Shown here: in pieces, positions 1 to 64,000 of the stretch
Position numbering within the stretch: the first letter of the stretch is position 1
How the letters are laid out: each line of letters opens with the position of its first letter
Origin: Labia minor
Lineage: Eukaryota > Arthropoda > Insecta > Dermaptera > Spongiphoridae
Direction of reading: 5' to 3'
Length of the DNA stretch: 64,000 bases
Assembly: GCA_963082975.1 (NCBI GenBank)
Contig: OY720350.1
Span: 23,035,875-23,099,874, forward strand
Notes under the pieces: generated by a model
Database searches by the model: none
What the model was told of the DNA's origin: nothing
The model's input: only the letters and a program-made list of their open reading frames with translations
Position numbers and translations under genes: made by a program

Positions 1-526
1 CGAACCAAAACCTAACAATCCTTTCCCTCCAACACTCCTATCTATCCCCTTGGGTACTCCCGCACACCCTGATTGGAATACAAACAACGTTGCTGGTACT
101 TTGATAAGACAACTGTTGATAAATGAATGTCGTTTCTGCGTGAATTTCGCATGCGGGGAAAGCAGAAATGATATTCACAAATCAACAGAATTGCGGCAAA
201 ATGAGGGATGTTTTGAAAAACATCCCTCAGATGATTTCAAAAAACTAATATCTAAAGAGATGGGCAAGTTTTACCATAATATCCCTAGCATCATCCATCT
301 TTCAAATATCCTCTCTTCTTCCTTTTCAGATCCCTTCTTCGAAACTGACTTTTGTCCCTTGCATGGTGATGATTTCGCCAAAAGATGTAGCCTTCTTTTA
401 CATAAAAAAATGTTGCTACATTTTATTAAATTGTGTAACAATATGATATGTAAGAAGGATACATCTTCTACAGAAATCATCAACATTTTCGTCAAATACA
501 TTCTATATTCTCGATCATCTAGGTAA
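1..526 (+). CDS. P-element transposase, C-terminal part (cut by window start)
   Basis: Reading frame for about the last 174 residues of the 918-residue transposase encoded at 10601-14231, ending at TAA 524-526. It is the end of the last exon. It carries the C-terminal region after the catalytic core, including a cysteine-containing stretch (INECRFCVNFACGES) and a Ser/Phe-rich segment. There is no stop or frameshift within the visible part, and it matches the complete copy throughout. Whether the rest is intact cannot be seen. No independent start is implied; the first ATG in the segment is internal. Confidence 0.85.
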   Translation, partial: EPKPNNPFPPTLLSIPLGTPAHPDWNTNNVAGTLIRQLLINECRFCVNFACGESRNDIHKSTELRQNEGCFEKHPSDDFKKLISKEMGKFYHNIPSIIHLSNILSSSFSDPFFETDFCPLHGDDFAKRCSLLLHKKMLLHFIKLCNNMICKKDTSSTEIINIFVKYILYSRSSR

Positions 527-715
527 ATCAACGTCCTTGTGTAATTTTTATTTAAGTGAGAAATTTAATATAATATGTTTAAAGAAAAATATGTATAAAA
601 GATTTGTTTACAAATGAGATACACATCATTATTGTTAATGATATTTTGTAATAATCTATTTTCAAATAAATATGTCACATACAACATAATTCTTTTCTTC
701 TAGACATGCAAATTA

Positions 716-858
716 TGAAATTTTTCAGTTAAGTGAAAAATTATTTATTTGGGGACAAGACATACATTTCAGCAATTTTTTTAAAAAAAAAAAAATTATT
801 TCTGAAATGTCAGTTTTAGCTCTAAATAAATAATTTTTCACTTAACTGAAAAATTTCA
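716..858 (+). repeat. long hairpin in P1 3' region (copy a)
   Basis: Perfect 35-base inverted arms at 716-750 and 824-858. Inside them is a second partial pairing (ACATTTCAG with CTGAAATGT) around an A/T loop. It matches the hairpin at 14421-14563. Confidence 0.9.
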
Positions 859-1021
859 TAATTTTTTCATTCTTCCCGCTCCTCTCATTCAAATGATTCA
901 AAATGGATTTTAAAAATGGTGCCAGGCCGGTTTTTTCACATCATAGTTCATATAGGGGTCACTTTTTAGCAGCAGCGCTAAACGCTGTTTCACGAATTTA
1001 GCATTGCGTGTCGGGGGGTTG

Positions 1022-1303
1022 ATGCGGGGCACCACCATCTTCTTCATCCTCTGGCTGCAGCTGGCCGCGTGCCGCCCTTCCGGAACCTACATGGACAACC
1101 AAACCCTCCTCGAGAAGAGACTCACCTTTTGCGAACAACTCGAAAATCCTAACCTGTTGTGTATGTCGCATTTCATTGTCTACATTAACATGCTCGACGA
1201 CGAAGACTCTTCCAAGGCAGGCTGTCGCGAGGTCCGAACAAATTTCATCATCAGACCGAAGGGCCAACGATCAAAGCGACCTCATCACGCTTGTGATTTG
1301 TAA
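1022..1303 (+). CDS. small predicted secreted cysteine-containing protein, copy 1
   Basis: Single-exon gene of 93 residues, family not recognised. The N-terminus looks like a signal peptide: MRG, a hydrophobic core IFFILWLQLAA at about 6-16, then C17. The remaining chain has Cys37, Cys47, Cys68 and Cys91, an N-glycosylation sequon at Asn26, an acidic DDED stretch near 59-62 and a basic C-terminus. RSKR at 83-86 is a furin-type site that would free a 7-residue tail containing Cys91. AATAAA at 1312-1317 follows the stop by nine bases. The coding region is roughly half G+C while its flanks are mostly A/T. The start chosen is the ATG inside the P1 target duplication. An in-frame TTG 18 bases upstream lies in transposon terminus and is not a likely start. 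A secreted effector, venom-type peptide or peptide precursor are all possible; none is shown. Confidence 0.75.
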   Translation: MRGTTIFFILWLQLAACRPSGTYMDNQTLLEKRLTFCEQLENPNLLCMSHFIVYINMLDDEDSSKAGCREVRTNFIIRPKGQRSKRPHHACDL

Positions 1304-1536
1304 ATTTTGTAAATAAATTTTTTAAATTAATATTTATATGTATATTGTGTTACGTATTTAAACTTAAATAACAAATAAAATACACTTACAACATTTAAAA
1401 GCAAAACTTTATTCCTGTTGTTTATTTATCGTGTACTCTATATAAACAGAATACCATGATCCAACTCCCCTCACTCCATTCCCTTACTGCAAACCACATA
1501 ACAATTCCTCCCTTTATCATAATTTTAACAAACAGT
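1304..1536. other. convergent 3' ends
   Basis: Short A/T-rich interval between the plus-strand secreted-protein gene and the minus-strand La fragment. It holds the gene's AATAAA signal and, on the minus strand, an AATAAA equivalent near 1405-1412, consistent with an ancestral minus-strand transcript ending here. Confidence 0.5.
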
Positions 1537-1731
1537 TCAATAAGCGATTAGTAAACAATTTAAACAATTTGCACAAAGAATAATACTTAAAAATTCTTTG
1601 ATATCTATTCGAGTGATTTCTTCTCCAGTAAATCCAGTTAAATGAATAATAGCATCCTTTGCTAAGTTTGGAACACATGTTTTTTGTTTTCCCTTATTCT
1701 TTAGAGCATACTTGTCTAAAGTGCGGCACAA
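1537..1731 (-). pseudogene. La protein C-terminal RRM fragment, copy 1
   Basis: Minus-strand open frame ending in TGA. The segment AIIHLTGFTGEEITRIDIKE resembles the beginning of the second (C-terminal) RRM of La/SSB proteins: a hydrophobic beta strand, then the (F/V)TGE and (R/I)(E/D)(D/I)(L/I)KE pattern. A lysine-rich linker precedes it. The match stops after the first helix, so the RRM is incomplete. It lies downstream, in the minus-strand sense, of a La RRM1 fragment at 2425-2700. The two are separated by transposon debris, which suggests one broken La gene or retrocopy. Recognition is by eye; the RRM1 piece is the firmer half. Confidence 0.5.
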
Positions 1732-1758
1732 AAGCCTTTGAGATATAATTTATATATA

Positions 1759-1875
1759 CAGTAATACCTCTCTATAAGGTCATTCTCAAAATACTCTTTA
1801 AAAACTATGTTTATTATTGTGAATTAAAATGAATGAAGTAACTATTAGACGTGACCTTATAGAGAGGTTTTACTC
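1759..1875. mobile_element. pogo/Tigger-like MITE, copy 1
   Basis: 117-bp element with ~24-bp terminal inverted repeats (CAGTAATACCTCTCTATAAG at the left; GAGTAAAACCTCTCTATAAG as the reverse complement of the right end), flanked by TA on both sides. The CAGTAAAACCTC terminus and TA target are typical of pogo/Tigger-type Tc1-mariner MITEs. The interior is A/T-rich with no coding capacity. Confidence 0.8.
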
Positions 1876-1939
1876 TACTTAATTTTATTTCCATTTCTTG
1901 AAAAAATGTTTATGTGCGTCCCAGCATAATTTTTTTTTT

Positions 1940-2160
1940 TTTTTTTTTTGCAACGTGGTCCACGAATGGTCATAGTTTAGACACCCATGCTTTAGATCAT
2001 TTTGAATTAACTTATTCTCCATTCGTTCTTTTCTTTTATCTTTCTTTCTAAGTTTCTTTCCATTTTTACCGACCAACGATAGTAAGGGAGGTATTGTTTT
2101 CACACCAAATTCCACATGAGGAGATTTTTTACATATCACCACGAATCGTGCACTGTGTAT
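1940..2160. other. unidentified remnant with hAT-like end and poly-T
   Basis: Begins beside a poly-T run (length differs between units). On the minus strand it reads GGGTGTCTAAACTATGACC, then CGTGGACCACG, a pattern common at hAT-type transposon ends. A minus-strand open frame (to 2142) with a lysine-rich stretch crosses it but I do not recognise the product. Around 2058-2085 the sequence (ACCGACCAACG, then GGGAGG) resembles 2957-2975 in the P-like MITE. This is also the site struck twice by P elements in unit 3. Confidence 0.4.
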
Positions 2161-2217
2161 TGGTTTTATCCTCGAGAAAAATCATCTTTATTAGTTTTTT
2201 CTTAATTTAAAATTATA

Positions 2218-2265
2218 TGACGTCATCCAGCCATTCATGACGTCACAGTCAGCGCCTCCTTATAT
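2218..2265 (+). promoter_or_regulatory. paired TGACGTCA (CRE-type) sites plus TATA-like sequence, copy 1
   Basis: Two perfect palindromes TGACGTCA start at 2218 and 2238, 20 bases apart (about two helical turns). They are followed about 12 bases later by CTTATATATTATAAAT. This spacing resembles a CREB/ATF-responsive core promoter reading rightward, but no credible coding region follows within 500 bases. It is conserved in all six units. Confidence 0.4.
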
Positions 2266-2424
2266 ATTATAAATCAAATAAAATTAAAAATATTTAAGTT
2301 ATATCCATATCTGTTTTTTATTACATTAATAGATATATTAAAATTATTTGAAATTGTTTCTGTAGCTAGAAATTAATTAACATCAAACCGTCGGTCGGTT
2401 CGGACCTGGCCAGAGGTGGTCAAC

Positions 2425-2700
2425 TTATTTAATTATCTCTTTTTCATTGTATTTGATTGAATCTATTTTTAAAAATTCTTCGGGTTTTTCTTTTTCTTTA
2501 AATAATACAAAAACGGATCCTTTAAAAATAGTTTTATTATCAATGTAAGTTCGCATCTGAATATTTTCTATAGCTCCATACGGAGCAAAAAATTTATAAA
2601 AGTTATCTTAGGTGAGACCTTCTTGTGGAAAATTATTCTAATCATTAACTCTTTGCGTTCTAATCATTATCTCTTTGCGCCTTTCCTCGTTCCATTTTAG
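2425..2700 (-). pseudogene. La protein first RRM fragment, copy 1
   Basis: The minus-strand translation contains NNFPQEGLT-stop-DNFYKFF, then APYGAIENIQMR, then IFKGSVFVLFKEKE. This is the La/SSB RRM1 pattern: a GFP-x-x-x-L-T-L-D entry, a PYG loop, the RNP2/helix region ending in ENIQMRR, and the RNP1 strand FKGSVFV. The fragment starts near 2700 with LKWNEERRKE and ends at TAA 2425-2427. Two in-frame stops (one before NNFPQ, one after GLT) break it, and the La motif upstream is absent. It is a pseudogene of an RNA-binding protein that in the nucleus binds the UUU-OH ends of RNA polymerase III transcripts. Confidence 0.8.
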
Positions 2701-2855
2701 GTAATATTAAAGATATATCTTATTTATAATAATTATGTAAAATCCTGATCAATAGTTTAGAATTTCTAATAATTTAATTGATATATATTATTATTTTCAA
2801 AACTTTAATCAAGTGAAAAAAATACAATTTTTTACTTTCCTCTCATTTTTCTATA

Positions 2856-4044
2856 GCACAGAGTATCCGTACACAGAGGTGGACACAATGCTATTTTTTT
2901 TCGTCACTAGTGCTGGCAGGGATGGCAGACAGGTTGGACATGTGTGAGCGTTTTTACCGACCGACGAGGGAGGCATTTTTAAATTATTTTTGAATGGATA
3001 AGGGGAATTTAAAAATTATTTATTGAGATATAAAATTAGCATTACAGAAATCAAATATGCTTTTTTCAAAAATGTTAGTTTTATATCCAAATAAATAATT
3101 TTTAAATTAACAGAAAACTCTACCTACTTGTATGTAATTTACATAAATAAAATAAACAAATAATGTTCTTGTTAATATTTAATATGTATGGATTAAAAAT
3201 TATCTTCAATGTCAATATATGAAACGAGAGAAACACATACGAATTGTTCTTATTGAGAAGGAAATTTATAAATAAATAAATAAATAATCATTTCTATTTC
3301 CAAAAAGATACTATTTAAAAAGATCACAAGAAATCCATAAATCATTGATTAACTAAGAATAATTAATCCAACGCATTTTTAATCATCTAAGTTTATCAAA
3401 CAACTGATTTGGGTAAATTTATAAATGAAAAAAATGTGGGATGTCTCCGGTCGGCTACCATGCAAATTCCAATTGGATAAATTAACACATATATATTATA
3501 TTTAAATTAAATTATAAATTAAAATTAATAAATAGTATTTATTAAACCAGCGCGAGTTTGGCTCTTTGTTGAGGGCATCTGGTCACATGCTGGCGCGTGA
3601 TGGTTATTCAACGTGCTAAAAAATTAATTCCGGTACTTTTAGCGATTCAACCAAGCTGAAATTCTATATATAGCAGTTTTATGCAATTTTTAAACATGTG
3701 AAAAACTATAAAAGATATACTGAGAGAAGTAGGTGAATATATTTGATTTAATAGTGCTTATTGTGAATTTCTATATTGCTGTGAAATTTGTATTTATTTA
3801 TCAAATATTAAATAATTTAACTTTGATATTTGATTTGTTACAATGTAATTTAAATTATTTATCAAACAATTTATAATAAATTTTTCAATTTTATTTGTGT
3901 TAAATGTTAAATAAAATTTATATTTATATTTATCAAATAATAAATAATATAACTTCATAAGTTAAATAGTGTTAAGTGAAAAATAAAAATTAGTCAAGAA
4001 TTGCTGGGTTTGTTTCGAATATTATGTGTACGGATACTCTGTGC
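2856..4044 (-). mobile_element. P-like MITE with 19-bp inverted ends, copy 1
   Basis: The 19-base sequence GCACAGAGTATCCGTACAC at 2856-2874 is repeated in perfect inversion at 4026-4044. Its CACAGAnTATC form matches the right termini of P3 and P4 (CACAGACCATCT, CACAGACTATCT). Just inside the left end are a GGTGGACAC motif and a hairpin (arms about 3006-3043 and 3071-3108) like those near the right ends of P1, P2 and P4, so the element is in reverse orientation. It has no THAP or transposase sequence. No 8-bp target duplication is visible, so it is old or its flanks have been rearranged. Confidence 0.65.
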
Positions 4045-4302
4045 ACGGATGGTATGTCGAGTTTGATATTCAAATAATTACAGGGAATTCGGAAGGCCTG
4101 TGGGAGGGGTCATTTTTTTTGCGGTGCCATCTATTGGGCGCCTGAAGAGTCAACCGTTTTCCTGTAACGCCATCTGGTGTTCGAGTTACACCGGTCCCAT
4201 TGAGATGACCACGGTTGTTCTATAGTTAAATTAAAGAGAGATGTATCCAAAAATTGAGAGAAACACTATACATCTACTCTACACAAAGAAAATTATTAAT
4301 AT

Positions 4303-4342
<40 letters not shown>

Positions 4343-4603
4343 ATTTGAATTAAATCCTTACCAATTCTAATATTAGGTATTACAATTAGAAAAGAATTAG
4401 TTTCTTTGAATTAGAATTTTTGAATAAATTCTTTGGTTTAATTAATCTACCTAGTTGGTTGAAAGATTTTGATCATTTCTACTATATATATATATATTAT
4501 TTTATTTTGTATATTTAATTAAATAGTTAAAACTAAATATTTAGTAGCAATGAGGAATAGTTTTAATATACGAAACTTAGAATTGTAAAATGAATAGAAT
4601 AAA
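4045..4603. other. non-coding A/T-rich interval with TA microsatellite
   Basis: No gene is seen. A (TA)n tract near 4307-4337 differs in length between units. A G+C-richer patch at 4090-4215 has two GCCATCT motifs (GCGGTGCCATCTATTGGGCG and AACGCCATCTGGTG) of the kind seen in arthropod repeat termini. The rest is featureless A/T sequence. Confidence 0.6.
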
Positions 4604-5190
4604 TACTTAGGTTCAGTAATTAGGAAGGCTAATAATATTCGAGAAAAATTTATTTAAATTAAGGTTGCGATTGGGTAGCGCCTGATATCATGCAGAAAAG
4701 GGCCTTCTCTCGTCAAAATTGTTATCAAAGGGAATCAAAATTAAATTATATAAAACAATTATTTTGCTGGTTATATTATATGGGTGTGAGGTGTGGTCTA
4801 TGACTTTAGGAGTTGAGAGTAGATTTAGAGTATTTGAGAAGAGGATTCTTCGTGGCGTTTATGGGCCAAAGAAAGATGAGGTCACCAGGAAATGGCGTAG
4901 ACTGCATAACGAGGAATAATTGCATCACCTATATGCATCTCCAGTTAGGGTCATAAAATTGAGAAGGTTGCGTTGGGCAGGAGAAAAATATATTTGTTGG
5001 GAAATGTCCGCTTAAAAGACCAAGGACGAGGTGTGCGGTAACGGATGGTCTGTGGTGCGGACAATGTCGAAAAGAGTGTGGGAGAGATGGGAGAAAATAC
5101 TAGTTGGATGTGTGCAGCTCAGAATAGGGGCACTTGGAGAAATGATGTTACTGCGGCCAAACAATTTTGAATTCCGTGCACCCATAAAAT
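4604..5190 (+). mobile_element. non-LTR retrotransposon (LINE) 3' remnant, copy 1
   Basis: The frames read YLGSVIRKANNIRE, then SKGIKIKLYKTIILLVILYG, CEVW, FEKRILRGVYGPKKDEVT and KWRRLHNEE, then RRLRWAG and AAQNRGTWRNDV. This is the conserved tail after the reverse-transcriptase core of insect LINEs (IKxxLYKTIILPVLLYGCETW, then RRIFGPKRDEVTGEWRxLHNEE). Stops and frameshifts interrupt it, including TAA after LHNEE and an isolated in-frame stop in the last segment. No RT catalytic motif or endonuclease is present. It is a dead 5'-truncated copy that was amplified with the unit. Confidence 0.85.
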
Positions 5191-5256
5191 AAATAATAAA
5201 TATGTATTAAATTAAAATATTAATATAAAAGTATAATATATTAAATAAATATTTAT

Positions 5257-8200
5257 TTTTATATTTTAACTCGTTTAAATATGTTTTATTAATTGGATCC
5301 ATTCATTATTTTGTATTTTCTTTCTTCAAGGAATGAAAACAGCAATCCAGGGATAAAATTCCTTAATAATAGTAAGCATTTGCCTTTCACACCTGAAATC
5401 AAAAAAAAAAATTCAATTAATATAAGACTAATTAGTTGGTAAATAAAAAGTACCCAAAATAATTATAATAACGAAAAAAAAATTAATTGCAAATCTTAGA
5501 GCTTGCTTATTTAGAAATTTTATATTTTAACTCGTTTAAATATGTTTTATTAATTGGATCCATTAATTATTTTGTATTTTCTTTCTTCAAAGAATGAAAA
5601 CAGCAATACAGGGATAAAATTCCTTAATAATAGTTGGCATTTGCCTTTCAAACCTGAAATGATAAAAAAAAATTCAATTAATATAAGAATAATTAGTTGG
5701 TAAATAAAAAGTACCCAAAATAATTTGATGAACAAACCTTGACCACGACAAAGAAAATAAATAAATAGAATAATTAATTGAATAATAATAATAATAATAA
5801 AAACTGTAAAAAGAATATCTGAAAAAAACTAAAAATGTTATAGAATTAAAAGAATATTGAAATGTTTGAAATAAGATATTTTTAATTTTGATTAATTTAA
5901 AAAGATTAAAGAAATAATAACATTTGTTCATAATTATCAAATTATAATGCAATCCAAAAAAAAAAATGAATGGCAAATCTTACAGTTTGCTTATTTAGAA
6001 ATTAAAACTTCAAAATGATAATAAAATATAAAAATTAACTGCAAATAAAATAGAAAAATTTAAAAGGTTAAAAGGATTTAAATCTTTGTAATAAGATATT
6101 TTTAATTTTGATTAATTTAAAAAGATAATAACATTTGTTCATAATGATCAAATTATAATGCAATCAAAAAAAAAAAATTAATGGCAAATCTTACAGCTTG
6201 CTTATTTAGAAATTAAAGCTTCAAAAATGATAATAAAATATAAAAATTAACTGCAAATAAAATAGAAAAATTTAAAAGGTTAAAAGGATTTAAATCTTTG
6301 TAATAAGATATTTTTAATTTTGATTAATTTAAAAAGATTAAAGAAATAATAAAATTTGTTCATATTCACCAAATTATAATGGAAACGAAAAAAAAATTAA
6401 TAGCAAATCTTAGAGCTTGCTTATTTAGAAATTTTATATTTTAACTCGTTTAAATATGTTTTATTAATTGGATCCATTAATTATTTTGTATTTTCTTTCT
6501 TCAAAGAATGAAAACAGCAATACAGGGATAAAATTCCTTAATAATAGTTAGCATTTGCCTTTCAAACCTGAAATGATAAAAAAAAATTCAATTAATATAA
6601 GAATAATTAGTTGGTAAATAAAATGTACCCAAAATAATTTGAAGAACAAACCTTGACCACGACAAAGAAAATAAATAAATAGAATAATTAATTGAATAAT
6701 AATAATAATAATAAAAACTGTAAAAAGAATATCTGAAAAAAACTAAAAATGTTATAGAATTAAAAGAATATTGAAATGTTTGAAATAAGATATTTTTAAT
6801 TTTGATTAATTTAAAAAGATTAAAGAAATGATAACATTTGTTCATAATTATCAAATTATAATGCAATCCAAAAAAAAAAAATTAATGGCAAAACATACAG
6901 TTTGCTTATTTAGAAATTAAAACTTCAAAATGATAATAAAATATAAAAATTAACTGCAAATAAAATAGAAAAATTTAAAAGGGTAAAAGGATTTAAATCT
7001 TTGTAATAAGATATTTTTAATTTTGATTAATTTAAAAAGATAATAACATTTGTTCATAATTATCAAATTATAATGCAATCCAAAAAAAAAAATTAATGGC
7101 AAATCTTACAGTTTGCTTATTTAGAAATTAAAACTTCAAAATGATAATAAAATATAAAAATTAACTGCAAATAAAATAGAAAAATTTAAAAGGTTAAAAG
7201 GATTTAAATCTTTGTAATAAGATATTTTTAATTTTGATTAATTTAAAAAGATTAAAGAAATAATAAAATTTGTTCATAATGATCAAATTATAATGCAATC
7301 AAAAAAAAAAATTAATGGCAAATCTTACAGCTTGCTTAGTTAGAAATTAAAGCTTCAAAAATGATAATAAAATATAAAAATTAACTGCAAATAAAATAGA
7401 AAAATTTAAAAGGTTAAAAGGATTTAAATCTTTGTAATAAGATATTTTTAATTTTGATTAATTTAAAAAGATTAAAGAAATAATAAAATTTGTTCATATT
7501 CACCAAATTATAATGGAAACGAAAAAAAAATTAATTGCAAATCTTAGAGCTTGCTTATTTAGAAATTTTATATTTTAACTCGATTAAATATGTTTTATTA
7601 ATTGGATCCATTAATTATTTTGTATTTTCTTTCTTCAAAGAATGAAAACAGCAATACAGGGATAAAATTCCTTAATAATAGTTGGCATTTGCCTTTCAAA
7701 CCTGAAATGATAAAAAAAAATTCAATTAATATAAGAATAATTAGTTGGTAAATAAAAAGTACCCAAAATAATTTGATGAAAAAACCTTGACCACGACAAA
7801 GAAAATAAATAAATAGAATAATTAATTGAATAATAATAATAATAATAAAAACTGTAAAAAGAATATCTGAAAAAAACTAAAAATGTTACAGAATTAAAAG
7901 AATATTGAAATGTTTGAAATAAGATATTTTTAATTTTGATTAATTTAAAAAGATTAAAGAAATAATAACATTTGTTCATAATTATCAAATTATAATGCAA
8001 TCCAAAAAAAAAAAATTAATGGCAAATCTTACAGTTTGCTTATTTAGAAATTAAAACTTCAAAATGATAATAAAATATAAAAAATAACTGCAAATAAAAT
8101 AGAAAAATTTAAAAGGTTAAAAGGATTTAAATCTTTGTAATAAGATATTTTTAATTTTGATTAATTTAAAAAGATTAAAGAAATAATAAAATTTGTTCAT

Positions 8201-9806
8201 AATGATCAAATTATAATGCAATCAAAAAAAAAATTAATGGCAAATCTTACAGCTTGCTTATTTAGAAATTAAAGCTTCAAAAATGATAATAAAATATAAA
8301 AATTAACTGCAAATAAAATAGAAAAATTTAAAAGGTTAAAAGGATTTAAATCTTTGTAATAAGATATTTTTAATTTTGATTAATTTAAAAAGATTAAAGA
8401 AATAATAAAATTTGTTCATATTCACCAAATTATAATGGAAACGAAAAAAAAATTAATTGCAAATCTTAGAGCTTGCTTATTTAGAAATTTTATATTTTAA
8501 CTCGTTTAAATATGTTTTATTAATTGGATCCATTAATTATTTTGTATTTTCTTTCTTCAAAGAATGAAAACAGCAATACAGGGATAAAATTCCTTAATAA
8601 TAGTTGGCATTTGCCTTTCAAACCTGAAATGATAAAAAAAAATTCAATTAATATAAGAATAATTAGTTGGTAAATAAAAAGTACCCAAAATAATTTGATG
8701 AACAAACCTTGACCACGACAAAGAACATAAATAAATAGAATAATTAATTGAATAATAATAATAATAATAAAAACTGTAAAAAGAATATCTGAAAAAAACT
8801 AAAAATGTTATAGAATTAAAAGAATATTGAAATGTTTGAAATAAGATATTTTTAATTTTGATTAATTTAAAAAGATTAAAGAAATAATAACATTTGTTCA
8901 TAATTATCAAATTATAATGCAATCCAAAAAAAAAAAATTAATGGCAAATCTTACAGTTTGCTTATTTAGAAATTAAAACTTCAAAATGATAATAAAATAT
9001 AAAAATTAACTGCAAATAAAATAGAAAAATTTAAAAGGTTAAAAGGATTTAAATCTTTGTAATAAGATATTTTTAATTTTGATTAATTTAAAAAGATTAA
9101 AGAAATAATAAAATTTGTTCATATTCACCATATTATAATGGAAACAAAAAAAAAATTAATTGCAAATCTTAGAGCTTGCTTATTTAGAAATTTTATATTT
9201 TAACTCGTTTAAATATGTTTTATTAATTGGATCCATTCATTATTTTGTATTTTCTTTCTTCAAGGAATGAAAACAGCAATCCAGGGATAAAATTCCTTAA
9301 TAATAGTAAGCATTTACCTTTCACACCTGAAATCATAAAAAAAAAAATTCAATTAATATAAGAATAATTAGTTGGTAAATAAAAAGTACCCAAAATAAGT
9401 TGATGAACAAACCTTGACCACGACAAAGAAAATAAATACATAGAATAATTAATTGAATAATAATAATAATAAAAACTGTAAAAAGAATATCTGAAAAAAA
9501 CTAAAAATTTTACAGAATTAAAAGAAGAATATTGAAATGTTTGAAATAAGATATTTTTAATTTTGATTAATTTAAAAAGATCAAAGAAATAATACCATTT
9601 GTTCATAATTATCAAATTATAATACAATCCAAAAAAAAAAAATTAATGGCAAATCTTACAGCTTGCTTATTTAGAAATTAAAGCTTCAAAAATGATAATA
9701 AAATATAAAAATTAACTGCAAATAAAATACGACATTTAAAATCTTTATAAAAAGATATTTTTAATTTTGATGAATGCAAAAAGATTAAAACAAATAATAA
9801 GATTTG
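5257..9806. repeat. nested satellite block, unit 1
   Basis: Long repeats marked by GGATCC (5295, 5556, then about 6470, 7604, 8526, 9230) spaced 261, ~914, ~1134, ~922 and ~705 bp. Each contains one to several ~200-bp monomers with the shared sequence GGCAAATCTTACAGYTTGCT, an oligo-A run and TTTTTAATTTTGATTAATTT. The last monomer is diverged (GATGAATGCAAAAAGATTAA). The sequence is extremely A/T-rich. Minus-strand open frames of 61-100 codons recur but are by-products of low-complexity sequence. Confidence 0.95.
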
Positions 9807-10296
9807 TGTTGATATTTACGATTAAACTTAATTTAAATTCTTAGATTATATATATTGTATAATAATTTAACAATTTCCATGATGCTTACCTTTAGAATTC
9901 TTAAATAGGAAAAGTTGGTTGTTGTGTATGTGTCAGAAGTCAGAATGGAATAGAGAGAAATAATTTATATTTTGGTTGCTAAGTTCGGAATCGAGAAATA
10001 ATTTATATTATCGTTGCTAATATCCACTGTAATTTTTTGGTTTATCTCAGGAAGTTCAAAACCTATTTTCATTTTTATCTTAAAATGTGTTTATATTGTT
10101 TTATGTTGTTATTTATTTATTATTTAATAATTAAATTTATTTCTCTACTTAGGTTTTTTACTGTTTCAGAATTTAACATTACGTGTCCACCCCCTGACAC
10201 AGCAGCGCCCCTCCACCGTTGCTTACCTTACCTTGGCTGTTGCCTGTTGCCTCGGTCATTTGGAGACCAGCCTTTGATCCACTTTGATCGTCCACC
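9807..10296 (+). promoter_or_regulatory. leader / putative promoter region upstream of secreted-protein gene
   Basis: 490 bp between the satellite and the ATG. It has a polypyrimidine-AG acceptor-like site (TTTTTTACTGTTTCAG at about 10155-10169), so an upstream non-coding exon is possible. From about 10196 the base composition switches from A/T-rich to G+C-richer sequence that runs into the coding region. CCACCATG is a reasonable start context. No firm TATA box could be placed. In this unit P1 separates the leader from the downstream coding copy. Confidence 0.45.
10178..10196 (+). mobile_element. old P-type right terminus in gene leader
   Basis: ATTACGTGTCCACCCCCTG is nearly identical to the right end of P2 (ATTGCGTGTCCACCCCCTG, 26177-26195). 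It is preceded by CAGAATTTAACATT, which also precedes the P3 right end. The matching left end and target duplication were not found. It is present in every unit (also 23169, 41327, 51520, 61664), so it predates the array. Confidence 0.55.
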
Positions 10297-10304
10297 ATGC
10301 GGGG
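10297..10304. repeat. target-site duplication of P1, left (ATGCGGGG)
   Basis: Identical to 14727-14734. These are the first eight bases of the secreted-protein coding region, including its ATG. Confidence 0.93.
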
Positions 10305-10600
10305 CAACCCCCCGACACAGGCCCAGAGCTTTCGAAAACATGTTAAGAACATAGGGGCCACAAGAGGCGCTGCTGGCACTAATTTAAATCCGAAAGTTTT
10401 TCATAAACCAACCAACAGATGCCGCACCAGGCTCATTTTTAAATTCATGAAATCCATTTGAATCATTTTAAATATTGTGAAAGTGTCGTAAACATCTGAT
10501 CATCTGATCCATCTGATCTTCAAGCGTCTAACATCTTAAAACAATTTGAAACAATTGTAAATATTTTATACTGATCCGACGCCCTCCAATTGCGATCAAT

Positions 10601-13600
10601 ATGTATAATGGTAAAGTAAGTATAATTAATATAATTTTACTATTATTGATGATTATTTTTCGCGATAAAGTTATATAATATCTGTACATATAAATAAATT
10701 TTTGATGTTGCAGTTTGTAGATTGTATTCATAAGAATTGTGTTACAAATTCTCAGCCTGGAGAAGAACGGGGACACATGTTCTGGTTGCCAACAAATGAT
10801 TTTTTAAGAGAAAAATGGTTAAAACAAATGGGCAGGCTTGACTTGCTTGCCCTACCTTATAATAGTCTAGCAAAATATCGTGTATGCAACCTTCATTTTA
10901 ATGATTATGATTTCTACACACCTGAAAAGAAGAAATTAATTCGTGGAAGGATACCCTTGGATATAAATCAAGATGGTAGGTTTTGTGATATTTAATAATT
11001 TAATATCCATGGTTGTGAAAAACAGAGGAATATATGCCGGAGTTGTATAAATTTTACAAATCTTTTATAATATTTTTACAGCATCACGTGTTAATACTAC
11101 AAGTGATTTTGGAATGACCTCAGAAGAGCCAAATCTTTTTGAATCCAGTTCTGGAAGATGTACGTATTATATTTTTAATGTTTTAAACTCAATTCAATTT
11201 TCTTAATCTATATTATGTATCCATATGCTTGGTGCAAATTTATCTTTTAAAATTTACTGTTGTCGTTCACTAAAAAATGTATTAATAATAAAAGAAAATA
11301 ATTTCAATAATTTTTTTTTATATTTTTTTTAGCAACACCTATTACTCCATCTGTTAGCTTGGCCTTCGAGGAGCCAAATATTTTTGAATCCAGTTCTGGT
11401 AGATGTACGTATTATATTTTTAATGTTTTAAACTCAATTCAATTTTCTTAATCTATATTATGTATCCATATGCTTGGTGCAAATTTATCTTTTAAAATTT
11501 ACTGTTGTCGTTCACTAAAAAATGTATTAATAATAAAAGAAAATAATTTCAATAATTTTTTTTTATATTTTTTTTAGCAACACCTATTACTCCATCTGTT
11601 AGCTTGGCCTTCGAGGAGCCAAATATTTTTGAATCCAGTTCTGGTAGATGTACGTATTATATTTTTAATGTTTTAAACTCAATTCAATTTTCTTAATCTA
11701 TATTATGTATCCATATGCTTGGTGCAAATTTATCTTTTAAAATTTACTGTTGTTGTTGACTTAAAAATGTATTAATAATAAAAGAAAATAATTTCAATAA
11801 TTTTTTTTAATATTTTTTCTAGCAACACCTGTTACTCCATCTGTTAGCTTGGCCTTCGAGGAGCCAAATCTTTTTGAATCCAGTTCTGGGAGATGTACGT
11901 ATTATATTTTTAATAAAATTCATTAATCTTCTCTTAACTTTGAATAGATTTGCTAAAATGATTTAAAATAAAATTTTAGTTCGCTTAGGCTTTTCTGTAT
12001 TAATTCATTGGAGTTTTTTATTTTAAACTTAATTAATTTTTGCAGGTGATCCGCGGGACATACACCTACAAGATCTCGGTGTTTCTAGAATAGAAAATTT
12101 ATCTCCCAGGAAGAAAAGATTGTACCAAAGGCTCAACGAGGTCAAGCGACTATTGAACCAAGATAAAGAGAGAAAGAGAATAATTTCACAAGAATGTAAG
12201 CGATCAAAAAAACTTCTTCATGAATCATTTCAAAATATTAATGATATCCATAATCTACCTGCTCCTCTCTCAACTTTTGTTTTATCCACCCTTAAAAATT
12301 TCTCTGTGGTTAAAAATTCCCGCCGGTATACCCAGGAAGAAAAAGCCCTTTTCCTCTCCATATACAAACATGGCCCTAGGTGCTATCGATATTTACAAAC
12401 AATCTTATGTCTTCCTTCGGTGAAAACTCTTGAACGATCGCTAAGCAATTTCGAAATGACAACAGGCATCAACAGTCAATTGTTTAGCTATTTGAACCTC
12501 GTATCCGATGGTCTGACTTCCAAGGAACGCTTTTGTTGTTTACTTTTCGATGAAATGGAGATTTCAAAATTTTTAGAGTTAAAAATAACCAAAGCTTCTT
12601 GGAAGGTACATGGTTTTGTAGAATCGGGGGCTGAAAGTGAGCTTAAACTCGCTGATCATGCTTTGGTGTTTATGCTTCGAGGCATTTCTAGTATATGGAA
12701 ACAGCCTATAGCTTATTTCTTTACACGCAATGCGGGCCATTTAACTTTTAAGAACTTGATCTGCGAGGTTGTGCAGGCTGTTCATGAAAAGACCAAATTT
12801 AGAATCGTTGCCTCTGTCAGTGACTGTGCTCCGTGGAATGCTGCTGCCATTGATTTGCTTTCAAAGAACCCTAAGAAAGCAGAGCACACCTATGTATATA
12901 ATATTGGAGATTATGAAATTGTTCATATTTTTGATCCTCCTCATCTGGTCAAATGTATGAGGAACAATTTTATTAACAAAGATATTATGTACAAAGGCAT
13001 GAAGGCAAAATGGAGCGACATAAAGAAAGCGTACGATTTTGACGTAGCACCTCCTGGGAGATTCAGGACCACAAAACTCACTAATGTCCATGTGAATCCA
13101 ACAAATCGTGATAAAATGACAGTAAAACTTGCTACGCAGGTGTTTAGTCGCTCCGTTGCAGGTACGCTTGCTTTGTTAACGAAAACAAAAGCATTGGACG
13201 CAAACGGCACGTGTGAGTTTGTTGGTTTCATGAACGACCTGTTCGACTCGCTTAATACAGACTATAAATCTAAAAACCCATTATCCAGACCATTGACTGA
13301 TGAATCGCCTCATCTTGAATTTTTGTTGGATGCGAGGCGGTCGTTGAGGGATATTAAATTTTTTGAAAAGGATACGCGCAAGGAAGCTACTTACCCTCCA
13401 TTTATGAAATTATTTATTGCATCAATCAGCAACGTAGTGAATTTGTGGAAATCTCTAAAGAAAATTGGTTTTGAAGAGCTTGCTTTAAGATCTTTTAACC
13501 AAGATCCTTTAGAGTATTTATTTAGTGTTGCGAGAGGGTTGTGTGGGGGCAATACGAAACCATCAACTTTACAATTCGCCGATGCCTTTAAAACTGTTAT

Positions 13601-14231
13601 TTTGCAAAATACTGCAAAAAGCAGTTCAGGTACGAATTGTGAAGATGATGGTGAACGTATCCTTATTTCCTACAAGCATCTATTAAATCCACAATTAACT
13701 TCTCCCGAACCAAAACCTAACAATCCTTTCCCTCCAACACTCCTATCTATCCCCTTGGGTACTCCCGCACACCCTGATTGGAATACAAACAACGTTGCTG
13801 GTACTTTGATAAGACAACTGTTGATAAATGAATGTCGTTTCTGCGTGAATTTCGCATGCGGGGAAAGCAGAAATGATATTCACAAATCAACAGAATTGCG
13901 GCAAAATGAGGGATGTTTTGAAAAACATCCCTCAGATGATTTCAAAAAACTAATATCTAAAGAGATGGGCAAGTTTTACCATAATATCCCTAGCATCATC
14001 CATCTTTCAAATATCCTCTCTTCTTCCTTTTCAGATCCCTTCTTCGAAACTGACTTTTGTCCCTTGCATGGTGATGATTTCGCCAAAAGATGTAGCCTTC
14101 TTTTACATAAAAAAATGTTGCTACATTTTATTAAATTGTGTAACAATATGATATGTAAGAAGGATACATCTTCTACAGAAATCATCAACATTTTCGTCAA
14201 ATACATTCTATATTCTCGATCATCTAGGTAA
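10601..14231 (+). CDS. P-element THAP-domain transposase, 918 residues, seven exons
   Basis: It catalyses cut-and-paste transposition in the nucleus. Exons: 10601-10615, 10714-10975, 11082-11159, 11333-11404, 11578-11649, 11823-11894, 12046-14231. Their 2757 nt form exactly 919 codons including TAA, every intron is GT-AG, and there are no stops. The THAP zinc finger is at about 6-90 (Cys9, Cys14, Cys63, His66; Trp40; RGRIP at its end) and would bind the element's ends. A low-complexity linker from repeated 72-nt exons follows. A basic coiled coil lies at about 216-255. The RNase H-like core has candidate acidic residues Asp359 (LLFDEM), Asp450 (SVSDCAPWN) and Glu680 (QDPLEYLFS), and FDPPHLVKCMRNN at about 486-498. 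The length is close to human THAP9. The start was chosen by the short MxxxK exon also seen in P2 and P3. The family call is firm; activity is inferred. Confidence 0.88.
11082..11894 (+). repeat. tandemly repeated exon-intron module inside the transposase gene
   Basis: A ~245-bp module (72-nt exon plus intron) is present at 11333, 11578 and 11823, with a diverged relative at 11082. Each exon encodes a Pro/Ser-rich piece ending EEPNxFESSSGR. The first two introns are almost identical. All these exons begin and end in the same phase, so copy-number change or skipping keeps the frame. P2 carries only one such exon (23808-23888). Confidence 0.9.
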
Positions 14232-14420
14232 ATCAACGTCCTTGTGTAATTTTTATTTAAGTGAGAAATTTAATATAATATGTTTAAAGAAAAATATGTA
14301 TAAAAGATTTGTTTACAAATGAGATACACATCATTATTGTTAATGATATTTTGTAATAATCTATTTTCAAATAAATATGTCACATACAACATAATTCTTT
14401 TCTTCTAGACATGCAAATTA

Positions 14421-14563
14421 TGAAATTTTTCAGTTAAGTGAAAAATTATTTATTTGGGGACAAGACATACATTTCAGCAATTTTTTTAAAAAAAAAAAAA
14501 TTATTTCTGAAATGTCAGTTTTAGCTCTAAATAAATAATTTTTCACTTAACTGAAAAATTTCA
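14421..14563 (+). repeat. long hairpin in P1 3' region (copy b)
   Basis: Arms 14421-14455 and 14529-14563 are 35-base perfect complements (start TGAAATTTTTCAGTTAAGTG). An inner partial pairing extends the stem toward the oligo-A loop. Confidence 0.92.
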
Positions 14564-14726
14564 TAATTTTTTCATTCTTCCCGCTCCTCTCATTCAAATG
14601 ATTCAAAATGGATTTTAAAAATGGTGCCAGGCCGGTTTTTTCACATCATAGTTCATATAGGGGTCACTTTTTAGCAGCAGCGCTAAACGCTGTTTCACGA
14701 ATTTAGCATTGCGTGTCGGGGGGTTG

Positions 14727-15008
14727 ATGCGGGGCACCACCATCTTCTTCATCCTCTGGCTGCAGCTGGCCGCGTGCCGCCCTTCCGGAACCTACATGGA
14801 CAACCAAACCCTCCTCGAGAAGAGACTCACCTTTTGCGAACAACTCGAAAATCCTAACCTGTTGTGTATGTCGCATTTCATTGTCTACATTAACATGCTC
14901 GACGACGAAGACTCTTCCAAGGCAGGCTGTCGCGAGGTCCGAACAAATTTCATCATCAGACCGAAGGGCCAACGATCAAAGCGACCTCATCACGCTTGTG
15001 ATTTGTAA
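14727..15008 (+). CDS. small predicted secreted cysteine-containing protein, copy 2
   Basis: Nucleotide-identical to copy 1 as read here. The ATG lies in the right-hand P1 target duplication, so the normal 5' leader is 4.4 kb away beyond P1. Transcription would need a promoter in the P1 3' region or splicing across the element. The frame is intact: signal peptide, five cysteines and the RSKR site. Confidence 0.75.
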   Translation: MRGTTIFFILWLQLAACRPSGTYMDNQTLLEKRLTFCEQLENPNLLCMSHFIVYINMLDDEDSSKAGCREVRTNFIIRPKGQRSKRPHHACDL

Positions 15009-15241
15009 ATTTTGTAAATAAATTTTTTAAATTAATATTTATATGTATATTGTGTTACGTATTTAAACTTAAATAACAAATAAAATACACTTACAACATT
15101 TAAAAGCAAAACTTTATTCCTGTTGTTTATTTATCGTGTACTCTATATAAACAGAATACCATGATCCAACTCCCCTCACTCCATTCCCTTACTGCAAACC
15201 ACATAACAATTCCTCCCTTTATCATAATTTTAACAAACAGT

Positions 15242-15436
15242 TCAATAAGCGATTAGTAAACAATTTAAACAATTTGCACAAAGAATAATACTTAAAAATT
15301 CTTTGATATCTATTCGAGTGATTTCTTCTCCAGTAAATCCAGTTAAATGAATAATAGCATCCTTTGCTAAGTTTGGAACACATGTTTTTTGTTTTCCCTT
15401 ATTCTTTAGAGCATACTTGTCTAAAGTGCGGCACAA
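15242..15436 (-). pseudogene. La C-terminal RRM fragment, copy 2
   Basis: Same 64-codon frame as 1537-1731. The base just 5' of the frame (AACCC, where units 1 and 3 have AGCCC/AGCCT context) is shared with units 4-6. Confidence 0.5.
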
Positions 15437-15463
15437 AACCCTTTGAGATATAATTTATATATA

Positions 15464-15580
15464 CAGTAATACCTCTCTATAAGGTCATTCTCAAAATACT
15501 CTTTAAAAACTATGTTTATTATTGTGAATTAAAATGAATGAAGTAACTATTAGACGTGACCTTATAGAGAGGTTTTACTC
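15464..15580. mobile_element. pogo/Tigger-like MITE, copy 2
   Basis: Same termini and flanking TA as the element at 1759-1875. Confidence 0.8.
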
Positions 15581-15921
15581 TACTTAATTTTATTTCCATT
15601 TCTTGAAAAAATGTTTATGTGCGTCCCAGCATAATTTTTTTTTTTTTTTTTTTGCAACGTGGTCCACGAATGGTCATAGTTTAGACACCCATGCTTTAGA
15701 TCATTTTGAATTAACTTATTCTCCATTCGTTCTTTTCTTTTATCTTTCTTTCTAAGTTTCTTTCCATTTTTACCGACCAACGATAGTAAGGGAGGTATTG
15801 TTTTCACACCAAATTCCACATGAGGAGATTTTTTACATATCACCACGAATCGTGCACTGTGTATTGGTTTTATCCTCGAGAAAAATCATCTTTATTAGTT
15901 TTTTCTTAATTTAAAATTATA

Positions 15922-15969
15922 TGACGTCATCCAGCCATTCATGACGTCACAGTCAGCGCCTCCTTATAT
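15922..15969 (+). promoter_or_regulatory. paired TGACGTCA sites plus TATA-like sequence, copy 2
   Basis: Both palindromes and their 20-base spacing are unchanged. Confidence 0.4.
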
Positions 15970-16128
15970 ATTATAAATCAAATAAAATTAAAAATATTTA
16001 AGTTATATCCATATCTGTTTTTTATTACATTAATAGATATATTAAAATTATTTGAAATTGTTTCTGTAGCTAGAAATTAATTAACATCAAACCGTCGGTC
16101 GGTTCGGACCTGGCCAGAGGTGGTCAAC

Positions 16129-16404
16129 TTATTTAATTATCTCTTTTTCATTGTATTTGATTGAATCTATTTTTAAAAATTCTTCGGGTTTTTCTTTTTC
16201 TTTAAATAATACAAAAACGGATCCTTTAAAAATAGTTTTATTATCAATGTAAGTTCGCATCTGAATATTTTCTATAGCTCCATACGGAGCAAAAAATTTA
16301 TAAAAGTTATCTTAGGTGAGACCTTCTTGTGGAAAATTATTCTAATCATTAACTCTTTGCGTTCTAATCATTATCTCTTTGCGCCTTTCCTCGTTCCATT
16401 TTAG
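16129..16404 (-). pseudogene. La first RRM fragment, copy 2
   Basis: Same fragment with the same two in-frame stops, so the gene was already dead before amplification. Confidence 0.8.
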
Positions 16405-16559
16405 GTAATATTAAAGATATATCTTATTTATAATAATTATGTAAAATCCTGATCAATAGTTTAGAATTTCTAATAATTTAATTGATATATATTATTATTT
16501 TCAAAACTTTAATCAAGTGAAAAAAATACAATTTTTTACTTTCCTCTCATTTTTCTATA

Positions 16560-17748
16560 GCACAGAGTATCCGTACACAGAGGTGGACACAATGCTATTT
16601 TTTTTCGTCACTAGTGCTGGCAGGGATGGCAGACAGGTTGGACATGTGTGAGCGTTTTTACCGACCGACGAGGGAGGCATTTTTAAATTATTTTTGAATG
16701 GATAAGGGGAATTTAAAAATTATTTATTGAGATATAAAATTAGCATTACAGAAATCAAATATGCTTTTTTCAAAAATGTTAGTTTTATATCCAAATAAAT
16801 AATTTTTAAATTAACAGAAAACTCTACCTACTTGTATGTAATTTACATAAATAAAATAAACAAATAATGTTCTTGTTAATATTTAATATGTATGGATTAA
16901 AAATTATCTTCAATGTCAATATATGAAACGAGAGAAACACATACGAATTGTTCTTATTGAGAAGGAAATTTATAAATAAATAAATAAATAATCATTTCTA
17001 TTTCCAAAAAGATACTATTTAAAAAGATCACAAGAAATCCATAAATCATTGATTAACTAAGAATAATTAATCCAACGCATTTTTAATCATCTAAGTTTAT
17101 CAAACAACTGATTTGGGTAAATTTATAAATGAAAAAAATGTGGGATGTCTCCGGTCGGCTACCATGCAAATTCCAATTGGATAAATTAACACATATATAT
17201 TATATTTAAATTAAATTATAAATTAAAATTAATAAATAGTATTTATTAAACCAGCGCGAGTTTGGCTCTTTGTTGAGGGCATCTGGTCACATGCTGGCGC
17301 GTGATGGTTATTCAACGTGCTAAAAAATTAATTCCGGTACTTTTAGCGATTCAACCAAGCTGAAATTCTATATATAGCAGTTTTATGCAATTTTTAAACA
17401 TGTGAAAAACTATAAAAGATATACTGAGAGAAGTAGGTGAATATATTTGATTTAATAGTGCTTATTGTGAATTTCTATATTGCTGTGAAATTTGTATTTA
17501 TTTATCAAATATTAAATAATTTAACTTTGATATTTGATTTGTTACAATGTAATTTAAATTATTTATCAAACAATTTATAATAAATTTTTCAATTTTATTT
17601 GTGTTAAATGTTAAATAAAATTTATATTTATATTTATCAAATAATAAATAATATAACTTCATAAGTTAAATAGTGTTAAGTGAAAAATAAAAATTAGTCA
17701 AGAATTGCTGGGTTTGTTTCGAATATTATGTGTACGGATACTCTGTGC
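16560..17748 (-). mobile_element. P-like MITE with inverted ends, copy 2
   Basis: Both 19-bp ends are intact; same interior hairpin. Confidence 0.65.
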
Positions 17749-18297
17749 ACGGATGGTATGTCGAGTTTGATATTCAAATAATTACAGGGAATTCGGAAGG
17801 CCTGTGGGAGGGGTCATTTTTTTTGCGGTGCCATCTATTGGGCGCCTGAAGAGTCAACCGTTTTCCTGTAACGCCATCTGGTGTTCGAGTTACACCGGTC
17901 CCATTGAGATGACCACGGTTGTTCTATAGTTAAATTAAAGAGAGATGTATCCAAAAATTGAGAGAAACACTATACATCTACTCTACACAAAGAAAATTAT
18001 TAATATCAAAAATATATATATATATATATATTCAATATTTGAATTAAATCCTTACCAATTCTAATATTAGGTATTACAATTAGAAAAGAATTAGTTTCTT
18101 TGAATTAGAATTTTTGAATAAATTCTTTGGTTTAATTAATCTACCTAGTTGGTTGAAAGATTTTGATCATTTCTACTATATATATATATATTATTTTATT
18201 TTGTATATTTAATTAAATAGTTAAAACTAAATATTTAGTAGCAATGAGGAATAGTTTTAATATACGAAACTTAGAATTGTAAAATGAATAGAATAAA
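17749..18297. other. non-coding A/T-rich interval, unit 2
   Basis: Same content as 4045-4603. The TA tract near 18010-18031 is about 10 bases shorter than in unit 1. No gene seen. Confidence 0.6.
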
Positions 18298-18884
18298 TAC
18301 TTAGGTTCAGTAATTAGGAAGGCTAATAATATTCGAGAAAAATTTATTTAAATTAAGGTTGCGATTGGGTAGCGCCTGATATCATGCAGAAAAGGGCCTT
18401 CTCTCGTCAAAATTGTTATCAAAGGGAATCAAAATTAAATTATATAAAACAATTATTTTGCTGGTTATATTATATGGGTGTGAGGTGTGGTCTATGACTT
18501 TAGGAGTTGAGAGTAGATTTAGAGTATTTGAGAAGAGGATTCTTCGTGGCGTTTATGGGCCAAAGAAAGATGAGGTCACCAGGAAATGGCGTAGACTGCA
18601 TAACGAGGAATAATTGCATCACCTATATGCATCTCCAGTTAGGGTCATAAAATTGAGAAGGTTGCGTTGGGCAGGAGAAAAATATATTTGTTGGGAAATG
18701 TCCGCTTAAAAGACCAAGGACGAGGTGTGCGGTAACGGATGGTCTGTGGTGCGGACAATGTCGAAAAGAGTGTGGGAGAGATGGGAGAAAATACTAGTTG
18801 GATGTGTGCAGCTCAGAATAGGGGCACTTGGAGAAATGATGTTACTGCGGCCAAACAATTTTGAATTCCGTGCACCCATAAAAT
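18298..18884 (+). mobile_element. LINE 3' remnant, copy 2
   Basis: Same truncated and stop-broken RT tail as 4604-5190. Confidence 0.85.
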
Positions 18885-18950
18885 AAATAATAAATATGTA
18901 TTAAATTAAAATATTAATATAAAAGTATAAAATATTAAATAAATATTTAT

Positions 18951-21900
18951 TTTTATATTTTAACTCGTTTAAATATGTTTTATTAATTGGATCCATTCAT
19001 TATTTTGTATTTTCTTTCTTCAAGGAATGAAAACAGCAATCCAGGGATAAAATTCCTTAATAATAGTAAGCATTTGCCTTTCACACCTGAAATCAAAAAA
19101 AAAAATTCAATTAATATAAGACTAATTAGTTGGTAAATAAAAAGTACCCAAAATAATTATAATAACGAAAAAAAAATTAATTGCAAATCTTAGAGCTTGC
19201 TTATTTAGAAATTTTATATTTTAACTCGTTTAAATATGTTTTATTAATTGGATCCATTAATTATTTTGTATTTTCTTTCTTCAAAGAATGAAAACAGCAA
19301 TACAGGGATAAAATTCCTTAATAATAGTTGGCATTTGCCTTTCAAACCTGAAATGATAAAAAAAAATTCAATTAATATAAGAATAATTAGTTGGTAAATA
19401 AAAAGTACCCAAAATAATTTGATGAACAAACCTTGACCACGACAAAGAAAATAAATAAATAGAATAATTAATTGAATAATAATAATAATAATAAAAACTG
19501 TAAAAAGAATATCTGAAAAAAACTAAAAATGTTATAGAATTAAAAGAATATTGAAATGTTTGAAATAAGATATTTTTAATTTTGATTAATTTAAAAAGAT
19601 TAAAGAAATAATAACATTTGTTCATAATTATCAAATTATAATGCAATCCAAAAAAAAAAATGAATGGCAAATCTTACAGTTTGCTTATTTAGAAATTAAA
19701 ACTTCAAAATGATAATAAAATATAAAAATTAACTGCAAATAAAATAGAAAAATTTAAAAGGTTAAAAGGATTTAAATCTTTGTAATAAGATATTTTTAAT
19801 TTTGATTAATTTAAAAAGATAATAACATTTGTTCATAATTATCAAATTATAATGCAATCCAAAAAAAAAATTAATGGCAAATCTTACAGCTTGCTTATTT
19901 AGAAATTAAAGCTTCAAAAATGATAATAAAATATAAAAATTAACTGCAAATAAAATAGAAAAATTTAAAAGGTTAAAAGGATTTAAATCTTTGTAATAAG
20001 ATATTTTTAATTTTGATTAATTTAAAAAGATTAAAGAAATAATAAAATTTGTTCATATTCACCAAATTATAATGGAAACGAAAAAAAAATTAATAGCAAA
20101 TCTTAGAGCTTGCTTATTTAGAAATTTTATATTTTAACTCGTTTAAATATGTTTTATTAATTGGATCCATTAATTATTTTGTATTTTCTTTCTTCAAAGA
20201 ATGAAAACAGCAATACAGGGATAAAATTCCTTAATAATAGTTAGCATTTGCCTTTCAAACCTGAAATGATAAAAAAAAATTCAATTAATATAAGAATAAT
20301 TAGTTGGTAAATAAAATGTACCCAAAATAATTTGAAGAACAAACCTTGACCACGACAAAGAAAATAAATAAATAGAATAATTAATTGAATAATAATAATA
20401 ATAATAAAAACTGTAAAAAGAATATCTGAAAAAAACTAAAAATGTTATAGAATTAAAAGAATATTGAAATGTTTGAAATAAGATATTTTTAATTTTGATT
20501 AATTTAAAAAGATTAAAGAAATAATAACATTTGTTCATAATTATCAAATTATAATGCAATCCAAAAAAAAAAAATTAATGGCAAAACATACAGTTTGCTT
20601 ATTTAGAAATTAAAACTTCAAAATGATAATAAAATATAAAAATTAACTGCAAATAAAATAGAAAAATTTAAAAGGGTAAAAGGATTTAAATCTTTGTAAT
20701 AAGATATTTTTAATTTTGATTAATTTAAAAAGATAATAACATTTGTTCATAATTATCAAATTATAATGCAATCCAAAAAAAAAAATTAATGGCAAATCTT
20801 ACAGTTTGCTTATTTAGAAATTAAAACTTCAAAATGATAATAAAATATAAAAATTAACTGCAAATAAAATAGAAAAATTTAAAAGGTTAAAAGGATTTAA
20901 ATCTTTGTAATAAGATATTTTTAATTTTGATTAATTTAAAAAGATTAAAGAAATAATAAAATTTGTTCATAATGATCAAATTATAATGCAATCAAAAAAA
21001 AAAATTAATGGCAAATCTTACAGCTTGCTTAGTTAGAAATTAAAGCTTCAAAAATGATAATAAAATATAAAAATTAACTGCAAATAAAATAGAAAAATTT
21101 AAAAGGTTAAAAGGATTTAAATCTTTGTAATAAGATATTTTTAATTTTGATTAATTTAAAAAGATTAAAGAAATAATAAAATTTGTTCATATTCACCAAA
21201 TTATAATGGAAACGAAAAAAAAATTAATTGCAAATCTTAGAGCTTGCTTATTTAGAAATTTTATATTTTAACTCGATTAAATATGTTTTATTAATTGGAT
21301 CCATTAATTATTTTGTATTTTCTTTCTTCAAAGAATGAAAACAGCAATACAGGGATAAAATTCCTTAATAATAGTTGGCATTTGCCTTTCAAACCTGAAA
21401 TGATAAAAAAAAATTCAATTAATATAAGAATAATTAGTTGGTAAATAAAAAGTACCCAAAATAATTTGATGAACAAACCTTGACCACGACAAAGAAAATA
21501 AATAAATAGAATAATTAATTGAATAATAATAATAATAATAAAAACTGTAAAAAGAATATCTGAAAAAAACTAAAAATGTTACAGAATTAAAAGAATATTG
21601 AAATGTTTGAAATAAGATATTTTTAATTTTGATTAATTTAAAAAGATTAAAGAAATAATAACATTTGTTCATAATTATCAAATTATAATGCAATCCAAAA
21701 AAAAAAAATTAATGGCAAATCTTACAGTTTGCTTATTTAGAAATTAAAACTTCAAAATGATAATAAAATATAAAAAATAACTGCAAATAAAATAGAAAAA
21801 TTTAAAAGGTTAAAAGGATTTAAATCTTTGTAATAAGATATTTTTAATTTTGATTAATTTAAAAAGATTAAAGAAATAATAAAATTTGTTCATAATGATC

Positions 21901-22797
21901 AAATTATAATGCAATCAAAAAAAAAAATTAATGGCAAATCTTACAGCTTGCTTAGTTAGAAATTAAAGCTTCAAAAATGATAATAAAATATAAAAATTAA
22001 CTGCAAATAAAATAGAAAAATTTAAAAGGTTAAAAGGATTTAAATCTTTGTAATAAGATATTTTTAATTTTGATTAATTTAAAAAGATTAAAGAAATAAT
22101 AAAATTTGTTCATATTCACCATATTATAATGGAAACGAAAAAAAAATTAATTGCAAATCTTAGAGCTTGCTTATTTAGAAATTTTATATTTTAACTCGTT
22201 TAAATATGTTTTATTAATTGGATCCATTCATTATTTTGTATTTTCTTTCTTCAAGGAATGAAAACAGCAATCCAGGGATAAAATTCCTTAATAATAGTAA
22301 GCATTTACCTTTCACACCTGAAATCATAAAAAAAAAAATTCAATTAATATAAGAATAATTAGTTGGTAAATAAAAAGTACCCAAAATAAGTTGATGAACA
22401 AACCTTGACCACGACAAAGAAAATAAATACATAGAATAATTAATTGAATAATAATAATAATAAAAACTGTAAAAAGAATATCTGAAAAAAACTAAAAATT
22501 TTACAGAATTAAAAGAAGAATATTGAAATGTTTGAAATAAGATATTTTTAATTTTGATTAATTTAAAAAGATCAAAGAAATAATACCATTTGTTCATAAT
22601 TATCAAATTATAATACAATCCAAAAAAAAAAAATTAATGGCAAATCTTACAGCTTGCTTATTTAGAAATTAAAGCTTCAAAAATGATAATAAAATATAAA
22701 AATTAACTGCAAATAAAATACGACATTTAAAATCTTTATAAAAAGATATTTTTAATTTTGATGAATGCAAAAAGATTAAAACAAATAATAAGATTTG
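18951..22797. repeat. nested satellite block, unit 2
   Basis: About 3.85 kb, one long BamHI-type repeat fewer than unit 1. The diverged last monomer (from about 22200) is shared with all units. Confidence 0.95.
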
Positions 22798-23253
22798 TGT
22801 TGATATTTACGATTAAACTTAATTTAAATTCTTAGATTATATATATTGTATAATAATTTAACAATTTCCATGATGCTTACCTTTAGAATTCTTAAATAGG
22901 AAAAGTTGGTTGTTGTGTATGTGTCAGAAGTCAGAATGGAATAGAGAGAAATAATTTATATTTTGGTTGCTAAGTTCGGAATCGAGAAATAATTTATATT
23001 ATCGTTGCTAATATCCACTGTAATTTTTTGGTTTATCTCAGGAAGTTCAAAACCTATTTTCATTTTTATCTTAAAATGTGTTTATATTGTTTTATGTTGT
23101 TATTTATTTATTATTTAATAATTAAATTTATTTCTCTACTTAGGTTTTTTACTGTTTCAGAATTTAACATTACGTGTCCACCCCCTGACACAGCAGCGCC
23201 CCTCCACCGTTGCTTACCTTACCTTGGCTGTTGCCTGTTGCCTCGGTCATTTG
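22798..23253 (+). promoter_or_regulatory. leader upstream of gene copy 3, interrupted by P2
   Basis: Same leader as 9807-10296, but P2 is inserted after CATTTG at 23253, so 5' UTR sequence is split: about 34 bases follow P2 before the ATG at 26230. The old P-type terminus is at 23169-23187. Confidence 0.5.
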
Positions 23254-23261
23254 GAGACCAG
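23254..23261. repeat. target-site duplication of P2, left (GAGACCAG)
   Basis: Repeated at 26196-26203. The single uninterrupted copy is seen at the equivalent place upstream of copies 4-6. Confidence 0.93.
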
Positions 23262-23507
23262 CAGGGGGGGGTCTCTCTTACGGCAGAGAAATTTCCAGTG
23301 TGACAATGCATGCATGCATCACTCGAGGCCGCTCGAGGCGCTGCTGTTGCTAGCACTAATTTTAATTCGGTTTGTTTCGGTTATCCGAAAACACCCGAAA
23401 ACATTTAACAACAGCTAGTGACTTGTGGACAACGAGCACTCGTCCCATTTAAAATATCTCTGCCAGGCATACGTAACGTGATCTGTCGCTGTCCAATTGC
23501 GTGCAAT

Positions 23508-24184
23508 ATGGTTCCTAAAGTAAGTTTAATTAATATTTTTACTATTATTGATGATTATTTTTTATTATAAAGTTATATAATATATGTACATATAAATAAA
23601 TTTTTGATTTTGCAGGTTTTTAATTGTATTCAGAAAGATTGTATTACGAATTCTCTACCTGAAGGAGAACGAGGACACTTGTTCTATTTTCCAAGGTGTA
23701 ATTTTTTAAGAGTGGGTAAAACAACAATAATTTAAAGTTGTTGTTTACCAAAAAATATATTAATAATAAAAGAAAATAATTTTATTAATTTTTTTAAATA
23801 TTTATAGCAACACCTGTTAATACTACATCAGATGGTTTGGGCTTGGTATCAGAGAAGACTGATCTTTTCGAATCCAGCCCTGCGAGAAGTATGTATTATA
23901 TTTTTTAATAAAATTCATTAATCTTCTCCTAACTTTAAATAGATTTTTTATAATGATTTAAAATAAATTTTTAGTTTGCTTAGGCTTTTCTGTATTAATT
24001 CTTTGGAATTTTTTTTTAAACTTAATTAATTTTTGCAGGTGTTCAGCGGGACATACGCCTATACCATCTGAATTTTCTTCAAGAATAAAATATTTATCTC
24101 CCATGAAGAAAAGATTGTACCAAAGGTTCACCGAGGTCAAGCGACTATTGAAGCAAAATAGACATCAACAGTCAATTGATTAAT
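23508..24184 (+). pseudogene. deleted THAP transposase gene of P2
   Basis: Exon 1 (23508-23519, MVPK) and exon 2 (from 23616) encode CIQKDC and a THAP start to PRCNFLR. The rest of the zinc finger, including the Cys-x-x-His pair, is then deleted and the sequence jumps into intron. A linker exon (23808-23888) and the first part of the last exon (24039 onward, to LLKQN) remain. A second deletion then joins directly to the HQQSID sequence that in P1 lies about 80 residues further on, and a stop follows. The pattern is like the internal deletions of known non-autonomous P elements. Confidence 0.85.
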
Positions 24185-25710
24185 TGAAAAATAGTGTAAA
24201 TTTTATTTATGTGAAAAATTTTATATAATGTTTTATAAAGTTTTATATAATTATTATTGTATAATTGAAAAATAGTGTAAATTTTATTTATATGAGTAAT
24301 TTTATACAATTTAAAAAAATGCATTCGTAAAGGGTTAGATTATAAATAAAATTAACATTATTTTTATATTATTATTGTATGATTGAAAAATAGTGTAAAT
24401 TTTATTTATGAGAAAAATTTTATATAATGTTTTATAAAGTTTTATATAATTATTATTGTATAATTGAAAAATAGTGTAAATTTTATTTATATGAGTAATT
24501 TTATACAATTTAAAAAAATGCATTCGTAAAGGGTTAGATTATAAATAAAATTAACATTATTTTTATATTATTATTGTATGATTGAAAAATAGTGTAAATT
24601 TTATTTATGAGAAAAATTTTATATAATGTTTTATAAAGTTTTATATAATTATTATTGTATAATTGAAAAATAGTGTAAATTTTATTTATATGAGTAATTT
24701 TATACAATTTAAAAAAATGCATGCGTAAAGGGTTAGATTATAAATAAAATTAACATTATTTTTATATTATTATTGTATGATTGAAAAATAGTGTAAATTT
24801 TATTTATGAGAAAAATTTTATATAATGTTTTATAAAGTTTTATATAATTATTATTGTATAATTGAAAAATAGTGTAAATTTTATTTATATGAGTAATTTT
24901 ATACAATTTAAAAAAATGCATTCGTAAAGGGTTAGATTATAAATAAAATTAACATTATTTTTATATTATTATTGTATGATTGAAAAATAGTGTAAATTTT
25001 ATTTATGAGAAAAATTTTATATAATGTTTTATAAAGTTTTATATAATTATTATTGTATAATTGAAAAATAGTGTAAATTTTATTTATATGAGTAATTTTA
25101 TACAATCTAAAAAAATGCATGCGTAAAGGGTTAGGGTTGTATTATTATTGTATGATTGAAAAATAGTGTAAATTTTATTTATGTGAAAAATTTTATATAA
25201 TGTTTTATAAAGTTTTATATAATTATTATTGTATAATTGAAAAATAGTGTAAATTTTATTTATATGAGTAATTTTATACAATTTAAAAAAATGCATGCGT
25301 AAAGGGTTAGGGTTGTATTATTATTGTATGATTGAAAAATAGTGTAAATTTTATTTATGTGAAAAATTTTATATAATGTTTTATAAAGTTTTATATAATT
25401 ATTATTGTATAATTGAAAAATAGTGTAAATTTTATTTATATGAGTAATTTTATACAATTTAAAAAAATGCATGCGTAAAGGGTTAGGGTTGTATTATTAT
25501 TGTATGATTGAAAAATAGTGTAAATTTTATTTATGTGAAAAATTTTATATAATGTTTTATAAAGTTTTATATAATTATTATTGTATAATTGAAAAATAGT
25601 GTAAATTTTATTTATATGAGTAATTTTATACAATTTAAAAAAATGCATGCGTAAAGGGTTAGGGTTGTATTATTATTGTATGATTGAAAAATAGTGTAAA
25701 TTTTATTTTT
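24184..25710. repeat. minisatellite inside P2 (199-bp then 176-bp period)
   Basis: The shared core GAAAAATAGTGTAAATTTTA occurs twice per period. Four-plus copies of 199 bp (period seen at 24335, 24534, 24733, 24932) contain a 23-bp segment (ATTATAAATAAAATTAACAT...) that is missing from the following 176-bp copies (25084, 25260, 25436). In those the join reads GGGTTAGGGTTG. The core resembles the P1 sequence just after the transposase stop (GTGTAATTTTTATTTAAGTG). Confidence 0.93.
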
Positions 25711-25910
25711 GTATTTTATTATTATTATTATTTTATTTTTACAGAAATTTTATATAAGGTGTTTAAAGAAAAATATGTATAAAGGATTTGTTTACAAATG
25801 AGATAAACATCATTATTGTTAATGATATTTTGTAATAATCTATTTTCAAATAAATATGCCACATACAACATTATTCTTTTATTATATCCATGAAAATTAT
25901 TAAAATTTTC

Positions 25911-26040
25911 ACTTAAGTGAAAAATTATTTATTTTGTGATAAGACCAACAATTAAGCAATTTTCTAAAAAAAAAAAATTTATTTCTGAAATGTCTGTTTT
26001 AGCTTTAAATAAATAATTTTTCACTTAACTGAAAAATTTC
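25911..26040 (+). repeat. P2 3' hairpin
   Basis: The arm CTTAAGTGAAAAATTATTT and its inverse near 26007-26035 pair imperfectly at the base, in the same position relative to the right end as in P1. Confidence 0.8.
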
Positions 26041-26195
26041 ATAATTTTTTCATTCCTCCCGCTCTCATTCATTCAAAATAGATTTTAAAAATGGTGCCAG
26101 GCCGGCCGGTTTTTTTCTCAATTAGTTCGTGCATGCATCCGCATAGCAGCGCCAAACGCTGTTTCAAAAAAATATCATTGCGTGTCCACCCCCTG

Positions 26196-26203
26196 GAGAC
26201 CAG
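26196..26203. repeat. target-site duplication of P2, right (GAGACCAG)
   Basis: Matches 23254-23261. It lies 26 bases upstream of the ATG of copy 3. Confidence 0.93.
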
Positions 26204-26229
26204 CCTTTGATCCACTTTGATCGTCCACC

Positions 26230-26511
26230 ATGCGGGGCACCACCATCTTCTTCATCCTCTGGCTGCAGCTGGCCGCGTGCCGCCCTTCCGGAACCTACAT
26301 GGACAACCAAACCCTCCTCGAGAAGAGACTCACCTTTTGCGAACAACTCGAAAATCCTAACCTGTTGTGTATGTCACATTTCATTGTCTACATTAACATG
26401 CTCGACGACGAAGACTCTTCCAAGGCAGGCTGTCGCGAGGTCCGAACAAATTTCATCATCAGACCGAAGGGCCAACGATCAAAGCGACCTCATCACGCTT
26501 GTGATTTGTAA
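26230..26511 (+). CDS. small predicted secreted cysteine-containing protein, copy 3
   Basis: Same 93-residue product. One silent change: Ser49 is TCA (A at 26376) where the other copies have TCG. P2 sits 34 bases upstream of the ATG, leaving a short piece of native 5' UTR. Confidence 0.75.
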   Translation: MRGTTIFFILWLQLAACRPSGTYMDNQTLLEKRLTFCEQLENPNLLCMSHFIVYINMLDDEDSSKAGCREVRTNFIIRPKGQRSKRPHHACDL

Positions 26512-26744
26512 ATTTTGTAAATAAATTTTTTAAATTAATATTTATATGTATATTGTGTTACGTATTTAAACTTAAATAACAAATAAAATACACTTACAAC
26601 ATTTAAAAGCAAAACTTTATTCCTGTTGTTTATTTATCGTGTACTCTATATAAACAGAATACCATGATCCAACTCCCCTCACTCCATTCCCTTACTGCAA
26701 ACCACATAACAATTCCTCCCTTTATCATAATTTTAACAAACAGT

Positions 26745-26939
26745 TCAATAAGCGATTAGTAAACAATTTAAACAATTTGCACAAAGAATAATACTTAAAA
26801 ATTCTTTGATATCTATTCGAGTGATTTCTTCTCCAGTAAATCCAGTTAAATGAATAATAGCATCCTTTGCTAAGTTTGGAACACATGTTTTTTGTTTTCC
26901 CTTATTCTTTAGAGCATACTTGTCTAAAGTGCGGCACAA
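26745..26939 (-). pseudogene. La C-terminal RRM fragment, copy 3
   Basis: Identical frame. The flanking variant AAAGCC matches unit 1 rather than the neighbouring unit 2. Confidence 0.5.
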
Positions 26940-26966
26940 AAGCCTTTGAGATATAATTTATATATA

Positions 26967-27083
26967 CAGTAATACCTCTCTATAAGGTCATTCTCAAAAT
27001 ACTCTTTAAAAACTATGTTTATTATTGTGAATTAAAATGAATGAAGTAACTATTAGACGTGACCTTATAGAGAGGTTTTACTC
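26967..27083. mobile_element. pogo/Tigger-like MITE, copy 3
   Basis: Same element and TA flanks as at 1759-1875. Confidence 0.8.
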
Positions 27084-27175
27084 TACTTAATTTTATTTCC
27101 ATTTCTTGAAAAAATGTTTATGTGCGTCCCAGCATAATTTTTTTTTTTTTTTTTTTTGCAACGTGGTCCACGAAT

Positions 27176-27183
27176 GGTCATAG
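27176..27183. repeat. target-site duplication of P3, left (GGTCATAG)
   Basis: Repeated at 29629-29636. Other units read GGTCATAGTTTAGACACCCA without interruption. Confidence 0.92.
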
Positions 27184-27396
27184 CATAGGGATGACAGCTT
27201 TACCTGAATCTTGAAACGGAGCTTGATTCAAAACTGGTTTAATAGATAGCGCCAGAGGCACAAACAGATAGTATTGCCGGACAGGTGGCACTGCAGTCAT
27301 ATTTTTAAAAACCACTGATTCTGAATCATTTCATTTGAATAAGGAAGACTGAGAAGACATACTACACAATACCACAGCTGACCACAGCTTGCCAAT

Positions 27397-28672
27397 ATGG
27401 TTTCTAAGGTAATATATTTTTATTATTAGAGAAATTATTTAATTATTAATTATTAAATTATATATTATAATTAGGTTTTCTAAGGTAAGTATAATTTTAT
27501 TGTTATAGAAATTATTTTATTATTAATTATTAAATTTTATATTATAATTTCTAAGGTAAGTATAATTTTATTGTTATAGAAATTATTTTATTGTTTAATA
27601 TGAAATTATATATATATTCCTCACAGAATATACATATATCATATTTAAATTAATTCTTAACGAATGTATAAACATATTTATATATATAATGTTACATTCA
27701 ATTTTAAAAAAAATTCTATATATATTTTTACATTAAATTTTAAAAAAATATCTATGACAATATAATTGCGTCTTTGTATATCAATATAAAAAAACTTTGA
27801 TATATAGTTAAATCAACATTACAACATTAATTTATTCTTTTAAACAAAATTTTGTCCTCGTGTTTTATATTCATTGAATTTGTAAAATTATTAAGAGGTT
27901 TTTATCTAATATAACTAATATTATTAATTTACGCTAATTTCTTAAACCAATTTAAAATTATCTCGTATTTTTTTCTCAGATAAATTAAATTTGCAAGAAT
28001 AATTTTATTGATAATATGATATTATATATATCACAGACATATATATTCATCACAGAATATACATAAATCACATTTAAATTAAATTAATTCTTAATGGAAT
28101 GTATAAAATTTTATATTTTTTCCAGATCTTATTGGTTGCATAACTAATTCATTACCCGTAGAAGAAAGGGGACACCTGTTTTGTTTTCCCATGAATGATA
28201 ATTTACGTGCAACTTGGATAAAACAATTGGGGTTGAATCGTTTTATCGGCTTCACATATAGACAAATTTCTAACTACCGTGTATGTAGGATTCATTTTGA
28301 AGACATCGATTTTTGTACAACGGAGAAGAAAAAATTATTGCGTGGAAGGATACCAAAAAATGTATTCCAACATGGTATGTTTTGTGTTTTTACAACTTTT
28401 GTAGAAGAAATATATAAAAGAAATTTATAAAATCTCAAATTAATAAAAAATATTTATTTATAAATATAATATAATATAATAATTATTATTAATTTAATTT
28501 ATTTATTAGATATAGAACAATTTTCTAATTTTCTTTTATCTGTTTTTTTTAGTTGTTGATGAACGGCCTAATCCTCAACCACAAGTTGAAAATATCGAAA
28601 CACAGATAAGAAATTTCAGTCGTGCATTCTCTGGAGAAGACATTAGTGTTTTACCTTCAACTCCTCTCAGAA
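27397..28672 (+). pseudogene. degenerate THAP gene of P3
   Basis: Exon 1 is 27397-27408 (MVSK), exon 2 28126-28374, exon 3 28553-28672. Exon 2 gives GCITNSLPVEERGHLFCFP, W at the conserved tryptophan, then NYRVCRIHFED and EKKKLLRGRIP: the THAP second zinc pair, WxK and C-terminal basic region. It is 13 bases shorter than the P1 exon at its 5' end, which removes the first cysteine and puts exon 1 out of frame. Exon 3 corresponds to the linker. The coiled coil and catalytic core are absent. Confidence 0.8.
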
Positions 28673-28682
28673 GTATGTATAA

Positions 28683-28891
28683 TACTTAACAATCAAACGT
28701 CAGTTAGAGAAGTAATTCTTCAAAGATTCATAAAGCATACACAAAAACTTGAAAATCATCCAAACACATCAGTCATTACTCTCCTGGACAACAGTGAGGT
28801 GACCAGAAGGCTCAAGAAGAACCATGTCAACCATGTTTTAGATACTGAAGTACGCTCTTCTTTGAACAATTGGAAAATGAAATTCAAATAG
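28683..28891 (+). other. unidentified open stretch in P3
   Basis: Open for about 65 codons (NNQTSVREVILQRFIKHTQK, then VITLLDNSEVTRRLKKNHV, ending in WKMKFK and TAG). It does not match the P1 transposase. It has more balanced base composition than the flanks, so it may be a captured host exon. The frame upstream runs into the linker exon in a different phase, so no complete gene is supported. Confidence 0.35.
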
Positions 28892-29628
28892 GGAAGTTTT
28901 CGATGGATAACTTTCCCTTCAAGTGACGTGTGAGTGTATGAATCACAGACGTATGAATGAATGTGTGTGTGTGTATGAATGAAAATCACTTTTATCAAAT
29001 TTACTAATAATTTTTGTATAAGCTGATTGTAATTAGAAAATAAAATTAAAAATAAAAAAAAATTTAGTTATTATTATTATTTTTTTTATTGGTTTAATTA
29101 TTTGTTTTATTTTATCTTTATATTATTTATCTTATTATTATCTTTATCTTATTGAAATATGTTTAATAGAACAGATTTAATAGCGAGATGTTCACAAATT
29201 TTGTAAAAACTATTTTGTGTGAAATTTTAATTAATTTTCAAATAAATATTTTATATTACATAAAACATTATTCGTTTCTTTTATATTTTTTAATTACATT
29301 AAAGTATGTAGAATTTTCAGTTGAATTAAATTAAAATAAATTATTTATTATTTGGATATAAATCCAACATGGGAAAAAAACATAAGTGTTTGCTACACTG
29401 CTATTATCCTAATTTTATTCCCAATATTCCTTCCAAATAAATTTATAAAACCTTGCAAGCCCGCGTTTTTATGAAACAAATTAGTTACATATTGAATTGT
29501 TAGGGGCGCTTGCTTAGTGTCCAATTTTTTAAATTTTCTGTGTTTTCATATTGAGTTGTTAGAGTGCGCTACAAACAATGCTTCAGAATTTAACATTGGC
29601 TGTCATAGTCTTATAGAGATGGTCTGTG

Positions 29629-29636
29629 GGTCATAG
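29629..29636. repeat. target-site duplication of P3, right (GGTCATAG)
   Basis: Second copy; only TTTAGA separates it from the P4 target duplication. Confidence 0.92.
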
Positions 29637-29642
29637 TTTAGA

Positions 29643-29650
29643 CACCCATG
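29643..29650. repeat. target-site duplication of P4, left (CACCCATG)
   Basis: Repeated at 31557-31564; single in other units. Confidence 0.92.
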
Positions 29651-29921
29651 CAGGTACATCTCACTCTTAGGCAAGCTCTGAGTCCATGTTTTGACTTTAA
29701 TGGGTTATGATACCAGAAGGCGCTGCAGGCACCCAATTTGTAACTCTGAAGACGCTCACGAGGCCGCACTACTGTAGAAGATAAAATTTGAATTTATTTT
29801 CTTGGACTTGTAAAATCATCCCCCAGTTGTGTGTCCATGTGTGTTGATGTGTGTCATTGTCCCCTCGCCACAGGCTACATCGTGCATAAAAATTCGAAAT
29901 CCGAAGGCAGCAATTGCAAAC

Positions 29922-30412
29922 ATGCCTACAGTAAGTAAAATTTTATTATATAAATTATTTTATATTAATATTAAATTTATTAATATATTATTAAATATTT
30001 TATTTATTTACAAAATTTTACATATTTGCCATATTAAATATTATTATTTATATTTACATTAATATTCAGTATTACTGAATTATGTACATATAAAATAAAA
30101 TATTTGAATATATTATTAATATATGTTGTCTATTGAAAATGAACGAGTTTCTTTCTATTTTAACTATTCTTCTATTTCCTCGTATACCTGATCCAAGACA
30201 ATAGGCTAAGTTTTTATTAAACAGACCATATTTATAACCTGTAGATCAACCCATGTACTTAAAATTCGATATTCCAAACATATCTATTAAACTATTTTAA
30301 AATTATTTGTTATCATTTCTCAGATGGATTAATCATGAAAACAGCGATTTTACAACAAGCGAGAAGAAAAAGTTAAACCGTGGAGTGATACCTCAGAAAG
30401 TAACCCAAGATA
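29922..30412 (+). pseudogene. THAP gene remnant of P4
   Basis: After the 9-base first exon and its GTAAGT donor, the exon resumes at 30324 with NHENSDFTTSEKKKLNRGVI, the part just after the CxxH pair. All four zinc ligands are lost. The donor that should follow CAAGAT has become ATATG, so translation would run on to a stop near 30486. Confidence 0.75.
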
Positions 30413-30496
30413 ATATGTTTTGTGTATTTAATAAAACTATTTTCAAAGGTGTAAATTTATACGTCTCACAATATATGAATAAATAATATGTAAATA

Positions 30497-31170
30497 AGAT
30501 ATGTTTAATAGTGAGATCACCATATAATTTGTAAACATAATTTTATAATTTTTATTAATTTTCAAATAAATATGATGTATTATGTATTATATATTATCTA
30601 TCACTTAGACATTACTATTTTCATCTAGCTGTATAAATTCCATAATAACAATTCAAAAATTGTAAAATTTTTGCACAAGCGAAAAAACAAAATGTTAAAA
30701 AGATATGTTTAATAGTGAGATCACCACATTATTTGTAAATATAATTTTATAATTTTTATTAATTTTAGAACAAATATTATGTATTATGTATTATATATTA
30801 TCTATTACTCTTAGAACATTACTATATCCATCTAGCTGTATAAATTCAATAATAACAATTCAAAAATTGTCAAATTTTTGCACAAGCGAAAAAACAAAAT
30901 GTTAAAAAGATATGTTTAATAGTGAGATCACCACATTATTTGTAAATATAATTTTATAATTTTTATTAATTTTAGAACAAATATTATGTATTATGTATTA
31001 TATATTATCTATTACTCTTAGAACATTACTATATCAATCTAGCTGTATAAATTCAATAATAACAATTCAAAAATTGTCAAATTTTTGCACAAGCGAAAAA
31101 ACAAAATGTTAAAAAGATATGTTTAATAGTGAGATCACCACATTATTTGTAAATATAATTTTATAATTTT
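30497..31170. repeat. minisatellite inside P4 (~205-207-bp period, 3.3 copies)
   Basis: AGATATGTTTAATAGTGAGA recurs at 30497, 30701, 30908 and 31115. The unit resembles the P1 3' region at about 14300-14400 (GATTTGTTTACAAATGAGAT and the following CAAATAAATATG), so it arose by amplifying that segment. Confidence 0.9.
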
Positions 31171-31250
31171 TATTAATTTTCAAATATATATTGTTTATAT
31201 TCATAAAAAATTATTCGTTTCTTTTAGATATGTTAATTACATAAAAAGAT

Positions 31251-31350
31251 TGTAGAAAATTTTCAGTTAATGAAAAATTATTTATTTGGAAATTAAACTA
31301 ATATTTATCTCCAAATAGATAATTTTTCATTTAACAGAAAATTTTCCACA
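31251..31350 (+). repeat. P4 3' hairpin
   Basis: TGTAGAAAATTTTCAGTTAA and its near-perfect inverse ending at 31350 enclose a loop of about 20 bases. Confidence 0.85.
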
Positions 31351-31375
31351 ATTTTTTAATTCCCGGAATTCCCGA

Positions 31376-31411
<36 letters not shown>

Positions 31412-31556
31412 CACACAGACACACACACACAAGCACGCTTTTTTATAGCGTTTTTTATAAAATTAGTATATGGGTTATGATACCAGGTGGCGCGATGTGC
31501 TAAAACTTTGCTTCAAAATTTAACCCGGAGTGGGGACATCTTAAAGATAGTCTGTG

Positions 31557-31564
31557 CACCCATG
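31557..31564. repeat. target-site duplication of P4, right (CACCCATG)
   Basis: Followed directly by the native unit sequence CTTTAGATCATTTTG. Confidence 0.92.
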
Positions 31565-31792
31565 CTTTAGATCATTTTGAATTAACTTATTCTCCATTCG
31601 TTCTTTTCTTTTATCTTTCTTTCTAAGTTTCTTTCCATTTTTACCGACCAACGATAGTAAGGGAGGTATTGTTTTCACACCAAATTCCACATGAGGAGAT
31701 TTTTTACATATCACCACGAATCGTGCACTGTGTATTGGTTTTATCCTCGAGAAAAATCATCTTTATTAGTTTTTTCTTAATTTAAAATTATA

Positions 31793-31840
31793 TGACGTCA
31801 TCCAGCCATTCATGACGTCACAGTCAGCGCCTCCTTATAT
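31793..31840 (+). promoter_or_regulatory. paired TGACGTCA sites plus TATA-like sequence, copy 3
   Basis: Unchanged; now only ~230 bases right of P4. Confidence 0.4.
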
Positions 31841-31999
31841 ATTATAAATCAAATAAAATTAAAAATATTTAAGTTATATCCATATCTGTTTTTTATTACA
31901 TTAATAGATATATTAAAATTATTTGAAATTGTTTCTGTAGCTAGAAATTAATTAACATCAAACCGTCGGTCGGTTCGGACCTGGCCAGAGGTGGTCAAC

Positions 32000-32275
32000 T
32001 TATTTAATTATCTCTTTTTCATTGTATTTGATTGAATCTATTTTTAAAAATTCTTCGGGTTTTTCTTTTTCTTTAAATAATACAAAAACGGATCCTTTAA
32101 AAATAGTTTTATTATCAATGTAAGTTCGCATCTGAATATTTTCTATAGCTCCATACGGAGCAAAAAATTTATAAAAGTTATCTTAGGTGAGACCTTCTTG
32201 TGGAAAATTATTCTAATCATTAACTCTTTGCGTTCTAATCATTATCTCTTTGCGCCTTTCCTCGTTCCATTTTAG
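32000..32275 (-). pseudogene. La first RRM fragment, copy 3
   Basis: Same sequence and stops as copy 1. The two P insertions separate it from its C-terminal fragment by 5 kb. Confidence 0.8.
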
Positions 32276-32430
32276 GTAATATTAAAGATATATCTTATTT
32301 ATAATAATTATGTAAAATCCTGATCAATAGTTTAGAATTTCTAATAATTTAATTGATATATATTATTATTTTCAAAACTTTAATCAAGTGAAAAAAATAC
32401 AATTTTTTACTTTCCTCTCATTTTTCTATA

Positions 32431-33619
32431 GCACAGAGTATCCGTACACAGAGGTGGACACAATGCTATTTTTTTTCGTCACTAGTGCTGGCAGGGATGG
32501 CAGACAGGTTGGACATGTGTGAGCGTTTTTACCGACCGACGAGGGAGGCATTTTTAAATTATTTTTGAATGGATAAGGGGAATTTAAAAATTATTTATTG
32601 AGATATAAAATTAGCATTACAGAAATCAAATATGCTTTTTTCAAAAATGTTAGTTTTATATCCAAATAAATAATTTTTAAATTAACAGAAAACTCTACCT
32701 ACTTGTATGTAATTTACATAAATAAAATAAACAAATAATGTTCTTGTTAATATTTAATATGTATGGATTAAAAATTATCTTCAATGTCAATATATGAAAC
32801 GAGAGAAACACATACGAATTGTTCTTATTGAGAAGGAAATTTATAAATAAATAAATAAATAATCATTTCTATTTCCAAAAAGATACTATTTAAAAAGATC
32901 ACAAGAAATCCATAAATCATTGATTAACTAAGAATAATTAATCCAACGCATTTTTAATCATCTAAGTTTATCAAACAACTGATTTGGGTAAATTTATAAA
33001 TGAAAAAAATGTGGGATGTCTCCGGTCGGCTACCATGCAAATTCCAATTGGATAAATTAACACATATATATTATATTTAAATTAAATTATAAATTAAAAT
33101 TAATAAATAGTATTTATTAAACCAGCGCGAGTTTGGCTCTTTGTTGAGGGCATCTGGTCACATGCTGGCGCGTGATGGTTATTCAACGTGCTAAAAAATT
33201 AATTCCGGTACTTTTAGCGATTCAACCAAGCTGAAATTCTATATATAGCAGTTTTATGCAATTTTTAAACATGTGAAAAACTATAAAAGATATACTGAGA
33301 GAAGTAGGTGAATATATTTGATTTAATAGTGCTTATTGTGAATTTCTATATTGCTGTGAAATTTGTATTTATTTATCAAATATTAAATAATTTAACTTTG
33401 ATATTTGATTTGTTACAATGTAATTTAAATTATTTATCAAACAATTTATAATAAATTTTTCAATTTTATTTGTGTTAAATGTTAAATAAAATTTATATTT
33501 ATATTTATCAAATAATAAATAATATAACTTCATAAGTTAAATAGTGTTAAGTGAAAAATAAAAATTAGTCAAGAATTGCTGGGTTTGTTTCGAATATTAT
33601 GTGTACGGATACTCTGTGC
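32431..33619 (-). mobile_element. P-like MITE with inverted ends, copy 3
   Basis: Same ends and internal hairpin as copy 1. Confidence 0.65.
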
Positions 33620-33877
33620 ACGGATGGTATGTCGAGTTTGATATTCAAATAATTACAGGGAATTCGGAAGGCCTGTGGGAGGGGTCATTTTTTTTGCGGT
33701 GCCATCTATTGGGCGCCTGAAGAGTCAACCGTTTTCCTGTAACGCCATCTGGTGTTCGAGTTACACCGGTCCCATTGAGATGACCACGGTTGTTCTATAG
33801 TTAAATTAAAGAGAGATGTATCCAAAAATTGAGAGAAACACTATACATCTACTCTACACAAAGAAAATTATTAATAT

Positions 33878-33917
<40 letters not shown>

Positions 33918-34179
33918 ATTTGAATTAAATCCTTACCAATTCTAATATTAGGTATTACAATTAGAAAAGAATTAGTTTCTTTGAATTAGAATTTTTGAAT
34001 AAATTCTTTGGTTTAATTAATCTACCTAGTTGGTTGAAAGATTTTGATCATTTCTACTATATATATATATATTATTTTATTTTGTATATTTAATTAAATA
34101 GTTAAAACTAAATATTTAGTAGCAATGAGGAATAGTTTTAATATACGAAACTTAGAATTGTAAAATGAATAGAATAAAT
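33620..34179. other. non-coding A/T-rich interval, unit 3
   Basis: TA tract near 33881-33911 of unit-1 length; no gene seen. Confidence 0.6.
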
Positions 34180-34766
34180 ACTTAGGTTCAGTAATTAGGA
34201 AGGCTAATAATATTCGAGAAAAATTTATTTAAATTAAGGTTGCGATTGGGTAGCGGCCTGATATCATGCAGAAAAGGGCCTTCTCTCGTCAAAATTGTTA
34301 TCAAAGGGAATCAAAATTAAATTATATAAAACAATTATTTTGCTGGTTATATTATATGGGTGTGAGGTGTGGTCTATGACTTTAGGAGTTGAGAGTAGAT
34401 TTAGAGTATTTGAGAAGAGGATTCTTCGTGGCGTTTATGGGCCAAAGAAAGATGAGGTCACCAGGAAATGGCGTAGACTGCATAACGAGGAATAATTGCA
34501 TCACCTATATGCATCTCCAGTTAGGGTCATAAAATTGAGAAGGTTGCGTTGGGCAGGAGAAAAATATATTTGTTGGGAAATGTCCGCTTAAAAGACCAAG
34601 GACGAGGTGTGCGGTAACGGATGGTCTGTGGTGCGGACAATGTCGAAAAGAGTGTGGGAGAGATGGGAGAAAATACTAGTTGGATGTGTGCAGCTCAGAA
34701 TAGGGGCAATTGGAGAAATGATGTTACTGCGGCCAAACAATTTTGAATTCCGTGCACCCATAAAAT
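34180..34766 (+). mobile_element. LINE 3' remnant, copy 3
   Basis: Has one extra G (GTAGCGGCCTG) and GGGGCAATTGG in place of GGGGCACTTGG. The second variant is shared only with unit 4. Confidence 0.85.
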
Positions 34767-34832
34767 AAATAATAAATATGTATTAAATTAAAATATTAAT
34801 ATAAAAGTATAATATATTAAATAAATATTTAT

Positions 34833-37800
34833 TTTTATATTTTAACTCGTTTAAATATGTTTTATTAATTGGATCCATTCATTATTTTGTATTTTCTTTC
34901 TTCAAGGAATGAAAACAGCAATCCAGGGATAAAATTCCTTAATAATAGTAAGCATTTGCCTTTCACACCTGAAATCAAAAAAAAAAATTCAATTAATATA
35001 AGACTAATTAGTTGGTAAATAAAAAGTACCCAAAATAATTATAATAACGAAAAAAAAATTAATTGCAAATCTTAGAGCTTGCTTATTTAGAAATTTTATA
35101 TTTTAACTCGTTTAAATATGTTTTATTAATTGGATCCATTAATTATTTTGTATTTTCTTTCTTCAAAGAATGAAAACAGCAATACAGGGATAAAATTCCT
35201 TAATAATAGTTGGCATTTGCCTTTCAAACCTGAAATGATAAAAAAAAATTCAATTAATATAAGAATAATTAGTTGGTAAATAAAAAGTACCCAAAATAAT
35301 TTGATGAACAAACCTTGACCACGACAAAGAAAATAAATAAATAGAATAATTAATTGAATAATAATAATAATAATAAAAACTGTAAAAAGAATATCTGAAA
35401 AAAACTAAAAATGTTATAGAATTAAAAGAATATTGAAATGTTTGAAATAAGATATTTTTAATTTTGATTAATTTAAAAAGATTAAAGAAATAATAACATT
35501 TGTTCATAATTATCAAATTATAATGCAATCCAAAAAAAAAAATGAATGGCAAATCTTACAGTTTGCTTATTTAGAAATTAAAACTTCAAAATGATAATAA
35601 AATATAAAAATTAACTGCAAATAAAATAGAAAAATTTAAAAGGTTAAAAGGATTTAAATCTTTGTAATAAGATATTTTTAATTTTGATTAATTTAAAAAG
35701 ATAATAACATTTGTTCATAATGATCAAATTATAATGCAATCAAAAAAAAAAATTAATGGCAAATCTTACAGCTTGCTTATTTAGAAATTAAAGCTTCAAA
35801 AATGATAATAAAATATAAAAATTAACTGCAAATAAAATAGAAAAATTTAAAAGGTTAAAAGGATTTAAATCTTTGTAATAAGATATTTTTAATTTTGATT
35901 AATTTAAAAAGATTAAAGAAATAATAAAATTTGTTCATATTCACCAAATTATAATGGAAACGAAAAAAAAATTAATAGCAAATCTTAGAGCTTGCTTATT
36001 TAGAAATTTTATATTTTAACTCGTTTAAATATGTTTTATTAATTGGATCCATTAATTATTTTGTATTTTCTTTCTTCAAAGAATGAAAACAGCAATACAG
36101 GGATAAAATTCCTTAATAATAGTTAGCATTTGCCTTTCAAACCTGAAATGATAAAAAAAAATTCAATTAATATAAGAATAATTAGTTGGTAAATAAAATG
36201 TACCCAAAATAATTTGAAGAACAAACCTTGACCACGACAAAGAAAATAAATAAATAGAATAATTAATTGAATAATAATAATAATAATAAAAACTGTAAAA
36301 AGAATATCTGAAAAAAACTAAAAATGTTATAGAATTAAAAGAATATTGAAATGTTTGAAATAAGATATTTTTAATTTTGATTAATTTAAAAAGATTAAAG
36401 AAATAATAACATTTGTTCATAATTATCAAATTATAATGCAATCCAAAAAAAAAAAATTAATGGCAAAACATACAGTTTGCTTATTTAGAAATTAAAACTT
36501 CAAAATGATAATAAAATATAAAAATTAACTGCAAATAAAATAGAAAAATTTAAAAGGGTAAAAGGATTTAAATCTTTGTAATAAGATATTTTTAATTTTG
36601 ATTAATTTAAAAAGATAATAACATTTGTTCATAATTATCAAATTATAATGCAATCCAAAAAAAAAAATTAATGGCAAATCTTACAGTTTGCTTATTTAGA
36701 AATTAAAACTTCAAAATGATAATAAAATATAAAAATTAACTGCAAATAAAATAGAAAAATTTAAAAGGTTAAAAGGATTTAAATCTTTGTAATAAGATAT
36801 TTTTAATTTTGATTAATTTAAAAAGATTAAAGAAATAATAAAATTTGTTCATAATGATCAAATTATAATGCAATCAAAAAAAAAAATTAATGGCAAATCT
36901 TACAGCTTGCTTAGTTAGAAATTAAAGCTTCAAAAATGATAATAAAATATAAAAATTAACTGCAAATAAAATAGAAAAATTTAAAAGGTTAAAAGGATTT
37001 AAATCTTTGTAATAAGATATTTTTAATTTTGATTAATTTAAAAAGATTAATGAAATAATAACATTTGTTCATAATTATCAAATTATAATGCAATCCAAAA
37101 AAAAAAAATTAATGGCAAAACATACAGTTTGCTTATTTAGAAATTAAAACTTCAAAATGATAATAAAATATAAAAATTAACTGCAAATAAAATAGAAAAA
37201 TTTAAAAGGGTAAAAGGATTTAAATCTTTGTAATAAGATATTTTTAATTTTGATTAATTTAAAAAGATAATAACATTTGTTCATAATTATCAAATTATAA
37301 TGCAATCCAAAAAAAAAAATTAATGGCAAATCTTACAGTTTGCTTATTTAGAAATTAAAACTTCAAAATGATAATAAAATATAAAAATTAACTGCAAATA
37401 AAATAGAAAAATTTAAAAGGTTAAAAGGATTTAAATCTTTGTAATAAGATATTTTTAATTTTGATTAATTTAAAAAGATTAAAGAAATAATAAAATTTGT
37501 TCATAATGATCAAATTATAATGCAATCAAAAAAAAAAATTAATGGCAAATCTTACAGCTTGCTTAGTTAGAAATTAAAGCTTCAAAAATGATAATAAAAT
37601 ATAAAAATTAACTGCAAATAAAATAGAAAAATTTAAAAGGTTAAAAGGATTTAAATCTTTGTAATAAGATATTTTTAATTTTGATTAATTTAAAAAGATT
37701 AATGAAATAATAAAATTTGTTCATATTCACCAAATTATAATGGAAACGAAAAAAAAATTAATTGCAAATCTTAGAGCTTGCTTATTTAGAAATTTTATAT

Positions 37801-40800
37801 TTTAACTCGATTAAATATGTTTTATTAATTGGATCCATTAATTATTTTGTATTTTCTTTCTTCAAAGAATGAAAACAGCAATACAGGGATAAAATTCCTT
37901 AATAATAGTTGGCATTTGCCTTTCAAACCTGAAATGATAAAAAAAAATTCAATTAATATAAGAATAATTAGTTGGTAAATAAAAAGTACCCAAAATAATT
38001 TGATGAACAAACCTTGACCACGACAAAGAAAATAAATAAATAGAATAATTAATTGAATAATAATAATAATAATAAAAACTGTAAAAAGAATATCTGAAAA
38101 AAACTAAAAATGTTACAGAATTAAAAGAATATTGAAATGTTTGAAATAAGATATTTTTAATTTTGATTAATTTAAAAAGATTAAAGAAATAATAACATTT
38201 GTTCATAATTATCAAATTATAATGCAATCCAAAAAAAAAAAATTAATGGCAAATCTTACAGTTTGCTTATTTAGAAATTAAAACTTCAAAATGATAATAA
38301 AATATAAAAAATAACTGCAAATAAAATAGAAAAATTTAAAAGGTTAAAAGGATTTAAATCTTTGTAATAAGATATTTTTAATTTTGATTAATTTAAAAAG
38401 ATTAAAGAAATAATAAAATTTGTTCATAATGATCAAATTATAATGCAATCAAAAAAAAAATTAATGGCAAATCTTACAGCTTGCTTATTTAGAAATTAAA
38501 GCTTCAAAAATGATAATAAAATATAAAAATTAACTGCAAATAAAATAGAAAAATTTAAAAGGTTAAAAGGATTTAAATCTTTGTAATAAGATATTTTTAA
38601 TTTTGATTAATTTAAAAAGATTAAAGAAATAATAAAATTTGTTCATATTCACCAAATTATAATGGAAACGAAAAAAAAATTAATTGCAAATCTTAGAGCT
38701 TGCTTATTTAGAAATTTTATATTTTAACTCGATTAAATATGTTTTATTAATTGGATCCATTAATTATTTTGTATTTTCTTTCTTCAAAGAATGAAAACAG
38801 CAATACAGGGATAAAATTCCTTAATAATAGTTGGCATTTGCCTTTCAAACCTGAAATGATAAAAAAAAATTCAATTAATATAAGAATAATTAGTTGGTAA
38901 ATAAAAAGTACCCAAAATAATTTGATGAACAAACCTTGACCACGACAAAGAAAATAAATAAATAGAATAATTAATTGAATAATAATAATAATAATAAAAA
39001 CTGTAAAAAGAATATCTGAAAAAAACTAAAAATGTTACAGAATTAAAAGAATATTGAAATGTTTGAAATAAGATATTTTTAATTTTGATTAATTTAAAAA
39101 GATTAAAGAAATAATAACATTTGTTCATAATTATCAAATTATAATGCAATCCAAAAAAAAAAAATTAATGGCAAATCTTACAGTTTGCTTATTTAGAAAT
39201 TAAAACTTCAAAATGATAATAAAATATAAAAAATAACTGCAAATAAAATAGAAAAATTTAAAAGGTTAAAAGGATTTAAATCTTTGTAATAAGATATTTT
39301 TAATTTTGATTAATTTAAAAAGATTAAAGAAATAATAAAATTTGTTCATAATGATCAAATTATAATGCAATCAAAAAAAAAATTAATGGCAAATCTTACA
39401 GCTTGCTTATTTAGAAATTAAAGCTTCAAAAATGATAATAAAATATAAAAATTAACTGCAAATAAAATAGAAAAATTTAAAAGGTTAAAAGGATTTAAAT
39501 CTTTGTAATAAGATATTTTTAATTTTGATTAATTTAAAAAGATTAAAGAAATAATAAAATTTGTTCATATTCACCAAATTATAATGGAAACGAAAAAAAA
39601 ATTAATTGCAAATCCTAGAGCTTGCTTATTTAGAAATTTTATATTTTAACTCGTTTAAATATGTTTTATTAATTGGATCCATTAATTATTTTGTATTTTC
39701 TTTCTTCAAAGAATGAAAACAGCAATACAGGGATAAAATTCCTTAATAATAGTTGGCATTTGCCTTTCAAACCTGAAATGATAAAAAAAAATTCAATTAA
39801 TATAAGAATAATTAGTTGGTAAATAAAAAGTACCCAAAATAATTTGATGAACAAACCTTGACCACGACAAAGAACATAAATAAATAGAATAATTAATTGA
39901 ATAATAATAATAATAATAAAAACTGTAAAAAGAATATCTGAAAAAAACTAAAAATGTTATAGAATTAAAAGAATATTGAAATGTTTGAAATAAGATATTT
40001 TTAATTTTGATTAATTTAAAAAGATTAAAGAAATAATAACATTTGTTCATAATTATCAAATTATAATGCAATCCAAAAAAAAAAAATTAATGGCAAATCT
40101 TACAGTTTGCTTATTTAGAAATTAAAACTTCAAAATGATAATAAAATATAAAAATTAACTGCAAATAAAATAGAAAAATTTAAAAGGTTAAAAGGATTTA
40201 AATCTTTGTAATAAGATATTTTTAATTTTGATTAATTTAAAAAGATTAAAGAAATAATAAAATTTGTTCATATTCACCATATTATAATGGAAACGAAAAA
40301 AAAATTAATTGCAAATCTTAGAGCTTGCTTATTTAGAAATTTTATATTTTAACTCGTTTAAATATGTTTTATTAATTGGATCCATTCATTATTTTGTATT
40401 TTCTTTCTTCAAGGAATGAAAACAGCAATCCAGGGATAAAATTCCTTAATAATAGTAAGCATTTACCTTTCACACCTGAAATCATAAAAAAAAAAATTCA
40501 ATTAATATAAGAATAATTAGTTGGTAAATAAAAAGTACCCAAAATAAGTTGATGAACAAACCTTGACCACGACAAAGAAAATAAATACATAGAATAATTA
40601 ATTGAATAATAATAATAATAAAAACTGTAAAAAGAATATCTGAAAAAAACTAAAAATTTTACAGAATTAAAAGAAGAATATTGAAATGTTTGAAATAAGA
40701 TATTTTTAATTTTGATTAATTTAAAAAGATCAAAGAAATAATACCATTTGTTCATAATTATCAAATTATAATACAATCCAAAAAAAAAAAATTAATGGCA

Positions 40801-40955
40801 AATCTTACAGCTTGCTTATTTAGAAATTAAAGCTTCAAAAATGATAATAAAATATAAAAATTAACTGCAAATAAAATACGACATTTAAAATCTTTATAAA
40901 AAGATATTTTTAATTTTGATGAATGCAAAAAGATTAAAACAAATAATAAGATTTG
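34833..40955. repeat. nested satellite block, unit 3
   Basis: The largest block, about 6.1 kb. Relative to unit 1 it has an extra run of ~200-bp monomers at about 37040-37690, duplicating 36390-37040, and an additional long repeat (starts near 37831, 38753, 39675). Confidence 0.95.
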
Positions 40956-41445
40956 TGTTGATATTTACGATTAAACTTAATTTAAATTCTTAGATTATAT
41001 ATATTGTATAATAATTTAACAATTTCCATGATGCTTACCTTTAGAATTCTTAAATAGGAAAAGTTGGTTGTTGTGTATGTGTCAGAAGTCAGAATGGAAT
41101 AGAGAGAAATAATTTATATTTTGGTTGCTAAGTTCGGAATCGAGAAATAATTTATATTATCGTTGCTAATATCCACTGTAATTTTTTGGTTTATCTCAGG
41201 AAGTTCAAAACCTATTTTCATTTTTATCTTAAAATGTGTTTATATTGTTTTATGTTGTTATTTATTTATTATTTAATAATTAAATTTATTTCTCTACTTA
41301 GGTTTTTTACTGTTTCAGAATTTAACATTACGTGTCCACCCCCTGACACAGCAGCGCCCCTCCACCGTTGCTTACCTTACCTTGGCTGTTGCCTGTTGCC
41401 TCGGTCATTTGGAGACCAGCCTTTGATCCACTTTGATCGTCCACC
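40956..41445 (+). promoter_or_regulatory. leader upstream of gene copy 4 (uninterrupted)
   Basis: The intact leader with no P insertion. Both P1 and P2 empty sites can be read here: GAGACCAG at 41412-41419 and ATGCGGGG at 41446. Old P-type terminus at 41327-41345; acceptor-like TTTTTTACTGTTTCAG just before it. Confidence 0.5.
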
Positions 41446-41727
41446 ATGCGGGGCACCACCATCTTCTTCATCCTCTGGCTGCAGCTGGCCGCGTGCCGCC
41501 CTTCCGGAACCTACATGGACAACCAAACCCTCCTCGAGAAGAGACTCACCTTTTGCGAACAACTCGAAAATCCTAACCTGTTGTGTATGTCGCATTTCAT
41601 TGTCTACATTAACATGCTCGACGACGAAGACTCTTCCAAGGCAGGCTGTCGCGAGGTCCGAACAAATTTCATCATCAGACCGAAGGGCCAACGATCAAAG
41701 CGACCTCATCACGCTTGTGATTTGTAA
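41446..41727 (+). CDS. small predicted secreted cysteine-containing protein, copy 4
   Basis: Identical 93-residue product with uninterrupted native 5' leader, ATG context CCACCATGC and AATAAA nine bases after the stop. With copies 5 and 6 this is the arrangement most likely to be expressed normally. Confidence 0.78.
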   Translation: MRGTTIFFILWLQLAACRPSGTYMDNQTLLEKRLTFCEQLENPNLLCMSHFIVYINMLDDEDSSKAGCREVRTNFIIRPKGQRSKRPHHACDL

Positions 41728-41960
41728 ATTTTGTAAATAAATTTTTTAAATTAATATTTATATGTATATTGTGTTACGTATTTAAACTTAAATAACAAAT
41801 AAAATACACTTACAACATTTAAAAGCAAAACTTTATTCCTGTTGTTTATTTATCGTGTACTCTATATAAACAGAATACCATGATCCAACTCCCCTCACTC
41901 CATTCCCTTACTGCAAACCACATAACAATTCCTCCCTTTATCATAATTTTAACAAACAGT

Positions 41961-42155
41961 TCAATAAGCGATTAGTAAACAATTTAAACAATTTGCACAA
42001 AGAATAATACTTAAAAATTCTTTGATATCTATTCGAGTGATTTCTTCTCCAGTAAATCCAGTTAAATGAATAATAGCATCCTTTGCTAAGTTTGGAACAC
42101 ATGTTTTTTGTTTTCCCTTATTCTTTAGAGCATACTTGTCTAAAGTGCGGCACAA
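41961..42155 (-). pseudogene. La C-terminal RRM fragment, copy 4
   Basis: Same frame as copy 1. Confidence 0.5.
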
Positions 42156-42182
42156 AACCCTTTGAGATATAATTTATATATA

Positions 42183-42299
42183 CAGTAATACCTCTCTATA
42201 AGGTCATTCTCAAAATACTCTTTAAAAACTATGTTTATTATTGTGAATTAAAATGAATGAAGTAACTATTAGACGTGACCTTATAGAGAGGTTTTACTC
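42183..42299. mobile_element. pogo/Tigger-like MITE, copy 4
   Basis: Same termini, flanked by TA. Confidence 0.8.
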
Positions 42300-42640
42300 T
42301 ACTTAATTTTATTTCCATTTCTTGAAAAAATGTTTAGGTGCGTCCCAGCATAATTTTTTTTTTTTTTTTTTTGCAACGTGGTCCACGAATGGTCATAGTT
42401 TAGACACCCATGCTTTAGATCATTTTGAATTAACTTATTCTCCATTCGTTCTTTTCTTTTATCTTTCTTTCTAAGTTTCTTTCCATTTTTACCGACCAAC
42501 GATAGTAAGGGAGGTATTGTTTTCACACCAAATTCCACATGAGGAGATTTTTTACATATCACCACGAATCGTGCACTGTGTATTGGTTTTATCCTCGAGA
42601 AAAATCATCTTTATTAGTTTTTTCTTAATTTAAAATTATA

Positions 42641-42688
42641 TGACGTCATCCAGCCATTCATGACGTCACAGTCAGCGCCTCCTTATAT
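42641..42688 (+). promoter_or_regulatory. paired TGACGTCA sites plus TATA-like sequence, copy 4
   Basis: Unchanged from copy 1. Confidence 0.4.
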
Positions 42689-42847
42689 ATTATAAATCAA
42701 ATAAAATTAAAAATATTTAAGTTATATCCATATCTGTTTTTTATTACATTAATAGATATATTAAAATTATTTGAAATTGTTTCTGTAGCTAGAAATTAAT
42801 TAACATCAAACCGTCGGTCGGTTCGGACCTGGCCAGAGGTGGTCAAC

Positions 42848-43123
42848 TTATTTAATTATCTCTTTTTCATTGTATTTGATTGAATCTATTTTTAAAAATT
42901 CTTCGGGTTTTTCTTTTTCTTTAAATAATACAAAAACGGATCCTTTAAAAATAGTTTTATTATCAATGTAAGTTCGCATCTGAATATTTTCTATAGCTCC
43001 ATACGGAGCAAAAAATTTATAAAAGTTATCTTAGGTGAGACCTTCTTGTGGAAAATTATTCTAATCATTAACTCTTTGCGTTCTAATCATTATCTCTTTG
43101 CGCCTTTCCTCGTTCCATTTTAG
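42848..43123 (-). pseudogene. La first RRM fragment, copy 4
   Basis: Same fragment and stops. Confidence 0.8.
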
Positions 43124-43278
43124 GTAATATTAAAGATATATCTTATTTATAATAATTATGTAAAATCCTGATCAATAGTTTAGAATTTCTAATAATTTAA
43201 TTGATATATATTATTATTTTCAAAACTTTAATCAAGTGAAAAAAATACAATTTTTTACTTTCCTCTCATTTTTCTATA

Positions 43279-44467
43279 GCACAGAGTATCCGTACACAGA
43301 GGTGGACACAATGCTATTTTTTTTCGTCACTAGTGCTGGCAGGGATGGCAGACAGGTTGGACATGTGTGAGCGTTTTTACCGACCGACGAGGGAGGCATT
43401 TTTAAATTATTTTTGAATGGATAAGGGGAATTTAAAAATTATTTATTGAGATATAAAATTAGCATTACAGAAATCAAATATGCTTTTTTCAAAAATGTTA
43501 GTTTTATATCCAAATAAATAATTTTTAAATTAACAGAAAACTCTACCTACTTGTATGTAATTTACATAAATAAAATAAACAAATAATGTTCTTGTTAATA
43601 TTTAATATGTATGGATTAAAAATTATCTTCAATGTCAATATATGAAACGAGAGAAACACATACGAATTGTTCTTATTGAGAAGGAAATTTATAAATAAAT
43701 AAATAAATAATCATTTCTATTTCCAAAAAGATACTATTTAAAAAGATCACAAGAAATCCATAAATCATTGATTAACTAAGAATAATTAATCCAACGCATT
43801 TTTAATCATCTAAGTTTATCAAACAACTGATTTGGGTAAATTTATAAATGAAAAAAATGTGGGATGTCTCCGGTCGGCTACCATGCAAATTCCAATTGGA
43901 TAAATTAACACATATATATTATATTTAAATTAAATTATAAATTAAAATTAATAAATAGTATTTATTAAACCAGCGCGAGTTTGGCTCTTTGTTGAGGGCA
44001 TCTGGTCACATGCTGGCGCGTGATGGTTATTCAACGTGCTAAAAAATTAATTCCGGTACTTTTAGCGATTCAACCAAGCTGAAATTCTATATATAGCAGT
44101 TTTATGCAATTTTTAAACATGTGAAAAACTATAAAAGATATACTGAGAGAAGTAGGTGAATATATTTGATTTAATAGTGCTTATTGTGAATTTCTATATT
44201 GCTGTGAAATTTGTATTTATTTATCAAATATTAAATAATTTAACTTTGATATTTGATTTGTTACAATGTAATTTAAATTATTTATCAAACAATTTATAAT
44301 AAATTTTTCAATTTTATTTGTGTTAAATGTTAAATAAAATTTATATTTATATTTATCAAATAATAAATAATATAACTTCATAAGTTAAATAGTGTTAAGT
44401 GAAAAATAAAAATTAGTCAAGAATTGCTGGGTTTGTTTCGAATATTATGTGTACGGATACTCTGTGC
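43279..44467 (-). mobile_element. P-like MITE with inverted ends, copy 4
   Basis: Same ends and hairpin. Confidence 0.65.
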
Positions 44468-44727
44468 ACGGATGGTATGTCGAGTTTGATATTCAAATAA
44501 TTACAGGGAATTCGGAAGGCCTGTGGGAGGGGTCATTTTTTTTGCGGTGCCATCTATTGGGCGCCTGAAGAGTCAACCGTTTTCCTGTAACGCCATCTGG
44601 TGTTCGAGTTACACCGGTCCCATTGAGATGACCACGGTTGTTCTATAGTTAAATTAAAGAGAGATGTATCCAAAAATTGAGAGAAACACTATACATCTAC
44701 TCTACACAAAGAAAATTATTAATATCA

Positions 44728-44763
<36 letters not shown>

Positions 44764-45024
44764 ATTTGAATTAAATCCTTACCAATTCTAATATTAGGTA
44801 TTACAATTAGAAAAGAATTAGTTTCTTTGAATTAGAATTTTTGAATAAATTCTTTGGTTTAATTAATCTACCTAGTTGGTTGAAAGATTTTGATCATTTC
44901 TACTATATATATATATATTATTTTATTTTGTATATTTAATTAAATAGTTAAAACTAAATATTTAGTAGCAATGAGGAATAGTTTTAATATTCGAAACTTA
45001 GAATTGTAAAATGAATAGAATAAA
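44468..45024. other. non-coding A/T-rich interval, unit 4
   Basis: TA tract near 44730-44758; one base change (ATTCGAAAC for ATACGAAAC) just left of the LINE. No gene seen. Confidence 0.6.
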
Positions 45025-45611
45025 TACTTAGGTTCAGTAATTAGGAAGGCTAATAATATTCGAGAAAAATTTATTTAAATTAAGGTTGCGATTGGGTAGC
45101 GCCTGATATCATGCAGAAAAGGGCCTTCTCTCGTCAAAATTGTTATCAAAGGGAATCAAAATTAAATTATATAAAACAATTATTTTGCTGGTTATATTAT
45201 ATGGGTGTGAGGTGTGGTCTATGACTTTAGGAGTTGAGAGTAGATTTAGAGTATTTGAGAAGAGGATTCTTCGTGGCGTTTATGGGCCAAAGAAAGATGA
45301 GGTCACCAGGAAATGGCGTAGACTGCATAACGAGGAATAATTGCATCACCTATATGCATCTCCAGTTAGGGTCATAAAATTGAGAAGGTTGCGTTGGGCA
45401 GGAGAAAAATATATTTGTTGGGAAATGTCCGCTTAAAAGACCAAGGACGAGGTGTGCGGTAACGGATGGTCTGTGGTGCGGACAATGTCGAAAAGAGTGT
45501 GGGAGAGATGGGAGAAAATACTAGTTGGATGTGTGCAGCTCAGAATAGGGGCAATTGGAGAAATGATGTTACTGCGGCCAAACAATTTTGAATTCCGTGC
45601 ACCCATAAAAT
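45025..45611 (+). mobile_element. LINE 3' remnant, copy 4
   Basis: Carries the GGGGCAATTGG variant also found in unit 3, but not that unit's extra G. Confidence 0.85.
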
Positions 45612-45677
45612 AAATAATAAATATGTATTAAATTAAAATATTAATATAAAAGTATAATATATTAAATAAATATTTAT

Positions 45678-48600
45678 TTTTATATTTTAACTCGTTTAAA
45701 TATGTTTTATTAATTGGATCCATTCATTATTTTGTATTTTCTTTCTTCAAGGAATGAAAACAGCAATCCAGGGATAAAATTCCTTAATAATAGTAAGCAT
45801 TTGCCTTTCACACCTGAAATCAAAAAAAAAAATTCAATTAATATAAGACTAATTAGTTGGTAAATAAAAAGTACCCAAAATAATTATAATAACGAAAAAA
45901 AAATTAATTGCAAATCTTAGAGCTTGCTTATTTAGAAATTTTATATTTTAACTCGTTTAAATATGTTTTATTAATTGGATCCATTAATTATTTTGTATTT
46001 TCTTTCTTCAAAGAATGAAAACAGCAATACAGGGATAAAATTCCTTAATAATAGTTGGCATTTGCCTTTCAAACCTGAAATGATAAAAAAAAATTCAATT
46101 AATATAAGAATAATTAGTTGGTAAATAAAAAGTACCCAAAATAATTTGATGAACAAACCTTGACCACGACAAAGAAAATAAATAAATAGAATAATTAATT
46201 GAATAATAATAATAATAATAAAAACTGTAAAAAGAATATCTGAAAAAAACTAAAAATGTTATAGAATTAAAAGAATATTGAAATGTTTGAAATAAGATAT
46301 TTTTAATTTTGATTAATTTAAAAAGATTAAAGAAATAATAACATTTGTTCATAATTATCAAATTATAATGCAATCCAAAAAAAAAAATGAATGGCAAATC
46401 TTACAGTTTGCTTATTTAGAAATTAAAACTTCAAAATGATAATAAAATATAAAAATTAACTGCAAATAAAATAGAAAAATTTAAAAGGTTAAAAGGATTT
46501 AAATCTTTGTAATAAGATATTTTTAATTTTGATTAATTTAAAAAGATAATAACATTTGTTCATAATGATCAAATTATAATGCAATCAAAAAAAAAAAATT
46601 AATGGCAAATCTTACAGCTTGCTTATTTAGAAATTAAAGCTTCAAAAATGATAATAAAATATAAAAATTAACTGCAAATAAAATAGAAAAATTTAAAAGG
46701 TTAAAAGGATTTAAATCTTTGTAATAAGATATTTTTAATTTTGATTAATTTAAAAAGATTAAAGAAATAATAAAATTTGTTCATATTCACCAAATTATAA
46801 TGGAAACGAAAAAAAAATTAATAGCAAATCTTAGAGCTTGCTTATTTAGAAATTTTATATTTTAACTCGTTTAAATATGTTTTATTAATTGGATCCATTA
46901 ATTATTTTGTATTTTCTTTCTTCAAAGAATGAAAACAGCAATACAGGGATAAAATTCCTTAATAATAGTTAGCATTTGCCTTTCAAACCTGAAATGATAA
47001 AAAAAAATTCAATTAATATAAGAATAATTAGTTGGTAAATAAAATGTACCCAAAATAATTTGAAGAACAAACCTTGACCACGACAAAGAAAATAAATAAA
47101 TAGAATAATTAATTGAATAATAATAATAATAATAATAATAAAAACTGTAAAAAGAATATCTGAAAAAAACTAAAAATGTTATAGAATTAAAAGAATATTG
47201 AAATGTTTGAAATAAGATATTTTTAATTTTGATTAATTTAAAAAGATTAAAGAAATAATAACATTTGTTCATAATTATCAAATTATAATGCAATCCAAAA
47301 AAAAAAAATTAATGGCAAAACATACAGTTTGCTTATTTAGAAATTAAAACTTCAAAATGATAATAAAATATAAAAATTAACTGCAAATAAAATAGAAAAA
47401 TTTAAAAGGGTAAAAGGATTTAAATCTTTGTAATAAGATATTTTTAATTTTGATTAATTTAAAAAGATAATAACATTTGTTCATAATTATCAAATTATAA
47501 TGCAATCCAAAAAAAAAAATTAATGGCAAATCTTACAGTTTGCTTATTTAGAAATTAAAACTTCAAAATGATAATAAAATATAAAAATTAACTGCAAATA
47601 AAATAGAAAAATTTAAAAGGTTAAAAGGATTTAAATCTTTGTAATAAGATATTTTTAATTTTGATTAATTTAAAAAGATTAAAGAAATAATAAAATTTGT
47701 TCATAATGATCAAATTATAATGCAATCAAAAAAAAAAATTAATGGCAAATCTTACAGCTTGCTTAGTTAGAAATTAAAGCTTCAAAAATGATAATAAAAT
47801 ATAAAAATTAACTGCAAATAAAATAGAAAAATTTAAAAGGTTAAAAGGATTTAAATCTTTGTAATAAGATATTTTTAATTTTGATTAATTTAAAAAGATT
47901 AAAGAAATAATAAAATTTGTTCATATTCACCAAATTATAATGGAAACGAAAAAAAAATTAATTGCAAATCTTAGAGCTTGCTTATTTAGAAATTTTATAT
48001 TTTAACTCGATTAAATATGTTTTATTAATTGGATCCATTAATTATTTTGTATTTTCTTTCTTCAAAGAATGAAAACAGCAATACAGGGATAAAATTCCTT
48101 AATAATAGTTGGCATTTGCCTTTCAAACCTGAAATGATAAAAAAAAATTCAATTAATATAAGAATAATTAGTTGGTAAATAAAAAGTACCCAAAATAATT
48201 TGATGAACAAACCTTGACCACGACAAAGAAAATAAATAAATAGAATAATTAATTGAATAATAATAATAATAATAAAAACTGTAAAAAGAATATCTGAAAA
48301 AAACTAAAAATGTTACAGAATTAAAAGAATATTGAAATGTTTGAAATAAGATATTTTTAATTTTGATTAATTTAAAAAGATTAAAGAAATAATAACATTT
48401 GTTCATAATTATCAAATTATAATGCAATCCAAAAAAAAAAAATTAATGGCAAATCTTACAGTTTGCTTATTTAGAAATTAAAACTTCAAAATGATAATAA
48501 AATATAAAAAATAACTGCAAATAAAATAGAAAAATTTAAAAGGTTAAAAGGATTTAAATCTTTGTAATAAGATATTTTTAATTTTGATTAATTTAAAAAG

Positions 48601-51148
48601 ATTAAAGAAATAATAAAATTTGTTCATAATGATCAAATTATAATGCAATCCAAAAAAAAAATTAATGGCAAATCTTACAGCTTGCTTATTTAGAAATTAA
48701 AGCTTCAAAAATGATAATAAAATATAAAAATTAACTGCAAATAAAATAGAAAAATTTAAAAGGTTAAAAGGATTTAAATCTTTGTAATAAGATATTTTTA
48801 ATTTTGATTAATTTAAAAAGATTAAAGAAATAATAAAATTTGTTCATATTCACCAAATTATAATGGAAACGAAAAAAAAATTAATTGCAAATCTTAGAGC
48901 TTGCTTATTTAGAAATTTTATATTTTAACTCGTTTAAATATGTTTTATTAATTGGATCCATTAATTATTTTGTATTTTCTTTCTTCAAAGAATGAAAACA
49001 GCAATACAGGGATAAAATTCCTTAATAATAGTTGGCATTTGCCTTTCAAACCTGAAATGATAAAAAAAAATTCAATTAATATAAGAATAATTAGTTGGTA
49101 AATAAAAAGTACCCAAAATAATTTGATGAACAAACCTTGACCACGACAAAGAAAATAAATAAATAGAATAATTAATTGAATAATAATAATAATAATAAAA
49201 ACTGTAAAAAGAATATCTGAAAAAAACTAAAAATGTTATAGAATTAAAAGAATATTGAAATGTTTGAAATAAGATATTTTTAATTTTGATTAATTTAAAA
49301 AGATTAAAGAAATAATAACATTTGTTCATAATTATCAAATTATAATGCAATCCAAAAAAAAAAAATTAATGGCAAATCTTACAGTTTGCTTATTTAGAAA
49401 TTAAAACTTCAAAATGATAATAAAATATAAAAATTAACTGCAAATAAAATAGAAAAATTTAAAAGGTTAAAAGGATTTAAATCTTTGTAATAAGATATTT
49501 TTAATTTTGATTAATTTAAAAAGATAATAACATTTGTTCATAATTATCAAATTATAATGCAATCCAAAAAAAAAATTAATGGCAAATCTTACAGCTTGCT
49601 TATTTAGAAATTAAAGCTTCAAAAATGATAATAAAATATAAAAATTAACTGCAAATAAAATAGAAAAATTTAAAAGGTTAAAAGGATTTAAATCTTTGTA
49701 ATAAGATATTTTTAATTTTGATTAATTTAAAAAGATTAAAGAAATAATAAAATTTGTTCATATTCACCAAATTATAATGGAAACGAAAAAAAAATTAATT
49801 GCAAATCCTAGAGCTTGCTTATTTAGAAATTTTATATTTTAACTCGTTTAAATATGTTTTATTAATTGGATCCATTAATTATTTTGTATTTTCTTTCTTC
49901 AAAGAATGAAAACAGCAATACAGGGATAAAATTCCTTAATAATAGTTGGCATTTGCCTTTCAAACCTGAAATGATAAAAAAAAATTCAATTAATATAAGA
50001 ATAATTAGTTGGTAAATAAAAAGTACCCAAAATAATTTGATGAACAAACCTTGACCACGACAAAGAACATAAATAAATAGAATAATTAATTGAATAATAA
50101 TAATAATAATAAAAACTGTAAAAAGAATATCTGAAAAAAACTAAAAATGTTATAGAATTAAAAGAATATTGAAATGTTTGAAATAAGATATTTTTAATTT
50201 TGATTAATTTAAAAAGATTAAAGAAATAATAACATTTGTTCATAATTATCAAATTATAATGCAATCCAAAAAAAAAAAATGAATGGCAAATCTTACAGTT
50301 TGCTTATTTAGAAATTAAAACTTCAAAATGATAATAAAATATAAAAATTAACTGCAAATAAAATAGAAAAATTTAAAAGGTTAAAAGGATTTAAATCTTT
50401 GTAATAAGATATTTTTAATTTTGATTAATTTAAAAAGATTAAAGAAATAATAAAATTTGTTCATATTCACCATATTATAATGGAAACGAAAAAAAAATTA
50501 ATTGCAAATCTTAGAGCTTGCTTATTTAGAAATTTTATATTTTAACTCGTTTAAATATGTTTTATTAATTGGATCCATTCATTATTTTGTATTTTCTTTC
50601 TTCAAGGAATGAAAACAGCAATCCAGGGATAAAATTCCTTAATAATAGTAAGCATTTACCTTTCACACCTGAAATCATAAAAAAAAAAATTCAATTAATA
50701 TAAGAATAATTAGTTGGTAAATAAAAAGTACCCAAAATAAGTTGATGAACAAACCTTGACCACGACAAAGAAAATAAATACATAGAATAATTAATTGAAT
50801 AATAATAATAATAAAAACTGTAAAAAGAATATCTGAAAAAAACTAAAAATTTTACAGAATTAAAAGAAGAATATTGAAATGTTTGAAATAAGATATTTTT
50901 AATTTTGATTAATTTAAAAAGATCAAAGAAATAATACCATTTGTTCATAATTATCAAATTATAATACAATCCAAAAAAAAAAAATTAATGGCAAATCTTA
51001 CAGCTTGCTTATTTAGAAATTAAAGCTTCAAAAATGATAATAAAATATAAAAATTAACTGCAAATAAAATACGACATTTAAAATCTTTATAAAAAGATAT
51101 TTTTAATTTTGATGAATGCAAAAAGATTAAAACAAATAATAAGATTTG
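45678..51148. repeat. nested satellite block, unit 4
   Basis: About 5.5 kb. One long repeat near 47120 has an AAT tract two triplets longer than its equivalents. Confidence 0.95.
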
Positions 51149-51638
51149 TGTTGATATTTACGATTAAACTTAATTTAAATTCTTAGATTATATATATTGT
51201 ATAATAATTTAACAATTTCCATGATGCTTACCTTTAGAATTCTTAAATAGGAAAAGTTGGTTGTTGTGTATGTGTCAGAAGTCAGAATGGAATAGAGAGA
51301 AATAATTTATATTTTGGTTGCTAAGTTCGGAATCGAGAAATAATTTATATTATCGTTGCTAATATCCACTGTAATTTTTTGGTTTATCTCAGGAAGTTCA
51401 AAACCTATTTTCATTTTTATCTTAAAATGTGTTTATATTGTTTTATGTTGTTATTTATTTATTATTTAATAATTAAATTTATTTCTCTACTTAGGTTTTT
51501 TACTGTTTCAGAATTTAACATTACGTGTCCACCCCCTGACACAGCAGCGCCCCTCCACCGTTGCTTACCTTACCTTGGCTGTTGCCTGTTGCCTCGGTCA
51601 TTTGGAGACCAGCCTTTGATCCACTTTGATCGTCCACC
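51149..51638 (+). promoter_or_regulatory. leader upstream of gene copy 5
   Basis: Uninterrupted, same as 40956-41445; old P-type terminus at 51520-51538. Confidence 0.5.
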
Positions 51639-51920
51639 ATGCGGGGCACCACCATCTTCTTCATCCTCTGGCTGCAGCTGGCCGCGTGCCGCCCTTCCGG
51701 AACCTACATGGACAACCAAACCCTCCTCGAGAAGAGACTCACCTTTTGCGAACAACTCGAAAATCCTAACCTGTTGTGTATGTCGCATTTCATTGTCTAC
51801 ATTAACATGCTCGACGACGAAGACTCTTCCAAGGCAGGCTGTCGCGAGGTCCGAACAAATTTCATCATCAGACCGAAGGGCCAACGATCAAAGCGACCTC
51901 ATCACGCTTGTGATTTGTAA
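51639..51920 (+). CDS. small predicted secreted cysteine-containing protein, copy 5
   Basis: Identical product and, as read here, identical coding DNA to copies 1, 2 and 4. Confidence 0.78.
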   Translation: MRGTTIFFILWLQLAACRPSGTYMDNQTLLEKRLTFCEQLENPNLLCMSHFIVYINMLDDEDSSKAGCREVRTNFIIRPKGQRSKRPHHACDL

Positions 51921-52153
51921 ATTTTGTAAATAAATTTTTTAAATTAATATTTATATGTATATTGTGTTACGTATTTAAACTTAAATAACAAATAAAATAC
52001 ACTTACAACATTTAAAAGCAAAACTTTATTCCTGTTGTTTATTTATCGTGTACTCTATATAAACAGAATACCATGATCCAACTCCCCTCACTCCATTCCC
52101 TTACTGCAAACCACATAACAATTCCTCCCTTTATCATAATTTTAACAAACAGT

Positions 52154-52348
52154 TCAATAAGCGATTAGTAAACAATTTAAACAATTTGCACAAAGAATAA
52201 TACTTAAAAATTCTTTGATATCTATTCGAGTGATTTCTTCTCCAGTAAATCCAGTTAAATGAATAATAGCATCCTTTGCTAAGTTTGGAACACATGTTTT
52301 TTGTTTTCCCTTATTCTTTAGAGCATACTTGTCTAAAGTGCGGCACAA
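52154..52348 (-). pseudogene. La C-terminal RRM fragment, copy 5
   Basis: Same frame as copy 1. Confidence 0.5.
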
Positions 52349-52375
52349 AACCCTTTGAGATATAATTTATATATA

Positions 52376-52492
52376 CAGTAATACCTCTCTATAAGGTCAT
52401 TCTCAAAATACTCTTTAAAAACTATGTTTATTATTGTGAATTAAAATGAATGAAGTAACTATTAGACGTGACCTTATAGAGAGGTTTTACTC
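52376..52492. mobile_element. pogo/Tigger-like MITE, copy 5
   Basis: Same termini, flanked by TA. Confidence 0.8.
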
Positions 52493-52833
52493 TACTTAAT
52501 TTTATTTCCATTTCTTGAAAAAATGTTTATGTGCGTCCCAGCATAATTTTTTTTTTTTTTTTTTTGCAACGTGGTCCACGAATGGTCATAGTTTAGACAC
52601 CCATGCTTTAGATCATTTTGAATTAACTTATTCTCCATTCGTTCTTTTCTTTTATCTTTCTTTCTAAGTTTCTTTCCATTTTTACCGACCAACGATAGTA
52701 AGGGAGGTATTGTTTTCACACCAAATTCCACATGAGGAGATTTTTTACATATCACCACGAATCGTGCACTGTGTATTGGTTTTATCCTCGAGAAAAATCA
52801 TCTTTATTAGTTTTTTCTTAATTTAAAATTATA

Positions 52834-52881
52834 TGACGTCATCCAGCCATTCATGACGTCACAGTCAGCGCCTCCTTATAT
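52834..52881 (+). promoter_or_regulatory. paired TGACGTCA sites plus TATA-like sequence, copy 5
   Basis: Unchanged from copy 1. Confidence 0.4.
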
Positions 52882-53040
52882 ATTATAAATCAAATAAAAT
52901 TAAAAATATTTAAGTTATATCCATATCTGTTTTTTATTACATTAATAGATATATTAAAATTATTTGAAATTGTTTCTGTAGCTAGAAATTAATTAACATC
53001 AAACCGTCGGTCGGTTCGGACCTGGCCAGAGGTGGTCAAC

Positions 53041-53316
53041 TTATTTAATTATCTCTTTTTCATTGTATTTGATTGAATCTATTTTTAAAAATTCTTCGGG
53101 TTTTTCTTTTTCTTTAAATAATACAAAAACGGATCCTTTAAAAATAGTTTTATTATCAATGTAAGTTCGCATCTGAATATTTTCTATAGCTCCATACGGA
53201 GCAAAAAATTTATAAAAGTTATCTTAGGTGAGACCTTCTTGTGGAAAATTATTCTAATCATTAACTCTTTGCGTTCTAATCATTATCTCTTTGCGCCTTT
53301 CCTCGTTCCATTTTAG
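53041..53316 (-). pseudogene. La first RRM fragment, copy 5
   Basis: Same fragment and stops. Confidence 0.8.
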
Positions 53317-53471
53317 GTAATATTAAAGATATATCTTATTTATAATAATTATGTAAAATCCTGATCAATAGTTTAGAATTTCTAATAATTTAATTGATAT
53401 ATATTATTATTTTCAAAACTTTAATCAAGTGAAAAAAATACAATTTTTTACTTTCCTCTCATTTTTCTATA

Positions 53472-54660
53472 GCACAGAGTATCCGTACACAGAGGTGGAC
53501 ACAATGCTATTTTTTTTCGTCACTAGTGCTGGCAGGGATGGCAGACAGGTTGGACATGTGTGAGCGTTTTTACCGACCGACGAGGGAGGCATTTTTAAAT
53601 TATTTTTGAATGGATAAGGGGAATTTAAAAATTATTTATTGAGATATAAAATTAGCATTACAGAAATCAAATATGCTTTTTTCAAAAATGTTAGTTTTAT
53701 ATCCAAATAAATAATTTTTAAATTAACAGAAAACTCTACCTACTTGTATGTAATTTACATAAATAAAATAAACAAATAATGTTCTTGTTAATATTTAATA
53801 TGTATGGATTAAAAATTATCTTCAATGTCAATATATGAAACGAGAGAAACACATACGAATTGTTCTTATTGAGAAGGAAATTTATAAATAAATAAATAAA
53901 TAATCATTTCTATTTCCAAAAAGATACTATTTAAAAAGATCACAAGAAATCCATAAATCATTGATTAACTAAGAATAATTAATCCAACGCATTTTTAATC
54001 ATCTAAGTTTATCAAACAACTGATTTGGGTAAATTTATAAATGAAAAAAATGTGGGATGTCTCCGGTCGGCTACCATGCAAATTCCAATTGGATAAATTA
54101 ACACATATATATTATATTTAAATTAAATTATAAATTAAAATTAATAAATAGTATTTATTAAACCAGCGCGAGTTTGGCTCTTTGTTGAGGGCATCTGGTC
54201 ACATGCTGGCGCGTGATGGTTATTCAACGTGCTAAAAAATTAATTCCGGTACTTTTAGCGATTCAACCAAGCTGAAATTCTATATATAGCAGTTTTATGC
54301 AATTTTTAAACATGTGAAAAACTATAAAAGATATACTGAGAGAAGTAGGTGAATATATTTGATTTAATAGTGCTTATTGTGAATTTCTATATTGCTGTGA
54401 AATTTGTATTTATTTATCAAATATTAAATAATTTAACTTTGATATTTGATTTGTTACAATGTAATTTAAATTATTTATCAAACAATTTATAATAAATTTT
54501 TCAATTTTATTTGTGTTAAATGTTAAATAAAATTTATATTTATATTTATCAAATAATAAATAATATAACTTCATAAGTTAAATAGTGTTAAGTGAAAAAT
54601 AAAAATTAGTCAAGAATTGCTGGGTTTGTTTCGAATATTATGTGTACGGATACTCTGTGC
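53472..54660 (-). mobile_element. P-like MITE with inverted ends, copy 5
   Basis: Same ends and hairpin. Confidence 0.65.
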
Positions 54661-54920
54661 ACGGATGGTATGTCGAGTTTGATATTCAAATAATTACAGG
54701 GAATTCGGAAGGCCTGTGGGAGGGGTCATTTTTTTTGCGGTGCCATCTATTGGGCGCCTGAAGAGTCAACCGTTTTCCTGTAACGCCATCTGGTGTTCGA
54801 GTTACACCGGTCCCATTGAGATGACCACGGTTGTTCTATAGTTAAATTAAAGAGAGATGTATCCAAAAATTGAGAGAAACACTATACATCTACTCTACAC
54901 AAAGAAAATTATTAATATCA

Positions 54921-54958
<38 letters not shown>

Positions 54959-55219
54959 ATTTGAATTAAATCCTTACCAATTCTAATATTAGGTATTACA
55001 ATTAGAAAAGAATTAGTTTCTTTGAATTAGAATTTTTGAATAAATTCTTTGGTTTAATTAATCTACCTAGTTGGTTGAAAGATTTTGATCATTTCTACTA
55101 TATATATATATATTATTTTATTTTGTATATTTAATTAAATAGTTAAAACTAAATATTTAGTAGCAATGAGGAATAGTTTTAATATACGAAACTTAGAATT
55201 GTAAAATGAATAGAATAAA
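54661..55219. other. non-coding A/T-rich interval, unit 5
   Basis: TA tract near 54922-54952; no gene seen. Confidence 0.6.
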
Positions 55220-55806
55220 TACTTAGGTTCAGTAATTAGGAAGGCTAATAATATTCGAGAAAAATTTATTTAAATTAAGGTTGCGATTGGGTAGCGCCTG
55301 ATATCATGCAGAAAAGGGCCTTCTCTCGTCAAAATTGTTATCAAAGGGAATCAAAATTAAATTATATAAAACAATTATTTTGCTGGTTATATTATATGGG
55401 TGTGAGGTGTGGTCTATGACTTTAGGAGTTGAGAGTAGATTTAGAGTATTTGAGAAGAGGATTCTTCGTGGCGTTTATGGGCCAAAGAAAGATGAGGTCA
55501 CCAGGAAATGGCGTAGACTGCATAACGAGGAATAATTGCATCACCTATATGCATCTCCAGTTAGGGTCATAAAATTGAGAAGGTTGCGTTGGGCAGGAGA
55601 AAAATATATTTGTTGGGAAATGTCCGCTTAAAAGACCAAGGACGAGGTGTGCGGTAACGGATGGTCTGTGGTGCGGACAATGTCGAAAAGAGTGTGGGAG
55701 AGATGGGAGAAAATACTAGTTGGATGTGTGCAGCTCAGAATAGGGGCACTTGGAGAAATGATGTTACTGCGGCCAAACAATTTTGAATTCCGTGCACCCA
55801 TAAAAT
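55220..55806 (+). mobile_element. LINE 3' remnant, copy 5
   Basis: Carries the GGGGCACTTGG form, like units 1 and 2. Confidence 0.85.
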
Positions 55807-55872
55807 AAATAATAAATATGTATTAAATTAAAATATTAATATAAAAGTATAATATATTAAATAAATATTTAT

Positions 55873-58800
55873 TTTTATATTTTAACTCGTTTAAATATGT
55901 TTTATTAATTGGATGCATTCATTATTTTGTATTTTCTTTCTTCAAGGAATGAAAACAGCAATCCAGAGATAAAATTCCTTAATAATAGTAAGCATTTGCC
56001 TTTCACACCTGAAATCAAAAAAAAAAATTCAATTAATATAAGACTAATTAGTTGGTAAATAAAAAGTACCCAAAATAATTTGATGAACAAACCTTGACCA
56101 CGACAAAGAAAATAAATAAATAGAATAATTAATTGAATAATAATAATAATAATAAAAACTGTAAAAAGAATATCTGAAAAAAACTAAAAATGTTACAGAA
56201 TTAAAAGAATATTGAAATGTTTGAAATAAGATATTTTTAATTTTGATTAATTTAAAAAGATTAAAGAAATAATAACATTTGTTCATAATTATCAAATTAT
56301 AATGCAATCCAAAAAAAAAAATTAATGGCAAATCTTACAGTTTGCTTATTTAGAAATTAAAACTTCAAAATGATAATAAAATATAAAAATTAACTGCAAA
56401 TAAAATAGAAAAATTTAAAAGGTTAAAAGGATTTAAATCTTTGTAATAAGATATTTTTAATTTTGATTAATTTAAAAAGATAATAACATTTGTTCATAAT
56501 GATCAAATTATAATGCAATCAAAAAAAAAAAATTAATGGCAAATCTTACAGCTTGCTTATTTAGAAATTAAAGCTTCAAAAATGATAATAAAATATAAAA
56601 ATTAACTGCAAATAAAATAGAAAAATTTAAAAGGTTAAAAGGATTTAAATCTTTGTAATAAGATATTTTTAATTTTGATTAATTTAAAAAGATAATAACA
56701 TTTGTTCATAATTATCAAATTATAATGCAATCCAAAAAAAAAAATTAATGGCAAATCTTACAGTTTGCTTATTTAGAAATTAAAACTTCAAAATGATAAT
56801 AAAATATAAAAATTAACTGCAAATAAAATAGAAAAATTTAAAAGGTTAAAAGGATTTAAATCTTTGTAATAAGATATTTTTAATTTTGATTAATTTAAAA
56901 AGATTAAAGAAATAATAAAATTTGTTCATAATGATCAAATTATAATGCAATCAAAAAAAAAATTAATGGCAAATCTTACAGCTTGCTTAGTTAGAAATTA
57001 AAGCTTCAAAAATGATAATAAAATATAAAAATTAACTGCAAATAAAATAGAAAAATAAAAAAGGTTAAAAGGATTTAAATCTTTGTAATAAGATATTTTT
57101 AATTTTGATTAATTTAAAAAGATTAAAGAAATAATAAAATTTGTTCATATTCACCAAATTATAATGGAAACGAAAAAAAAATTAATTGCAAATCTTAGAG
57201 CTTGCTTATTTAGAAATTTTATATTTTAACTCGATTAAATATGTTTTATTAATTGGATCCATTCATTATTTTGTATTTTCTTTCTTCAAAGAATGAAAAC
57301 AGCAATACAGGGATAAAATTCCTTAATAATAGTTGGCATTTGCCTTTCAAACCTGAAATGATAAAAAAAAATTCAATTAATATAAGAATAATTAGTTGGT
57401 AAATAAAAAGTACCCAAAATAATTTGATGAACAAACCTTGACCACGACAAAGAAAATAAATAAATAGAATAATTAATTGAATAATAATAATAATAATAAA
57501 AACTGTAAAAAGAATATCTGAAAAAAACTAAAAATGTTACAGAATTAAAAGAATATTGAAATGTTTGAAATAAGATATTTTTAATTTTGATTAATTTAAA
57601 AAGATTAAAGAAATAATAACATTTGTTCATAATTATCAAATTATAATGCAATCCAAAAAAAAAAAATTAATGGCAAATCTTACAGTTTGCTTATTTAGAA
57701 ATTAAAACTTCAAAATGATAATAAAATATAAAAATTAACTGCAAATAAAATAGAAAAATTTAAAAGGTTAAAAGGATTTAAATCTTTGTAATAAGATATT
57801 TTTAATTTTGATTAATTTAAAAAGATTAAAGAAATAATAAAATTTGTTCATAATGATCAAATTATAATGCAATCAAAAAAAAAATTAATGGCAAATCTTA
57901 CAGCTTGCTTAGTTAGAAATTAAAGCTTCAAAAATGATAATAAAATATAAAAATTAACTGCAAATAAAATAGAAAAATTTAAAAGGTTAAAAGGATTTAA
58001 ATCTTTGTAATAAGATATTTTTAATTTTGATTAATTTAAAAAGATTAAAGAAATAATAAAATTTGTTCATATTCACCAAATTATAATGGAAACGAAAAAA
58101 AAATTAATTGCAAATCTTAGAGCTTGCTTATTTAGAAATTTTATATTTTAACTCGATTAAATATGTTTTATTAATTGGATCCATTAATTATTTTGTATTT
58201 TCTTTCTTCAAAGAATGAAAACAGCAATACAGGGATAAAATTCCTTAATAATAGTTGGCATTTGCCTTTCAAACCTGAAATGATAAAAAAAAATTCAATT
58301 AATATAAGAATAATTAGTTGGTAAATAAAAAGTACCCAAAATAATTTGATGAACAAACCTTGACCACGACAAAGAAAATAAATAAATAGAATAATTAATT
58401 GAATAATAATAATAATAATAAAAACTGTAAAAAGAATATCTGAAAAAAACTAAAAATGTTACAGAATTAAAAGAATATTGAAATGTTTGAAATAAGATAT
58501 TTTTAATTTTGATTAATTTAAAAAGATTAAAGAAATAATAACATTTGTTCATAATTATCAAATTATAATGCAATCCAAAAAAAAAAAATTAATGGCAAAT
58601 CTTACAGTTTGCTTATTTAGAAATTAAAACTTCAAAATGATAATAAAATATAAAAAATAACTGCAAATAAAATAGAAAAATTTAAAAGGTTAAAAGGATT
58701 TAAATCTTTGTAATAAGATATTTTTAATTTTGATTAATTTAAAAAGATTAAAGAAATAATAAAATTTGTTCATAATGATCAAATTATAATGCAATCAAAA

Positions 58801-61292
58801 AAAAAATTAATGGCAAATCTTACAGCTTGCTTATTTAGAAATTAAAGCTTCAAAAATGATAATAAAATATAAAAATTAACTGCAAATAAAATAGAAAAAT
58901 TTAAAAGGTTAAAAGGATTTAAATCTTTGTAATAAGATATTTTTAATTTTGATTAATTTAAAAAGATTAAAGAAATAATAAAATTTGTTCATATTCACCA
59001 AATTATAATGGAAACGAAAAAAAAATTAATTGCAAATCTTAGAGCTTGCTTATTTAGAAATTTTATATTTTAACTCGTTTAAATATGTTTTATTAATTGG
59101 ATCCATTAATTATTTTGTATTTTCTTTCTTCAAAGAATGAAAACAGCAATACAGTGATAAAATTCCTTAATAATAGTTGGCATTTGCCTTTCAAACCTGA
59201 AATGATAAAAAAAAATTCAATTAATATAAGAATAATTAGTTGGTAAATAAAAAGTACCCAAAATAATTTGATGAACAAACCTTGACCACGACAAAGAAAA
59301 TAAATAAATAGAATAATTAATTGAATAATAATAATAATAATAAAAACTGTAAAAAGAATATCTGAAAAAAACTAAAAATGTTATAGAATTAAAAGAATAT
59401 TGAAATGTTTGAAATAAGATATTTTTAATTTTGATTAATTTAAAAAGATTAAAGAAATAATAACATTTGTTCATAATTATCAAATTATAATGCAATCCAA
59501 AAAAAAAAAATTAATGGCAAATCTTACAGTTTGCTTATTTAGAAATTAAAACTTCAAAATGATAATAAAATATAAAAATTAACTGCAAATAAAATAGAAA
59601 AATTTAAAAGGTTAAAAGGATTTAAATCTTTGTAATAAGATATTTTTAATTTTGATTAATTTAAAAAGATAATAACATTTGTTCATAATTATCAAATTAT
59701 AATGCAATCAAAAAAAAAATTAATGGCAAATCTTACAGCTTGCTTAGTTAGAAATTAAAGCTTCAAAAATGATAATAAAATATAAAAATTAACTGCAAAT
59801 AAAATAGAAAAATTTAAAAGGTTAAAAGGATTTAAATCTTTGTAATAAGATATTTTTAATTTTGATTAATTTAAAAAGATTAAAGAAATAATAAAATTTG
59901 TTCATATTCACCAAATTATAATGGAAACGAAAAAAAAATTAATTGCAAATCTTAGAGCTTGCTTATTTAGAAATTTTATATTTTAACTCGATTAAATATG
60001 TTTTATTAATTGGATCCATTAATTATTTTGTATTTTCTTTCTTCAAAGAATGAAAACAGCAATACAGGGATAAAATTCCTTAATAATAGTTGGCATTTGC
60101 CTTTCAAACCTGAAATGATAAAAAAAAATTCAATTAATATAAGAATAATTAGTTGGTAAATAAAAAGTACCCAAAATAATTTGATGAACAAACCTTGACC
60201 ACGACAAAGAAAATAAATAAATAGAATAATTAATTGAATAATAATAATAATAATAAAAACTGTAAAAAGAATATCTGAAAAAAACTAAAAATGTTACAGA
60301 ATTAAAAGAATATTGAAATGTTTGAAATAAGATATTTTTAATTTTGATTAATTTAAAAAGATTAAAGAAATAATAACATTTGTTCATAATTATCAAATTA
60401 TAATGCAATCCAAAAAAAAAAAATTAATGGCAAAACATACAGTTTGCTTATTTAGAAATTAAAACTTCAAAATGATAATAAAATATAAAAATTAACTGCA
60501 AATAAAATAGAAAAATTTAAAAGGTTAAAAGGATTTAAATCTTTGTAATAAGATATTTTTAATTTTGATTAATTTAAAAAGATTAAAGAAATAATAAAAT
60601 TTGTTCATATTCACCATATTATAATGGAAACGAAAAAAAAATTAATTGCAAATCTTAGAGCTTGCTTATTTAGAAATTTTATATTTTAACTCGTTTAAAT
60701 ATGTTTTATTAATTGGATCCATTCATTATTTTGTATTTTCTTTCTTCAAGGAATGAAAACAGCAATCCAGGGATAAAATTCCTTAATAATAGTAAGCATT
60801 TACCTTTCACACCTGAAATCATAAAAAAAAAAATTCAATTAATATAAGAATAATTAGTTGGTAAATAAAAAGTACCCAAAATAAGTTGATGAACAAACCT
60901 TGACCACGACAAAGAAAATAAATACATAGAATAATTAATTGAATAATAATAATAATAAAAACTGTAAAAAGAATATCTGAAAAAAACTAAAAATTTTACA
61001 GAATTAAAAGAAGAATATTGAAATGTTTGAAATAAGATATTTTTAATTTTGATTAATTTAAAAAGATCAAAGAAATAATACCATTTGTTCATAATTATCA
61101 AATTATAATACAATCCAAAAAAAAAAAATTAATGGCAAATCTTACAGCTTGCTTATTTAGAAATTAAAGCTTCAAAAATGATAATAAAATATAAAAATTA
61201 ACTGCAAATAAAATACGACATTTAAAATCTTTATAAAAAGACATTTTTAATTTTGATGAATGCAAAAAGATTAAAACAAATAATAAGATTTG
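55873..61292. repeat. nested satellite block, unit 5
   Basis: About 5.4 kb. The first long repeat differs: its BamHI-type site is GGATGC, and the short 261-bp repeat seen in the other units is fused directly to the next (about 56075). Confidence 0.95.
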
Positions 61293-61782
61293 TGTTGATA
61301 TTTACGATTAAACTTAATTTAAATTCTTAGATTATATATATTGTATAATAATTTAACAATTTCCATGATGCTTACCTTTAGAATTCTTAAATAGGAAAAG
61401 TTGGTTGTTGTGTATGTGTCAGAAGTCAGAATGGAATAGAGAGAAATAATTTATATTTTGGTTGCTAAGTTCGGAATCGAGAAATAATTTATATTATTGT
61501 TGCTAATATCCACTGTAATTTTTTGGTTTATCTCAGGAAGTTCAAAACCTATTTTCATTTTTATCTTAAAATGTGTTTATATTGTTTTATGTTGTTATTT
61601 ATTTATTATTTAATAATTAAATTTATTTCTCTACTTAGGTTTTTTACTGTTTCAGAATTTAACATTACGTGTCCACCCCCTGACACAGCAGCGCCCCTCC
61701 ACCGTTGCTTACCTTACCTTGGCTGTTGCCTGTTGCCTCGGTCATTTGGAGACCAGCCTTTGATCCACTTTGATCGTCCACC
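61293..61782 (+). promoter_or_regulatory. leader upstream of gene copy 6
   Basis: Uninterrupted; old P-type terminus at 61664-61682. Single-base differences from other leaders (for example ATTATTGTTGC for ATTATCGTTGC). Confidence 0.5.
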
Positions 61783-62064
61783 ATGCGGGGCACTACCATC
61801 TTCTTCATCCTCTGGCTGCAGCTGGCCGCGTGCCGCCCTTCCGGAACCTACATGGACAACCAAACCCTCCTCGAGAAGAGACTCACCTTTTGCGAACAAC
61901 TCGAAAATCCTAACCTGTTGTGTATGTCGCATTTCATTGTCTACATTAACATGCTCGACGACGAAGACTCTTCCAAGGCAGGCTGTCGCGAGGTCCGAAC
62001 AAATTTCATCATCAGACCGAAGGGCCAACGATCAAAGCGACCTCATCACGCTTGTGATTTGTAA
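61783..62064 (+). CDS. small predicted secreted cysteine-containing protein, copy 6
   Basis: Same 93-residue product. One silent change: Thr4 is ACT (T at 61794) where the others have ACC. Confidence 0.78.
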   Translation: MRGTTIFFILWLQLAACRPSGTYMDNQTLLEKRLTFCEQLENPNLLCMSHFIVYINMLDDEDSSKAGCREVRTNFIIRPKGQRSKRPHHACDL

Positions 62065-62297
62065 ATTTTGTAAATAAATTTTTTAAATTAATATTTATAT
62101 GTATATTGTGTTACGTATTTAAACTTAAATAACAAATAAAATACACTTACAACATTTAAAAGCAAAACTTTATTCCTGTTGTTTATTTATCGTGTACTCT
62201 ATATAAACAGAATACCATGATCCAACTCCCCTCACTCCATTCCCTTACTGCAAACCACATAACAATTCCTCCCTTTATCATAATTTTAACAAACAGT

Positions 62298-62492
62298 TCA
62301 ATAAGCGATTAGTAAACAATTTAAGCAATTTGCACAAAGAATAATACTTAAAAATTCTTTGATATCTATTCGAGTGATTTCTTCTCCAGTAAATCCAGTT
62401 AAATGAATAATAGCATCCTTTGCTAAGTTTGGAACACATGTTTTTTGTTTTCCCTTATTCTTTAGAGCATACTTGTCTAAAGTGCGGCACAA
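62298..62492 (-). pseudogene. La C-terminal RRM fragment, copy 6
   Basis: Same frame, with one base difference (TTTAAGCAATTT for TTTAAACAATTT on the plus strand) near the 3' end. Confidence 0.5.
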
Positions 62493-62519
62493 AACCCTTT
62501 GAGATATAATTTATATATA

Positions 62520-62636
62520 CAGTAATACCTCTCTATAAGGTCATTCTCAAAATACTCTTTAAAAACTATGTTTATTATTGTGAATTAAAATGAATGAAGT
62601 AACTATTAGACGTGACCTTATAGAGAGGTTTTACTC
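62520..62636. mobile_element. pogo/Tigger-like MITE, copy 6
   Basis: Same termini, flanked by TA. Confidence 0.8.
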
Positions 62637-62977
62637 TACTTAATTTTATTTCCATTTCTTGAAAAAATGTTTATGTGCGTCCCAGCATAATTTTTTTTTT
62701 TTTTTTTTTGCAACGTGGTCCACGAATGGTCATAGTTTAGACACCCATGCTTTAGATCATTTTGAATTAACTTATTCTCCATTCGTTCTTTTCTTTTATC
62801 TTTCTTTCTAAGTTTCTTTCCATTTTTACCGACCAACGATAGTAAGGGAGGTATTGTTTTCACACCAAATTCCACATGAGGAGATTTTTTACATATCACC
62901 ACGAATCGTGCACTGTGTATTGGTTTTATCCTCGAGAAAAATCATCTTTATTAGTTTTTTCTTAATTTAAAATTATA

Positions 62978-63025
62978 TGACGTCATCCAGCCATTCATGA
63001 CGTCACAGTCAGCGCCTCCTTATAT
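62978..63025 (+). promoter_or_regulatory. paired TGACGTCA sites plus TATA-like sequence, copy 6
   Basis: Unchanged from copy 1. Confidence 0.4.
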
Positions 63026-63184
63026 ATTATAAATCAAATAAAATTAAAAATATTTAAGTTATATCCATATCTGTTTTTTATTACATTAATAGATATATTA
63101 AAATTATTTGAAATTGTTTCTGTAGCTAGAAATTAATTAACATCAAACCGTCGGTCGGTTCGGACCTGGCCAGAGGTGGTCAAC

Positions 63185-63460
63185 TTATTTAATTATCTCT
63201 TTTTCATTGTATTTGATTGAATCTATTTTTAAAAATTCTTCGGGTTTTTCTTTTTCTTTAAATAATACAAAAACGGATCCTTTAAAAATAGTTTTATTAT
63301 CAATGTAAGTTCGCATCTGAATATTTTCTATAGCTCCATACGGAGCAAAAAATTTATAAAAGTTATCTTAGGTGAGACCTTCTTGTGGAAAATTATTCTA
63401 ATCATTAACTCTTTGCGTTCTAATCATTATCTCTTTGCGCCTTTCCTCGTTCCATTTTAG
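63185..63460 (-). pseudogene. La first RRM fragment, copy 6
   Basis: Same fragment and stops. Confidence 0.8.
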
Positions 63461-63615
63461 GTAATATTAAAGATATATCTTATTTATAATAATTATGTAA
63501 AATCCTGATCAATAGTTTAGAATTTCTAATAATTTAATTGATATATATTATTATTTTCAAAACTTTAATCAAGTGAAAAAAATACAATTTTTTACTTTCC
63601 TCTCATTTTTCTATA

Positions 63616-64000
63616 GCACAGAGTATCCGTACACAGAGGTGGACACAATGCTATTTTTTTTCGTCACTAGTGCTGGCAGGGATGGCAGACAGGTTGGACA
63701 TGTGTGAGCGTTTTTACCGACCGACGAGGGAGGCATTTTTAAATTATTTTTGAATGAATAAGGGGAATTTAAAAATTATTTATTGAGATATAAAATTAGC
63801 ATTACAGAAATCAAATATGCTTTTTTCAAAAATGTTAGTTTTATATCCAAATAAATAATTTTTAAATTAACAGAAAACTCTACCTACTTGTATGTAATTT
63901 ACATAAATAAAATAAACGAATAATGTTCTTGTTAATATTTAATATGTATGGATTAAAAATTATCTTCAATGTCAATATATGAAACGAGAGAAACACATAC
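63616..64000 (-). mobile_element. P-like MITE, copy 6 (cut by window end)
   Basis: Left 19-bp end and the hairpin are present; the right end lies outside the window. Confidence 0.6.

What the first reader, a model, noticed from the sequence alone, without database searches (positions are those of the whole stretch)
1022..64000. Six-fold tandem amplification of an unrecognised secreted-protein gene with protein-level identity
Seen: six copies of a 93-codon frame in 61 kb. Only two base differences were noticed among them and both are silent (26376, 61794). The surrounding DNA shows indels, microsatellite changes and transposon insertions. The coding region is far more G+C-rich than its surroundings. 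Inference: recent amplification, gene conversion or purifying selection holds the protein constant. Tandem amplification of small cysteine-containing secreted proteins is a familiar pattern for insect effectors, venom peptides and dosage-selected genes, but the family is unknown to me.
Basis: partly seen in the sequence, partly recalled or inferred. Interest (0 to 1): 0.8.

Follow-up and report, generated by a model that had tools for sequence, protein, structure and literature searches.

The report
Earwig array of BMP-gene fragments
In the lesser earwig, a piece of a growth-factor gene was copied to another chromosome, repeated more than twenty times, and turned into a family of small possibly secreted proteins whose end part changes fast; whether they do anything is not known.

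Summary
The six copies are real and differ only by two silent bases. They are the middle of a larger array: 23 open copies plus one 5'-truncated copy over ~200 kb of chromosome 6 (an autosome) of the lesser earwig Labia minor, identified by exact contig lengths. The gene derives from exon 1 of glass bottom boat (gbb, BMP5-8 type), whose full gene lies on chromosome 4. Copies keep the signal peptide and a shortened N-terminal prodomain, mostly also some 5' UTR, and lack the ligand domain. The claimed protein constancy is only recency: within the window's subtype, coding DNA varies no less than its flanks. Between types A, B/C, M and D the opposite holds: codons 33 to the end differ by 9-27%, while codons 1-32, leader and flank differ by about 0-2% (B and C differ by only 2%). 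Amino-acid changes exceed neutral expectation in a post hoc test (P about 0.001-0.01). Best reading: a young, lineage-specific family with uniform signal peptide and fast-changing mature part, perhaps first a BMP decoy. Main rival: a non-functional array with flanks levelled by conversion. No transcript data were available. Origin is near certain; function is open.

The parts
1022..1303 (+). gbb-derived ORF, type A, copy 1 of the window; leader lost to a P-type transposon
14727..15008 (+). gbb-derived ORF, type A, copy 2; P-type transposon sits exactly at its start codon
26230..26511 (+). gbb-derived ORF, type A, copy 3 (one silent change at 26376); second transposon in its 5' UTR
41446..41727 (+). 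gbb-derived ORF, type A, copy 4, leader intact
51639..51920 (+). gbb-derived ORF, type A, copy 5, leader intact; the type-A reference copy in the comparisons (position 99513 of the joined array)
61783..62064 (+). gbb-derived ORF, type A, copy 6 (one silent change at 61794), leader intact
61656..61782 (+). leader of an intact copy: predicted splice acceptor (CAG ending 61655), transposon-end-like bridge, then sequence homologous to the gbb 5' UTR
   Evidence: splice site predicted by eye only
61879..62061 (+). fast-changing part of the ORF (codon 33 to the end, without the stop): 9-27% different between types A, B/C, M and D (B vs C 2.4%), flanks about 1% or less in substitutions
10305..14726 (+). 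P-type (THAP plus TNP-like) DNA transposon, 14-bp terminal inverted repeats, 8-bp target duplication ATGCGGGG, inserted at the start codon
23262..26195 (+). second transposon of 2934 bp, 8-bp target duplication GAGACCAG, in the 5' UTR of copy 3

Best explanation
SHOWN: part of exon 1 of the earwig gbb gene (about 80 bp of 5' UTR, signal peptide, N-terminal prodomain; the gene is on chromosome 4) exists as tandem copies on chromosome 6, without 9 and 54 coding bases, in at least 24 copies of at least four sequence types (A, B/C, M, D). Units are nearly identical outside the gene, and so are codons 1-32; codons 33 to the end are strongly diverged between the types, mosaic in M, and changed mostly at the amino-acid level. 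INFERRED: the copies are expressed as small secreted proteins (signal peptide plus a mature part of about 65-85 residues). Unequal crossing-over and gene conversion copy and level the units, while selection for new mature sequences keeps the 3' coding part different. INFERRED, weaker: the starting activity was interference with Gbb/BMP, since an N-terminal prodomain segment without a ligand can in principle bind the mature dimer; the present forms have lost the lasso region (anatomy recalled) and much of that similarity and may act on something else.
For: Origin: the C5 paralogue aligns over residues 1-84; its exon 1 matches PF00688 TGFb_propeptide, E=1e-23; a further propeptide stretch and both pieces of the TGF-beta domain lie downstream within 15 kb; the first ligand piece's best PDB matches are BMP7 and BMP6. 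Array. Fast-changing core: A vs B1, B2, C and M gives 14/156, 14/156, 18/183 and 41/167 core differences against 3, 1, 5 and 6 of ~600 (leader), 1, 1, 1 and 0 of 96 (codons 1-32) and 17, 15, 22 and 17 of ~2385 (flank), Fisher P 1.8e-10 to 1.7e-38. D: core 26% different from B2 (B1 and B2 cores are identical) while its first 639 flank bases are 99.8% identical to B1. Amino-acid excess: dN/dS above 1 in 13 of 15 core pairs; on the two non-overlapping contrasts gbb-C and M-D, 2 synonymous of 29 changes, P 0.0009-0.0097 over six mutation models. 23 of 23 full copies are open; 20 of 23 keep the leader with the acceptor.
Against: No transcript or peptide data could be seen. The stretch is poor in stop codons, so open frames are weak evidence: simulated neutral change keeps the frame open in 7-58% of runs. 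A and B end in a frameshifted tail. Core pairs C-B and B-M have dN/dS 0.28 and 0.95; over all 81 codons A-C is not distinguishable from neutral (P 0.12-0.22), and M-D alone reaches P below 0.05 in only 2 of 6 models. The synonymous rate in the core is also raised, up to 0.28 in B-M, which selection on protein alone does not give; old segments moved by conversion do. The flank is not perfectly even (A-C: 6 of 100 in the bin at +1300). The choice of contrasts was made after seeing the data. No Pfam family matches the array proteins; no homologue was found in a word-limited search of 5.8 billion proteins; the fold prediction is uninformative, pLDDT 46.
Confidence: 0.5

Rival explanations
1. Non-functional array: a gbb fragment was carried along in a tandemly amplifying, satellite- and transposon-rich region. 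Several old fragment copies diverged without constraint; recent unequal crossing-over and conversion levelled most of the unit, and the core differences are patches of old sequence that have not yet been levelled.
For: Within subtypes coding and flank vary alike. The synonymous rate is also raised in the core. M is a mosaic of A-like and D-like sequence. Three of 23 copies lost the leader without any change of the protein. Tails are frameshifted. Stops are rare in several frames of this G+C-rich stretch.
Against: The diverged patch begins near codon 33 and ends near the stop codon in A, B/C and M, and D begins there, whereas codons 1-32 (signal peptide) are as uniform as the flanks. Amino-acid changes exceed the neutral share on pooled contrasts. 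All 23 full copies are open.
Confidence: 0.38
2. The array makes small RNAs that act on gbb (in the manner of Su(Ste)-like repeats, recalled), so the reading frame is irrelevant.
For: The type-C copy compared shares a 50-base exact match with gbb exon 1, and all ten C ORFs are identical; A and B share 34 and 30.
Against: All 23 copies have the same orientation, so there is no hairpin source; antisense transcription is unknown; long exact matches are expected for any young duplicate.
Confidence: 0.05
3. One reading: a dosage-selected secreted effector whose protein is held constant by purifying selection or conversion.
For: Eight type-A copies with one amino-acid difference in one copy, and ten type-C copies identical.
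Against: Flanks are equally constant (type C, 0 of 1000 flank sites vary), and the protein differs strongly between types.
Confidence: 0.05

Closest known systems
glass bottom boat (gbb/60A), BMP5-8 type ligand; parent gene on chromosome 4 of the same genome
   Same: 5' UTR part, start context, signal peptide, N-terminal prodomain; 67-82% DNA identity in the long aligned stretches
   Different: Array copies lack the rest of the prodomain and the ligand domain; 9- and 54-base deletions; tails out of frame in A and B
Other insect gbb duplicates (screw; gbb1/gbb2 of Tribolium, mosquitoes, Nasonia; passages of PMC3744649)
   Same: Lineage-specific duplication of gbb
   Different: Those are one extra gene (full-length ligands, recalled); here a truncated, ligand-less fragment exists in more than 20 copies
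Prodomain-derived inhibitory peptides of myostatin (21-23 residues, alpha-1 helix; abstract and passages of PMC6472743)
   Same: An N-terminal prodomain piece without ligand can block a TGF-beta family ligand
   Different: Those are laboratory peptides of another ligand; the earwig proteins have altered that segment, and binding is untested
Secreted multigene families with uniform signal peptides and variable mature parts (venom peptides, antimicrobial and seminal proteins; recalled, no call)
   Same: Pattern of uniform signal peptide and flanks with a variable mature part
   Different: No sequence relation was found; no tissue is known

Membership tests
TGF-beta/BMP ligand family (gbb) | C-terminal cystine-knot ligand domain (PF00019) | tested here: not met
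   None of the 9 PF00019 matches found genome-wide is on the array's contig C9; the parent gbb on C5 has it in two pieces
TGF-beta/BMP ligand family (gbb) | TGFb_propeptide (PF00688) recognisable | tested here: not met
   Array proteins A and B, C, M: 0 families; none of the 5 genome matches is on C9. Parent exon E=1e-23
TGF-beta/BMP ligand family (gbb) | Descent from gbb | tested here: met
   DNA homology to gbb exon 1 in the array copies, in 20 of 23 with the 5' UTR part; the only match outside the array is gbb
BMP antagonist (works-like) | Binds mature BMP and lowers signalling | not testable with these tools
   Needs binding or reporter assays
Diversifying secreted peptide family (works-like) | Uniform signal peptide, variable mature region, dN/dS above 1 | tested here: inconclusive
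   Pattern met; dN/dS above 1 in 13 of 15 pairs, pooled P 0.0009-0.0097, post hoc
Diversifying secreted peptide family (works-like) | Expression and secretion | not testable with these tools
   No RNA-seq or proteome available here
Sex-chromosome ampliconic gene | Location on X or Y | tested here: not met
   C9 = 60,004,694 bp = chromosome 6, an autosome; X = 76,888,567 bp = C10

The most novel reading that the evidence does not exclude
A developmental growth factor's prodomain has been turned, within one earwig lineage, into a large, fast-diversifying family of secreted peptides: the signal peptide and the repeat unit are kept uniform by copying, while the mature part is shuffled between divergent sequence types (M is an A-like/D-like mosaic; D is a start-less copy that begins at the border of the variable part and could act as a donor cassette). 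The peptides would serve an arms race, for example seminal, immune or maternal secretions, or a conflict over BMP dosage.
Probability: 0.17. Interest if true: 0.8.

Novelty: new variant of a known kind. Interest (0 to 1): 0.52.

Why it matters
It shows how a conserved developmental gene can seed a new secreted-protein family: only the 5' end of a BMP gene was copied, giving a ready-made signal peptide, and tandem copying did the rest. If expressed, it would be a natural ligand-less BMP prodomain family and a case of a signal peptide being recruited for fast-evolving proteins. It also shows that perfect protein identity among tandem copies can be pure recency, and that comparison with flanks and with the other subtypes reverses the conclusion.

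Tried and rejected
Rejected: purifying selection on the window copies. A control with all eight A copies and 1100 flank bases was spoiled because copy 26230 is not collinear beyond ~950 bp (214 of 1068 sites), and so were the 3-kb versions for A and C; they are not used. Rejected: sex-linked amplicon (autosome). Rejected: a second gbb on X at C10:38.89 Mb; its two exons are only 37-41% identical to Drosophila Gbb and look activin-like (recalled). Rejected as chance: NCBIfam EexN, E=0.028, below cut-off; a phage match, E=0.9; an IMG/VR match over 28 residues, 50% identical; a PDB match to ThsB, E=0.35.

Led nowhere: PDB search with the array protein and with gbb exon 1, Rfam, tRNA, genome contigs, two protein searches with the array proteins, single-sequence structure prediction with pLDDT 46, a parasitoid/venom paper search, passages on pea-aphid dpp/gbb (PMC12247715), telomere motif at four chromosome ends, absent (PMC11829193 calls these ends truncated). 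Not obtained: a genome-wide DNA search with the unit's flank or leader, and COX1, because the tool stayed busy. Weak argument dropped: that most coding indels are in frame (9, 54, 12, 3, 24 in frame; 8 in A relative to gbb, and 32 in B relative to C by hand count, not); too few and partly nested.
Full report
WHAT WAS CLAIMED AND WHAT IS THERE. The window holds six 93-codon frames at 1022, 14727, 26230, 41446, 51639 and 61783, all on +, with two silent differences at 26376 and 61794. Listed self-alignments over 3 kb are 97.5-99.9% identical.

WHERE THE WINDOW LIES. It is G000:C9:23035875-23099874 in a genome of 604,477,936 bases held in 71 contigs. Contig lengths 83,479,239 (C5) and 60,004,694 (C9) and 76,888,567 (C10) equal chromosomes 4, 6 and X of the lesser earwig Labia minor (Dermaptera, Spongiphoridae) to the base (PMC11829193, passages incl. 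Table 1). The genome note gives 604.50 Mb, 78 scaffolds, 26-26.5% G+C per chromosome and an unassembled Y (PMC11937785, sections 4 and 5 read). The array is therefore on an autosome, chromosome 6.

THE ARRAY IS LARGER THAN THE WINDOW. A six-frame search finds 23 copies on C9 from 23,008,868 to 23,194,678 plus one match on C5 (lower bounds). In a 230-kb stretch without N all 23 have open frames of four kinds: A (8 copies, 93 aa), B (4, 88 aa), C (10, 103 aa), M (1, 92 aa). A 24th copy, D, near C9:22,996,890, lacks the 5' part and is open to the same kind of stop as M. C units are spaced ~6.05 kb (7 of 9 spacings) or 8.8 kb (2 of 9) and are 99.6-100% identical over their collinear 1.5-4 kb; one pair of 26.9-kb stretches is 99.98% identical. 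With ~10-kb reads the exact copy number is uncertain.

THE GENE IS A PIECE OF gbb. The C5 match reads MRGTSILFILWLHLAACRRSGIYIDNGVDQTLLEKALTRRERSQVELEILNLLGMSHRPEMNRRPELARSAPQFLLDIYKAMLDDEDSS.... It is TGFb_propeptide, E=1e-23. A further propeptide stretch (two matched pieces, each in an open frame of 206 aa, probably one exon) and the TGF-beta domain in two pieces follow within 15 kb. So C5:80.148-80.163 Mb is gbb. DNA homology with the array runs from 80 bp upstream of the ATG to near the end of exon 1, 67-82% identical in the long stretches. Shared losses of 9 and 54 coding bases remove GVD and 18 residues (the latency-lasso region by recalled BMP anatomy). In A (8 bases lost relative to gbb) and B (32 lost relative to C by hand count) the tail is out of the gbb frame, so the RSKR motif there arose by frameshift. 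Exon 1 of gbb has 57% G+C, which explains the G+C-rich coding stretch.

NO CONSTANCY BEYOND RECENCY. Among 7 A copies (26230 dropped for lost collinearity) 2 of 282 coding and 13 of 2998 flank sites vary; among 4 B copies 3 of 267 and 20 of 2976; among 10 C copies 0 of 312 and 0 of 1000. All 8 A copies together vary at 3 coding sites, two silent and one amino-acid change in the copy at C9:23016013. Coding DNA is not more conserved than flank. Three of the six window copies lost their leader: a P-type transposon (THAP and TNP-like domains) at 10305-14726 lies exactly at the start codon of copy 14727 with an 8-bp duplication that restores ATGCGGGG, a duplicate of its end precedes copy 1022, and a second 2934-bp element lies at 23262-26195 in the 5' UTR of copy 26230. 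Their proteins are unchanged all the same.

A FAST-CHANGING CORE. Between types the picture inverts. A against B1, B2, C and M: codons 33-end 14/156, 14/156, 18/183, 41/167; codons 1-32 1, 1, 1 and 0 of 96; 600-bp leader 3, 1, 5 and 6; 2.4-kb flank 17, 15, 22 and 17 (Fisher P 1.8e-10, 2.5e-11, 1.0e-11, 1.7e-38). Of all 10 pairs, nine show the excess, two of them weakly (B1-C and B2-C, 4/168 in the core, P 0.02 and 0.01), and one, B1-B2, shows none (0/168). B and C are thus one core type. D differs from A, B2, C and M in the core by 26, 26, 20 and 15%, while its first 639 flank bases are 99.8% identical to B1 and carry 1-7 mismatches and a few gaps to the others. M joins an A-like segment to a D-like segment. 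By Nei-Gojobori counting, core dN/dS exceeds 1 in 13 of 15 pairs (exceptions C-B 0.28, B-M 0.95). On the two non-overlapping contrasts gbb-C (15 N: 1 S) and M-D (12 N: 1 S) the pooled share of synonymous change is below neutral, P 0.0009-0.0097 over six mutation models; gbb-C alone P 0.013-0.053, M-D alone 0.037-0.11. Over all 81 codons gbb-A gives P 0.004-0.019, gbb-M 0.011-0.049, gbb-C 0.018-0.058, gbb-B 0.04-0.11, A-C 0.12-0.22. These tests were chosen after seeing the data.

HOW I READ IT. Selection for new mature sequences, with tandem copying that levels everything else, fits the coincidence of the variable patch with the post-signal coding part. But the core's synonymous rate is raised too (up to 0.28, B-M), which points to old segments preserved or moved by conversion; that alone, without any function, is the main rival. 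Open frames do not decide: the stretch is poor in stops. 20 of 23 copies keep a leader with a predicted acceptor, whose bridge shares CGTGTCCACCCCCTG with the end of the second transposon; so transcription is possible but unshown. A prodomain piece can inhibit a related ligand (myostatin, 21-23 residues; PMC6472743 abstract and passages), which makes a BMP-decoy origin conceivable. For the present proteins it is a guess: no Pfam match, no informative fold, no homologue found.

NOVELTY. Known insect gbb duplicates are single extra genes such as scw and gbb2 (PMC3744649, passages). Paper searches (only the listed titles and abstract starts were seen, 10-15 of 18-504 papers each, apart from the papers named) showed no report of this array or of a ligand-less gbb family in earwigs; the library lacks most subscription journals. 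P0001, 85% identical to gbb exon 1, shows a near relative's gbb with the residues H, R, I, I, E, I, G, K and A where the array has Q, P, T, M, Q, N, C, I and N, so those changes arose on the array's side; at codon 33 P0001 has G like most array types, so there it is gbb of L. minor that may have changed.

Noticed in passing
window 10305-14726 and 1-1021: P-type DNA transposon with THAP and TNP-like domains, perfect 14-bp inverted repeats, inserted exactly at a start codon; the 8-bp target duplication restores the ATG. The unit carrying it was then duplicated (inferred).
   Followed up: yes
window 23262-26195: Second transposon (CAGGGGG ends, 8-bp duplication GAGACCAG) in the 5' UTR of copy 3.
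   Followed up: partly
window 41234-41740, 51427-51933, 61571-62077: A 168-aa frame overlaps the gene in another reading frame; the G+C-rich stretch is open in several frames, so it is probably not a gene.
   Followed up: partly
window 5461-9192 and its repeats up to 61092: Satellite of about 220 bp, nested in ~0.9-kb higher-order repeats, between the genes; it yields many tyrosine-rich antisense 85-aa frames that are repeat artefacts.
   Followed up: no
C9:22996881-22997060: Copy D lacks start codon and signal peptide and begins at the border of the variable part; flank nearly identical to other units, core 15-26% different.
   Followed up: yes
L035-L038 (ends of chromosomes 6 and 4): No TTCGG telomere repeats in the outermost 1.2 kb; L036-L038 show a shared AT-rich satellite by eye.
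   Followed up: partly
C9:23134512-23194412: Ten type-C copies with identical ORFs in units of 6.05 or 8.8 kb; nearly identical stretches longer than the reads, so possible collapse or expansion in the assembly.
   Followed up: no
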